From Meghimatium bilineatum (Eukaryota > Mollusca > Gastropoda > Stylommatophora > Philomycidae), in NCBI GenBank assembly GCA_034231615.1, contig CM067309.1:33764810-33828809 (forward strand): a DNA stretch of 64,000 bases, in the 5' to 3' direction. The notes under the pieces are model-generated. The model ran no database searches. It saw nothing but the letters and a program-made list of their open reading frames with translations, and was not told the origin of the DNA. The position numbers were made by a program, and so were the translations under genes. Position 1 is the stretch's first letter, and each line of letters opens with the position of its first letter. This document shows positions 1-64,000 of this stretch, in pieces.

Positions 1-288
1 AGCGTGTATCGCCCGTGTGTTGCCGGGGCCCGAAAGGGGAGCAAAGAATAGCAACACTGTTATGCATGTCGTAAAAGGCGACTAAGGAGGTTATGGGATG
101 GAGTTGGCTGTCCTATCCCATATAGGGTCAGTGACCCACAGCCATGCTGAAGTCGCGGATGTGTCAGGCCGAAAGGCGCTGGTATCACAGCAATGATGTA
201 AACCATGACACAACGCATTCCGTTCTCCGGACTACATCCCGCTAATCTGCATGAGTTTGAGAACGAACGCAGAAGAAGAAGAAGACAA
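1..288 (+). mobile_element. 3' end of a non-LTR retrotransposon with GAA tail
   Basis: No coding frame is visible. The segment contains the motif TGTCGTAAAAGGCGACTAA near 68-87, which I recall from 3' regions of invertebrate LINE-type elements. It ends in a (GAA)n run at about 271-285, a typical simple-repeat tail of non-LTR elements. The left part of the element lies outside the window. A strongly diverged copy of its first part recurs near 706-815, which supports a dispersed repeat. The clade is not identifiable from this piece. Confidence 0.55.
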
Positions 289-359
289 CGTGTTTGATAT
301 ATCTAGTATACTTTGGAAAAAAAATTTACATTGATTTGTGTTCATTCTTTAATTTGCAG

Positions 360-398
360 AGAAGAGAGGGAAAAGGGAGGTCAGTCCAGATTCAGAAG
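360..398 (+). CDS. Candidate small upstream exon of the CNBD2-like gene
   Basis: A 39-bp segment preceded by a pyrimidine-rich acceptor (TTCATTCTTTAATTTGCAG, ending at 359) and followed by AAG|GTTTGT at 399. Read as 1 nt + 12 codons + 2 nt it gives EEREKGGQSRFR. The two leftover bases AG plus the first base C of the exon at 3952 complete a serine codon, so its phase fits the next exon. The donor is non-consensus but keeps AG|GT and G at +5, like two other donors of this gene. The exon is very short and phase agreement alone can arise by chance, so this is the weakest exon of the model. Confidence 0.28.
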
Positions 399-705
399 GT
401 TTGTCATTCTATATTCATGTCCATCACATCTGGTAGTTACTAGTGTTTGTATTCTAAATAATCTTTGTCATCACATGATTACCTGAACCACGATTTCAAT
501 TATTTGTGATGGTACAAAATCTCTGAAGTATATCCATATTGAACTCAGTCTGCGGTTGCTAGTAGCACACTTCAACACAAAGGGTACACATTAAATGATA
601 AATATGTAACGAAGCCCAAAATGTGTGACGATATAACCAACATAGTCTCCGCTCTTAGGTTGAAAGGCTCGTGCCTAGGTAAGAGGATTTAATCCGCTAG
701 TTAAT
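399..705. other. Unassigned AT-rich sequence
   Basis: I see no open frame, repeat unit, RNA gene or element end here. If the exon at 360-398 is real, this is the start of the intron that runs to 3951. Confidence 0.5.
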
Positions 706-815
706 AAACAAACGAGAAAGCCCAAAATTGAGAAAAGAATAGCACCACTATGACCTGCCATGAAATGTCGCAAAAATAACTACAATATATTTTGGAATGG
801 GATTAGCTGTATTAG
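706..815 (+). mobile_element. Diverged second copy of the LINE 3' segment
   Basis: Matches the segment at about 33-115 in order and orientation. AAAGAATAGCA, then ATGTCGYAAAA, then GGAATGGGATTAGCTGT align with AAAGAATAGCA, ATGTCGTAAAA and GGGATGGAGTTGGCTGT. Many substitutions show it is an old insertion. It adjoins the RNase H pseudogene on the opposite strand but need not belong to it. Confidence 0.45.
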
Positions 816-1822
816 ATATTAAGTATCTTGATGATCCTCTGCGCACACCGGACACGTTCAAACGTGCTACGATCTCCGCTTCAGTAAATCTCTCAGGGTA
901 TAACGGCTAAAGGTTCCGGTTCGATGTTGGTTCACTACTCTTTTTGAAGTCTTTGTCAGGGGTTCTCTACGGGCTATGCCCATCTTCACTCCCAAATCTT
1001 GATATTGACTCATGCTCATTCATCTCAAAATCCTCTGATCGTGAGGACTCACGAAGAGCAGTGAGTATGTCTGCTCGATCCATAGGCTGACCTTCTTTTG
1101 TGGTGGCGAGACTAGTTAATTGGTCGGCCTGTTCGTTTCCCTCCACGCCCGCGTGTCCGGGGGACAGAAATGCGCTTGCATTTTCGTAGTAATGCCAGCA
1201 TTTTAGCTCTCTAATGACTCGGCCCATTTCCTATGTAAATCACCTGTTTTAACTTTCTTAATTATATTCAGTGAGTCACTAAGTATGCACGCATGGAACT
1301 ATGCTTGCGATTCCAGCCAGTTAATTAAGTTCCTGAGTTACAGCAAATACTTCCATTTGTAGACTGCTTGTTGTTGCAGTAAAGGCACCACTGGCTTCCT
1401 GTACTGTTCTTCCTTTTTGATCTGGCAGTAAAGATCCATGCGCATTAGTGGTGACGGATGACCGACCCGTCCGTGTAAATCACAACATCTGTGTCATCGG
1501 TATTCTCGCAGATTAGTGCCTTGACCTCAGCATCCACGCTTACTGGGCTGTGTTTCCTGCACTCTCTGTTGATTCTAGTGACGGTCGTGAATGCTTCTTG
1601 AAAAAACGTAGGAATAGGTATCAATTCCTCGCCAGGAGTTATGTCTTCTGGGGCACAGATATGTTTAACAGTATCCTCGGCCCCATCCATTACGATTTGC
1701 CTCTCTTGAGCCTGCTTCCCTTCACACGTGGGAGCTCGCTGTGTGGTAGGTGGTCTATGTCAGAACTCACTCTGAGGTATACACTGGCACTCCACATATC
1801 ACAACTACCCCATACTATATAA
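812..1822 (-). pseudogene. Non-LTR retrotransposon remnant: RNase H domain and C-terminal Cys motif
   Basis: Reading the minus strand from high to low coordinates, an open stretch at 1690-1445 is a linker ending in VVIYTDGSV, the first catalytic Asp motif of RNase H. About 1420-1300 in another frame reads as a diverged core with ASGAFTATTSSLQMEVFAVT, whose ELQME-like position carries the catalytic Glu. An open stretch at 1227-967 carries SPGHAGVEGNEQADQL, the C-terminal His/Asp motif. Beyond it, RYTLRDLLKR and CPVCAEDHQDT (about 875-845) look like the C-terminal Cys-containing tail seen in such elements. Frameshifts and stops separate the pieces, so no intact enzyme is encoded. RNase H downstream of RT is typical of I-group LINEs; the reverse transcriptase itself is missing or unrecognisable. 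Confidence 0.85.
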
Positions 1823-2117
1823 TGACATAGTGACAAAGAACTAAATTGAAATCGATTGCTTCATCCTGAAAGGTGCAGATATTGCAGCCAAGCCGTCAAC
1901 CATGAAAACTCATTCCATTCTCCAGACGACACTTTTGTTTGTTGTTTGTTTGTTAAGTAGGGGTTTATGCCTCATATGGTCGAGGCCCGCCTCTTTCAAC
2001 CTAGGACTGGTGTCCATATTGGTTATATCGAGGCGGTTGGGGACCTGTGGTTTTTGTGGCTTGTCTGCCTGGTTGTTGCTAGGATGTGGCTCTGTTAGCC
2101 GGGTTCGCTGTAGGGCC
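1823..2117. other. Unassigned sequence with a TTTG-rich tract
   Basis: A short (TTTG)n-like tract lies at about 1935-1953. A 73-codon ORF starts at 1902 but shows no recognisable domain. I see no gene here. Confidence 0.4.
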
Positions 2118-2372
2118 TCCTAGCAGTCCTTGTATGGACTATGTTGTGGCTCTGCCTGTCTCTGGTATTGATGAGACTATAAGGTGGTAGTCCTTAGAAG
2201 GACTTTGTGGTGATTGGTTGGAGCTCTTTCTTCTACTCGGAGCTATTTGCTTTGTTGTTCCTTCGCTGTGTCGGTCTGGATTATAAGGTGGTAGTCCTTA
2301 AAAGGACTTTGTGCAGGATTGGTTGGAGCGCTTTCTTCTGCTTCTTTCCTGTGCTGTTCATTCGCTTAGACG
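2118..2372. repeat. Two to three diverged direct repeats of about 107 bp, each with a palindrome
   Basis: Copies starting near 2170 and 2277 share ATAAGGTGGTAGTCCTT, then AAGGACTTTGTG, ATTGGTTGGAGC and CTTTCTTCT. A weaker third copy at about 2118-2165 keeps AGTCC, TTGTAT, GGACT. In the two better copies the palindrome is AGTCCTT, AG or AA, AAGGACT: a perfect 7-bp stem whose two central bases differ between copies while both arms stay intact. Confidence 0.7.
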
Positions 2373-2458
2373 ACACTCTGCTAACCAGCAGATTAAAAAT
2401 GAAGACAGAACAGGTTTAAAAATTTTTTTCCATTTATACTGTCTATTCGTTATTGAGC

Positions 2459-2630
2459 ACATGTGTGCAGATGTGTGCGTGTATGTATGTATGCATGTAT
2501 GTAATGAATGGCATTTCTGTCGAGTGTGTGTATAATTTATAATGATTGTTGTGTGTTCCATAAATAAAACTGATATTAAGCGTTTTATATATATATATGT
2601 GTGTGTGTGTTCGTGCGTGTGTGTCAGTGT
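2459..2630. repeat. TG / TATG / TA microsatellite region
   Basis: Interrupted (TG)n and (TATG)n runs lie at about 2461-2505. A (TA)n-(TG)n compound microsatellite lies at about 2586-2625. The ORFs across it (HTHTYIYI and similar) are translations of simple sequence and not genes. Confidence 0.9.
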
Positions 2631-2644
2631 CATGTGACTTATTC

Positions 2645-3365
2645 CTTCCCAATGAACCATTGTCTTCCCAATGAACTCTGAACCCCCTCTGTCTTGGGCA
2701 ATGTGGCTTGCATTTTCCAGCGATGTATTCATGTTATTTTTAATGTCGTCAGTCCATCTTCTTCTTGGTCTGCCCTTTCTACTCTACCCAGGTACAGTTT
2801 TGTGATGCGGCTTGAATTTTCCAGCGATGTATTCATGTTATCTTGAATGTCACAAGTCCATCGTCTTCTTGGTATGCCCTTTCTCATCTACCTAGGTACT
2901 CTTCCCTCCATTATTTGTCTTTCTAAACAGTTGTGTTTCTTTATATGACCAAACAGGTATAGCTTACTTTTTGCTATTGTGTTTAGTAACCAACACTCTG
3001 GAATCTTCAATGTGTTTATATCTGAGTTTCTCATTTTTTTTCTTCCATGATATTCTAAGTATCCTTCTGTAGCATTTCATCTCGAATGCGTTGATCTTCT
3101 TTGCCGCTGTTTTACTTAGGGTCCATGTTTCACAGTCGTATGTTGCAACCGGAAAAATAAAAGTTAGTAACATTAGCAATTTCGTTTCTATTTTGTTGTT
3201 TTTTCCATATGTTTTTGAACCTTATTATTTTACAATATGCCATTGCCAATCTCTTCCTTATTTCAGCCATGCAGTCTCCTGCACCGTTGATGTTTGCTCC
3301 TAAGTATTCAAATTTATCCACACATTATATCTCGGTATTGTCTATTCTGATTTTTGGTTGTTGTG
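2645..3365 (-). pseudogene. Non-LTR retrotransposon remnant: C-terminal part of the RT-bearing ORF2
   Basis: The minus strand from 3321 to 3130 encodes FEYLGANINGAGDCMAEIRK and then a frame ending in IWKK, the usual stretch after the RT palm. In a second frame (3179-2964) it continues as ATYDCETWTLSK and INAFEMKCYRRILRISW, the highly characteristic C-terminal block of LINE endonuclease-RT proteins (YGCETWTL...AFEMWCYRRMLRISW). Further on, about 2780-2650 encodes a GRP-RRRWTDDIK-like block followed by SLENASHIAQDR, matching the family's terminal GRPRRRW...LAQDR segment. Frameshifts and an internal duplication disable it. An RTE-like clade is plausible but not established. Nothing upstream (endonuclease, RT core) is seen. 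Confidence 0.87.
2700..2899. repeat. 106-bp tandem duplication inside the LINE pseudogene
   Basis: 2700-2793 and 2806-2899 are diverged copies. Both contain TTTTCCAGCGATGTATTCAT, then a segment ending GTCCATC, CTTCTTGGT, TGCCCTTTCT and finally AGGTAC. The two copies encode the same C-terminal tail of the element twice on the minus strand. The duplication therefore happened after insertion or in the parent copy. Confidence 0.85.
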
Positions 3366-3540
3366 TTGCCAAACACATTAAATTGGGAACATGGAATGTG
3401 TGTGTAATAATGTTGATTTATCAGATAAAACTGCGTACACATCTTGATTACCCCATTGGCTGCAACCTATCCCTGGTTTCATGATTATAATTTTTTTGTT
3501 TGTTGCCTTACCGTTTCCCCCATTTTCTATCCTAGTCTGA
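3366..3540. other. Unassigned spacer
   Basis: I see no element, repeat or supported coding segment here. It lies between the LINE remnant and the 12-bp array. Confidence 0.4.
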
Positions 3541-3552
3541 TGTTATATTATT

Positions 3553-3912
3553 GATATATACGTTATGATATACATTATGATATACATTATGATATACATT
3601 ATGATATACATTATTATATACGTTATTATATACGTTATTATATACGTTATTATATACATTATTATATATATTATTATATACATTATGATATACATTATGA
3701 TATACATTATGATATACATTATGATATACATTATGATATACATTATGATATACATTATTATATACGTTATTATATACGTTATTATATACGTTATTATATA
3801 TATTATTATATACATTATGATATACGTTATTATATACATTATGATATACGTTATTATATACATTATGATATACATTATTATATACATTATGATATACATT
3901 ATGATATACGTT
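3553..3912. repeat. 12-bp AT-rich minisatellite, about 30 copies
   Basis: The unit is TATACATTATGA with variants TATACGTTATTA and TATATATTATTA. The 12-bp unit is a multiple of three, so every frame stays open across the array and gives ORFs of YIMI, YNNV or YHNV repeats on both strands. These are artefacts of the period. Runs of identical variants (four or more ATTATGA units, then CGTTATTA units) recur twice, indicating block duplication. The array ends 40 bp before the acceptor of the exon at 3952. Confidence 0.95.
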
Positions 3913-3951
3913 ATGAATGAAGGTTCCGTCAAATGTTTCTTGTATCTCTAG

Positions 3952-4177
3952 CATAATGAAAACGTTGAAAGGCAGAGAAGGAACAGATTTTGGAGTATCT
4001 GCCACCCACAAACGAGTCTTCCAGCCAATAATACAGTTTCTGCACAAGATGCAATTAAAAAAACGGAGAAAACTTCATAAAGCCTTTCTTAAACCCACTT
4101 CAAAATGGAGGATTTTGCAAACGTCAGGTGTGTTACACAGACTGAACATAATGTACAAACTCCTTATAGTGGAGCTG
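3952..4177 (+). CDS. Exon of a putative CNBD2-like gene (phase 1 nt + 75 codons)
   Basis: An open segment bounded by a good acceptor (TTTCTTGTATCTCTAG, ending at 3951) and a strong donor (GAGCTG|GTAAGT at 4178). The translation includes REGTDFGVSATHKRVFQP, a basic stretch (LKKRRKLHKAFLKP), KWRILQTSGVLH and RLNIMYKLLIVEL. It starts after one base that completes a codon split with the previous exon and ends in phase 0, matching the phase-0 start of the exon at 7786. No named domain lies in this piece. The call as N-terminal part of a CNBD2-like protein rests on the downstream exons. Alternative: a chance ORF, less likely given both splice sites and phase agreement. A transcript or protein match would settle it. 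Confidence 0.55.
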
Positions 4178-4192
4178 GTAAGTCTTGTTTTG

Positions 4193-4845
4193 TGATGTAT
4201 CACTCAATAATATAGAAATATATCACTCAATATAGAAATATACCACAATATAGAAATATGTCACTCGATATAGAAATATATCACTCAATATAAAATATAT
4301 CACTCAATATAAAATATATCACTCAATATAGAAATAAATCACTCAATATAGAAATATATCACTCAATATAGAAATATATCACTCAATATAGAAATATATT
4401 ACGATATAGAAATATATTACTCAATATAAAATATATCACTCAATATAAAATATATCACTCAATATAGAAATAAATCACTCAATATAGAAATATATCACTC
4501 AATATAGAAATATATCACTCAATATAAAATATATCAATATATCACTCAATATAAAATATATCACTCAATATAAAATGTATCACTCAATATAAAATATATC
4601 ACTCAATATAGAAATATATCACTTCATATAAAATATATCACTCAATATAAAATATATCACTCAATATAAAATAAATCACTCAATATAGAAATATATCACT
4701 CAATATAGAAATATATCACTCAATATAAAATATATCAATATATCACTCAATATAAAATATATCACTCAATATAAAATGTATCACTCAATATAAAATATAT
4801 CACTTAATATAAAATATATCACTCGATATAGAAATATATCACTAA
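4193..4845. repeat. 19-20-bp AT-rich minisatellite, about 33 copies
   Basis: Two interleaved unit types: ATATCACTCAATATAGAAAT (20 bp) and ATATCACTCAATATAAAAT (19 bp). A block of several units containing ATATCAATATATCACTCAAT occurs at about 4530 and again at about 4737, so blocks of roughly 207 bp were duplicated. The array begins about 15 bp after the donor of the exon at 3952-4177. Confidence 0.95.
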
Positions 4846-4941
4846 ATTTAAAAAAAAGGGAGAATGTATACAAAAAAGTGACCGAGGAATATTAACCATA
4901 TCATTGAGCACATGTATTTTATAATATCATTTATATTTTAA

Positions 4942-5135
4942 GATGATGCAGCACAGTTGGTCACCAAGACACATGAACATCGAAGAAGACTGGCTCCTCA
5001 AAATCATAAGAAAAAAACAAGATTCTGGACTTCAAGAACAAGAAACATAAGGAATTATAGAAATTGATAATGAAACTGAAGGTTCTGGGTAAGAGAAAAC
5101 TAGGCCGCCCAAGACGTTGATGAACATCTGATACC
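4942..5135 (+). pseudogene. Probable LINE ORF2 C-terminal scrap
   Basis: One plus-strand frame from 4943 reads RHMNIEEDWLLKIIRKK before a stop. A second frame at about 5068-5118 reads VLGKRKLGRPRR before a stop. The order (H-M-x-x-EED-xL-x-KII, then GKRKLGRPRR) resembles the tail of LINE endonuclease-RT proteins. Stops and frame changes make it a relic. I first considered an exon here because AG precedes 4943 and GTAAGA occurs at 5090, but no frame stays open between them. Confidence 0.42.
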
Positions 5136-5274
5136 AGGGACCTTTATAATATGGTAGAAGTAGAAGTAGAAAAAAAGCATATAGACTCCGGTATTTAATC
5201 TCCGATTTAATAAACAAATACATTGGAAAAATTTGGAGAGAACCGAAATGCTTACTTTAGCATTGTAATGAAAA

Positions 5275-5415
5275 CGACCATATGTAAAGGACACACCTCT
5301 AAAGGGTACATCTGTAAAGGACACACCTTAAAAGACACATCTGTAAATGGCACAGCTGTAAAAGGTACATCTGTAAAGGACACAGCTGTAAGGGGCACAT
5401 CTGTAAAGTGCACAT
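5275..5415. repeat. 15-bp minisatellite, about 9 copies
   Basis: The unit is close to ACATCTGTAAAGGAC, alternating with ACAGCTGTAAAAGGT. The period is a multiple of three, so a spurious 64-codon ORF of GTSVKDTAV-type repeats crosses it. Confidence 0.9.
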
Positions 5416-5640
5416 AACACAGAAGACGATGTGCCTATACTTTCATTTTGCTAGATTTTGCATAAATTAGAAGATAACATTGTGCCAGATTTTTCATCAT
5501 TTAGCCTGTATATATTTTCTATGTGCTATTTTGAGCCTCTATTCTTCATCTATGTAGGTAAGTAACTATTCATCTTTCACGTATGCTCTTAATTTGTCAC
5601 CTTGATTTCTGTATTGGTGCCTGTTCATTGTTTATTCTTG
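5416..5640. other. Unassigned spacer
   Basis: AT-rich sequence between two minisatellites, with no recognisable element or open frame. Confidence 0.4.
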
Positions 5641-6412
5641 TCGTGAAGACCTGTTATTTGAAGCTTGCTTTAATCGTGAAGACCTTGTCGTGAAGACCTT
5701 GTGGTGAAGACCTGTTATTTGAAGCTTGCTCTAATCGTGAAGACCTGTCGTGAAGACCTTGTGGTGAAGATCTGTTATTTGAAGCTTGCTTTAATCGGGA
5801 AGGTCTGTCGTGAAGACCTTGTTGTGAAGACCTTGTGGTGAAGACCTGTTATTTGAAGCTTGATCTAATCGTGAAGACCTTGTCGTGAAGACCTTGTCGT
5901 GAAGACCTGTTATTTGAAGCTTGCTCTAATCGTGAAGACCTTGTCGTGAAGACCTTGTCGTGAAGACCTTGTGGTGAAGACCTGTTATTTGAAGCTTGCT
6001 CTAATCGTGAAGACCTTGTCGTGAAGACCTTGTCGTGAAGACCTGTTATTTCAAGCTTGCTCTAATCGTGAAGACCTGTCGTGAAGACCTTGTCGTGAAG
6101 ACCTGTCGTGAAGACCTTGTGGTGAAGACCTGTTATTTGAAGCTTGCTCTAATCGTGAAGACCTTGTCGTGAAGACCTTGTCGTGAAGACCTTGTCGTGA
6201 AGACCTGTTATTTCAAGCTTGCTCTAATCGTGAAGACCTGTCGTGAAGACCTTGTCGTGAAGACCTTGTCGTGAAGACCTGTCGTGAAGACCTTGTGGTG
6301 AAGACCTGTTATTTGAAGCTTGCTCTAATCGTGAAGACCTTGTCGTGAAGACCTGTCGTGAAGACCTTGTGGTGAAGACCTGTTATTTGAAGCTTGCTTT
6401 AATCGTGAACTT
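5641..6412. repeat. 14-bp minisatellite with higher-order structure
   Basis: The core unit is TCGTGAAGACCTTG (variants with GG for CG, and a 13-bp form lacking one T). Groups of two to five core units are punctuated by a constant spacer, TTATTTGAAGCTTGCTCTAA. The compound period varies because the number of core units per group varies. One spacer variant (TTATTTCAAGC) occurs at about 6047 and 6208 in matching contexts, showing that whole groups were copied. Confidence 0.95.
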
Positions 6413-6584
6413 AACTTACTGTTTTAACTTTTTGTAATGCGATGCTTTACTAATTTTTATTTATACTGCACATTCGCTAGTGTTGCCGCAGTTCCTCCCC
6501 ATTAAAAATGTATCGGATTACTTCTTCTGCACTTTGTTTTCAAACTCATGAAGATTAGCAGGATCTAGCCCAGGGAACTTTGGA

Positions 6585-6770
6585 AATCTCACTGGCGCAA
6601 TGATTAAGCCATTTCTTTTGTTCTCAAAACGTTGTCGGTTCGAATCAGACGATGTCTGGTTTATAAAGTGGATTTTCCGCGATATCCCCGGGATATCGCT
6701 TTAAGTCACGGCATGCGGTGTGCCACTTCGCGGAAAGGGACGGAGTACATATAGAGTAAACCGAGTACAG
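6585..6770 (+). mobile_element. tRNA-derived SINE-like sequence
   Basis: Box A-like TGGCGCAATGA (6593-6603) and box B-like GGTTCGAATCA (6637-6647) lie about 44 bp apart, the arrangement of a tRNA-derived Pol III promoter. The stretch between cannot be folded convincingly into a full tRNA, so a SINE head is more likely than a tRNA gene. The body after it carries a palindrome (CGATATCCC, one C, GGGATATCG at 6680-6698). It also carries an inverted pair TTTCCGCG / CGCGGAAA around 6674 and 6729. The 3' limit is a guess. Confidence 0.5.
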
Positions 6771-7081
6771 TGAAGTCAGTCCTCTAGGTCTTTGAGCATT
6801 GCTTTAGTCCAGAAAACGGAACACGCTGTGTCATTGTTTGCAGTTTAAACGCGACTTCTGACAGGCCCAAATCTCTGATTTGGCTCTCTAGTAATCTGTA
6901 ACATTTACATTTTACATTGTAAACTTTAGCGTGCCTATATTTCAAATATTCTATGGTATCTCGGCATTTTCCAGGACTGGTTCACCTGTCGGATTTAGCT
7001 CTCTACCCATCTGTAATATGTACACTGTAGACTTCAGTTTATAGTGAGTTTATATTTCAAACATTCTATGGTATCTCTGCA

Positions 7082-7248
7082 CAGGTCCGGTCCTAGGCCA
7101 TTGCAACCTATGCGGCCGCAGTGGGCCCCGCACTTCATAGGTCCATAAATTCATATTAGAATTTATTTTATTATCCTCTTCCCTACCCAGACTGGGCGCC
7201 GCGCAATCCGTTTCGCATTGGGCCCCTCAATTGTTAGGACCGGCCCTG
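7082..7248 (-). mobile_element. hAT-type MITE, copy 1 (167 bp)
   Basis: Terminal inverted repeats CAGGTCCGGTCCTA at the left and TAGGACCGGCCCTG at the right. It is flanked by a perfect 8-bp target-site duplication TCTCTGCA (7074-7081 and 7249-7256). Eight-bp duplications and CAGGG-type ends are the hAT superfamily hallmark. With no transposase the element is non-autonomous. It is the reverse complement of the copy at 7325-7491 (strand assigned relative to that one) and has exactly the same length. Confidence 0.9.
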
Positions 7249-7324
7249 TCTCTGCATTTCCCAGGACTGGTTCACGTGTCGGATTTAGCTCTCTACCAAT
7301 CTGTAATATGAAGACTGCCATATT

Positions 7325-7491
7325 CAGGGCCGGCCCTAACAATTGAGGGGCCCAATGCGAAGCGGATTGCGCGGGGCCCAGTCTGGGTAGGGAAGAGGAT
7401 AATAAAATAAATTATAATAAAAATTTATGGGCCTATAAAGTGCGGGGCCCACTGCGGCCGCATAGGTTGCAATGGCCTAAGACCGGCCCTG
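7325..7491 (+). mobile_element. hAT-type MITE, copy 2 (167 bp)
   Basis: Begins CAGGGCCGGCCCTAA and ends GACCGGCCCTG. It is flanked by a perfect 8-bp target-site duplication GCCATATT (7317-7324 and 7492-7499). The interior includes a NotI-type GCGGCCGC (about 7453-7460) and an A/T-rich middle. It is inverted relative to copy 1, with 76 bp between them, and the pair could form a 167-bp hairpin in a transcript. No ORF of significance. Confidence 0.92.
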
Positions 7492-7530
7492 GCCATATTA
7501 TATAGTTTATATTTCATACAAGTACCCTTC

Positions 7531-7785
7531 CAGAGTAAAAGGCTCCTCCAATAGGCATTGCACAAAGCCGAAAAGTGAAGCCTCCAGGGTGTGAAAGAAA
7601 GCTCATAAACCTCCCCACTGCACATAGTAAGTAAAAGCTAATCGCTCGCAATTCCTGGGGATTCTCAAACAAGCAAACACACACACAAACAAACATATTT
7701 CATACAATGCCGTGCACATTCAACCATTTCTGAATAACTGTGAACTTTGCATGTGTTATTATTGTTTGTTTTCCTTCCATTTCAG
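7531..7785. other. Intronic sequence with a CA-rich run and an acceptor
   Basis: An interrupted CA / AAAC microsatellite lies at about 7668-7696. The strong polypyrimidine tract and acceptor TTTTCCTTCCATTTCAG end at 7785. Nothing else is recognised. Confidence 0.55.
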
Positions 7786-7859
7786 GCCCAAGCTCGGTTC
7801 CGAAAGATTATTCGTTTGGTTGCATGTGCCATGAGGTTTATTAATGTTGTACGGATTAT
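7786..7859 (+). CDS. Exon of a putative CNBD2-like gene (24 codons + 2 nt)
   Basis: The best-supported exon: a long polypyrimidine tract with TTTCAG before it, and the donor AT|GTAAGT directly after it. The 74-bp segment starts in phase 0, matching the preceding exon, and reads AQARFRKIIRLV then ACAMRFINVVRI. The last two bases AT pair with the first base C of the exon at 9647 to give Ile. The basic-hydrophobic alternation (RFRKIIRLV...MRFI) resembles the conserved segment N-terminal to the cyclic-nucleotide-binding domain in CNBD2-like proteins, as far as I can recall. The 42-bp minisatellite starts about 100 bp downstream in the intron. Confidence 0.65.
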
Positions 7860-7958
7860 GTAAGTTATGTGAATATCCTTGCATAAATTATATTCCATTA
7901 CGAATGTCAACCTTGCAATTCCTGTTTTCAAAATTAGAATTACAAAATCCAACCAAAT

Positions 7959-8166
7959 CTAGCATAAGACTCGGTTTATCTTTGAGTGGAACAGAAGAAA
8001 CTAGCACACGACTCGGTTTATCTTTGAGTGGAACAGAAGAAACTAGCACACGACTCGGTTTATCTTTGAGTGGAACAGAAGAAACTAGCACACGACTCGG
8101 TTCATCTTTGAGTGGAACAGAAGAAACGAGCACACGACTCGGTTTATCTTTGAGTGGAACAGAAAG
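7959..8166. repeat. 42-bp minisatellite, 5 copies
   Basis: The unit contains ACTCGGTTTATCTTTGAGTG, then GAACAGAAGAAACTAGCACACG. Copies are nearly identical; the fourth has TTCATC and ACGAGC variants. 42 is a multiple of three, so an open frame (RLGLSLSGTEETST per unit) runs through all copies. It follows a strong splice donor and has no other coding support, so I treat it as intronic. Confidence 0.93.
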
Positions 8167-8189
8167 AACATATGCCTACGTGATTCTCT

Positions 8190-8400
8190 TGCGGCTAAAC
8201 GACAGACATAGAACAGACATGATTATTTTGTAATTGAAAGACAGACATAGGATATACAGTATTAACCAGTAACTAAAACACAGACATAGACAAACAATAT
8301 TATAATATCTTGTAACTAAGACAGATATAGACAGACAATATTATCTTGTAACTAAGAAAGATAACGACAGGCAATATTATAGTGCAACTAAAAAACAGAC
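8190..8400. repeat. Degenerate tandem repeat of roughly 55 bp
   Basis: About four to five imperfect units built from ACAGACATAGACA, AATATTAT and TTGTAACTAA. Unit lengths vary. The array has decayed far more than its neighbours. Confidence 0.7.
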
Positions 8401-8576
8401 AAGACAAAATATTTTATCAAATTAATGATAATTTTACCAACTAAATGTTATAATTCTACCACCGCATGATATTTTCTTACTTACTAACTGTTTGTACAGT
8501 TTTTTTCAAATAGTATTCATTATGTACAACACGGAGACGATGTTCTTGGGTTACTGTTTTTCTTGGATACATTGTT
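8401..8576. other. Unassigned AT-rich spacer
   Basis: No recognisable element or open frame with support. Separates the degenerate 55-bp array from the 33-bp array. Confidence 0.4.
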
Positions 8577-9622
8577 CATGCTTGAGCACAATCTTGTTAT
8601 CACTTGACTCAATGTTAACACTATCTTGTTATTACTTAACTCACTGTTTAGCACTATCTTGTTATTACTTCACTCAATCTTTAACACTATCTTGTCATTA
8701 CTTCACTCAATGTTTAGCACTATCTTATTATTACTTCACTCAATGTTTAACACTATGTTGTTATTACTTCACTCAATGTTTAACACTATCTTGTTATCAC
8801 TTTACTCAATGTTTAACACTATAATATTATTACTTGATTTGATGTTTTGTTATTACTTGAGTCGATGTTTAACACTATCTTGTTATTATTTGAGTCAATG
8901 TTTAACACTATCTTGTTATTACTTGACTTGAGGCTATGTTATTACTTAACTTAATGTTTACCACTATATTGTTATTACCGGTACTTGATTCAATGTTTAC
9001 CACTATCTTGTTATTACTTGATTTCAGGTTTTGTTATTACTTGACTTGATGCCTTGTTATTACTTGACTTGATGCCTTGTTATTACTTGACTCACTGTTT
9101 ACCACTATCTTGTTATTACTTGTCTCACTGTTTACCACTATCTTGTTATTACTTGTCTCACTGTTTAGCACTATCTTGTTATTACTTGTCTCACAGTTTA
9201 GCACTATTTTGTTATTACTTGTCTCACTGTTTAGCACTATTTTGTTATTACTTGACTCACTGTTTAGCACTATAAATTTATTACTTGATTTGATGTTTTG
9301 TTATTACTTGACTCACTGTTTACCACTATCTTGTTATTACTTGTCTCACTGTTTAGCACTATCTTGTTATTACTTGTCTCACAGTTTAGCACTATTTTGT
9401 TATTACTTGACTCACTGTTTACCACTATCTTGTTATTACTTGACTCACTGTTTAACACTATCTTGTTATTACTTGACTCACTGTTTAGCACTATCTTGTT
9501 ATTACTTGACTCACTGTTTAACACTATCTTGTTATTACTTCACTCAATGTTTAGCACTATAAATTTATTACTTGATTTGATGTTTTGTTATTACTTGACT
9601 CAGTATTGCTACTACTTGACTA
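8577..9622. repeat. 33-bp minisatellite, about 31 copies
   Basis: The unit contains CTTGTTATTACTTGACTCAC and TGTTTAGCACTAT, with variants at CTCAA/CTCAC and AAC/AGC/ACC. A longer compound block marked by TATAAATTTA followed by GATTTGATGTTTTG occurs at 9271 and 9558 (287 bp apart), with a related form near 8820. The 33-bp period keeps frames open, producing spurious Leu/Tyr-rich (plus) and SSNNKIVLN (minus) ORFs. The array ends only about 25 bp before the exon at 9647. Confidence 0.95.
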
Positions 9623-9646
9623 CATGTTGAATATTTTTATGACCAG

Positions 9647-9776
9647 CTCTGGCTCAACTAAACAGATTTTGACAGAAATAGAACATTTTAAAGAAATGCA
9701 ACGAGATGCCAGCTTCAAAAAATCCATGCATGGAAGCAAGAAGATGTTTGATCACACGAAATACACTTTTAAAGAG
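9647..9776 (+). CDS. Exon of a putative CNBD2-like gene (1 nt + 43 codons)
   Basis: Open segment after ATTTTTATGACCAG (acceptor at 9646) and before GAG|GTTGGT (9777). Its first base completes the codon split at 7859. The remaining 129 bp read SGSTKQILTEIEHFKEMQRD, then ASFKKSMHGSKK, then MFDHTKYTFKE, ending in phase 0. The charged, helix-like composition and MFD...Y.FK pattern fit the linker region of CNBD2-like proteins as I remember it. The acceptor has a short pyrimidine tract and the donor is weak (G at +5, T at +6 conserved). The next in-phase candidate is at 63629, on the far side of the 52-kb array. Confidence 0.57.
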
Positions 9777-9992
9777 GTTGGTTATATCAATCGTCTGAAT
9801 GTTTGTTAAGTCTGTACTTCTCATGTTAGCTCAGGTAGAAGTGATCTAACTATCAGCAAGGATATGTTAGGGCAGTAGCTCAGGTAGCAGTGATCTAACT
9901 ATCAGCAAGGATATGTTAGTGCAGTAGCTCAGGTAGCAGTGATCTAACTATCAGCAAGGATATGTTAGTGCAGTAGCTCAGGTGAAAGTGAT

Positions 9993-10017
9993 CTAACTAT
10001 CAGCAAGGATATGTTAG
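9993..10017 (+). other. Stem-loop present in each 49-bp unit (example copy)
   Basis: The arm CTAACTATC (9993-10001) pairs with GATA + GTTAG (10008-10011 and 10013-10017). This gives nine base pairs around the six-base loop AGCAAG, with T10012 bulged. The same arrangement recurs in nearly every unit. In the 47-bp variant (GGATGTTAG) eight pairs remain, with a bulged T in the left arm instead. Confidence 0.8.
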
Positions 10018-10462
10018 TGCAGTAGCTCAGGTAGCAGTGATCTAACTATCAGCAAGGATATGTTAGTGCAGTAGCTCAGGTGAAAGTGATCTAACTATCA
10101 GCAAGGATATGTTAGTGCAGTAGCTCAGGTAGCAGTGATCTAACTATCAGCAAGGATATGTTAGTGCAGTAGCTCAGGTGAAAGTGATCTAACTATCAGC
10201 AAGGATATGTTAGGGCAGTAGCTCAGGTGAAAGTGATCTAACTATCAGCAAGGATATGTTAGTGCAGTAGCTCAGGTGAAAGTGATCTAACTATCAGCAA
10301 GGATATGTTAGTGCAGTAGCTCAGGTGAAAGTGATCTAACTATCAGCAAGGATATGTTAGGGCAGTAGCTCAGGTGAAAGTGATCTAACTATCAGCAAGG
10401 ATATGTTAGGGCAGTAGCTAATGTAGCAGTGATCTAACTATCAGCAAGGATATGTTAGGGCA

Positions 10463-10656
10463 GTAGCTCAGATGAAAGTGATCTAACTATCAGCAAGGAT
10501 ATTTTAGGGCAGTAGCTCAGATGAAAGTGATCTAACTATCAGCAACGATATGTTAGGGCAGTAGCTCATGTAGCAGTGATCTAACTATCAGCAAGGATGT
10601 TAGGGCAGTAGTTCATGTAGCAGTGATCTAACTATCAGCAAGGATATGTTAGTGCA
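10463..10656 (+). repeat. Four-unit marker cassette of the satellite (first of about 29 related copies)
   Basis: Four consecutive variant units: CAGATGAAAG with GATATTTTAG; CAGATGAAAG with CAACGATATG; CTCATGTAGCAG with the 47-bp GGATGTTAG form; then GTAGTTCATGTAGCAG. The CAACG marker recurs about 29 times, mostly in this order. Many cassette spacings equal 49n-2 (341, 537, 684, 733, 782 bp), as expected when each period contains one 47-bp unit. It is the basis of the higher-order structure. Confidence 0.85.
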
Positions 10657-13600
10657 GTAGCTCAGGTGAAAGTGATCTAACTATCAGCAAGGATATATTA
10701 GTGCAGTAGCTCAGGTGAAAGTGATCTAACTATCAGCAAGGATATGTTAGTGCAGTAGCTCAGGTGAAAGTGATCTAACTATCAGCAAGGATATGTTAGT
10801 GCAGTAGCTCAGGTAGCAGTGATCTAACTATCAGCAAGGATATGTTAGTGCAGTAGCTCAGGTGAAAGTGATCTAACTATCAGCGAGGATATGTTAGTGC
10901 AGTAGCTCAGGTGAAAGTGATCTAACTATCAGCAAGGATATGTTAGTGCAGTAGCTCAGGTGAAAGTGATCTAACTATCAGCAAGGATATGTTAGTGCAG
11001 TAGCTCAGGTGAAAGTGATCTAACTATCAGCAAGGATATGTTAGTGCAGTAGCTCAGGTAGCAGTGATCTAACTATCAGCAAGGATATGTTAGTGCAGTA
11101 GCTCAGGTGAAAGTGATCTAACTATCAGCAAGGATATGTTAGTGCAGTAGCTCAGGTAGCAGTGATCTAACTATCAGCAAGGATATGTTAGGGCAGTAGC
11201 TCATGTAGCAGTGATCTAACTATCAGCAAGGATGTTAGGGCAGTAGTTCATGTAGCAGTGATCTAACTATCAGCAAGGATATGTTAGGGCAGTAGCTAAT
11301 GTAGCAGTGATCTAACTATCAGCAAGGATATGTTAGGGCAGTAGCTAATGTAGCAGTGATCTAACTATCAGCAAGGATATGTTAGTGCAGTAGCTCAGGT
11401 GAAAGTGATCTAACTATCAGCAAGGATATGTTAGTGCAGTAGCTCAGGTAGCAGTGATCTAACTATCAGCAAGGATATGTTAGTGCAGTAGCTCAGGTGA
11501 AAGTGATCTAACTATCAGCAAGGATATGTTAGGGCAGTAGCTCAGGTGAAAGTGATCTAACTATCAGCAAGGATATGTTAGTGCAGTAGCTCAGGTGAAA
11601 GTGATCTAACTATCAGCAAGGATATGTTAGTGCAGTAGCTCAGGTGAAAGTGATCTAACTATCAGCAAGGATATGTTAGGGCAGTAGCTCAGGTGAAAGT
11701 GATCTAACTATCAGCAAGGATATGTTAGGGCAGTAGCTAATGTAGCAGTGATCTAACTATCAGCAAGGATATGTTAGGGCAGTAGCTCAGATGAAAGTGA
11801 TCTAACTATCAGCAAGGATATTTTAGGGCAGTAGCTCAGATGAAAGTGATCTAACTATCAGCAACGATATGTTAGGGCAGTAGCTCATGTAGCAGTGATC
11901 TAACTATCAGCAAGGATGTTAGGGCAGTAGTTCATGTAGCAGTGATCTAACTATCAGCAAGGATATGTTAGTGCAGTAGCTCAGGTGAAAGTGATCTAAC
12001 TATCAGCAAGGATATGTTAGTGCAGTAGCTCAGGTGAAAGTGATCTAACTATCAGCAAGGATATGTTAGTGCAGTAGCTCAGGTGAAAGTGATCTAACTA
12101 TCAGCAAGGATATGTTAGTGCAGTAGCTCAGGTGAAAGTGATCTAACTATCAGCAAGGATATGTTAGTGCAGTAGCTCAGGTAGCAGTGATCTAACTATC
12201 AGCAAGGATATGTTAGGGCAGTAGCTCAGGTGAAAGTGATCTAACTATCAGCAAGGATATGTTAGTGCAGTAGCTCAGGTGAAAGTGATCTAACTATCAG
12301 CAAGGATATGTTAGTGCAGTAGCTCAGGTGAAAGTGATCTAACTATCAGCAAGGATATGTTAGGGCAGTAGCTCAGGTGAAAGTGATCTAACTATCAGCA
12401 AGGATATGTTAGGGCAGTAGCTAATGTAGCAGTGATCTAACTATCAGCAAGGATATGTTAGGGCAGTAGCTCAGATGAAAGTGATCTAACTATCAGCAAG
12501 GATATTTTAGGGCAGTAGCTCAGATGAAAGTGATCTAACTATCAGCAACGATATGTTAGGGCAGTAGCTCAGGTGAAAGTGATCTAACTATCAGCAAGGA
12601 TATGTTAGTGCAGTAGCTCAGGTGAAAGTGATCTAACTATCAGCAAGGATATGTTAGTGCAGTAGCTTAGGTGAAAGTGATCTAACTATCAGCAAGGATA
12701 TGTTAGTGCAGTAGCTCAGGTGAAAGTGATCTAACTATCAGCAAGGATATGTTAGTGCAGTAGCTCAGGTAGCAGTGATCTAACTATCAGCAAGGATATG
12801 TTAGTGCAGTAGCTCAGGTGAAAGTGATCTAACTATCAGCAAGGATATGTTAGTGCAGTAGCTCAGGTAGCAGTGATCTAACTATCAGCAAGGATATGTT
12901 AGTGCAGTAGCTCAGGTGAAAGTGATCTAACTATCAGAAAGGATATGTTAGGGCAGTAGCTCAGGTGAAAGTGATCTAACTATCAGAAAGGATATGTTAG
13001 GGCAGTAGCTCAGGTGAAAGTGATCTAACTATCAGCAAGGATATGTTAGTGCAGTAGCTCAGGTGAAAGTGATCTAACTATCAGCAAGGATATGTTAGTG
13101 CAGTAGCTCAGGTGAAAGTGATCTAACTATCAGAAAGGATATGTTAGGGCAGTAGCTCAGGTGAAAGTGATCTAACTATCAGCAAGGATATGTTAGTGCA
13201 GTAGCTCAGGTGAAAGTTATCTAACTATCAGCAAGGATATGTTAGTGCAGTAGCTCAGGTGAAAGTGATCTAACTATCAGCAAGGATATGTTAGTGCAGT
13301 AGCTCAGGTAGCAGTGATCTAACTATCAGCAAGGATATGTTAGTGCAGTAGCTCAGGTGAAAGTGATCTAACTATCAGCAAGGATATGTTAGTGCAGTAG
13401 CTCAGGTAGCAGTGATCTAACTATCAGCAAGGATATGTTAGGGCAGTAGCTCATGTAGCAGTGATCTAACTATCAGCAAGGATGTTAGGGCAGTAGTTCA
13501 TGTAGCAGTGATCTAACTATCAGCAAGGATATGTTAGGGCAGTAGCTAATGTAGCAGTGATCTAACTATCAGCAAGGATATGTTAGGGCAGTAGCTAATG

Positions 13601-16600
13601 TAGCAGTGATCTAACTATCAGCAAGGATATGTTAGTGCAGTAGCTCAGGTGAAAGTGATCTAACTATCAGCAAGGATATGTTAGTGCAGTAGCTCAGGTA
13701 GCAGTGATCTAACTATCAGCAAGGATATGTTAGTGCAGTAGCTCAGGTGAAAGTGATCTAACTATCAGCAAGGATATGTTAGGGCAGTAGCTCAGGTGAA
13801 AGTGATCTAACTATCAGCAAGGATATGTTAGTGCAGTAGCTCAGGTGAAAGTGATCTAACTATCAGCAAGGATATGTTAGTGCAGTAGCTCAGGTGAAAG
13901 TGATCTAACTATCAGCAAGGATATGTTAGGGCAGTAGCTCAGGTGAAAGTGATCTAACTATCAGCAAGGATATGTTAGGGCAGTAGCTAATGTAGCAGTG
14001 ATCTAACTATCAGCAAGGATATGTTAGGGCAGTAGCTCAGATGAAAGTGATCTAACTATCAGCAAGGATATTTTAGGGCAGTAGCTCAGATGAAAGTGAT
14101 CTAACTATCAGCAACGATATGTTAGGGCAGTAGCTCATGTAGCAGTGATCTAACTATCAGCAAGGATGTTAGGGCAGTAGTTCATGTAGCAGTGATCTAA
14201 CTATCAGCAAGGATATGTTAGTGCAGTAGCTCAGGTAGCAGTGATCTAACTATCAGCAAGGATATGTTAGTGCAGTAGCTCAGGTGAAAGTGATCTAACT
14301 ATCAGCAAGGATATGTTAGTGCAGTAGCTCAGGTAGCAGTGATCTAACTATCAGCAAGGATATGTTAGTGCAGTAGCTCAGGTGAAAGTGATCTAACTAT
14401 CAGAAAGGATATGTTAGGGCAGTAGCTCAGGTGAAAGTGATCTAACTATCAGCAAGGATATGTTAGTGCAGTAGCTCAGGTGAAAGTGATCTAACTATCA
14501 GCAAGGATATGTTAGTGCAGTAGCTCAGGTGAAAGTGATCTAACTATCAGCAAGGATATGTTAGTGCAGTAGCTCAGGTAGCAGTGATCTAACTATCAGC
14601 AAGGATATGTTAGTGCAGTAGCTCAGGTGAAAGTGATCTAACTATCAGCAAGGATATGTTAGTGCAGTAGCTCAGGTAGCAGTGATCTAACTATCAGCAA
14701 GGATATGTTAGGGCAGTAGCTCATGTAGCAGTGATCTAACTATCAGCAAGGATATGTTAGGGCAGTAGCTAATGTAGCAGTGATCTAACTATCAGCAAGG
14801 ATATGTTAGGGCAGTAGCTAATGTAGCAGTGATCTAACTATCAGCAAGGATGTTAGGGCAGTAGTTCATGTAGCAGTGATCTAACTATCAGCAAGGATAT
14901 GTTAGGGCAGTAGCTAATGTAGCAGTGATCTAACTATCAGCAAGGATATGTTAGGGCAGTAGCTAATGTAGCAGTGATCTAACTATCAGCAAGGATATGT
15001 TAGTGCAGTAGCTCAGGTGAAAGTGATCTAACTATCAGCAAGGATATGTTAGTGCAGTAGCTCAGGTAGCAGTGATCTAACTATCAGCAAGGATATGTTA
15101 GTGCAGTAGCTCAGGTGAAAGTGATCTAACTATCAGCAAGGATATGTTAGGGCAGTAGCTCAGGTGAAAGTGATCTAACTATCAGCAAGGATATGTTAGT
15201 GCAGTAGCTCAGGTGAAAGTGATCTAACTATCAGCAAGGATATGTTAGTGCAGTAGCTCAGGTGAAAGTGATCTAACTATCAGCAAGGATATGTTAGGGC
15301 AGTAGCTCAGGTGAAAGTGATCTAACTATCAGCAAGGATATGTTAGGGCAGTAGCTAATGTAGCAGTGATCTAACTATCAGCAAGGATATGTTAGGGCAG
15401 TAGCTCAGATGAAAGTGATCTAACTATCAGCAAGGATATTTTAGTGCAGTAGCTCAGGTGAAAGTGATCTAACTATCAGCAAGGATATGTTAGTGCAGTA
15501 GCTCAGGTAGCAGTGATCTAACTATCAGCAAGGATATGTTAGTGCAGTAGCTCAGGTGAAAGTGATCTAACTATCAGCAAGGATATGTTAGTGCAGTAGC
15601 TCAGGTAGCAGTGATCTAACTATCAGCAAGGATATGTTAGTGCAGTAGCTCAGGTGAAAGTGATCTAACTATCAGCAAGGATATGTTAGTGCAGTAGCTC
15701 AGGTAGCAGTGATCTAACTATCAGCAAGGATATGTTAGGGCAGTAGCTCATGTAGCAGTGATCTAACTATCAGCAAGGATGTTAGGGCAGTAGTTCATGT
15801 AGCAGTGATCTAACTATCAGCAAGGATATGTTAGGGCAGTAGCTAATGTAGCAGTGATCTAACTATCAGCAAGGATATGTTAGTGCAGTAGCTCAGGTAG
15901 CAGTGATCTAACTATCAGCAAGGATATGTTAGTGCAGTAGCTCAGGTGAAAGTGATCTAACTATCAGCAAGGATATGTTAGGGCAGTAGCTCAGGTGAAA
16001 GTGATCTAACTATCAGCAAGGATATGTTAGTGCAGTAGCTCAGGTGAAAGTGATCTAACTATCAGCAAGGATATGTTAGTGCAGTAGCTCAGGTGAAAGT
16101 GATCTAACTATCAGCAAGGATATGTTAGGGCAGTAGCTCAGGTGAAAGTGATCTAACTATCAGCAAGGATATGTTAGGGCAGTAGCTAATGTAGCAGTGA
16201 TCTAACTATCAGCAAGGATATGTTAGGGCAGTAGCTCAGATGAAAGTGATCTAACTATCAGCAAGGATATTTTAGGGCAGTAGCTCAGATGAAAGTGATC
16301 TAACTATCAGCAACGATATGTTAGGGCAGTAGCTCATGTAGCAGTGATCTAACTATCAGCAAGGATGTTAGGGCAGTAGTTCATGTAGCAGTGATCTAAC
16401 TATCAGCAAGGATATGTTAGTGCAGTAGCTCAGGTGAAAGTGATCTAACTATCAGCAAGGATATGTTAGTGCAGTAGCTCAGGTGAAAGTGATCTAACTA
16501 TCAGCAAGGATATGTTAGTGCAGTAGCTCAGGTGAAAGTGATCTAACTATCAGCAAGGATATGTTAGTGCAGTAGCTCAGGTGAAAGTGATCTAACTATC

Positions 16601-16949
16601 AGCAAGGATATGTTAGTGCAGTAGCTCAGGTAGCAGTGATCTAACTATCAGCAAGGATATGTTAGTGCAGTAGCTCAGGTGAAAGTGATCTAACTATCAG
16701 CAAGGATATGTTAGGGCAGTAGCTCAGGTGAAAGTGATCTAACTATCAGCAAGGATATGTTAGTGCAGTAGCTCAGGTGAAAGTGATCTAACTATCAGCA
16801 AGGATATGTTAGTGCAGTAGCTCAGGTGAAAGTGATCTAACTATCAGCAAGGATATGTTAGGGCAGTAGCTCAGGTGAAAGTGATCTAACTATCAGCAAG
16901 GATATGTTAGGGCAGTAGCTAATGTAGCAGTGATCTAACTATCAGCAAG

Positions 16950-18485
16950 GATATGTTAGGGCAGTAGCTCAGATGAAAGTGATCTAACTATCAGCAAGGA
17001 TATTTTAGGGCAGTAGCTCAGATGAAAGTGATCTAACTATCAGCAACGATATGTTAGGGCAGTAGCTCATGTAGCAGTGATCTAACTATCAGCAAGGATG
17101 TTAGGGCAGTAGTTCATGTAGCAGTGATCTAACTATCAGCAAGGATATGTTAGGGCAGTAGCTAATGTAGCAGTGATCTAACTATCAGCAAGGATATGTT
17201 AGGGCAGTAGCTAATGTAGCAGTGATCTAACTATCAGCAAGGATATGTTAGTACAGTAGCTCAGGTGAAAGTGATCTAACTATCAGCAAGGATATGTTAG
17301 TGCAGTAGCTCAGGTAGCAGTGATCTAACTATCAGCAAGGATATGTTAGTGCAGTAGCTCAGGTAAAAGTGATCTAACTATCAGCAAGGATATGTTAGGG
17401 CAGTAGCTCAGGTGAAAGTGATCTAACTATCAGCAAGGATATGTTAGTGCAGTAGCTCAGGTGAAAGTGATCTAACTATCAGCAAGGATATGTTAGTGCA
17501 GTAGCTCAGGTGAAAGTGATCTAACTATCAGCAAGGATATGTTAGTGCAGTAGCTCAGGTGAAAGTGATCTAACTATCAGCAAGGATATGTTAGTGCAGT
17601 AGCTCAGGTGAAAGTGATCTAACTATCAGCAAGGATATGTTAGGGCAGTAGCTCAGGTGAAAGTGATCTAACTATCAGCAAGGATATGTTAGGGCAGTAG
17701 CTAATGTAGCAGTGATCTAACTATCAGCAAGGATATGTTAGGGCAGTAGCTCAGATGAAAGTGATCTAACTATCAGCAAGGATATTTTAGGGCAGTAGCT
17801 CAGATGAAAGTGATCTAACTATCAGCAACGATATGTTAGGGCAGTAGCTCATGTAGCAGTGATCTAACTATCAGCAAGGATGTTAGGGCAGTAGTTCATG
17901 TAGCAGTGATCTAACTATCAGCAAGGATATGTTAGTGCAGTAGCTCAGGTGAAAGTGATCTAACTATCAGCAAGGATATGTTAGTGCAGTAGCTCAGGTG
18001 AAAGTGATCTAACTATCAGCAAGGATATGTTAGTGCAGTAGCTCAGGTGAAAGTGATCTAACTATCAGCAAGGATATGTTAGTGCAGTAGCTCAGGTGAA
18101 AGTGATCTAACTATCAGCAAGGATATGTTAGTGCAGTAGCTCAGGTAGCAGTGATCTAACTATCAGCAAGGATATGTTAGTGCAGTAGCTCAGGTGAAAG
18201 TGATCTAACTATCAGCAAGGATATGTTAGGGCAGTAGCTCAGGTGAAAGTGATCTAACTATCAGCAAGGATATGTTAGTGCAGTAGCTCAGGTGAAAGTG
18301 ATCTAACTATCAGCAAGGATATGTTAGTGCAGTAGCTCAGGTGAAAGTGATCTAACTATCAGCAAGGATATGTTAGGGCAGTAGCTCAGGTGAAAGTGAT
18401 CTAACTATCAGCAAGGATATGTTAGGGCAGTAGCTAATGTAGCAGTGATCTAACTATCAGCAAGGATATGTTAGGGCAGTAGCTC
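16950..18485 (+). repeat. Duplicated segment within the satellite (partner 28531-30066, offset 11,581)
   Basis: The order of variant units matches that at 28531-30066 with a constant shift of 11,581 bp. GATATTTTAG falls at 17002/28583 and 17784/29365, and the rare GTACAG variant at 17251/28832. With a one-unit indel the match extends upstream to 16269/27899. It breaks at 18486/30067, where CAGATG is replaced by CAGGTAGCAG. Confidence 0.8.
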
Positions 18486-21400
18486 AGATGAAAGTGATCT
18501 AACTATCAGCAAGGATATTTTAGGGCAGTAGCTCAGATGAAAGTGATCTAACTATCAGCAACGATATGTTAGGGCAGTAGCTCATGTAGCAGTGATCTAA
18601 CTATCAGCAAGGATGTTAGGGCAGTAGTTCATGTAGCAGTGATCTAACTATCAGCAAGGATATGTTAGTGCAGTAGCTCAGGTAGCAGTGATCTAACTAT
18701 CAGCAAGGATATGTTAGTGCAGTAGCTCAGGTGAAAGTGATCTAACTATCAGCAAGGATATGTTAGTGCAGTAGCTCAGGTAGCAGTGATCTAACTATCA
18801 GCAAGGATATGTTAGTGCAGTAGCTCAGGTGAAAGTGATCTAACTATCAGAAAGGATATGTTAGGGCAGTAGCTCAGGTGAAAGTGATCTAACTATCAGC
18901 AAGGATATGTTAGTGCAGTAGCTCAGGTGAAAGTGATCTAACTATCAGCAAGGATATGTTAGTGCAGTAGCTCAGGTGAAAGTGATCTAACTATCAGCAA
19001 GGATATGTTAGTGCAGTAGCTCAGGTAGCAGTGATCTAACTATCAGCAAGGATATGTTAGTGCAGTAGCTCAGGTGAAAGTGATCTAACTATCAGCAAGG
19101 ATATGTTAGTGCAGTAGCTCAGGTAGCAGTGATCTAACTATCAGCAAGGATATGTTAGGGCAGTAGCTCATGTAGCAGTGATCTAACTATCAGCAAGGAT
19201 ATGTTAGGGCAGTAGCTAATGTAGCAGTGATCTAACTATCAGCAAGGATATGTTAGGGCAGTAGCTAATGTAGCAGTGATCTAACTATCAGCAAGGATAT
19301 GTTAGTGCAGTAGCTCAGGTGAAAGTGATCTAACTATCAGCAAGGATATGTTAGTGCAGTAGCTCAGGTAGCAGTGATCTAACTATCAGCAAGGATGTTA
19401 GGGCAGTAGTTCATGTAGCAGTGATCTAACTATCAGCAAGGATATGTTAGGGCAGTAGCTAATGTAGCAGTGATCTAACTATCAGCAAGGATATGTTAGG
19501 GCAGTAGCTAATGTAGCAGTGATCTAACTATCAGCAAGGATATGTTAGTGCAGTAGCTCAGGTGAAAGTGATCTAACTATCAGCAAGGATATGTTAGTGC
19601 AGTAGCTCAGGTAGCAGTGATCTAACTATCAGCAAGGATATGTTAGTGCAGTAGCTCAGGTGAAAGTGATCTAACTATCAGCAAGGATATGTTAGGGCAG
19701 TAGCTCAGGTGAAAGTGATCTAACTATCAGCAAGGATATGTTAGTGCAGTAGCTCAGGTGAAAGTGATCTAACTATCAGCAAGGATATGTTAGTGCAGTA
19801 GCTCAGGTGAAAGTGATCTAACTATCAGCAAGGATATGTTAGGACAGTAGCTCAGGTGAAAGTGATCTAACTATCAGCAAGGATATGTTAGGGCAGTAGC
19901 TAATGTAGCAGTGATCTAACTATCAGCAAGGATATGTTAGGGCAGTAGCTCAGATGAAAGTGATCTAACTATCAGCAAGGATATTTTAGGGCAGTAGCTC
20001 AGATGAAAGTGATCTAACTATCAGCAACGATATGTTAGGGCAGTAGCTCATGTAGCAGTGATCTAACTATCAGCAAGGATGTTAGGGCAGTAGTTCATGT
20101 AGCAGTGATCTAACTATCAGCAAGGATATGTTAGTGCAGTAGCTCAGGTAGCAGTGATCTAACTATCAGCAAGGATATGTTAGTGCAGTAGCTCAGGTGA
20201 AAGTGATCTAACTATCAGCAAGGATATGTTAGTGCAGTAGCTCAGGTGAAAGTGATCTAACTATCAGCAAGGATATGTTAGTGCAGTAGCTCAGGTGAAA
20301 GTGATCTAACTATCAGCAAGGATATGTTAGTGCAGTAGCTCAGGTGAAAGTGATCTAACTATCAGCAAGGATATGTTAGGGCAGTAGCTCAGGTGAAAGT
20401 GATCTAACTATCAGCAAGGATATGTTAGGGCAGTAGCTCAGGTGAAAGTGATCTAACTATCAGCAAGGATATGTTAGTGCAGTAGCTCAGGTGAAAGTGA
20501 TCTAACTATCAGCAAGGATATGTTAGTGCAGTAGCTCAGGTGAAAGTGATCTAACTATCAGCAAGGATATGTTAGGGCAGTAGCTCAGGTGAAAGTGATC
20601 TAACTATCAGCAAGGATATGTTAGGGCAGTAGCTAATGTAGCAGTGATCTAACTATCAGCAAGGATATGTTAGGGCAGTAGCTCAGATGAAAGTGATCTA
20701 ACTATCAGCAAGGATATTTTAGGGCAGTAGCTCAGATGAAAGTGATCTAACTATCAGCAACGATATGTTAGGGCAGTAGCTCAGGTGAAAGTGATCTAAC
20801 TATCAGCAAGGATATGTTAGTGCAGTAGCTCAGGTGAAAGTGATCTAACTATCAGCAAGGATATGTTAGTGCAGTAGCTCAGGTAGCAGTGATCTAACTA
20901 TCAGCAAGGATATGTTAGTGCAGTAGCTCAGGTGAAAGTGATCTAACTATCAGTAAGGATATGTTAGTACAGTAGCTCAGGTGAAAGTGATCTAACTATC
21001 AGCAAGGATATGTTAGTGCAGTAGCTCAGGTAGCAGTGATCTAACTATCAGCAAGGATATGTTAGTGCAGTAGCTCAGGTGAAAGTGATCTAACTATCAG
21101 CAAGGATATGTTAGGGCAGTAGCTCAGGTGAAAGTGATCTAACTATCAGCAAGGATATGTTAGTGCAGTAGCTCAGGTGAAAGTGATCTAACTATCAGCA
21201 AGGATATGTTAGTGCAGTAGCTCAGGTGAAAGTGATCTAACTATCAGCAAGGATATGTTAGTGCAGTAGCTCAGGTGAAAGTGATCTAACTATCAGCAAG
21301 GATATGTTAGTGCAGTAGCTCAGGTGAAAGTGATCTAACTATCAGCAAGGATATGTTAGGGCAGTAGCTCAGGTGAAAGTGATCTAACTATCAGCAAGGA

Positions 21401-21529
21401 TATGTTAGGGCAGTAGCTAATGTAGCAGTGATCTAACTATCAGCAAGGATATGTTAGGGCAGTAGCTCAGATGAAAGTGATCTAACTATCAGCAAGGATA
21501 TTTTAGGGCAGTAGCTCAGATGAAAGTGA

Positions 21530-23360
21530 TCTAACTATCAGCAAGGATATGTTAGTGCAGTAGCTCAGGTGAAAGTGATCTAACTATCAGCAAGGATATG
21601 TTAGGGCAGTAGCTCAGGTGAAAGTGATCTAACTATCAGCAAGGATATGTTAGGGCAGTAGCTAATGTAGCAGTGATCTAACTATCAGCAAGGATATGTT
21701 AGGGCAGTAGCTCAGATGAAAGTGATCTAACTATCAGCAAGGATATTTTAGGGCAGTAGCTCAGATGAAAGTGATCTAACTATCAGCAACGATATGTTAG
21801 GGCAGTAGCTCATGTAGCAGTGATCTAACTATCAGCAAGGATGTTAGGGCAGTAGTTCATGTAGCAGTGATCTAACTATCAGCAAGGATATGTTAGTGCA
21901 GTAGCTCAGGTAGCAGTGATCTAACTATCAGCAAGGATATGTTAGTGCAGTAGCTCAGGTGAAAGTGATCTAACTATCAGCAAGGATATGTTAGGGCAGT
22001 AGCTAATGTAGCAGTGATCTAACTATCAGCAAGGATATGTTAGGGCAGTAGCTCAGATGAAAGTGATCTAACTATCAGCAAGGATATTTTAGGGCAGTAG
22101 CTCAGATGAAAGTGATCTAACTATCAGCAACGATATGTTAGGGCAGTAGCTCATGTAGCAGTGATCTAACTATCAGCAAGGATGTTAGGGCAGTAGTTCA
22201 TGTAGCAGTGATCTAACTATCAGCAAGGATATGTTAGTGCAGTAGCTCAGGTAGCAGTGATCTAACTATCAGCAAGGATATGTTAGTGCAGTAGCTCAGG
22301 TGAAAGTGATCTAACTATCAGCAAGGATATGTTAGGGCAGTAGCTCAGGTGAAAGTGATCTAACTATCAGCAAGGATATGTTAGTGCAGTAGCTCAGGTG
22401 AAAGTGATCTAACTATCAGCAAGGATATGTTAGTGCAGTAGCTCAGGTGAAAGTGATCTAACTATCAGCAAGGATATGTTAGGGCAGTAGCTCAGGTGAA
22501 AGTGATCTAACTATCAGCAAGGATATGTTAGGGCAGTAGCTAATGTAGCAGTGATCTAACTATCAGCAAGGATATGTTAGGGCAGTAGCTCAGATGAAAG
22601 TGATCTAACTATCAGCAAGGATATTTTAGGGCAGTAGCTCAGATGAAAGTGATCTAACTATCAGCAACGATATGTTAGGGCAGTAGCTCATGTAGCAGTG
22701 ATCTAACTATCAGCAAGGATGTTAGGGCAGTAGTTCATGTAGCAGTGATCTAACTATCAGCAAGGATATGTTAGTGCAGTAGCTCAGGTGAAAGTGATCT
22801 AACTATCAGCAAGGATATGTTAGTGCAGTAGCTCAGGTGAAAGTGATCTAACTATCAGCAAGGATATGTTAGTGCAGTAGCTCAGGTGAAAGTGATCTAA
22901 CTATCAGCAAGGATATGTTAGTGCAGTAGCTCAGGTGAAAGTGATCTAACTATCAGCAAGGATATGTTAGTGCAGTAGCTCAGGTAGCAGTGATCTAACT
23001 ATCAGCAAGGATATGTTAGTGCAGTAGCTCAGGTGAAAGTGATCTAACTATCAGCAAGGATATGTTAGGGCAGTAGCTAATGTAGCAGTGATCTAACTAT
23101 CAGCAAGGATATGTTAGGGCAGTAGCTAATGTAGCAGTGATCTAACTATCAGCAAGGATATGTTAGTGCAGTAGCTCAGGTGAAAGTGATCTAACTATCA
23201 GCAAGGATATGTTAGTGCAGTAGCTCAGGTAGCAGTGATCTAACTATCAGCAAGGATGTTAGGGCAGTAGTTCATGTAGCAGTGATCTAACTATCAGCAA
23301 GGATATGTTAGGGCAGTAGCTAATGTAGCAGTGATCTAACTATCAGCAAGGATATGTTAG
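21530..23360 (+). repeat. Duplicated segment within the satellite (partner 23629-25459, offset 2,099)
   Basis: GATATTTTAG markers at 21745, 22086 and 22623 correspond to 23844, 24185 and 24722, each 2,099 bp apart. The intervening variant order also matches, including the 47-bp unit placed after CAGGTAGCAG near 23260/25359. The copies lie directly next to each other, so this is a tandem duplication of about 42 units. Confidence 0.82.
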
Positions 23361-26300
23361 GGCAGTAGCTAATGTAGCAGTGATCTAACTATCAGCAAGG
23401 ATATGTTAGTGCAGTAGCTCAGGTGAAAGTGATCTAACTATCAGCAAGGATATGTTAGTGCAGTAGCTCAGGTAGCAGTGATCTAACTATCAGCAAGGAT
23501 ATGTTAGTGCAGTAGCTCAGGTGAAAGTGATCTAACTATCAGCAAGGATATGTTAGGGCAGTAGCTCAGGTGAAAGTGATCTAACTATCAGCAAGGATAT
23601 GTTAGTGCAGTAGCTCAGGTGAAAGTGATCTAACTATCAGCAAGGATATGTTAGTGCAGTAGCTCAGGTGAAAGTGATCTAACTATCAGCAAGGATATGT
23701 TAGGGCAGTAGCTCAGGTGAAAGTGATCTAACTATCAGCAAGGATATGTTAGGGCAGTAGCTAATGTAGCAGTGATCTAACTATCAGCAAGGATATGTTA
23801 GGGCAGTAGCTCAGATGAAAGTGATCTAACTATCAGCAAGGATATTTTAGGGCAGTAGCTCAGATGAAAGTGATCTAACTATCAGCAACGATATGTTAGG
23901 GCAGTAGCTCATGTAGCAGTGATCTAACTATCAGCAAGGATGTTAGGGCAGTAGTTCATGTAGCAGTGATCTAACTATCAGCAAGGATATGTTAGTGCAG
24001 TAGCTCAGGTAGCAGTGATCTAACTATCAGCAAGGATATGTTAGTGCAGTAGCTCAGGTGAAAGTGATCTAACTATCAGCAAGGATATGTTAGGGCAGTA
24101 GCTAATGTAGCAGTGATCTAACTATCAGCAAGGATATGTTAGGGCAGTAGCTCAGATGAAAGTGATCTAACTATCAGCAAGGATATTTTAGGGCAGTAGC
24201 TCAGATGAAAGTGATCTAACTATCAGCAACGATATGTTAGGGCAGTAGCTCATGTAGCAGTGATCTAACTATCAGCAAGGATGTTAGGGCAGTAGTTCAT
24301 GTAGCAGTGATCTAACTATCAGCAAGGATATGTTAGTGCAGTAGCTCAGGTAGCAGTGATCTAACTATCAGCAAGGATATGTTAGTGCAGTAGCTCAGGT
24401 GAAAGTGATCTAACTATCAGCAAGGATATGTTAGGGCAGTAGCTCAGGTGAAAGTGATCTAACTATCAGCAAGGATATGTTAGTGCAGTAGCTCAGGTGA
24501 AAGTGATCTAACTATCAGCAAGGATATGTTAGTGCAGTAGCTCAGGTGAAAGTGATCTAACTATCAGCAAGGATATGTTAGGGCAGTAGCTCAGGTGAAA
24601 GTGATCTAACTATCAGCAAGGATATGTTAGGGCAGTAGCTAATGTAGCAGTGATCTAACTATCAGCAAGGATATGTTAGGGCAGTAGCTCAGATGAAAGT
24701 GATCTAACTATCAGCAAGGATATTTTAGGGCAGTAGCTCAGATGAAAGTGATCTAACTATCAGCAACGATATGTTAGGGCAGTAGCTCATGTAGCAGTGA
24801 TCTAACTATCAGCAAGGATGTTAGGGCAGTAGTTCATGTAGCAGTGATCTAACTATCAGCAAGGATATGTTAGTGCAGTAGCTCAGGTGAAAGTGATCTA
24901 ACTATCAGCAAGGATATGTTAGTGCAGTAGCTCAGGTGAAAGTGATCTAACTATCAGCAAGGATATGTTAGTGCAGTAGCTCAGGTGAAAGTGATCTAAC
25001 TATCAGCAAGGATATGTTAGTGCAGTAGCTCAGGTGAAAGTGATCTAACTATCAGCAAGGATATGTTAGTGCAGTAGCTCAGGTAGCAGTGATCTAACTA
25101 TCAGCAAGGATATGTTAGTGCAGTAGCTCAGGTGAAAGTGATCTAACTATCAGCAAGGATATGTTAGGGCAGTAGCTAATGTAGCAGTGATCTAACTATC
25201 AGCAAGGATATGTTAGGGCAGTAGCTAATGTAGCAGTGATCTAACTATCAGCAAGGATATGTTAGTGCAGTAGCTCAGGTGAAAGTGATCTAACTATCAG
25301 CAAGGATATGTTAGTGCAGTAGCTCAGGTAGCAGTGATCTAACTATCAGCAAGGATGTTAGGGCAGTAGTTCATGTAGCAGTGATCTAACTATCAGCAAG
25401 GATATGTTAGGGCAGTAGCTAATGTAGCAGTGATCTAACTATCAGCAAGGATATGTTAGGGCAGTAGCTCAGGTGAAAGTGATCTAACTATCAGCAAGGA
25501 TATGTTAGTGCAGTAGCTCAGGTGAAAGTGATCTAACTATCAGCAAGGATATGTTAGTGCAGTAGCTCAGGTGAAAGTGATCTAACTATCAGCAAGGATA
25601 TGTTAGGGCAGTAGCTCAGGTGAAAGTGATCTAACTATCAGCAAGGATATGTTAGTGCAGTAGCTCAGGTGAAAGTGATCTAACTATCAGCAAGGATATG
25701 TTAGTGCAGTAGCTCAGGTGAAAGTGATCTAACTATCAGCAAGGATATGTTAGGGCAGTAGCTCAGGTGAAAGTGATCTAACTATCAGCAAGGATATGTT
25801 AGGGCAGTAGCTAATGTAGCAGTGATCTAACTATCAGCAAGGATATGTTAGGGCAGTAGCTAATGTAGCAGTGATCTAACTATCAGCAAGGATATGTTAG
25901 GGCAGTAGCTCAGATGAAAGTGATCTAACTATCAGCAAGGATATTTTAGTGCAGTAGCTCAGGTGAAAGTGATCTAACTATCAGCAAGGATATGTTAGTG
26001 CAGTAGCTCAGGTGAAAGTGATCTAACTATCAGCAAGGATATGTTAGGGCAGTAGCTCAGGTGAAAGTGATCTAACTATCAGCAAGGATATGTTAGGGCA
26101 GTAGCTCATGTAGCAGTGATCTAACTATCAGCAAGGATATGTTAGGGCAGTAGCTAATGTAGCAGTGATCTAACTATCAGCAAGGATATGTTAGTGCAGT
26201 AGCTCAGGTGAAAGTGATCTAACTATCAGCAAGGATATGTTAGTGCAGTAGCTCAGGTAGCAGTGATCTAACTATCAGCAAGGATATGTTAGTGCAGTAG

Positions 26301-29300
26301 CTCAGGTGAAAGTGATCTAACTATCAGCAAGGATATGTTAGGGCAGTAGCTCAGGTGAAAGTGATCTAACTATCAGCAAGGATATGTTAGTGCAGTAGCT
26401 CAGGTGAAAGTGATCTAACTATCAGCAAGGATATTTTAGGGCAGTAGCTCAGATGAAAGTGATCTAACTATCAGCAACGATATGTTAGGGCAGTAGCTCA
26501 TGTAGCAGTGATCTAACTATCAGCAAGGATGTTAGGGCAGTAGTTCATGTAGCAGTGATCTAACTATCAGCAAGGATATGTTAGTGCAGTAGCTCAGGTG
26601 AAAGTGATCTAACTATCAGCAAGGATATGTTAGTGCAGTAGCTCAGGTGAAAGTGATCTAACTATCAGCAAGGATATGTTAGTGCAGTAGCTCAGGTGAA
26701 AGTGATCTAACTATCAGCAAGGATATGTTAGTGCAGTAGCTCAGGTGAAAGTGATCTAACTATCAGCAAGGATATGTTAGTGCAGTAGCTCAGGTGAAAG
26801 TGATCTAACTATCAGCAAGGATATGTTAGTGCAGTAGCTCAGGTAGCAGTGATCTAACTATCAGCAAGGATATGTTAGTGCAGTAGCTCAGGTGAAAGTG
26901 ATCTAACTATCAGCAAGGATATGTTAGTGCAGTAGCTCAGGTAGCAGTGATCTAACTATCAGCAAGGATATGTTAGTGCAGTAGCTCAGGTGAAAGTGAT
27001 CTAACTATCAGAAAGGATATGTTAGGGCAGTAGCTCAGGTGAAAGTGATCTAACTATCAGCAAGGATATGTTAGTGCAGTAGCTCAGGTGAAAGTGATCT
27101 AACTATCAGCAAGGATATGTTAGTGCAGTAGCTCAGGTGAAAGTGATCTAACTATCAGCAAGGATATGTTAGTGCAGTAGCTCAGGTAGCAGTGATCTAA
27201 CTATCAGCAAGGATATGTTAGTGCAGTAGCTCAGGTGAAAGTGATCTAACTATCAGCAAGGATATGTTAGTGCAGTAGCTCAGGTAGCAGTGATCTAACT
27301 ATCAGCAAGGATATGTTAGTGCAGTAGCTCAGGTGAAAGTGATCTAACTATCAGCAAGGATATGTTAGTGCAGTAGCTCAGGTAGCAGTGATCTAACTAT
27401 CAGCAAGGATATGTTAGGGCAGTAGCTCATGTAGCAGTGATCTAACTATCAGCAAGGATGTTAGGGCAGTAGTTCATGTAGCAGTGATCTAACTATCAGC
27501 AAGGATATGTTAGGGCAGTAGCTAATGTAGCAGTGATCTAACTATCAGCAAGGATATGTTAGTGCAGTAGCTCAGGTAGCAGTGATCTAACTATCAGCAA
27601 GGATATGTTAGTGCAGTAGCTCAGGTGAAAGTGATCTAACTATCAGCAAGGATATGTTAGTGCAGTAGCTCAGGTGAAAGTGATCTAACTATCAGCAAGG
27701 ATATGTTAGTGCAGTAGCTCAGGTGAAAGTGATCTAACTATCAGCAAGGATATGTTAGGGCAGTAGCTCAGGTGAAAGTGATCTAACTATCAGCAAGGAT
27801 ATGTTAGGGCAGTAGCTAATGTAGCAGTGATCTAACTATCAGCAAGGATATGTTAGGGCAGTAGCTCAGATGAAAGTGATCTAACTATCAGCAAGGATAT
27901 TTTAGGGCAGTAGCTCAGATGAAAGTGATCTAACTATCAGCAACGATATGTTAGGGCAGTAGCTCATGTAGCAGTGATCTAACTATCAGCAAGGATGTTA
28001 GGGCAGTAGTTCATGTAGCAGTGATCTAACTATCAGCAAGGATATATTAGTGCAGTAGCTCAGGTGAAAGTGATCTAACTATCAGCAAGGATATGTTAGT
28101 GCAGTAGCTCAGGTGAAAGTGATCTAACTATCAGCAAGGATATGTTAGTGCAGTAGCTCAGGTGAAAGTGATCTAACTATCAGCAAGGATATGTTAGTGC
28201 AGTAGCTCAGGTAGCAGTGATCTAACTATCAGCAAGGATATGTTAGTGCAGTAGCTCAGGTGAAAGTGATCTAACTATCAGCAAGGATATGTTAGGGCAG
28301 TAGCTCAGGTGAAAGTGATCTAACTATCAGCAAGGATATGTTAGTGCAGTAGCTCAGGTGAAAGTGATCTAACTATCAGCAAGGATATGTTAGTGCAGTA
28401 GCTCAGGTGAAAGTGATCTAACTATCAGCAAGGATATGTTAGGGCAGTAGCTCAGGTGAAAGTGATCTAACTATCAGCAAGGATATGTTAGGGCAGTAGC
28501 TAATGTAGCAGTGATCTAACTATCAGCAAGGATATGTTAGGGCAGTAGCTCAGATGAAAGTGATCTAACTATCAGCAAGGATATTTTAGGGCAGTAGCTC
28601 AGATGAAAGTGATCTAACTATCAGCAACGATATGTTAGGGCAGTAGCTCATGTAGCAGTGATCTAACTATCAGCAAGGATGTTAGGGCAGTAGTTCATGT
28701 AGCAGTGATCTAACTATCAGCAAGGATATGTTAGGGCAGTAGCTAATGTAGCAGTGATCTAACTATCAGCAAGGATATGTTAGGGCAGTAGCTAATGTAG
28801 CAGTGATCTAACTATCAGCAAGGATATGTTAGTACAGTAGCTCAGGTGAAAGTGATCTAACTATCAGCAAGGATATGTTAGTGCAGTAGCTCAGGTAGCA
28901 GTGATCTAACTATCAGCAAGGATATGTTAGTGCAGTAGCTCAGGTGAAAGTGATCTAACTATCAGCAAGGATATGTTAGGGCAGTAGCTCAGGTGAAAGT
29001 GATCTAACTATCAGCAAGGATATGTTAGTGCAGTAGCTCAGGTGAAAGTGATCTAACTATCAGCAAGGATATGTTAGTGCAGTAGCTCAGGTGAAAGTGA
29101 TCTAACTATCAGCAAGGATATGTTAGTGCAGTAGCTCAGGTGAAAGTGATCTAACTATCAGCAAGGATATGTTAGTGCAGTAGCTCAGGTGAAAGTGATC
29201 TAACTATCAGCAAGGATATGTTAGGGCAGTAGCTCAGGTGAAAGTGATCTAACTATCAGCAAGGATATGTTAGGGCAGTAGCTAATGTAGCAGTGATCTA

Positions 29301-32300
29301 ACTATCAGCAAGGATATGTTAGGGCAGTAGCTCAGATGAAAGTGATCTAACTATCAGCAAGGATATTTTAGGGCAGTAGCTCAGATGAAAGTGATCTAAC
29401 TATCAGCAACGATATGTTAGGGCAGTAGCTCATGTAGCAGTGATCTAACTATCAGCAAGGATGTTAGGGCAGTAGTTCATGTAGCAGTGATCTAACTATC
29501 AGCAAGGATATGTTAGTGCAGTAGCTCAGGTGAAAGTGATCTAACTATCAGCAAGGATATGTTAGTGCAGTAGCTCAGGTGAAAGTGATCTAACTATCAG
29601 CAAGGATATGTTAGTGCAGTAGCTCAGGTGAAAGTGATCTAACTATCAGCAAGGATATGTTAGTGCAGTAGCTCAGGTGAAAGTGATCTAACTATCAGCA
29701 AGGATATGTTAGTGCAGTAGCTCAGGTAGCAGTGATCTAACTATCAGCAAGGATATGTTAGTGCAGTAGCTCAGGTGAAAGTGATCTAACTATCAGCAAG
29801 GATATGTTAGGGCAGTAGCTCAGGTGAAAGTGATCTAACTATCAGCAAGGATATGTTAGTGCAGTAGCTCAGGTGAAAGTGATCTAACTATCAGCAAGGA
29901 TATGTTAGTGCAGTAGCTCAGGTGAAAGTGATCTAACTATCAGCAAGGATATGTTAGGGCAGTAGCTCAGGTGAAAGTGATCTAACTATCAGCAAGGATA
30001 TGTTAGGGCAGTAGCTAATGTAGCAGTGATCTAACTATCAGCAAGGATATGTTAGGGCAGTAGCTCAGGTAGCAGTGATCTAACTATCAGCAAGGATATG
30101 TTAGTGCAGTAGCTCAGGTGAAAGTGATCTAACTATCAGCAAGGATATGTTAGGGCAGTAGCTCAGGTGAAAGTGATCTAACTATCAGCAAGGATATGTT
30201 AGTGCAGTAGCTCAGGTGAAAGTGATCTAACTATCAGCAAGGATATGTTAGTGCAGTAGCTCAGGTGAAAGTGATCTAACTATCAGCAAGGATATGTTAG
30301 GGCAGTAGCTCAGGTGAAAGTGATCTAACTATCAGCAAGGATATGTTAGGGCAGTAGCTCAGATGAAAGTGATCTAACTATCAGCAAGGATATTTTAGGG
30401 CAGTAGCTCAGATGAAAGTGATCTAACTATCAGCAACGATATGTTAGGGCAGTAGCTCATGTAGCAGTGATCTAACTATCAGCAAGGATGTTAGGGCAGT
30501 AGTTCATGTAGCAGTGATCTAACTATCAGCAAGGATATGTTAGGGCAGTAGCTAATGTAGCAGTGATCTAACTATCAGCAAGGATATGTTAGGGCAGTAG
30601 CTAATGTAGCAGTGATCTAACTATCAGCAAGGATATGTTAGTGCAGTAGCTCAGGTGAAAGTGATCTAACTATCAGCAAGGATATGTTAGGGCAGTAGCT
30701 CAGGTGAAAGTGATCTAACTATCAGCAAGGATATGTTAGGGCAGTAGCTCAGGTGAAAGTGATCTAACTATCAGCAAGGATATGTTAGTGCAGTAGCTCA
30801 GGTGAAAGTGATCTAACTATCAGCAAGGATATGTTAGGGCAGTAGCTCAGGTGAAAGTGATCTAACTATCAGCAAGGATATGTTAGGGCAGTAGCTCAGG
30901 TGAAAGTGATCTAACTATCAGCAAGGATATGTTAGGGCAGTAGCTCAGGTGAAAGTGATCTAACTATCAGCAAGGATATGTTAGGGCAGTAGCTCATGTA
31001 GCAGTGATCTAACTATCAGCAAGGATGTTAGGGTAGTAGCTCAGGTGAAAGTGATCTAACTATCAGCAAGGATATGTTAGTGCAGTAGCTCAGGTGAAAG
31101 TGATCTAACTATCAGCAAGGATATGTTAGTGCAGTAGCTCAGATGAAAGTGATCTAACTATCAGCAAGGATATGTTAGTGCAGTAGCTCAGGTGAAAGTG
31201 ATCTAACTATCAGCAAGGATATGTTAGGGCAGTAGCTCATGTAGCAGTGATCTTACTATCAGCAAGGATGTTAGGGTAGTAGCTCAGGTGAAAGTGATCT
31301 AACTATCAGCAAGGATATGTTAGGGCAGTAGCTAATGTAGCAGTGATCTAACTATCAGCAAGGATATGTTAGGGCAGTAGCTCATGTAGCAGTGATCTAA
31401 CTATCAGCAAGGATGTTAGGGTAGTAGCTCAGGTGAAAGTGATCTAACTATCAGCAAGGATATGTTAGGGCAGTAGCTCATGTAGCAGTGATCTAACTAT
31501 CAGCAAGGATATGTTAGTGCAGTAGCTCAGGTGAAAGTGATCTAACTATCAGCAAGGATATGTTAGTGCAGTAGCTCAGGTGAAAGTGATCTAACTATCA
31601 GCAAGGATATGTTAGTGCAGTAGCTCAGGTAGCAGTGATCTAACTATCAGCAAGGATGTTAGGGCAGTAGTTCATGTAGCAGTGATCTAACTATCAGCAA
31701 GGATATGTTAGGGCAGTAGCTAATGTAGCAGTGATCTAACTATCAGCAAGGATATGTTAGGGCAGTAGCTCAGGTGAAAGTGATCTAACTATCAGCAAGG
31801 ATATGTTAGGGCAGTAGCTAATGTAGCAGTGATCTAACTATCAGCAAGGATGTTAGGGTAGTAGCTCAGGTGAAAGTGATCTAACTATCAGCAAGGATAT
31901 GTTAGTGCAGTAGCTCAGATGAAAGTGATCTAACTATCAGCAAGGATATGTTAGTGCAGTAGCTCAGGTGAAAGTGATCTAACTATCAGCAAGGATATGT
32001 TAGGGCAGTAGCTCATGTAGCAGTGATCTTACTATCAGCAAGGATGTTAGGGTAGTAGCTCAGGTGAAAGTGATCTAACTATCAGCAAGGATATGTTAGG
32101 GCAGTAGCTAATGTAGCAGTGATCTAACTATCAGCAAGGATATGTTAGGGCAGTAGCTCATGTAGCAGTGATCTAACTATCAGCAAGGATGTTAGGGTAG
32201 TAGCTCAGGTGAAAGTGATTTAACTATCAGCAAGGATATGTTAGTGCAGTAGCTCAGGTGAAAGTGATCTAACTATCAGCAAGGATATGTTAGTGCAGTA

Positions 32301-35300
32301 GCTCAGGTGAAAGTGATCTAACTATCAGCAAGGATATGTTAGGGCAGTAGCTCAGGTGAAAGTGATCTAACTATCAGCAAGGATATGTTAGGGCAGTAGC
32401 TCATGTAACAGTGATCTAACTATCAGCAAGGATATGTTAGGGCAGTAGCTCAGGTGAAAGTGATCTATCAGCAAGGATGGTAGCTCAGGTAGCAGTGATC
32501 TAACTATCAGCAAGGATATGTTAGGGCAGTAGCTCAGGTGAAAGTGATCTAACTATCAGCAAGGATATGTTAGGGCAGTAGCTCATGTAGCAGTGATCTA
32601 ACTATCAGCAAGGATGTTAGGGCAGTAGTTCATGTAGCAGTGATCTAACTATCAGCAAGGATGTTAGGGTAGTAGCTCAGGTGAAAGTGATCTAACTATC
32701 AGCAAGGATATGTTAGTGCAGTAGCTCAGGTGAAAGTGATCTAACTATCAGCAAGGATATGTTAGGGCTGTAGCTCACGTGAAAGTGATCTAACTATCAG
32801 CAAGGATATGTTAGTGCAGTAGCTCAGGTAGCAGTGATCTAACTATCAGCAAGGATATGTTAGTGCAGTAGCTCAGGTGAAAGTATCTAACTATCAGCAA
32901 GGATATGTTAGTGCAGTAGCTCAGGTAGCAGTGATCTAACTATCAGCAAGGATATGTTAGTGCAGTAGCTCAGGTGAAAGTGATCTAACTATCAGCAAGG
33001 ATATGTTAGGGCAGTAGCTCAGGTGAAAGTGATCTAACTATCAGCAAGGATATGTTAGGGCAGTAGCTAATGTAGCAGTGATCTAACTATCAGCAAGGAT
33101 GTTAGGGTAGTAGCTCAGGTGAAAGTGATTTAACTATCAGCAAGGATATGTTAGTGCAGTAGCTCAGGTGAAAGTGATCTAACTATCAGCAAGGATATGT
33201 TAGTGCAGTAGCTCAGGTGAATGTGATCTAACTATCAGCAAGGATATGTTAGGGCAGTAGCTCAGGTGAAAGTGATCTAACTATCAGCAAGGATATGTTA
33301 GGGCAGTAGCTCATGTAACAGTGATCTAACTATCAGCAAGGATATGTTAGGGCAGTAGCTCAGGTGAAAGTGATCTATCAGCAAGGATGGTAGCTCAGGT
33401 AGCAGTGATCTAACTATCAGCAAGGATATGTTAGGGCAGTAGCTCAGGTGAAAGTGATCTAACTATCAGCAAGGATATGTTAGGGCAGTAGCTCATGTAG
33501 CAGTGATCTAACTATCAGCAAGGATGTTAGGGCAGTAGTTCATGTAGCAGTGATCTAACTATCAGCAAGGATGTTAGGGTAGTAGCTCAGGTGAAAGTGA
33601 TCTAACTATCAGCAAGGATATGTTAGTGCAGTAGCTCAGGTGAAAGTGATCTAACTATCAGCAAGGATATGTTAGTGCAGTAGCTCAGGTGAATGTGATC
33701 TAACTATCAGCAAGGATATGTTAGGGCAGTAGCTCAGGTGAAAGTGATCTAACTATCAGCAAGGATATGTTAGGGCAGTAGCTCATGTAACAGTGATCTA
33801 ACTATCAGCAAGGATATGTTAGGGCAGTAGCTCAGGTGAAAGTGATCTATCAGCAAGGATGGTAGCTCAGGTAGCAGTGATCTAACTATCAGCAAGGATA
33901 TGTTAGGGCAGTAGCTCAGGTGAAAGTGATCTAACTATCAGCAAGGATATGTTAGGGCAGTAGCTCATGTAGCAGTGATCTAACTATCAGCAAGGATGTT
34001 AGGGCAGTAGTTCATGTAGCAGTGATCTAACTATCAGCAAGGATGTTAGGGTAGTAGCTCAGGTGAAAGTGATCTAACTATCAGCAAGGATATGTTAGTG
34101 CAGTAGCTCAGGTGAAAGTGATCTAACTATCAGCAAGGATATGTTAGGGCAGTAGCTCAGGTGAAAGTGATCTAACTATCAGCAAGGATATGTTAGTGCA
34201 GTAGCTCAGGTAGCAGTGATCTAACTATCAGCAAGGATATGTTAGGGCAGTAGCTCATGTAGCAGTGATCTAACTATCAGCAAGGATGTTAGGGTAGTAG
34301 CTCAGGTGAAAGTGATATAACTATCAGCAAGGATATGTTAGTGCAGTAGCTCAGGTGAAAGTGATCTAACTATCAGCAAGGATATGTTAGTGCAGTAGCT
34401 CAGGTGAAAGTGATCTAACTATCAGCAAGGATATGTTAGTGCAGTAGCTCAGGTGAAAGTGATCTAACTATCAGCAAGGATATGTTAGTGCAGTAGCTCA
34501 GGTGAAAGTGATCTAACTATCAGCAAGGATATGTTAGTGCAGTAGCTCAGGTAGCAGTGATCTAACTATCAGCAAGGATGTTAGGGCAGTAGTTCATGTA
34601 GCAGTGATCTAACTATCAGCAAGGATATGTTAGGGCAGTAGCTAATGTAGCAGTGATCTAACTATCAGCAAGGATATGTTAGGGCAGTAGCTAATGTAGC
34701 AGTGATCTAACTATCAGCAAGGATATGTTAGGGCAGTAGCTCAGGTGAAAGTGATCTAACTATCAGCAAGGATATGTTAGGGCAGTAGCTAATGTAGCAG
34801 TGATCTAACTATCAGCAAGGATGTTAGGGTAGTAGCTCAGGTGAAAGTGATCTAACTATCAGCAAGGATATGTTAGTGCAGTAGCTCAGATGAAAGTGAT
34901 CTAACTATCAGCAAGGATATGTTAGTGCAGTAGCTCAGGTGAAAGTGATCTAACTATCAGCAAGGATATGTTAGGGCAGTAGCTCAGGTAGCAGTGATCT
35001 AACTATCAGCAAGGATGTTAGGGCAGTAGTTCATGTAGCAGTGATCTAACTATCAGCAAGGATATGTTAGGGCAGTAGCTAATGTAGCAGTGATCTAACT
35101 ATCAGCAAGGATATGTTAGGGCAGTAGCTCAGGTGAAAGTGATCTAACTATCAGCAAGGATATGTTAGGGCAGTAGCTAATGTAGCAGTGATCTAACTAT
35201 CAGCAAGGATGTTAGGGTAGTAGCTCAGGTGAAAGTGATCTAACTATCAGCAAGGATATGTTAGTGCAGTAGCTCAGGTGAAAGTGATCTAACTATCAGC

Positions 35301-38300
35301 AAGGATATGTTAGGGCAGTAGCTCATGTAGCAGTGATCTTACTATCAGCAAGGATGTTAGGGTAGTAGCTCAGGTGAAAGTGATCTAACTATCAGCAAGG
35401 ATATGTTAGTGCAGTAGCTCAGGTGAAAGTGATCTAACTATCAGCAAGGATATGTTAGGGCAGTAGCTCATGTAGCAGTGATCTTACTATCAGCAAGGAT
35501 GTTAGGGTAGTAGCTCAGGTGAAAGTGATCTAACTATCAGCAAGGATATGTTAGGGCAGTAGCTAATGTAGCAGTGATCTAACTATCAGCAAGGATATGT
35601 TAGGGCAGTAGCTCATGTAGCAGTGATCTAACTATCAGCAAGGATGTTAGGGTAGTAGCTCAGGTGAAAGTGATTTAACTATCAGCAAGGATATGTTAGT
35701 GCAGTAGCTCAGGTGAAAGTGATCTAACTATCAGCAAGGATATGTTAGTGCAGTAGCTCAGGTGAAAGTGATCTAACTATCAGCAAGGATGTTAGGGTAG
35801 TAGCTCAGGTGAAAGTGATCTAACTATCAGCAAGGATATGTTAGTGCAGTAGCTCAGGTGAAAGTGATCTAACTATCAGCAAGGATATGTTAGGGCAGTA
35901 GCTCAGGTGAAAGTGATCTAACTATCAGCAAGGATATGTTAGGGCAGTAGCTCATGTAACAGTGATCTAACTATCAGCAAGGATATGTTAGGGCAGTAGC
36001 TCAGGTGAAAGTGATCTATCAGCAAGGATGGTAGCTCAGGTAGCAGTGATCTAACTATCAGCAAGGATATGTTAGGGCAGTAGCTCAGGTGAAAGTGATC
36101 TAACTATCAGCAAGGATATGTTAGGGCAGTAGCTCAGGTGAAAGTGATCTAACTATCAGCAAGGATATGTTAGGGCAGTAGCTCATGTGAAAGTGATCTA
36201 ACTATCAGCAAGGATATGTTAGGGCAGTAGCTCAGGTGAAAGTGATCTAACTATCAGCAAGGATATGTTAGGGCAGTAGCTCAGGTGAAAGTGATCTAAC
36301 TATCAGCAAGGATATGTTAGGGCAGTAGCTCAGGTGAAAGTGATCTATCAGCAAGGATGGTAGCTCAGGTAGCAGTGATCTAACTATCAGCAAGGATATG
36401 TTAGGGCAGTAGCTCAGGTGAAAGTGATCTAACTATCAGCAAGGATATGTTAGGGCAGTAGCTCATGTAGCAGTGATCTAACTATCAGCAAGGATGTTAG
36501 GGCAGTAGTTCATGTAGCAGTGATCTAACTATCAGCAAGGATGTTAGGGTAGTAGCTCAGGTGAAAGTGATCTAACTATCAGCAAGGATATGTTAGTGCA
36601 GTAGCTCAGGTGAAAGTGATCTAACTATCAGCAAGGATATGTTAGGGCAGTAGCTCAGGTGAAAGTGATCTAACTATCAGCAAGGATATGTTAGTGCAGT
36701 AGCTCAGGTAGCAGTGATCTAACTATCAGCAAGGATATGTTAGTGCAGTAGCTCAGGTGAAAGTATCTAACTATCAGCAAGGATATGTTAGTGCAGTAGC
36801 TCAGGTAGCAGTGATCTAACTATCAGCAAGGATATGTTAGTGCAGTAGCTCAGGTGAAAGTGATCTAACTATCAGCAAGGATATGTTAGGGCAGTAGCTC
36901 AGGTGAAAGTGATCTAACTATCAGCAAGGATATGTTAGGGCAGTAGCTAATGTAGCAGTGATCTAACTATCAGCAAGGATATGTTAGGGCAGTAGCTCAT
37001 GTAGCAGTGATCTAACTATCAGCAAGGATATGTTAGGGTAGTAGCTCAGGTGAAAGTGATTTAACTATCAGCAAGGATATGTTAATGCAGTAGCTCAGGT
37101 GAAAGTGATCTAACTATCAGCAAGGATATGTTAGTGCAGTAGCTCAGGTGAATGTGATCTAACTATCAGCAAGGATATGTTAGGGCAGTAGCTCAGGTGA
37201 AAGTGATCTAACTATCAGCAAGGATATGTTAGGGCAGTAGCTCATGTAACAGTGATCTAACTATCAGCAAGGATATGTTAGGGCAGTAGCTCAGGTGAAA
37301 GTGATCTATCAGCAAGGATGGTAGCTCAGGTAGCAGTGATCTAACTATCAGCAAGGATATGTTAGGGCAGTAGCTCAGGTGAAAGTGATCTAACTATCAG
37401 CAAGGATATGTTAGGGCAGTAGCTCATGTAGCAGTGATCTAACTATCAGCAAGGATGTTAGGGCAGTAGTTCATGTAGCAGTGATCTAACTATCAGCAAG
37501 GATGTTAGGGTAGTAGCTCAGGTGAAAGTGATCTAACTATCAGCAAGGATATGTTAGTGCAGTAGCTCAGGTGAAAGTGATCTAACTATCAGCAAGGATA
37601 TGTTAGGGCAGTAGCTCAGGTGAAAGTGATCTAACTATCAGCAAGGATATGTTAGTGCAGTAGCTCAGGTAGCAGTGATCTAACTATCAGCAAGGATATG
37701 TTAGTGCAGTAGCTCAGGTGAAAGTGATCTAACTATCAGCAAGGATATGTTAGTGCAGTAGCTCAGGTAGCAGTGATCTAACTATCAGCAAGGATATGTT
37801 AGTGCAGTAGCTCAGGTGAAAGTGATCTAACTATCAGCAAGGATATGTTAGGGCAGTAGCTCAGGTGAAAGTGATCTAACTATCAGCAAGGATATGTTAG
37901 GGCAGTAGCTCAGGTGAAAGTGATCTAACTATCAGCAAGGATATGTTAGTGCAGTAGCTCAGGTGAAAGTGATCTAACTATCAGCAAGGATATGTTAGGG
38001 CAGTAGCTCAGGTGAAAGTGATCTAACTATCAGCAAGGATATGTTAGGGCAGTAGCTCATGTAGCAGTGATCTAACTATCAGCAAGGATGTTAGGGCAGT
38101 AGTTCATGTAGCAGTGATCTAACTATCAGCAAGGATGTTAGGGTAGTAGCTCAGGTGAAAGTGATCTAACTATCAGCAAGGATATGTTAGTGCAGTAGCT
38201 CAGGTGAAAGTGATCTAACTATCAGCAAGGATATGTTAGGGCAGTAGCTCAGGTGAAAGTGATCTAACTATCAGCAAGGATATGTTAGTGCAGTAGCTCA

Positions 38301-39899
38301 GGTAGCAGTGATCTAACTATCAGCAAGGATATGTTAGTGCAGTAGCTCAGGTGAAAGTGATCTAACTATCAGCAAGGATATGTTAGTGCAGTAGCTCAGG
38401 TAGCAGTGATCTAACTATCAGCAAGGATATGTTAGTGCAGTAGCTCAGGTGAAAGTGATCTAACTATCAGCAAGGATATGTTAGGGCAGTAGCTCAGGTG
38501 AAAGTGATCTAACTATCAGCAAGGATATGTTAGGGCAGTAGCTCAGGTGAAAGTGATCTAACTATCAGCAAGGATATGTTAGTGCAGTAGCTCAGGTGAA
38601 AGTGATCTAACTATCAGCAAGGATATGTTAGGGCAGTAGCTCAGGTGAAAGTGATCTAACTATCAGCAAGGATATGTTAGGGCAGTAGCTCAGGTGAAAG
38701 TGATCTAACTATCAGCAAGGATATGTTAGGGCAGTAGCTCAGGTGAAAGTGATCTAACTATCAGCAAGGATATGTTAGGGCAGTAGCTCATGTAGCAGTG
38801 ATCTAACTATCAGCAAGGATGTTAGGGTAGTAGCTCAGGTGAAAGTGATCTAACTATCAGCAAGGATATGTTAGTGCAGTAGCTCAGGTGAAAGTGATCT
38901 AACTATCAGCAAGGATATGTTAGTGCAGTAGCTCAGATGAAAGTGATCTAACTATCAGCAAGGATATGTTAGTGCAGTAGCTCAGGTGAAAGTGATCTAA
39001 CTATCAGCAAGGATATGTTAGGGCAGTAGCTCATGTAGCAGTGATCTTACTATCAGCAAGGATGTTAGGGTAGTAGCTCAGGTGAAAGTGATCTAACTAT
39101 CAGCAAGGATATGTTAGGGCAGTAGCTAATGTAGCAGTGATCTAACTATCAGCAAGGATATGTTAGGGCAGTAGCTCATGTAGCAGTGATCTAACTATCA
39201 GCAAGGATGTTAGGGTAGTAGCTCAGGTGAAAGTGATCTAACTATCAGCAAGGATATGTTAGGGCAGTAGCTCAGGTAGCAGTGATCTAACTATCAGCAA
39301 GGATGTTAGGGCAGTAGTTCATGTAGCAGTGATCTAACTATCAGCAAGGATATGTTAGGGCAGTAGCTCATGTAGCAGTGATCTTACTATCAGCAAGGAT
39401 GTTAGGGTAGTAGCTCAGGTGAAAGTGATCTAACTATCAGCAAGGATATGTTAGGGCAGTAGCTAATGTAGCAGTGATCTAACTATCAGCAAGGATATGT
39501 TAGGGCAGTAGCTCATGTAGCAGTGATCTAACTATCAGCAAGGATGTTAGGGTAGTAGCTCAGGTGAAAGTGATCTAACTATCAGCAAGGATATGTTAGG
39601 GCAGTAGCTCAGGTAGCAGTGATCTAACTATCAGCAAGGATGTTAGGGCAGTAGCTAATGTAGCAGTGATCTAACTATCAGCAAGGATGTTAGGGTAGTA
39701 GCTCAGGTGAAAGTGATCTAACTATCAGCAAGGATATGTTAGTGCAGTAGCTCAGGTGAAAGTGATCTAACTATCAGCAAGGATATGTTAGTGCAGTAGC
39801 TCAGATGAAAGTGATCTAACTATCAGCAAGGATATGTTAGTGCAGTAGCTCAGGTGAAAGTGATCTAACTATCAGCAAGGATATGTTAGGGCAGTAGCT

Positions 39900-42150
39900 C
39901 AGGTGAAAGTGATCTAACTATCAGCAAGGATATTTTAGGGCAGTAGCTCAGATGAAAGTGATCTAACTATCAGCAACGATATGTTAGGGCAGTAGCTCAT
40001 GTAGCAGTGATCTAACTATCAGCAAGGATGTTAGGGCAGTAGTTCATGTAGCAGTGATCTAACTATCAGCAAGGATATGTTAGTGCAGTAGCTCAGGTGA
40101 AAGTGATCTAACTATCAGCAAGGATATGTTAGTGCAGTAGCTCAGGTGAAAGTGATCTAACTATCAGCAAGGATATGTTAGTGCAGTAGCTCAGGTGAAA
40201 GTGATCTAACTATCAGCAAGGATATGTTAGTGCAGTAGCTCAGGTGAAAGTGATCTAACTATCAGCAAGGATATGTTAGTGCAGTAGCTCAGGTAGCAGT
40301 GATCTAACTATCAGCAAGGATATGTTAGTGCAGTAGCTCAGGTGAAAGTGATCTAACTATCAGCAAGGATATGTTAGTGCAGTAGCTCAGGTGAAAGTGA
40401 TCTAACTATCATCAAGGATATGTTAGGGCAGTAGCTAATGTAGCAGTGATCTAACTATCAGCAAGGATATGTTAGGGCAGTAGCTCAGGTAGCAGTGATC
40501 TAACTATCAGCAAGGATATGTTAGTGCAGTAGCTCAGGTGAAAGTGATCTAACTATCAGCAAGGATATGTTAGGGCAGTAGCTCAGGTGAAAGTGATCTA
40601 ACTATCAGCAAGGATATGTTAGTGCAGTAGCTCAGGTGAAAGTGATCTAACTATCAGCAAGGATATGTTAGGGCAGTAGCTCATGTGAAAGTGATCTAAC
40701 TATCAGCAAGGATATGTTAGGGCAGTAGCTCAGATGAAAGTGATCTAACTATCAGCAAGGATATGTTAGGGCAGTAGCTCAGATGAAAGTGATCTAACTA
40801 TCAGCAAGGATATTTTAGGGCAGTAGCTCAGATGAAAGTGATCTAACTATCAGCAACGATATGTTAGGGCAGTAGCTCATGTAGCAGTGATCTAACTATC
40901 AGCAAGGATGTTAGGGCAGTAGTTCATGTAGCAGTGATCTAACTATCAGCAAGGATATGTTAGGGCAGTAGCTAATGTAGCAGTGATCTAACTATCAGCA
41001 AGGATATGTTAGTGCAGTAGCTCAGGTGAAAGTGATCTAACTATCAGCAAGGATATGTTAGGGCAGTAGCTCAGGTGAAAGTGATCTAACTATCAGCAAG
41101 GATATGTTAGGGCAGTAGCTCAGGTGAAAGTGATCTAACTATCAGCAAGGATATGTTAGTGCAGTAGCTCAGGTGAAAGTGATCTAACTATCAGCAAGGA
41201 TATGTTAGGGCAGTAGCTCATGTGAAAGTGATCTAACTATCAGCAAGGATATGTTAGGGCAGTAGCTCAGATGAAAGTGATCTAACTATCAGCAAGGATA
41301 TTTTAGGGCAGTAGCTCAGATGAAAGTGATCTAACTATCAGCAACGATATGTTAGGGCAGTAGCTCATGTAGCAGTGATCTAACTATCAGCAAGGATGTT
41401 AGGGCAGTAGTTCATGTAGCAGTGATCTAACTATCAGCAAGGATATGTTAGGGCAGTAGCTAATGTAGCAGTGATCTAACTATCAGCAAGGATATATTAG
41501 GGCAGTAGCTCAGGTGAAAGTGATCTAACTATCAGCAAGGATATGTTAGTGCAGTAGCTCAGGTGAAAGTGATCTAACTATCAGCAAGGATATGTTAGGG
41601 CAGTAGCTCAGGTGAAAGTGATCTAACTATCAGCAAGGATATATTAGGGCAGTAGCTCAGGTGAAAGTGATCTAACTATCAGCAAGGATATGTTAGGGCA
41701 GTAGCTCAGGTGAAAGTGATCTAACTATCAGCAAGGATATGTTAGTGCAGTAGCTCAGGTGAAAGTGATCTAACTATCAGCAAGGATATGTTAGGGCAGT
41801 AGCTCAGGTGAAAGTGATCTAACTATCAGCAAGGATATGTTAGTGCAGTAGCTCAGGTGAAAGTGATCTAACTATCAGCAAGGATATGTTAGGGCAGTAG
41901 CTCATGTGAAAGTGATCTAACTATCAGCAAGGATATGTTAGGGCAGTAGCTCAGATGAAAGTGATCTAACTATCAGCAAGGATATTTTAGGGCAGTAGCT
42001 CAGATGAAAGTGATCTAACTATCAGCAACGATATGTTAGGGCAGTAGCTCATGTAGCAGTGATCTAACTATCAGCAAGGATGTTAGGGCAGTAGTTCATG
42101 TAGCAGTGATCTAACTATCAGCAAGGATATGTTAGGGCAGTAGCTAATGT
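39900..42150 (+). repeat. Duplicated segment within the satellite (partner about 52774-55171, offset about 12,900-13,021)
   Basis: GATATTTTAG markers at 39932, 40812, 41300 and 41984 match 52806, 53784, 54321 and 55005. The rare TCATCAAGG variant at about 40411 matches about 53383 (offset 12,972, same as the second marker pair). The offset grows from 12,874 to 13,021 by multiples of 49, recording unit gains between the copies. Confidence 0.78.
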
Positions 42151-42989
42151 AGCAGTGATCTAACTATCACCAAGGATATATTAGGGCAGTAGCTCAGGTG
42201 AAAGTGATCTAACTATCAGCAAGGATATGTTAGTGCAGTAGCTCAGGTGAAAGTGATCTAACTATCAGCAAGGATATGTTAGGGCAGTAGCTCAGGTGAA
42301 AGTGATCTAACTATCAGCAAGGATATATTAGGGCAGTAGCTCAGGTGAAAGTGATCTAACTATCAGCAAGGATATGTTAGTGCAGTAGCTCAGGTGAAAG
42401 TGATCTAACTATCAGCAAGGATATGTTAGGGCAGTAGCTCAGGTGAAAGTGATCTAACTATCAGCAAGGATATGTTAGGGCAGTAGCTCAAGTGAAAGTG
42501 ATCTAACTATCAGCAAGGATATGTTAGTGCAGTAGCTCAGGTGAAAGTGATCTAACTATCAGCAAGGATATGTTAGGGCAGTAGCTCAGGTGAAAGTGAT
42601 CTAACTATCAGCAAGGATATGTTAGTGCAGTAGCTCAGGTGAAAGTGATCTAACTATCAGCAAGGATATGTTAGTGCAGTAGCTCAGATGAAAGTGATCT
42701 AACTATCAGCAAGGATATGTTAGTGCAGTAGCTCAGGTGAAAGTGATCTAACTATCAGCAAGGATATGTTAGGGTAGTAGCTCAGGTGAAAGTGATCTAA
42801 CTATCAGCAAGGATATGTTAGGGCAGTAGCTAATGTAGCAGTGATCTAACTATCAGCAAGGATATGTTAGGGCAGTAGCTCATGTAGCAGTGATCTAACT
42901 ATCAGCAAGGATATGTTAGGGTAGTAGCTCAGGTGAAAGTGATCTAACTATCAGCAAGGATATGTTAGGGCAGTAGCTAATGTAGCAGT

Positions 42990-44745
42990 GATCTAACTAT
43001 CAGCAAGGATATGTTAGTGCAGTAGCTCAGGTGAAAGTGATCTAACTATCAGCAAGGATATGTTAGGGCAGTAGCTAATGTAGCAGTGATCTAACTATCA
43101 GCAAGGATATGTTAGGGCAGTAGCTCAGGTGAAAGTGATCTAACTATCAGCAAGGATATGTTAGGGCAGTAGCTAATGTAGCAGTGATCTAACTATCAGC
43201 AAGGATGTTAGGGTAGTAGCTCAGGTGAAAGTGATCTAACTATCAGCAAGGATATGTTAGTGCAGTAGCTCAGGTGAAAGTGATCTAACTATCAGCAAGG
43301 ATATGTTAGTGCAGTAGCTCAGATGAAAGTGATCTAACTATCAGCAAGGATATGTTAGTGCAGTAGCTCAGGTGAAAGTGATCTAACTATCAGCAAGGAT
43401 ATGTTAGGGCAGTAGCTCATGTAGCAGTGATCTTACTATCAGCAAGGATGTTAGGGTAGTAGCTCAGGTGAAAGTGATCTAACTATCAGCAAGGATATGT
43501 TAGGGCAGTAGCTAATGTAGCAGTGATCTAACTATCAGCAAGGATATGTTAGGGCAGTAGCTCATGTAGCAGTGATCTTACTATCAGCAAGGATGTTAGG
43601 GTAGTAGCTCAGGTGAAAGTGATCTAACTATCAGCAAGGATATGTTAGGGCAGTAGCTAATGTAGCAGTGATCTAACTATCAGCAAGGATATGTTAGGGC
43701 AGTAGCTCATGTAGCAGTGATCTAACTATCAGCAAGGATGTTAGGGTAGTAGCTCAGGTGAAAGTGATTTAACTATCAGCAAGGATATGTTAGGGCAGTA
43801 GCTCATGTAACAGTGATCTAACTATCAGCAAGGATATGTTAGGGCAGTAGCTCAGGTGAAAGTGATCTATCAGCAAGGATGGTAGCTCAGGTAGCAGTGA
43901 TCTAACTATCAGCAATGATATGTTAGGGCAGTAGCTCAGGTGAAAGTGATCTAACTATCAGCAAGGATATGTTAGGGCAGTAGCTCATGTAGCAGTGATC
44001 TAACTATCAGCAAGGATGTTAGGGCAGTAGTTCATGTAGCAGTGATCTAACTATCAGCAAGGATGTTAGGGTAGTAGCTCAGGTGAAAGTGATCTAACTA
44101 TCAGCAAGGATATGTTAGTGCAGTAGCTCAGGTGAAAGTGATCTAACTATCAGCAAGGATATGTTAGGGCAGTAGCTCAGGTGAAAGTGATCTAACTATC
44201 AGCAAGGATATGTTAGTGCAGTAGCTCAGGTAGCAGTGATCTAACTATCAGCAAGGATATGTTAGTGCAGTAGCTCAGGTGAAAGTGATCTAACTATCAG
44301 CAAGGATATGTTAGTGCAGTAGCTCAGGTAGCAGTGATCTAACTATCAGCAAGGATATGTTAGTGCAGTAGCTCAGGTGAAAGTGATCTAACTATCAGCA
44401 AGGATATGTTAGGGCAGTAGCTCAGGTGAAAGTGATCTAACTATCAGCAAGGATATGTTAGGGCAGTAGCTAATGTAGCAGTGATCTAACTATCAGCAAG
44501 GATATGTTAGGGCAGTAGCTCATGTAGCAGTGATCTAACTATCAGCAAGGATGTTAGGGTAGTAGCTCAGGTGAAAGTGATTTAACTATCAGCAAGGATA
44601 TGTTAGTGCAGTAGCTCAGGTGAAAGTGATCTAACTATCAGCAAGGATATGTTAGGGCAGTAGCTCATGTAGCAGTGATCTAACTATCAGCAAGGATGTT
44701 AGGGCAGTAGTTCATGTAGCAGTGATCTAACTATCAGCAAGGATG
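42990..44745 (+). repeat. Duplicated segment within the satellite (partner 45408-47163, offset 2,418)
   Basis: The 35-bp unit at 43873 and 46291, the unique CAATGATATG variant at 43913 and 46331, and GGATGTTAGGGTAG at 43203 and 45621 all keep a 2,418-bp offset. CAATGATATG also occurs once more at 57371, 11,040 bp further, with its neighbouring 35-bp unit at 57331, marking a third partial copy. Confidence 0.82.
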
Positions 44746-47700
44746 TTAGGGCAGTAGCTCATGTAGCAGTGATCTAACTATCAGCAAGGATATGTTAGTG
44801 CAGTAGCTCAGGTGAAAGTGATCTAACTATCAGCAAGGATATGTTAGTGCAGTAGCTCAGGTGAAAGTGATCTAACTATCAGCAAGGATATGTTAGTGCA
44901 GTAGCTCAGGTGAAAGTGATCTAACTATCAGCAAGGATATGTTAGTGCAGTAGCTCAGGTGAAAGTGATCTAACTATCAGCAAGGATATGTTAGGGCAGT
45001 AGCTCAGGTGAAAGTGATCTAACTATCAGCAAGGATATGTTAGGGCAGTAGCTAATGTAGCAGTGATCTAACTATCAGCAAGGATATGTTAGGGCAGTAG
45101 CTCAGGTGAAAGTGATCTAACTATCAGCAAGGATATGTTAGGGCAGTAGCTCAGGTGAAAGTGATCTAACTATCAGCAAGGATATGTTAGTGCAGTAGCT
45201 CAGGTGAAAGTGATCTAACTATCAGCAAGGATATGTTAGGGCAGTAGCTCAGGTGAAAGTGATCTAACTATCAGCAAGGATATGTTAGTGCAGTAGCTCA
45301 GGTGAAAGTGATCTAACTATCAGCAAGGATATGTTAGGGCAGTAGCTCAGGTGAAAGTGATCTAACTATCAGCAAGGATATGTTAGGGCAGTAGCTCATG
45401 TAGCAGTGATCTAACTATCAGCAAGGATATGTTAGTGCAGTAGCTCAGGTGAAAGTGATCTAACTATCAGCAAGGATATGTTAGGGCAGTAGCTAATGTA
45501 GCAGTGATCTAACTATCAGCAAGGATATGTTAGGGCAGTAGCTCAGGTGAAAGTGATCTAACTATCAGCAAGGATATGTTAGGGCAGTAGCTAATGTAGC
45601 AGTGATCTAACTATCAGCAAGGATGTTAGGGTAGTAGCTCAGGTGAAAGTGATCTAACTATCAGCAAGGATATGTTAGTGCAGTAGCTCAGGTGAAAGTG
45701 ATCTAACTATCAGCAAGGATATGTTAGTGCAGTAGCTCAGATGAAAGTGATCTAACTATCAGCAAGGATATGTTAGTGCAGTAGCTCAGGTGAAAGTGAT
45801 CTAACTATCAGCAAGGATATGTTAGGGCAGTAGCTCATGTAGCAGTGATCTTACTATCAGCAAGGATGTTAGGGTAGTAGCTCAGGTGAAAGTGATCTAA
45901 CTATCAGCAAGGATATGTTAGGGCAGTAGCTAATGTAGCAGTGATCTAACTATCAGCAAGGATATGTTAGGGCAGTAGCTCATGTAGCAGTGATCTTACT
46001 ATCAGCAAGGATGTTAGGGTAGTAGCTCAGGTGAAAGTGATCTAACTATCAGCAAGGATATGTTAGGGCAGTAGCTAATGTAGCAGTGATCTAACTATCA
46101 GCAAGGATATGTTAGGGCAGTAGCTCATGTAGCAGTGATCTAACTATCAGCAAGGATGTTAGGGTAGTAGCTCAGGTGAAAGTGATTTAACTATCAGCAA
46201 GGATATGTTAGGGCAGTAGCTCATGTAACAGTGATCTAACTATCAGCAAGGATATGTTAGGGCAGTAGCTCAGGTGAAAGTGATCTATCAGCAAGGATGG
46301 TAGCTCAGGTAGCAGTGATCTAACTATCAGCAATGATATGTTAGGGCAGTAGCTCAGGTGAAAGTGATCTAACTATCAGCAAGGATATGTTAGGGCAGTA
46401 GCTCATGTAGCAGTGATCTAACTATCAGCAAGGATGTTAGGGCAGTAGTTCATGTAGCAGTGATCTAACTATCAGCAAGGATGTTAGGGTAGTAGCTCAG
46501 GTGAAAGTGATCTAACTATCAGCAAGGATATGTTAGTGCAGTAGCTCAGGTGAAAGTGATCTAACTATCAGCAAGGATATGTTAGGGCAGTAGCTCAGGT
46601 GAAAGTGATCTAACTATCAGCAAGGATATGTTAGTGCAGTAGCTCAGGTAGCAGTGATCTAACTATCAGCAAGGATATGTTAGTGCAGTAGCTCAGGTGA
46701 AAGTGATCTAACTATCAGCAAGGATATGTTAGTGCAGTAGCTCAGGTAGCAGTGATCTAACTATCAGCAAGGATATGTTAGTGCAGTAGCTCAGGTGAAA
46801 GTGATCTAACTATCAGCAAGGATATGTTAGGGCAGTAGCTCAGGTGAAAGTGATCTAACTATCAGCAAGGATATGTTAGGGCAGTAGCTAATGTAGCAGT
46901 GATCTAACTATCAGCAAGGATATGTTAGGGCAGTAGCTCATGTAGCAGTGATCTAACTATCAGCAAGGATGTTAGGGTAGTAGCTCAGGTGAAAGTGATT
47001 TAACTATCAGCAAGGATATGTTAGTGCAGTAGCTCAGGTGAAAGTGATCTAACTATCAGCAAGGATATGTTAGGGCAGTAGCTCATGTAGCAGTGATCTA
47101 ACTATCAGCAAGGATGTTAGGGCAGTAGTTCATGTAGCAGTGATCTAACTATCAGCAAGGATATGTTAGTGCAGTAGCTCAGGTGAAAGTGATCTAACTA
47201 TCAGCAAGGATATGTTAGTGCAGTAGCTCAGGTGAAAGTGATCTAACTATCAGCAAGGATATGTTAGTGCAGTAGCTCAGGTGAAAGTGATCTAACTATC
47301 AGCAAGGATATGTTAGTGCAGTAGCTCAGGTGAAAGTGATCTAACTATCAGCAAGGATATGTTAGGGCAGTAGCTCAGGTGAAAGTGATCTAACTATCAG
47401 CAAGGATATGTTAGGGCAGTAGCTAATGTAGCAGTGATCTAACTATCAGCAAGGATATGTTAGGGCAGTAGCTCAGGTGAAAGTGATCTAACTATCAGCA
47501 AGGATATGTTAGGGCAGTAGCTCAGGTGAAAGTGATCTAACTATCAGCAAGGATATGTTAGTGCAGTAGCTCAGGTGAAAGTGATCTAACTATCAGCAAG
47601 GATATGTTAGGGCAGTAGCTCAGGTGAAAGTGATCTAACTATCAGCAAGGATATGTTAGTGCAGTAGCTCAGGTGAAAGTGATCTAACTATCAGCAAGGA

Positions 47701-47779
47701 TATGTTAGGGCAGTAGCTCAGGTGAAAGTGATCTAACTATCAGCAAGGATATGTTAGGGCAGTAGCTCATGTAACAGTG

Positions 47780-50720
47780 ATCTAACTATCAGCAAGGATA
47801 TGTTAGGGCAGTAGCTCAGGTGAAAGTGATCTATCAGCAAGGATGGTAGCTCAGGTAGCAGTGATCTAACTATCAGCAAGGATATGTTAGGGCAGTAGCT
47901 CAGGTGAAAGTGATCTAACTATCAGCAAGGATATGTTAGGGCAGTAGCTCATGTAGCAGTGATCTAACTATCAGCAAGGATGTTAGGGCAGTAGTTCATG
48001 TAGCAGTGATCTAACTATCAGCAAGGATGTTAGGGCAGTAGCTCATGTAGCAGTGATCTAACTATCAGCAAGGATATGTTAGTGCAGTAGCTCAGGTGAA
48101 AGTGATCTAACTATCAGCAAGGATATGTTAGTGCAGTAGCTCAGGTGAAAGTGATCTAACTATCAGCAAGGATATGTTAGTGCAGTAGCTCAGGTGAAAG
48201 TGATCTAACTATCAGCAAGGATATGTTAGTGCAGTAGCTCAGGTGAAAGTGATCTAACTATCAGCAAGGATATGTTAGGGCAGTAGCTCAGGTGAAAGTG
48301 ATCTAACTATCAGCAAGGATATGTTAGGGCAGTAGCTAATGTAGCAGTGATCTAACTATCAGCAAGGATATGTTAGGGCAGTAGCTCAGGTGAAAGTGAT
48401 CTAACTATCAGCAAGGATATGTTAGGGCAGTAGCTCAGGTGAAAGTGATCTAACTATCAGCAAGGATATGTTAGTGCAGTAGCTCAGGTGAAAGTGATCT
48501 AACTATCAGCAAGGATATGTTAGGGCAGTAGCTCAGGTGAAAGTGATCTAACTATCAGCAAGGATATGTTAGTGCAGTAGCTCAGGTGAAAGTGATCTAA
48601 CTATCAGCAAGGATATGTTAGGGCAGTAGCTCAGGTGAAAGTGATCTAACTATCAGCAAGGATATGTTAGGGCAGTAGCTCATGTAGCAGTGATCTAACT
48701 ATCAGCAAGGATGTTAGGGTAGTAGCTCAGGTGAAAGTGATCTAACTATCAGCAAGGATATGTTAGTGCAGTAGCTCAGGTGAAAGTGATCTAACTATCA
48801 GCAAGGATATGTTAGTGCAGTAGCTCAGATGAAAGTGATCTAACTATCAGCAAGGATATGTTAGTGCAGTAGCTCAGGTGAAAGTGATCTAACTATCAGC
48901 AAGGATATGTTAGGGCAGTAGCTCATGTAGCAGTGATCTTACTATCAGCAAGGATGTTAGGGTAGTAGCTCAGGTGAAAGTGATCTAACTATCAGCAAGG
49001 ATATGTTAGGGCAGTAGCTAATGTAGCAGTGATCTAACTATCAGCAAGGATATGTTAGGGCAGTAGCTCATGTAGCAGTGATCTAACTATCAGCAAGGAT
49101 GTTAGGGTAGTAGCTCAGGTGAAAGTGATCTAACTATCAGCAAGGATATGTTAGGGCAGTAGCTCAGGTGAAAGTGATCTAACTATCAGCAAGGATATGT
49201 TAGGGCAGTAGCTCATGTAGCAGTGATCTTACTATCAGCAAGGATGTTAGGGTAGTAGCTCAGGTGAAAGTGATCTAACTATCAGCAAGGATATGTTAGG
49301 GCAGTAGCTAATGTAGCAGTGATCTAACTATCAGCAAGGATATGTTAGGGCAGTAGCTCATGTAGCAGTGATCTAACTATCAGCAAGGATGTTAGGGTAG
49401 TAGCTCAGGTGAAAGTGATCTAACTATCAGCAAGGATATGTTAGGGCAGTAGCTCAGGTAGCAGTGATCTAACTATCAGCAAGGATGTTAGGGCAGTAGT
49501 TCATGTAGCAGTGATCTAACTATCAGCAAGGATATGTTAGGGCAGTAGCTCATGTAGCAGTGATCTTACTATCAGCAAGGATGTTAGGGTAGTAGCTCAG
49601 GTGAAAGTGATCTAACTATCAGCAAGGATATGTTAGGGCAGTAGCTAATGTAGCAGTGATCTAACTATCAGCAAGGATATGTTAGGGCAGTAGCTCATGT
49701 AGCAGTGATCTAACTATCAGCAAGGATGTTAGGGTAGTAGCTCAGGTGAAAGTGATTTAACTATCAGCAAGGATATGTTAGTGCAGTAGCTCAGGTGAAA
49801 GTGATCTAACTATCAGCAAGGATATGTTAGTGCAGTAGCTCAGGTGAAAGTGATCTAACTATCAGCAAGGATATGTTAGGGCAGTAGCTCAGGTGAAAGT
49901 GATCTAACTATCAGCAAGGATATGTTAGGGCAGTAGCTCATGTAACAGTGATCTAACTATCAGCAAGGATATGTTAGGGCAGTAGCTCAGGTGAAAGTGA
50001 TCTATCAGCAAGGATGGTAGCTCAGGTAGCAGTGATCTAACTATCAGCAAGGATATGTTAGGGCAGTAGCTCAGGTGAAAGTGATCTAACTATCAGCAAG
50101 GATATGTTAGGGCAGTAGCTCAGGTAGCAGTGATCTAACTATCAGCAAGGATGTTAGGGCAGTAGTTCATGTAGCAGTGATCTAACTATCAGCAAGGATA
50201 TGTTAGGGCAGTAGCTAATGTAGCAGTGATCTAACTATCAGCAAGGATATGTTAGGGCAGTAGCTCAGGTGAAAGTGATCTAATTATCAGCAAGGATATG
50301 TTAGGGCAGTAGTTAATGTAGCAGTGATCTAACTATCAGCAAGGATGTTAGGGTAGTAGCTCAGGTGAAAGTGATCTAACTATCAGCAAGGATATGTTAG
50401 TGCAGTAGCTCAGGTGAAAGTGATCTAACTATCAGCAAGGATATGTTAGGGCAGTAGCTCATGTAGCAGTGATCTTACTATCAGCAAGGATGTTAGGGTA
50501 GTAGCTCAGGTGAAAGTGATCTAACTATCAGCAAGGATATGTTAGGGCAGTAGCTAATGTAGCAGTGATCTAACTATCAGCAAGGATATGTTAGGGCAGT
50601 AGCTCATGTAGCAGTGATCTAACTATCAGCAAGGATGTTAGGGTAGTAGCTCAGGTGAAAGTGATTTAACTATCAGCAAGGATATGTTAGTGCAGTAGCT
50701 CAGGTGAAAGTGATCTAACT
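47780..50720 (+). repeat. Duplicated segment within the satellite (partner about 58234-61174, offset 10,454)
   Basis: The 35-bp units at 47837 and 50008 match those at 58291 and 60462. The rare TAATTATCAG and neighbouring GTAGTTAATG variants at 50281 recur at 60735. All keep the offset of 10,454 bp. The next 35-bp unit pair (50819/61371) is 98 bp further apart, i.e. two units were gained or lost. Confidence 0.8.
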
Positions 50721-53700
50721 ATCAGCAAGGATATGTTAGTGCAGTAGCTCATGTAACAGTGATCTAACTATCAGCAAGGATATGTTAGGGCAGTAGCTCA
50801 GGTGAAAGTGATCTATCAGCAAGGATGGTAGCTCAGGTAGCAGTGATCTAACTATCAGCAAGGATATGTTAGGGCAGTAGCTCAGGTGAAAGTGATCTAA
50901 CTATCAGCAAGGATATGTTAGGGCAGTAGCTCATGTAGCAGTGATCTAACTATCAGCAAGGATGTTAGGGCAGTAGTTCATGTAGCAGTGATCTAACTAT
51001 CAGCAAGGATGTTAGGGTAGTAGCTCAGGTGAAAGTGATCTAACTATCAGCAAGGATATGTTAGTGCAGTAGCTCAGGTGAAAGTGATCTAACTATCAGC
51101 AAGGATATGTTAGGGCAGTAGCTCAGGTGAAAGTGATCTAACTATCAGCAAGGATATGTTAGTGCAGTAGCTCAGGTAGCAGTGATCTAACTATCAGCAA
51201 GGATATGTTAGTGCAGTAGCTCAGGTGAAAGTGATCTAACTATCAGCAAGGATATGTTAGTGCAGTAGCTCAGGTAGCAGTGATCTAACTATCAGCAAGG
51301 ATATGTTAGTGCAGTAGCTCAGGTGAAAGTGATCTAACTATCAGCAAGGATATGTTAGGGCAGTAGCTCAGGTGAAAGTGATCTAACTATCAGCAAGGAT
51401 ATGTTAGGGCAGTAGCTCAGGTGAAAGTGATCTAACTATCAGCAAGGATATGTTAGTGCAGTAGCTCAGGTGAAAGTGATCTAACTATCAGCAAGGATAT
51501 GTTAGGGCAGTAGCTCAGGTGAAAGTGATCTAACTATCAGCAAGGATATGTTAGGGCAGTAGCTCAGGTGAAAGTGATCTAACTATCAGCAAGGATATGT
51601 TAGGGCAGTAGCTCAGGTGAAAGTGATCTAACTATCAGCAAGGATATGTTAGGGCAGTAGCTCATGTAGCAGTGATCTAACTATCAGCAAGGATGTTAGG
51701 GTAGTAGCTCAGGTGAAAGTGATCTAACTATCAGCAAGGATATGTTAGTGCAGTAGCTCAGGTGAAAGTGATCTAACTATCAGCAAGGATATGTTAGTGC
51801 AGTAGCTCAGATGAAAGTGATCTAACTATCAGCAAGGATATGTTAGTGCAGTAGCTCAGGTGAAAGTGATCTAACTATCAGCAAGGATATGTTAGGGCAG
51901 TAGCTCATGTAGCAGTGATCTTACTATCAGCAAGGATGTTAGGGTAGTAGCTCAGGTGAAAGTGATCTAACTATCAGCAAGGATATGTTAGGGCAGTAGC
52001 TAATGTAGCAGTGATCTAACTATCAGCAAGGATATGTTAGGGCAGTAGCTCATGTAGCAGTGATCTAACTATCAGCAAGGATGTTAGGGTAGTAGCTCAG
52101 GTGAAAGTGATCTAACTATCAGCAAGGATATGTTAGGGCAGTAGCTCAGGTAGCAGTGATCTAACTATCAGCAAGGATGTTAGGGCAGTAGTTCATGTAG
52201 CAGTGATCTAACTATCAGCAAGGATATGTTAGGGCAGTAGCTCATGTAGCAGTGATCTTACTATCAGCAAGGATGTTAGGGTAGTAGCTCAGGTGAAAGT
52301 GATCTAACTATCAGCAAGGATATGTTAGGGCAGTAGCTAATGTAGCAGTGATCTAACTATCAGCAAGGATATGTTAGGGCAGTAGCTCATGTAGCAGTGA
52401 TCTAACTATCAGCAAGGATGTTAGGGTAGTAGCTCAGGTGAAAGTGATCTAACTATCAGCAAGGATATGTTAGGGCAGTAGCTCAGGTAGCAGTGATCTA
52501 ACTATCAGCAAGGATGTTAGGGCAGTAGCTAATGTAGCAGTGATCTAACTATCAGCAAGGATGTTAGGGTAGTAGCTCAGGTGAAAGTGATCTAACTATC
52601 AGCAAGGATATGTTAGTGCAGTAGCTCAGGTGAAAGTGATCTAACTATCAGCAAGGATATGTTAGTGCAGTAGCTCAGATGAAAGTGATCTAACTATCAG
52701 CAAGGATATGTTAGTGCAGTAGCTCAGGTGAAAGTGATCTAACTATCAGCAAGGATATGTTAGGGCAGTAGCTCAGGTGAAAGTGATCTAACTATCAGCA
52801 AGGATATTTTAGGGCAGTAGCTCAGATGAAAGTGATCTAACTATCAGCAACGATATGTTAGGGCAGTAGCTCATGTAGCAGTGATCTAACTATCAGCAAG
52901 GATGTTAGGGCAGTAGTTCATGTAGCAGTGATCTAACTATCAGCAAGGATATGTTAGTGCAGTAGCTCAGGTGAAAGTGATCTAACTATCAGCAAGGATA
53001 TGTTAGTGCAGTAGCTCAGGTGAAAGTGATCTAACTATCAGCAAGGATATGTTAGTGCAGTAGCTCAGGTGAAAGTGATCTAACTATCAGCAAGGATATG
53101 TTAGTGCAGTAGCTCAGGTGAAAGTGATCTAACTATCAGCAAGGATATGTTAGTGCAGTAGCTCAGGTAGCAGTGATCTAACTATCAGCAAGGATATGTT
53201 AGTGCAGTAGCTCAGGTGAAAGTGATCTAACTATCAGCAAGGATATGTTAGGGCAGTAGCTCAGGTGAAAGTGATCTAACTATCAGCAAGGATATGTTAG
53301 TGCAGTAGCTCAGGTGAAAGTGATCTAACTATCAGCAAGGATATGTTAGTGCAGTAGCTCAGGTGAAAGTGATCTAACTATCATCAAGGATATGTTAGGG
53401 CAGTAGCTAATGTAGCAGTGATCTAACTATCAGCAAGGATATGTTAGGGCAGTAGCTCAGGTAGCAGTGATCTAACTATCAGCAAGGATATGTTAGTGCA
53501 GTAGCTCAGGTGAAAGTGATCTAACTATCAGCAAGGATATGTTAGGGCAGTAGCTCAGGTGAAAGTGATCTAACTATCAGCAAGGATATGTTAGTGCAGT
53601 AGCTCAGGTGAAAGTGATCTAACTATCAGCAAGGATATGTTAGGGCAGTAGCTCATGTGAAAGTGATCTAACTATCAGCAAGGATATGTTAGGGCAGTAG

Positions 53701-56700
53701 CTCAGATGAAAGTGATCTAACTATCAGCAAGGATATGTTAGGGCAGTAGCTCAGATGAAAGTGATCTAACTATCAGCAAGGATATTTTAGGGCAGTAGCT
53801 CAGATGAAAGTGATCTAACTATCAGCAACGATATGTTAGGGCAGTAGCTCATGTAGCAGTGATCTAACTATCAGCAAGGATGTTAGGGCAGTAGTTCATG
53901 TAGCAGTGATCTAACTATCAGCAAGGATATGTTAGGGCAGTAGCTAATGTAGCAGTGATCTAACTATCAGCAAGGATATGTTAGGGCAGTAGCTAATGTA
54001 GCAGTGATCTAACTATCAGCAAGGATATGTTAGTGCAGTAGCTCAGGTGAAAGTGATCTAACTATCAGCAAGGATATGTTAGGGCAGTAGCTCAGGTGAA
54101 AGTGATCTAACTATCAGCAAGGATATGTTAGGGCAGTAGCTCAGGTGAAAGTGATCTAACTATCAGCAAGGATATGTTAGTGCAGTAGCTCAGGTGAAAG
54201 TGATCTAACTATCAGCAAGGATATGTTAGGGCAGTAGCTCATGTGAAAGTGATCTAACTATCAGCAAGGATATGTTAGGGCAGTAGCTCAGATGAAAGTG
54301 ATCTAACTATCAGCAAGGATATTTTAGGGCACTAGCTCAGATGAAAGTGATCTAACTATCAGCAACGATATGTTAGGGCAGTAGCTCATGTAGCAGTGAT
54401 CTAACTATCAGCAAGGATGTTAGGGCAGTAGTTCATGTAGCAGTGATCTAACTATCAGCAAGGATATGTTAGGGCAGTAGCTAATGTAGCAGTGATCTAA
54501 CTATCAGCAAGGATATATTAGGGCAGTAGCTCAGGTGAAAGTGATCTAACTATCAGCAAGGATATGTTAGTGCAGTAGCTCAGGTGAAAGTGATCTAACT
54601 ATCAGCAAGGATATGTTAGGGCAGTAGCTCAGGTGAAAGTGATCTAACTATCAGCAAGGATATATTAGGGCAGTAGCTCAGGTGAAAGTGATCTAACTAT
54701 CAGCAAGGATATGTTAGGGCAGTAGCTCAGGTGAAAGTGATCTAACTATCAGCAAGGATATGTTAGTGCAGTAGCTCAGGTGAAAGTGATCTAACTATCA
54801 GCAAGGATATGTTAGGGCAGTAGCTCAGGTGAAAGTGATCTAACTATCAGCAAGGATATGTTAGTGCAGTAGCTCAGGTGAAAGTGATCTAACTATCAGC
54901 AAGGATATGTTAGGGCAGTAGCTCATGTGAAAGTGATCTAACTATCAGCAAGGATATGTTAGGGCAGTAGCTCAGATGAAAGTGATCTAACTATCAGCAA
55001 GGATATTTTAGGGCAGTAGCTCAGATGAAAGTGATCTAACTATCAGCAACGATATGTTAGGGCAGTAGCTCATGTAGCAGTGATCTAACTATCAGCAAGG
55101 ATGTTAGGGCAGTAGTTCATGTAGCAGTGATCTAACTATCAGCAAGGATATGTTAGGGCAGTAGCTAATGTAGCAGTGATCTAACTATCAGCAAGGATAT
55201 ATTAGGGCAGTAGCTCAGGTGAAAGTGATCTAACTATCAGCAAGGATATGTTAGTGCAGTAGCTCAGGTGAAAGTGATCTAACTATCAGCAAGGATATGT
55301 TAGGGCAGTAGCTCAGGTGAAAGTGATCTAACTATCAGCAAGGATATATTAGGGCAGTAGCTCAGGTGAAAGTGATCTAACTATCAGCAAGGATATGTTA
55401 GTGCAGTAGCTCAGGTGAAAGTGATCTAACTATCAGCAAGGATATGTTAGGGCAGTAGCTCAGGTGAAAGTGATCTAACTATCAGCAAGGATATGTTAGT
55501 GCAGTAGCTCAGGTGAAAGTGATCTAACTATCAGCAAGGATATGTTAGTGCAGTAGCTCAGATGAAAGTGATCTAACTATCAGCAAGGATATGTTAGGGC
55601 AGTAGCTCAGATGAAAGTGATCTAACTATCAGCAAGGATATGTTAGTGCAGTAGCTCAGGTGAAAGTGATCTAACTATCAGCAAGGATATGTTAGTGCAG
55701 TAGCTCAGATGAAAGTGATCTAACTATCAGCAAGGATATGTTAGTGCAGTAGCTCAGATGAAAGTGATCTAACTATCAGCAAGGATATGTTAGGGCAGTA
55801 GCTCAGATGAAAGTGATCTAACTATCAGCAAGGATATGTTAGTGCAGTAGCTCAGGTGAAAGTGATCTAACTATCAGCAAGGATATGTTAGTGCAGTAGC
55901 TCAGATGAAAGTGATCTAACTATCAGCAAGGATATGTTAGTGCAGTAGCTCAGGTGAAAGTGATCTAACTATCAGCAAGGATATGTTAGGGTAGTAGCTC
56001 AGGTGAAAGTGATCTAACTATCAGCAAGGATATGTTAGGGCAGTAGCTAATGTAGCAGTGATCTAACTATCAGCAAGGATATGTTAGTGCAGTAGCTCAG
56101 GTGAAAGTGATCTAACTATCAGCAAGGATATGTTAGGGCAGTAGCTAATGTAGCAGTGATCTAACTATCAGCAAGGATATGTTAGGGCAGTAGCTCAGGT
56201 GAAAGTGATCTAACTATCAGCAAGGATATGTTAGGGCAGTAGCTAATGTAGCAGTGATCTAACTATCAGCAAGGATGTTAGGGTAGTAGCTCAGGTGAAA
56301 GTGATCTAACTATCAGCAAGGATATGTTAGTGCAGTAGCTCAGGTGAAAGTGATCTAACTATCAGCAAGGATATGTTAGTGCAGTAGCTCAGATGAAAGT
56401 GATCTAACTATCAGCAAGGATATGTTAGTGCAGTAGCTCAGGTGAAAGTGATCTAACTATCAGCAAGGATATGTTAGGGCAGTAGCTCATGTAGCAGTGA
56501 TCTAACTATCAGCAAGGATGTTAGGGTAGTAGCTCAGGTGAAAGTGATCTAACTATCAGCAAGGATATGTTAGGGCAGTAGCTAATGTAGCAGTGATCTA
56601 ACTATCAGCAAGGATATGTTAGGGCAGTAGCTAATGTAGCAGTGATCTTACTATCAGCAAGGATGTTAGGGTAGTAGCTCAGGTGAAAGTGATCTAACTA

Positions 56701-59700
56701 TCAGCAAGGATATGTTAGGGCAGTAGCTAATGTAGCAGTGATCTAACTATCAGCAAGGATATGTTAGGGCAGTAGCTCATGTAGCAGTGATCTAACTATC
56801 AGCAAGGATGTTAGGGTAGTAGCTCAGGTGAAAGTGATTTAACTATCAGCAAGGATATGTTAGGGCAGTAGCTCATGTAACAGTGATCTAACTATCAGCA
56901 AGGATATGTTAGGGCAGTAGCTCAGGTGAAAGTGATCTAACTATCAGCAAGGATATGTTAGGGCAGTAGCTAATGTAGCAGTGATCTAACTATCAGCAAG
57001 GATATGTTAGGGCAGTAGCTCAGGTGAAAGTGATCTAACTATCAGCAAGGATATGTTAGGGCAGTAGCTCATGTAGCAGTGATCTAACTATCAGCAAGGA
57101 TGTTAGGGCAGTAGTTCATGTAGCAGTGATCTAACTATCAGCAAGGATATGTTAGGGCAGTAGCTCATGTAGCAGTGATCTAACTATCAGCAAGGATGTT
57201 AGGGTAGTAGCTCAGGTGAAAGTGATTTAACTATCAGCAAGGATATGTTAGGGCAGTAGCTCATGTAACAGTGATCTAACTATCAGCAAGGATATGTTAG
57301 GGCAGTAGCTCAGGTGAAAGTGATCTATCAGCAAGGATGGTAGCTCAGGTAGCAGTGATCTAACTATCAGCAATGATATGTTAGGGCAGTAGCTCAGGTG
57401 AAAGTGATCTAACTATCAGCAAGGATATGTTAGGGCAGTAGCTCATGTAGCAGTGATCTAACTATCAGCAAGGATGTTAGGGCAGTAGTTCATGTAGCAG
57501 TGATCTAACTATCAGCAAGGATGTTAGGGTAGTAGCTCAGGTGAAAGTGATCTAACTATCAGCAAGGATATGTTAGTGCAGTAGCTCAGGTGAAAGTGAT
57601 CTAACTATCAGCAAGGATATGTTAGGGCAGTAGCTCAGGTGAAAGTGATCTAACTATCAGCAAGGATATGTTAGTGCAGTAGCTCAGGTAGCAGTGATCT
57701 AACTATCAGCAAGGATATGTTAGTGCAGTAGCTCAGGTGAAAGTGATCTAACTATCAGCAAGGATATGTTAGTGCAGTAGCTCAGGTAGCAGTGATCTAA
57801 CTATCAGCAAGGATATGTTAGTGCAGTAGCTCAGGTGAAAGTGATCTAACTATCAGCAAGGATATGTTAGGGCAGTAGCTCAGGTGAAAGTGATCTAACT
57901 ATCAGCAAGGATATGTTAGGGCAGTAGCTAATGTAGCAGTGATCTAACTATCAGCAAGGATATGTTAGGGCAGTAGCTCATGTAGCAGTGATCTAACTAT
58001 CAGCAAGGATGTTAGGGTAGTAGCTCAGGTGAAAGTGATTTAACTATCAGCAAGGATATGTTAGTGCAGTAGCTCAGGTGAAAGTGATCTAACTATCAGC
58101 AAGGATATGTTAGTGCAGTAGCTCAGGTGAAAGTGATCTAACTATCAGCAAGGATATGTTAGGGCAGTAGCTCAGGTGAAAGTGATCTAACTATCAGCAA
58201 GGATATGTTAGGGCAGTAGCTCATGTAACAGTGATCTAACTATCAGCAAGGATATGTTAGGGCAGTAGCTCAGGTGAAAGTGATCTATCAGCAAGGATGG
58301 TAGCTCAGGTAGCAGTGATCTAACTATCAGCAAGGATATGTTAGGGCAGTAGCTCAGGTGAAAGTGATCTAACTATCAGCAAGGATATGTTAGGGCAGTA
58401 GCTCATGTAGCAGTGATCTAACTATCAGCAAGGATGTTAGGGCAGTAGTTCATGTAGCAGTGATCTAACTATCAGCAAGGATGTTAGGGTAGTAGCTCAG
58501 GTGAAAGTGATCTAACTATCAGCAAGGATATGTTAGTGCAGTAGCTCAGGTGAAAGTGATCTAACTATCAGCAAGGATATGTTAGTGCAGTAGCTCAGGT
58601 GAAAGTGATCTAACTATCAGCAAGGATATGTTAGTGCAGTAGCTCAGGTGAAAGTGATCTAACTATCAGCAAGGATATGTTAGTGCAGTAGCTCAGGTGA
58701 AAGTGATCTAACTATCAGCAAGGATATGTTAGGGCAGTAGCTCAGGTGAAAGTGATCTAACTATCAGCAAGGATATGTTAGGGCAGTAGCTAATGTAGCA
58801 GTGATCTAACTATCAGCAAGGATATGTTAGGGCAGTAGCTCAGGTGAAAGTGATCTAACTATCAGCAAGGATATGTTAGGGCAGTAGCTCAGGTGAAAGT
58901 GATCTAACTATCAGCAAGGATATGTTAGTGCAGTAGCTCAGGTGAAAGTGATCTAACTATCAGCAAGGATATGTTAGGGCAGTAGCTCAGGTGAAAGTGA
59001 TCTAACTATCAGCAAGGATATGTTAGTGCAGTAGCTCAGGTGAAAGTGATCTAACTATCAGCAAGGATATGTTAGGGCAGTAGCTCAGGTGAAAGTGATC
59101 TAACTATCAGCAAGGATATGTTAGGGCAGTAGCTCATGTAGCAGTGATCTAACTATCAGCAAGGATGTTAGGGTAGTAGCTCAGGTGAAAGTGATCTAAC
59201 TATCAGCAAGGATATGTTAGTGCAGTAGCTCAGGTGAAAGTGATCTAACTATCAGCAAGGATATGTTAGTGCAGTAGCTCAGATGAAAGTGATCTAACTA
59301 TCAGCAAGGATATGTTAGTGCAGTAGCTCAGGTGAAAGTGATCTAACTATCAGCAAGGATATGTTAGGGCAGTAGCTCATGTAGCAGTGATCTTACTATC
59401 AGCAAGGATGTTAGGGTAGTAGCTCAGGTGAAAGTGATCTAACTATCAGCAAGGATATGTTAGGGCAGTAGCTAATGTAGCAGTGATCTAACTATCAGCA
59501 AGGATATGTTAGGGCAGTAGCTCATGTAGCAGTGATCTAACTATCAGCAAGGATGTTAGGGTAGTAGCTCAGGTGAAAGTGATCTAACTATCAGCAAGGA
59601 TATGTTAGGGCAGTAGCTCAGGTGAAAGTGATCTAACTATCAGCAAGGATATGTTAGGGCAGTAGCTCATGTAGCAGTGATCTTACTATCAGCAAGGATG

Positions 59701-61905
59701 TTAGGGTAGTAGCTCAGGTGAAAGTGATCTAACTATCAGCAAGGATATGTTAGGGCAGTAGCTAATGTAGCAGTGATCTAACTATCAGCAAGGATATGTT
59801 AGGGCAGTAGCTCATGTAGCAGTGATCTAACTATCAGCAAGGATGTTAGGGTAGTAGCTCAGGTGAAAGTGATCTAACTATCAGCAAGGATATGTTAGGG
59901 CAGTAGCTCAGGTAGCAGTGATCTAACTATCAGCAAGGATGTTAGGGCAGTAGTTCATGTAGCAGTGATCTAACTATCAGCAAGGATATGTTAGGGCAGT
60001 AGCTCATGTAGCAGTGATCTTACTATCAGCAAGGATGTTAGGGTAGTAGCTCAGGTGAAAGTGATCTAACTATCAGCAAGGATATGTTAGGGCAGTAGCT
60101 AATGTAGCAGTGATCTAACTATCAGCAAGGATATGTTAGGGCAGTAGCTCATGTAGCAGTGATCTAACTATCAGCAAGGATGTTAGGGTAGTAGCTCAGG
60201 TGAAAGTGATTTAACTATCAGCAAGGATATGTTAGTGCAGTAGCTCAGGTGAAAGTGATCTAACTATCAGCAAGGATATGTTAGTGCAGTAGCTCAGGTG
60301 AAAGTGATCTAACTATCAGCAAGGATATGTTAGGGCAGTAGCTCAGGTGAAAGTGATCTAACTATCAGCAAGGATATGTTAGGGCAGTAGCTCATGTAAC
60401 AGTGATCTAACTATCAGCAAGGATATGTTAGGGCAGTAGCTCAGGTGAAAGTGATCTATCAGCAAGGATGGTAGCTCAGGTAGCAGTGATCTAACTATCA
60501 GCAAGGATATGTTAGGGCAGTAGCTCAGGTGAAAGTGATCTAACTATCAGCAAGGATATGTTAGGGCAGTAGCTCAGGTAGCAGTGATCTAACTATCAGC
60601 AAGGATGTTAGGGCAGTAGTTCATGTAGCAGTGATCTAACTATCAGCAAGGATATGTTAGGGCAGTAGCTAATGTAGCAGTGATCTAACTATCAGCAAGG
60701 ATATGTTAGGGCAGTAGCTCAGGTGAAAGTGATCTAATTATCAGCAAGGATATGTTAGGGCAGTAGTTAATGTAGCAGTGATCTAACTATCAGCAAGGAT
60801 GTTAGGGTAGTAGCTCAGGTGAAAGTGATCTAACTATCAGCAAGGATATGTTAGTGCAGTAGCTCAGGTGAAAGTGATCTAACTATCAGCAAGGATATGT
60901 TAGGGCAGTAGCTCATGTAGCAGTGATCTTACTATCAGCAAGGATGTTAGGGTAGTAGCTCAGGTGAAAGTGATCTAACTATCAGCAAGGATATGTTAGG
61001 GCAGTAGCTAATGTAGCAGTGATCTAACTATCAGCAAGGATATGTTAGGGCAGTAGCTCATGTAGCAGTGATCTAACTATCAGCAAGGATGTTAGGGTAG
61101 TAGCTCAGGTGAAAGTGATTTAACTATCAGCAAGGATATGTTAGTGCAGTAGCTCAGGTGAAAGTGATCTAACTATCAGCAAGGATATGTTAGTGCAGTA
61201 GCTCAGGTGAAAGTGATCTAACTATCAGCAAGGATATGTTAGGGCAGTAGCTCAGGTGAAAGTGATCTAACTATCAGCAAGGATATGTTAGGGCAGTAGC
61301 TCATGTAACAGTGATCTAACTATCAGCAAGGATATGTTAGGGCAGTAGCTCAGGTGAAAGTGATCTATCAGCAAGGATGGTAGCTCAGGTAGCAGTGATC
61401 TAACTATCAGCAAGGATATGTTAGGGCAGTAGCTCAGGTGAAAGTGATCTAACTATCAGCAAGGATATGTTAGGGCAGTAGCTCATGTAGCAGTGATCTA
61501 ACTATCAGCAAGGATGTTAGGGCAGTAGTTCATGTAGCAGTGATCTAACTATCAGCAAGGATGTTAGGGCAGTAGCTCATGTAGCAGTGATCTTACTATC
61601 AGCAAGGATGTTAGGGTAGTAGCTCAGGTGAAAGTGATCTAACTATCAGCAAGGATATGTTAGGGCAGTAGCTCAGGTGAAAGTGATCTAACTATCAGCA
61701 AGGATATGTTAGGGCAGTAGCTCATGTAACAGTGATCTAACTATCAGCAAGGATGTTAGGGTAGTAGCTCAGGTGAAAGTGATCTAACTATCAGCAAGGA
61801 TATGTTAGGGCAGTAGCTCAGGTGAAAGTGATCTATCAGCAAGGATGTTAGCGCAGTAGCTCAGGTAGCAGTGATCTAACTATCAGCAAGGATATGTTAG
61901 GGCAG

Positions 61906-62215
61906 GAGACACAGTACATCACATTTGCATGTTTTCATGCTAAACATAGGACTGAAATTGTGGGGAAACAGTAGCAAATTTTAACAGTTTTATTGTCTAG
62001 CAGTGAAATTTAGCAGTTTCAATGTCTTGTTGTGAATTTTAGCTTTTTCTTAGTTTAGTAGTAGTGTATATATATATATATATATTTTTTCTTGTGTGCA
62101 CATCATTATCCACTAGTTTTAGTTATAGTTTGTCATTTCTGATTGAAGGGATTATATAAACCTGTGTTTTATGTAAATACAATTGTTGTTACCTTTCATG
62201 CAGTTACCTTGTATT
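61906..62215. other. Single-copy AT-rich spacer after the satellite
   Basis: Contains a (TA)n run at about 62067-62084 and weak GTCTAGCAGTGAAA-type matches near 61996, perhaps decayed forerunners of the 28-bp repeat. No open frame or exon-like segment was found. Confidence 0.5.
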
Positions 62216-63597
62216 ATTGTCTGTTAGTGAAATACAATGGGTGAATGCCTATCAGTGAAATGTAAATCTGTGATTGTCTATTAGTGAAATACAAATGTGT
62301 TATTATTTGTTAGTGAAATATAAATGTGTGATTATCTGTCAGTGAATTTAAAATGTGTGATTGTCTGTCAGTGAATTTAAAATGTGTTATTGTCTGTAAG
62401 TGAAATAAAAAGTGTGATTTTCTGTCAGTGAAATTAAAATGTGTGATTGTCTGTAAGTGAAATAAAATATGTGATTGTCTGTCAGTGAAATAAAATATGT
62501 GATTGTCTGTCAGTGAAATAAAATGTGTAATTGTCTGTCAGTAAAATAAAATGTATAATTGTCTGTCAGTGAAATACAAATGTGTGATTGTCTGTCAGTG
62601 AAATAAAATATGTGATTGTCTGTCAGTGAAATACAAATGTGTGATTGTCTGTCAGTGAAATAAAATATGTGATTGTCTGTCAGTGAAATAAAATATGTGA
62701 TTGTCTGTCAGTGAAATAAAATATGTGATTGTCTGTCAGTGAAATAAAATGTGTAATTGTCTGTCAGTAAAATAAAATGTATAATTGTCTGTCAGTGAAA
62801 TACAAATGTGTGATTGTCTGTCAGTGAAATAAAATATGTGATTGTCTGTCAGTGAAATACAAATGTGTGATTGTCTGTCAGTGAAATAAAATATGTGATT
62901 GTCTGTCAGTGAAATAAAATGTGTAATTGTCTGTCAGTAAAATAAAATGTATAATTGTCTGTCAGTGAAATACAAATGTGTGATTGTCTGTCAGTGAAAT
63001 AAAATATGTGATTGTCTGTCAGTGAAATACAAATGTGTGATTGTCTGTCAGTGAAATAAAATATGTGATTGTCTGTCAGTGAAATAAAATATGTGATTGT
63101 CTGTCAGTGAAATAAAATATGTGATTGTCTGTCAGTGAAATAAAATGTGTAATTGTCTGTCAGTAAAATAAAATGTATAATTGTCTGTCAGTGAAATACA
63201 AATGTGTGATTGTCTGTCAGTGAAATAAAATATGTGATTGTCTGTCAGTGAAATACAAATGTGTGATTGTCTGTCAGTGAAATAAAATATGTGATTGTCT
63301 GTCAGTGAAATACAAATGTGTGATTGTCTGACAGTGAAATAAAATATGTGATTATCTGTGAAATACAAATGTGTGATTGTCTGACAGTGAAATAAAATAT
63401 GTGATTGTCTGTGAAATACAAATGTGTGATTGTCTGACAGTGAAATAAAATATGTGATTGTCTGTGAAATACAAATGTGTGATTGTCTGACAGTGAAATA
63501 AAATATGTGATTGTCTGTGAAATACAAATGTGTGATTGTCTGACAGTGAAATAAAATATGTGATTATCTGTGAAATACAAATGTGTGATTGTCTGGT
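62216..63597. repeat. 28-29-bp minisatellite, about 48 copies
   Basis: The units are GTGATTGTCTGTCAGTGAAA + TAAAATAT (28 bp) and the same core + TACAAATGT (29 bp). The left edge (62216-62420) is degenerate. Blocks marked by ATGTGTAATTG start at 62523, 62749, 62919 and 63145: spacings 226, 170 and 226 bp, i.e. eight- and six-unit blocks. From about 63345 a shorter two-unit form (TCTGTGAAATACAAATG, then TGTCTGACAGTGAAATAAAA) takes over. Minus-strand ORFs rich in HICISQT / HIFYFT are artefacts of the repeat. Confidence 0.95.
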
Positions 63598-63628
63598 GCT
63601 GATTACTATTTGCTATTTGTAAACACAG

Positions 63629-63703
63629 ATGCACATTCCTTTAAGCACAAGGATGACACTGACAAAACCTTGGTTCATGCGAGGGGAACACGAAATTGAT
63701 GAG
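63629..63703 (+). CDS. Candidate next exon of the CNBD2-like gene (25 codons, phase 0-0)
   Basis: 75 bp between a TTTGCTATTTGTAAACACAG acceptor (ends 63628) and GATGAG|GTTTGC (63704). It reads MHIPLSTR then MTLTKPWFMRGEHEIDE. It starts in phase 0, as the exon ending at 9776 requires. The LTKPxxxRxxxEID pattern resembles the segment just before the cyclic-nucleotide-binding domain in CNBD2-like proteins (from memory). It lies in unique sequence between two repeat arrays, unlike its surroundings. The donor is weak but resembles the other AG|GTTTG/GTTGG donors of this model. The binding domain itself would lie beyond the window. Could be chance; moderate confidence. Confidence 0.45.
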
Positions 63704-63740
63704 GTTTGCGTTTGTTGATGTTCTGTTTATGTAGACTCTA

Positions 63741-63811
63741 TGTTGATATAAAGAGATATTCTTTCTTACTGGCTTTACTGTGTTAGTACTGGTTCTAGTA
63801 GATAGAAAAGG

Positions 63812-63855
<44 letters not shown>

Positions 63856-64000
63856 GTATGTTAGTACTGACCCTATAGATATAAAGAGCTCTCTCTCTCT
63901 CACTCACACACTCACACACACACACACACACTGACAACAGATTGTTAGTACTGGCCCTATAGATATAAAGAGCTCTCTCTCTCTCTCTCACTCACACACA
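63741..64000. repeat. Three to four compound repeats of about 100 bp with CT and CA microsatellites
   Basis: Each unit has GTTAGTACTG, CCTATAGATATAAAGAG (or a diverged version), then (CT)n and, in the later units, (CA)n. Starts are near 63743 (diverged), 63782, 63859 and 63938. (CT)n at 63813-63848 is the longest run. The array continues past the window edge. The minus-strand ORF of RERERE and YIYRxSTN repeats is not a gene. Confidence 0.9.

Follow-up and report, generated by a model that had tools for sequence, protein, structure and literature searches.

In a 64,000-nt stretch of the genome of the gastropod Meghimatium bilineatum (the window; CM067309.1, positions 33,764,810 to 33,828,809), two short open segments flank an interval of 53,852 bp, 96.7% of which is one tandem array of a 49-bp unit. 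We consider it highly probable that this interval is an intron of a plus-strand gene with a paralogue on contig C7, and that it was enlarged by in-place amplification of the 49-bp repeat, is spliced out, and is carried as a tolerated passenger. The array is best read as an exceptionally long intronic minisatellite present at a single locus.

The array and its probable host gene

The array constitutes a single TRF call (92% matches, 1% indels), beyond which the interval holds the 28-bp array listed in Table 1 and 393 bp belonging to neither. Among the 898 monomers of exactly 49 bp, out of 1,072, mean divergence is 4.3% from the consensus and 6.0% between pairs. The original figures, of one uninterrupted, homogeneous array of 52,080 bp occupying about 97% of a putative 53,852-bp intron otherwise composed mostly of 28-bp repeat, are correct to within rounding. 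All units share one orientation, and the sense strand carries more G than C and more A than T (GC skew +0.30, AT skew +0.10). Two candidate roles were rejected: the longest open stretch in the array is 33 aa in sense and 54 aa in antisense, which does not suit coding sequence, and a 295-nt stretch of array RNA is not unusually structured (z 0.15; 112 of 200 shuffled versions equal or exceed its stability).

Table 1. Features of the window, with their counterparts on the minus strand of contig C7 where these were found
Feature	Positions in window	Strand	Description	C7 counterpart
Exon 1	3952..4177	+	226 bp; one split-codon base in, phase 0 out	7448982-7448760; 29/74 aa identical (39%)
19-bp array	4209..4854	+	Intron 1, 31 bp past exon 1 (TRF)	
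Exon 2	7786..7859	+	74 bp; phase 0 in, 2 bases out	7446410-7446337; same phases; 13/24 aa identical
33-bp array	8585..9575	+	Intron 2, upstream of exon 3 (TRF)	
Exon 3	9647..9776	+	130 bp; one split-codon base in, phase 0 out	7443074-7442942; 133 bp (one codon longer); 26/42 aa identical
Intron 3 of model	9777..63628	+	53,852 bp	3,716 bp
49-bp array	9827-61905	+	52,079 bp; 1,073 copies (TRF)	
Duplicated block in 49-bp array	37979..50998	+	13.0 kb; aligns to 50853-61550	
139-bp dispersed repeat	62083..62221	+	Ends at start of 28-bp array	
28/57-bp tandem array	62216..63595	+	1,380 bp (TRF)	
Exon 4	63629..63703	+	75 bp; 25 open codons; phase 0 to 0	7439225-7439151; same length and phase; 14/25 aa identical

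Exon 1, which includes a possible start codon at 3956, is the best-scoring plus-strand exon candidate across 200 kb of scanned sequence, of which 7.6 kb is N. Translation verified that the segments proposed at the outset, here exons 3 and 4, are open and meet in phase 0 to 0, the exon 3 frame beginning at 9648 (reading from 9647 gives stops). The splice signals claimed at 9776 and 63629 are present but weak, an approximate metazoan matrix giving the donor GAG/GTTGGT 4.9 bits and the acceptor AACACAG/A 6.1 bits.

The second gene copy, on the minus strand of C7, has the same exon order, phases and splice positions as the copy in the window (C12), and both the acceptor and the donor position of exon 3 are kept. 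As the C7 junctions of the paralogous intron (AAAGAG/GTTTGT and TTTTTCAG/TTA) match, it is unlikely that the signals at 9776 and 63629 arose by chance; and because the exons, their order, phases and splice positions agree, the C7 copy supports the adjacency of the two segments. A check on homologous proteins had been set beforehand, and when run on this paralogue it found the two peptide segments consecutive, conserved and 3,716 bp apart. The three other intron pairs open to comparison are close in size between C12 and C7 (3,608/2,349 bp; 1,787/3,262 bp; and, with approximate ends, 2,647/2,887 bp). Exon 4 lies 9,612 bp from exon 5 in C12 versus 4,460 bp in C7, so this part, which takes in the withheld stretch 64001-71600 just past the window, is enlarged as well, a point against the explanation preferred here. 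In hand-chosen gap-free blocks of exons 3 and 4, mismatches between the copies number 16/60, 13/60 and 25/60 at the three codon positions, the third being highest, and over 212 aligned codons they number 68, 56 and 121; dN is 0.36, while dS was returned as saturated and is not computable. The C7 paralogue could also be the sole working copy, a further counterpoint to that explanation.

The gene may encode a cyclic-nucleotide-binding protein, judging by sub-threshold resemblance to PF00027: the joined C12 exons match at E 0.012 (16.1 bits, profile 4-52 of 89) and the joined C7 exons at E 0.0096 (16.3 bits, profile 7-35), against a Pfam cut-off of 27.5. The whole joined model (229 aa) gave no match, neither gene copy is among the 49 matches listed in a genome search with that family, and a search for later exons of the domain found none. 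Weak PDB matches of the C7 exons (best E 0.022) comprise five cGMP-dependent kinases among seven, one Epac and one rhamnosidase; a shorter query matched nothing in PDB. For exons 3 and 4 joined, a search of solved structures found nothing at E up to 10, and the sole Pfam match, DR2241 (E 0.1), fell short of its cut-off. The gene may resemble CNBD2/CRIS. Mouse CRIS is expressed only in sperm precursor cells, and CRIS was lacking in mollusks as of December 2012, according to PMC3854790.

Evidence for a single locus and proposed growth by blocks

Judged by the two patterns searched, the 49-bp unit occurs at one place only. An exact 31-mer has 809 matches in the genome and a 30-mer with up to three mismatches has 917, in each case all within the window and on one strand; these patterns miss copies with indels or more than three mismatches in 30 bases. 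The unit of 49 bp falls in the range of roughly 10-100 bp typical of a minisatellite or VNTR, and the paralogue's matching flanking exons and phases suggest that the array lies inside one gene intron. A classical satellite would occupy several loci or heterochromatin, whereas here there is one locus with genes nearby. The label 'satellite' used in the original prediction suits the length of the array, and 'minisatellite' its unit size and single locus. Neither the C7 copy nor the flanks in C12 contain a convincing source of the unit (best E 0.088). The left flank, up to exon 3, spans 50 bp; the right flank (61906-62064) matched only itself among the 50 genome matches listed, the best 40 of 1,012 candidates being scored.

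Internally, the array is organized as duplicated blocks of differing sizes, and not as a fixed higher-order repeat. The latter was sought and rejected for the array as a whole, in which no lag dominates and the best autocorrelation of monomer types is 0.19, versus 0.125 expected by composition; taken alone, the left part reaches 0.35 (versus 0.19) at a lag of 237 monomers and the right part 0.23 (versus 0.105) at a lag of 266. The 1,072 monomers fall into 50 types, exact repeats extend over 2,700, 2,410 and 1,850 bp, and the members of the block pair of about 13 kb are offset by 12,874 bp at their start, with identical monomers in 212 of 277 alignment columns. Together these features suggest that the array grew recently, and by blocks. 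The assembled copy number could be wrong, given the difficulty of assembling exact repeats as long as 2.7 kb.

The array is an extreme case of a repeat expanding inside a gene, and the expansion is probably recent. Under the explanation we favor, the window cuts through a protein-coding gene with a second copy of equal structure elsewhere in the genome, and intron 3, probably a few kilobases long at first, would have reached 53.9 kb as a locus-specific repeat was amplified in place. A short 49-bp array would have arisen initially, after which several multi-kilobase blocks, the largest about 13 kb, would have been duplicated in tandem, as by unequal exchange or replication-based tandem duplication. 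The array would then be transcribed within the pre-mRNA and removed as part of one very long intron, and is most likely a tolerated passenger.

Transcript signals and alternative explanations

Within the array, the sense strand lacks both AATAAA and ATTAAA, and none of its 7,515 AG dinucleotides scores as high as the true acceptor, so nothing obvious would end or hijack the transcript. GT sites that equal or exceed the score of the true donor number 702 of 4,701 in sense and 23 of 1,107 in antisense; given that both true sites are weak, mis-splicing is possible. A design of splice decoys is unsupported, since 11% of 2,000 monomer shuffles attain the best donor score of the consensus monomer and 37% that of the true donor.

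The weak splice sites, together with the many donor-like sites in the array that equal or outscore the true donor, are one reason to ask whether the C12 copy is broken, such that the array grew in a dying duplicate from which no full transcript is made; the copy on C7 could cover its function, and exon 1 is only 39% identical between the two. We regard this as unlikely, given that all six C12 exons seen are open, that the junctions of exons 1-5 are intact, that exon 5 retains 20 of 24 residues, and that mismatches concentrate at third positions, although this pattern pools the two copies and would not reveal when a recent loss occurred. Alternatively, the two open segments might not be consecutive exons of one gene at all: both are short, and their joined product has the negative structure and Pfam results given above. 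The collinear C7 exons with identical phases strongly disfavor this reading, and we give it almost no credence.

Two further explanations would ascribe the array to function or to transport. By analogy, a repeat-filled intron might delay or tune expression, and if the gene is of the CNBD2/CRIS kind, a tentative assignment, then the restriction of the mouse protein to sperm precursors would fit such a role. The architecture also resembles, at smaller scale, that described for kl-3 and kl-5 in PMC6508621, and the mouse expression pattern is that of PMC3854790. Set against this are an intron of 54 kb and not megabases, a C7 paralogue without the array, and a block history that indicates instability rather than conservation, which together make a regulatory or timing element very unlikely. 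Delivery by a mobile element, such as a Helentron bearing central repeats, has a molluscan precedent in the Pacific oyster (PMC7492417) and a possible trace in the 139-bp dispersed repeat. That repeat adjoins the 28-bp array and not the 49-bp array, the right flank of the latter matches only itself among the matches listed, and the patterns used found no second locus for the unit; delivery by such an element is accordingly barely credible. In-place amplification of a tolerated, spliced-out repeat remains the explanation most compatible with these observations.

Known systems and genomic setting

TRACT, a 30-bp intronic VNTR of human CACNA1C, is likewise a short-unit intronic array, kilobases long with distinct variant units, and ranges from 3 to 30+ kb with expansion attributed to perfect repeat tracts (PMC13131567); the present array is longer (52 kb), with a 49-bp unit and duplicated blocks, the largest of about 13 kb. 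In the Drosophila Y fertility genes kl-3 and kl-5, tandem repeats similarly almost fill introns between small exons, and a timing or tuning role has been proposed for such introns, but the repeats there are simple satellites, (AATAT)n among them, that run to megabases on a repeat-rich Y (PMC6508621), unlike the 53,852-bp intron, single-locus unit and ordinary neighboring genes seen here. The Pacific oyster genome is also rich in arrays outside classical satellites, there carried by Helentrons (PMC7492417). Repeats carried in this way would be expected to show the same flanks at many loci; by the searches made, the 49-bp unit has neither a second locus nor a shared adjoining flank. Classical satellite DNA resembles the array in being tens of kilobases long, recovered as one TRF array, block-duplicated and homogenized, but differs in that the array sits at one place only, within a gene.

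The intronic arrays of comparable or greater length that we found in print are a disease-associated human VNTR and those in Y-linked genes of Drosophila; among the top-ranked openly licensed PMC papers, none reported this array or any 50-kb single-locus intronic minisatellite. The 52-kb array, at one locus and in one orientation, comes with a built-in control, namely the paralogue, whose exons are the same and whose intron measures 3.7 kb. A single animal thus offers a direct test of questions about giant introns: whether transcription and splicing can cope with them, whether their length governs timing or output, and at what pace arrays grow.

Tandem arrays are common in the region, the next largest being 3,075 bp, and the 49-bp array is the extreme of this local habit. 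All nine genome matches to a 29-mer of the 28/57-bp array, with up to two mismatches, lie inside that array. The 139-bp repeat is defined by matches (best 40 of 1,086 candidates scored) that mostly cover query positions 24-162. Across both gene copies, an array edge lies within 120 bp of 17 of 25 splice boundaries (C12 8/11, C7 9/14), whereas 12-22% of points drawn at random outside arrays lie that close to one (binomial P 1.1e-6 against 22%), a pattern noticed post hoc, with exon 6 ends approximate and one C12 boundary dropped since it faces the withheld stretch. No significant excess appeared at other loci (14/52 sides at 26 of 30 loci, P 0.24; match edges served as exon edges, and four loci with long unbroken frames were excluded) or in three neighboring genes (2/14 boundaries versus 3.9% of random points, P 0.10). 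The closeness of arrays to splice sites is a lead only. A broader reading would see here a young, small-scale case of intron gigantism driven by satellite growth away from any known sex chromosome, proceeding by block duplication in a conserved and possibly sperm signaling gene, with arrays arising near the splice sites of some genes and intron length and transcription time evolving quickly within single genes; we think this quite doubtful. MED19 (PF10278, E 6.6e-36) lies less than about 75 kb upstream of the array, as do a DUF383 gene and a metallophosphatase, and the genome holds a nuclear COX1 fragment, mollusc-like in appearance, which reads well in the invertebrate mitochondrial code.

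The paralogous gene on contig C7 and the exon pair

The original prediction, that 9647-9776 and 63629-63703 (exons 3 and 4) are consecutive exons on either side of a single intron, is upheld by a paralogous gene in the same genome. Searching the joined exon translations against this genome (1.61 Gb, 32 contigs) returned ten matches: four in the window, three on the minus strand of contig C7, and three weak ones elsewhere (E 1.65-2.92). The C7 copy matches exon 3 at 30/62 identical positions, in an alignment that runs beyond the exon end, and exon 4 at 15/27. At the DNA level, the exon 3 donor (AAAGAG/GTTTGT in C7 vs AAAGAG/GTTGGT in C12, the contig of the window) occupies the same codon position in both copies, as do the exon 3 acceptor and both ends of exon 4; upstream exons 1 and 2 and downstream exons 5 and 6 are collinear with agreeing phases, the ends of exon 6 being assigned by eye. 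The counterparts of exons 3 and 4 are consecutive exons in the predicted C7 gene, and the two peptide segments, whose adjacency in homologous proteins had been proposed as a check, are adjacent there. Between the C7 counterparts of exons 4 and 5 there is a further exon candidate with fitting phases (C7 7437895-7437735), and its C12 partner should fall within 64001-71600.

Across 212 aligned codons, with exon 6 slightly trimmed on entry, the two copies mismatch at 68, 56, and 121 first, second, and third codon positions, with a dN of 0.36 and dS returned as saturated; in hand-chosen gap-free blocks of exons 3 and 4, the corresponding mismatches are 16, 13, and 25 of 60. This third-position excess argues that the pair, taken jointly and not copy by copy, has been under protein-level constraint since separating. 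The C7 counterpart of intron 3 spans 3,716 bp, the other measured introns 1.3-3.6 kb (three in C12, five in C7), and exons 4 and 5 are separated by 9,612 bp in C12, mostly within 64001-71600, vs 4,460 bp in C7.

Dimensions, structure, and growth of the 49-bp array

The window (C12:33764810-33828809) is situated ~9.9 Mb from the nearer end of contig C12 (43.75 Mb). The predicted intron 3 (53,852 bp) is 96.7% 49-bp array, in agreement with the ~97% originally proposed; 1,380 bp are 28-bp array and 393 bp are neither. An exact 31-mer of the 49-bp unit has 809 genomic matches and a 30-mer with <=3 mismatches has 917, all forward, and the window accounts for every one; by these two patterns, which distant relatives would escape, the unit is confined to the window. 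All 9/9 genome matches to a 29-mer of the 28-bp array (<=2 mismatches) are also local.

Features of the intron and its upstream flank
Feature	Position	Size or copies	Basis or remark
49-bp tandem array	9827-61905	1,073 copies	TRF, single array
Dispersed repeat	62083-62221	139 bp	Ends at start of 28-bp array
28/57-bp tandem array	62216-63595	1,380 bp	TRF
MED19 exon candidates	upstream		PF10278, E 6.6e-36
Metallophosphatase exon candidates	upstream		E 1.6e-8
DUF383 gene exon candidates	upstream		E 2.9e-9

Cutting at one anchor yields 1,072 monomers (898 of 49 bp, 141 of 47, 16 of 45, 15 of 39, and 2 of 48) of 50 sequence types, diverging from the consensus by 4.3% on average, with no dominant higher-order period; the types differ in part between the left of the array (to ~30.7 kb) and the right. 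The longest exact repeats are 2,700 bp (48052 and 58506), 2,410 bp (37968 and 50842), and 1,850 bp (21521 and 23620). In monomer-level self-alignment, 37979-50998 (13.0 kb) pairs with 50853-61550 (10.7 kb) at 212/277 identical columns, and within the former, 42998-45367 is repeated at 45416-47738 (48/49 columns). As this 2.4-kb duplication nearly explains the difference in block length, it suggests a date later than the large duplication. Further duplications have offsets of 2.1, 4.4, and 11.7 kb. The array therefore grew through block duplications, each taking in tens to hundreds of monomers, and so recently that kilobases remain unmutated. CpG is scarce (32 observed vs 2,063 predicted from base composition), which counts as one observation only, since one CpG-free unit was copied. 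The telomere-like hexamer TTAGGG occurs 649 times in the array, which we take as coincidence.

The place, unit, orientation, and blocks of the array, and the conserved frame of its exons, are directly observed. Most likely, the array arose in place and expanded via unequal exchange or replication-based tandem duplication, and would be copied into pre-mRNA and then removed along with the intron. Such transcription and removal are compatible with the sense strand of the array, in which 0/7,515 acceptor-like sites equal the true acceptor and AATAAA and ATTAAA are absent, despite 702/4,701 GT sites equal to or above the weak true donor, as scored by an approximate matrix.

Identity of the gene and comparison with known systems

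Neither exon 3 nor exon 4, nor the two combined, reaches the cut-off of any Pfam family (one hit, DR2241, E 0.1), and the combined segment has no match among solved structures. With downstream exons added, a plausibly positioned match to the cyclic-nucleotide-binding domain (PF00027) appears in both copies (E 0.012 in C12, 0.0096 in C7), below cut-off at 16 vs 27.5 bits. Against this reading, the whole joined model (229 aa) has no domain match, and neither copy is among the 49 matches listed for the PF00027 profile against the genome, although such an omission might be expected of a domain split across short exons. Of the weak PDB hits to the C7 exons, five are cGMP-dependent kinases and the other two an Epac and a rhamnosidase. 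Exon 6 terminates in Phe-Gly directly before a possible donor. The nearest kin may be CNBD2/CRIS-like proteins. In CRIS, a conserved Phe-Gly-Glu contacts cAMP, and mollusks are said to have no CRIS, as judged in December 2012 (PMC3854790).

By the tests applied, the 49-bp array belongs with intronic minisatellites, and it would work as they do; the closest documented case found, the TRACT repeat of CACNA1C, measures 3-30+ kb (PMC13131567). Its architecture resembles that of the satellite-filled kl-3 and kl-5 introns (PMC6508621), but the present array is much smaller, occupies a single locus, and has ordinary genes nearby. The array is real and of extreme length, and the C7 paralogue provides a good control for it; any function would be hypothetical.

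Surroundings

The flanks covered, 70 kb on the upstream side and 58.4 kb on the downstream side (starting past 71600), contain 22,037 bp of tandem arrays of period >=10, the biggest of which (41-bp unit, 3,075 bp, 97372-100446 when numbered from the window start) is ~1/17 of the 49-bp array. The dispersed repeat within intron 3 has 1,086 candidate places in the genome and makes no contact with the 49-bp array; since it stops where the 28-bp array begins, the latter may have been initiated at its end. Among the 40 places scored, several have an opposite-strand partial copy close by. Tandem-array edges lie <=120 bp from 17/25 splice boundaries of the C12 gene and C7 copy, vs 12-22% of random points, an enrichment not reproduced at the other loci examined.

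Elsewhere, a mitochondrial COX1 fragment is present as a nuclear copy at C2:121989805-121990428; as this is the sole COX1 match at E <=0.001, the assembly seems to lack the mitochondrial contig. Two loci 92 kb apart, C11:42369861 and C11:42461527, have identical cyclic-nucleotide-binding family scores and equal array coverage, which suggests a recent duplication.
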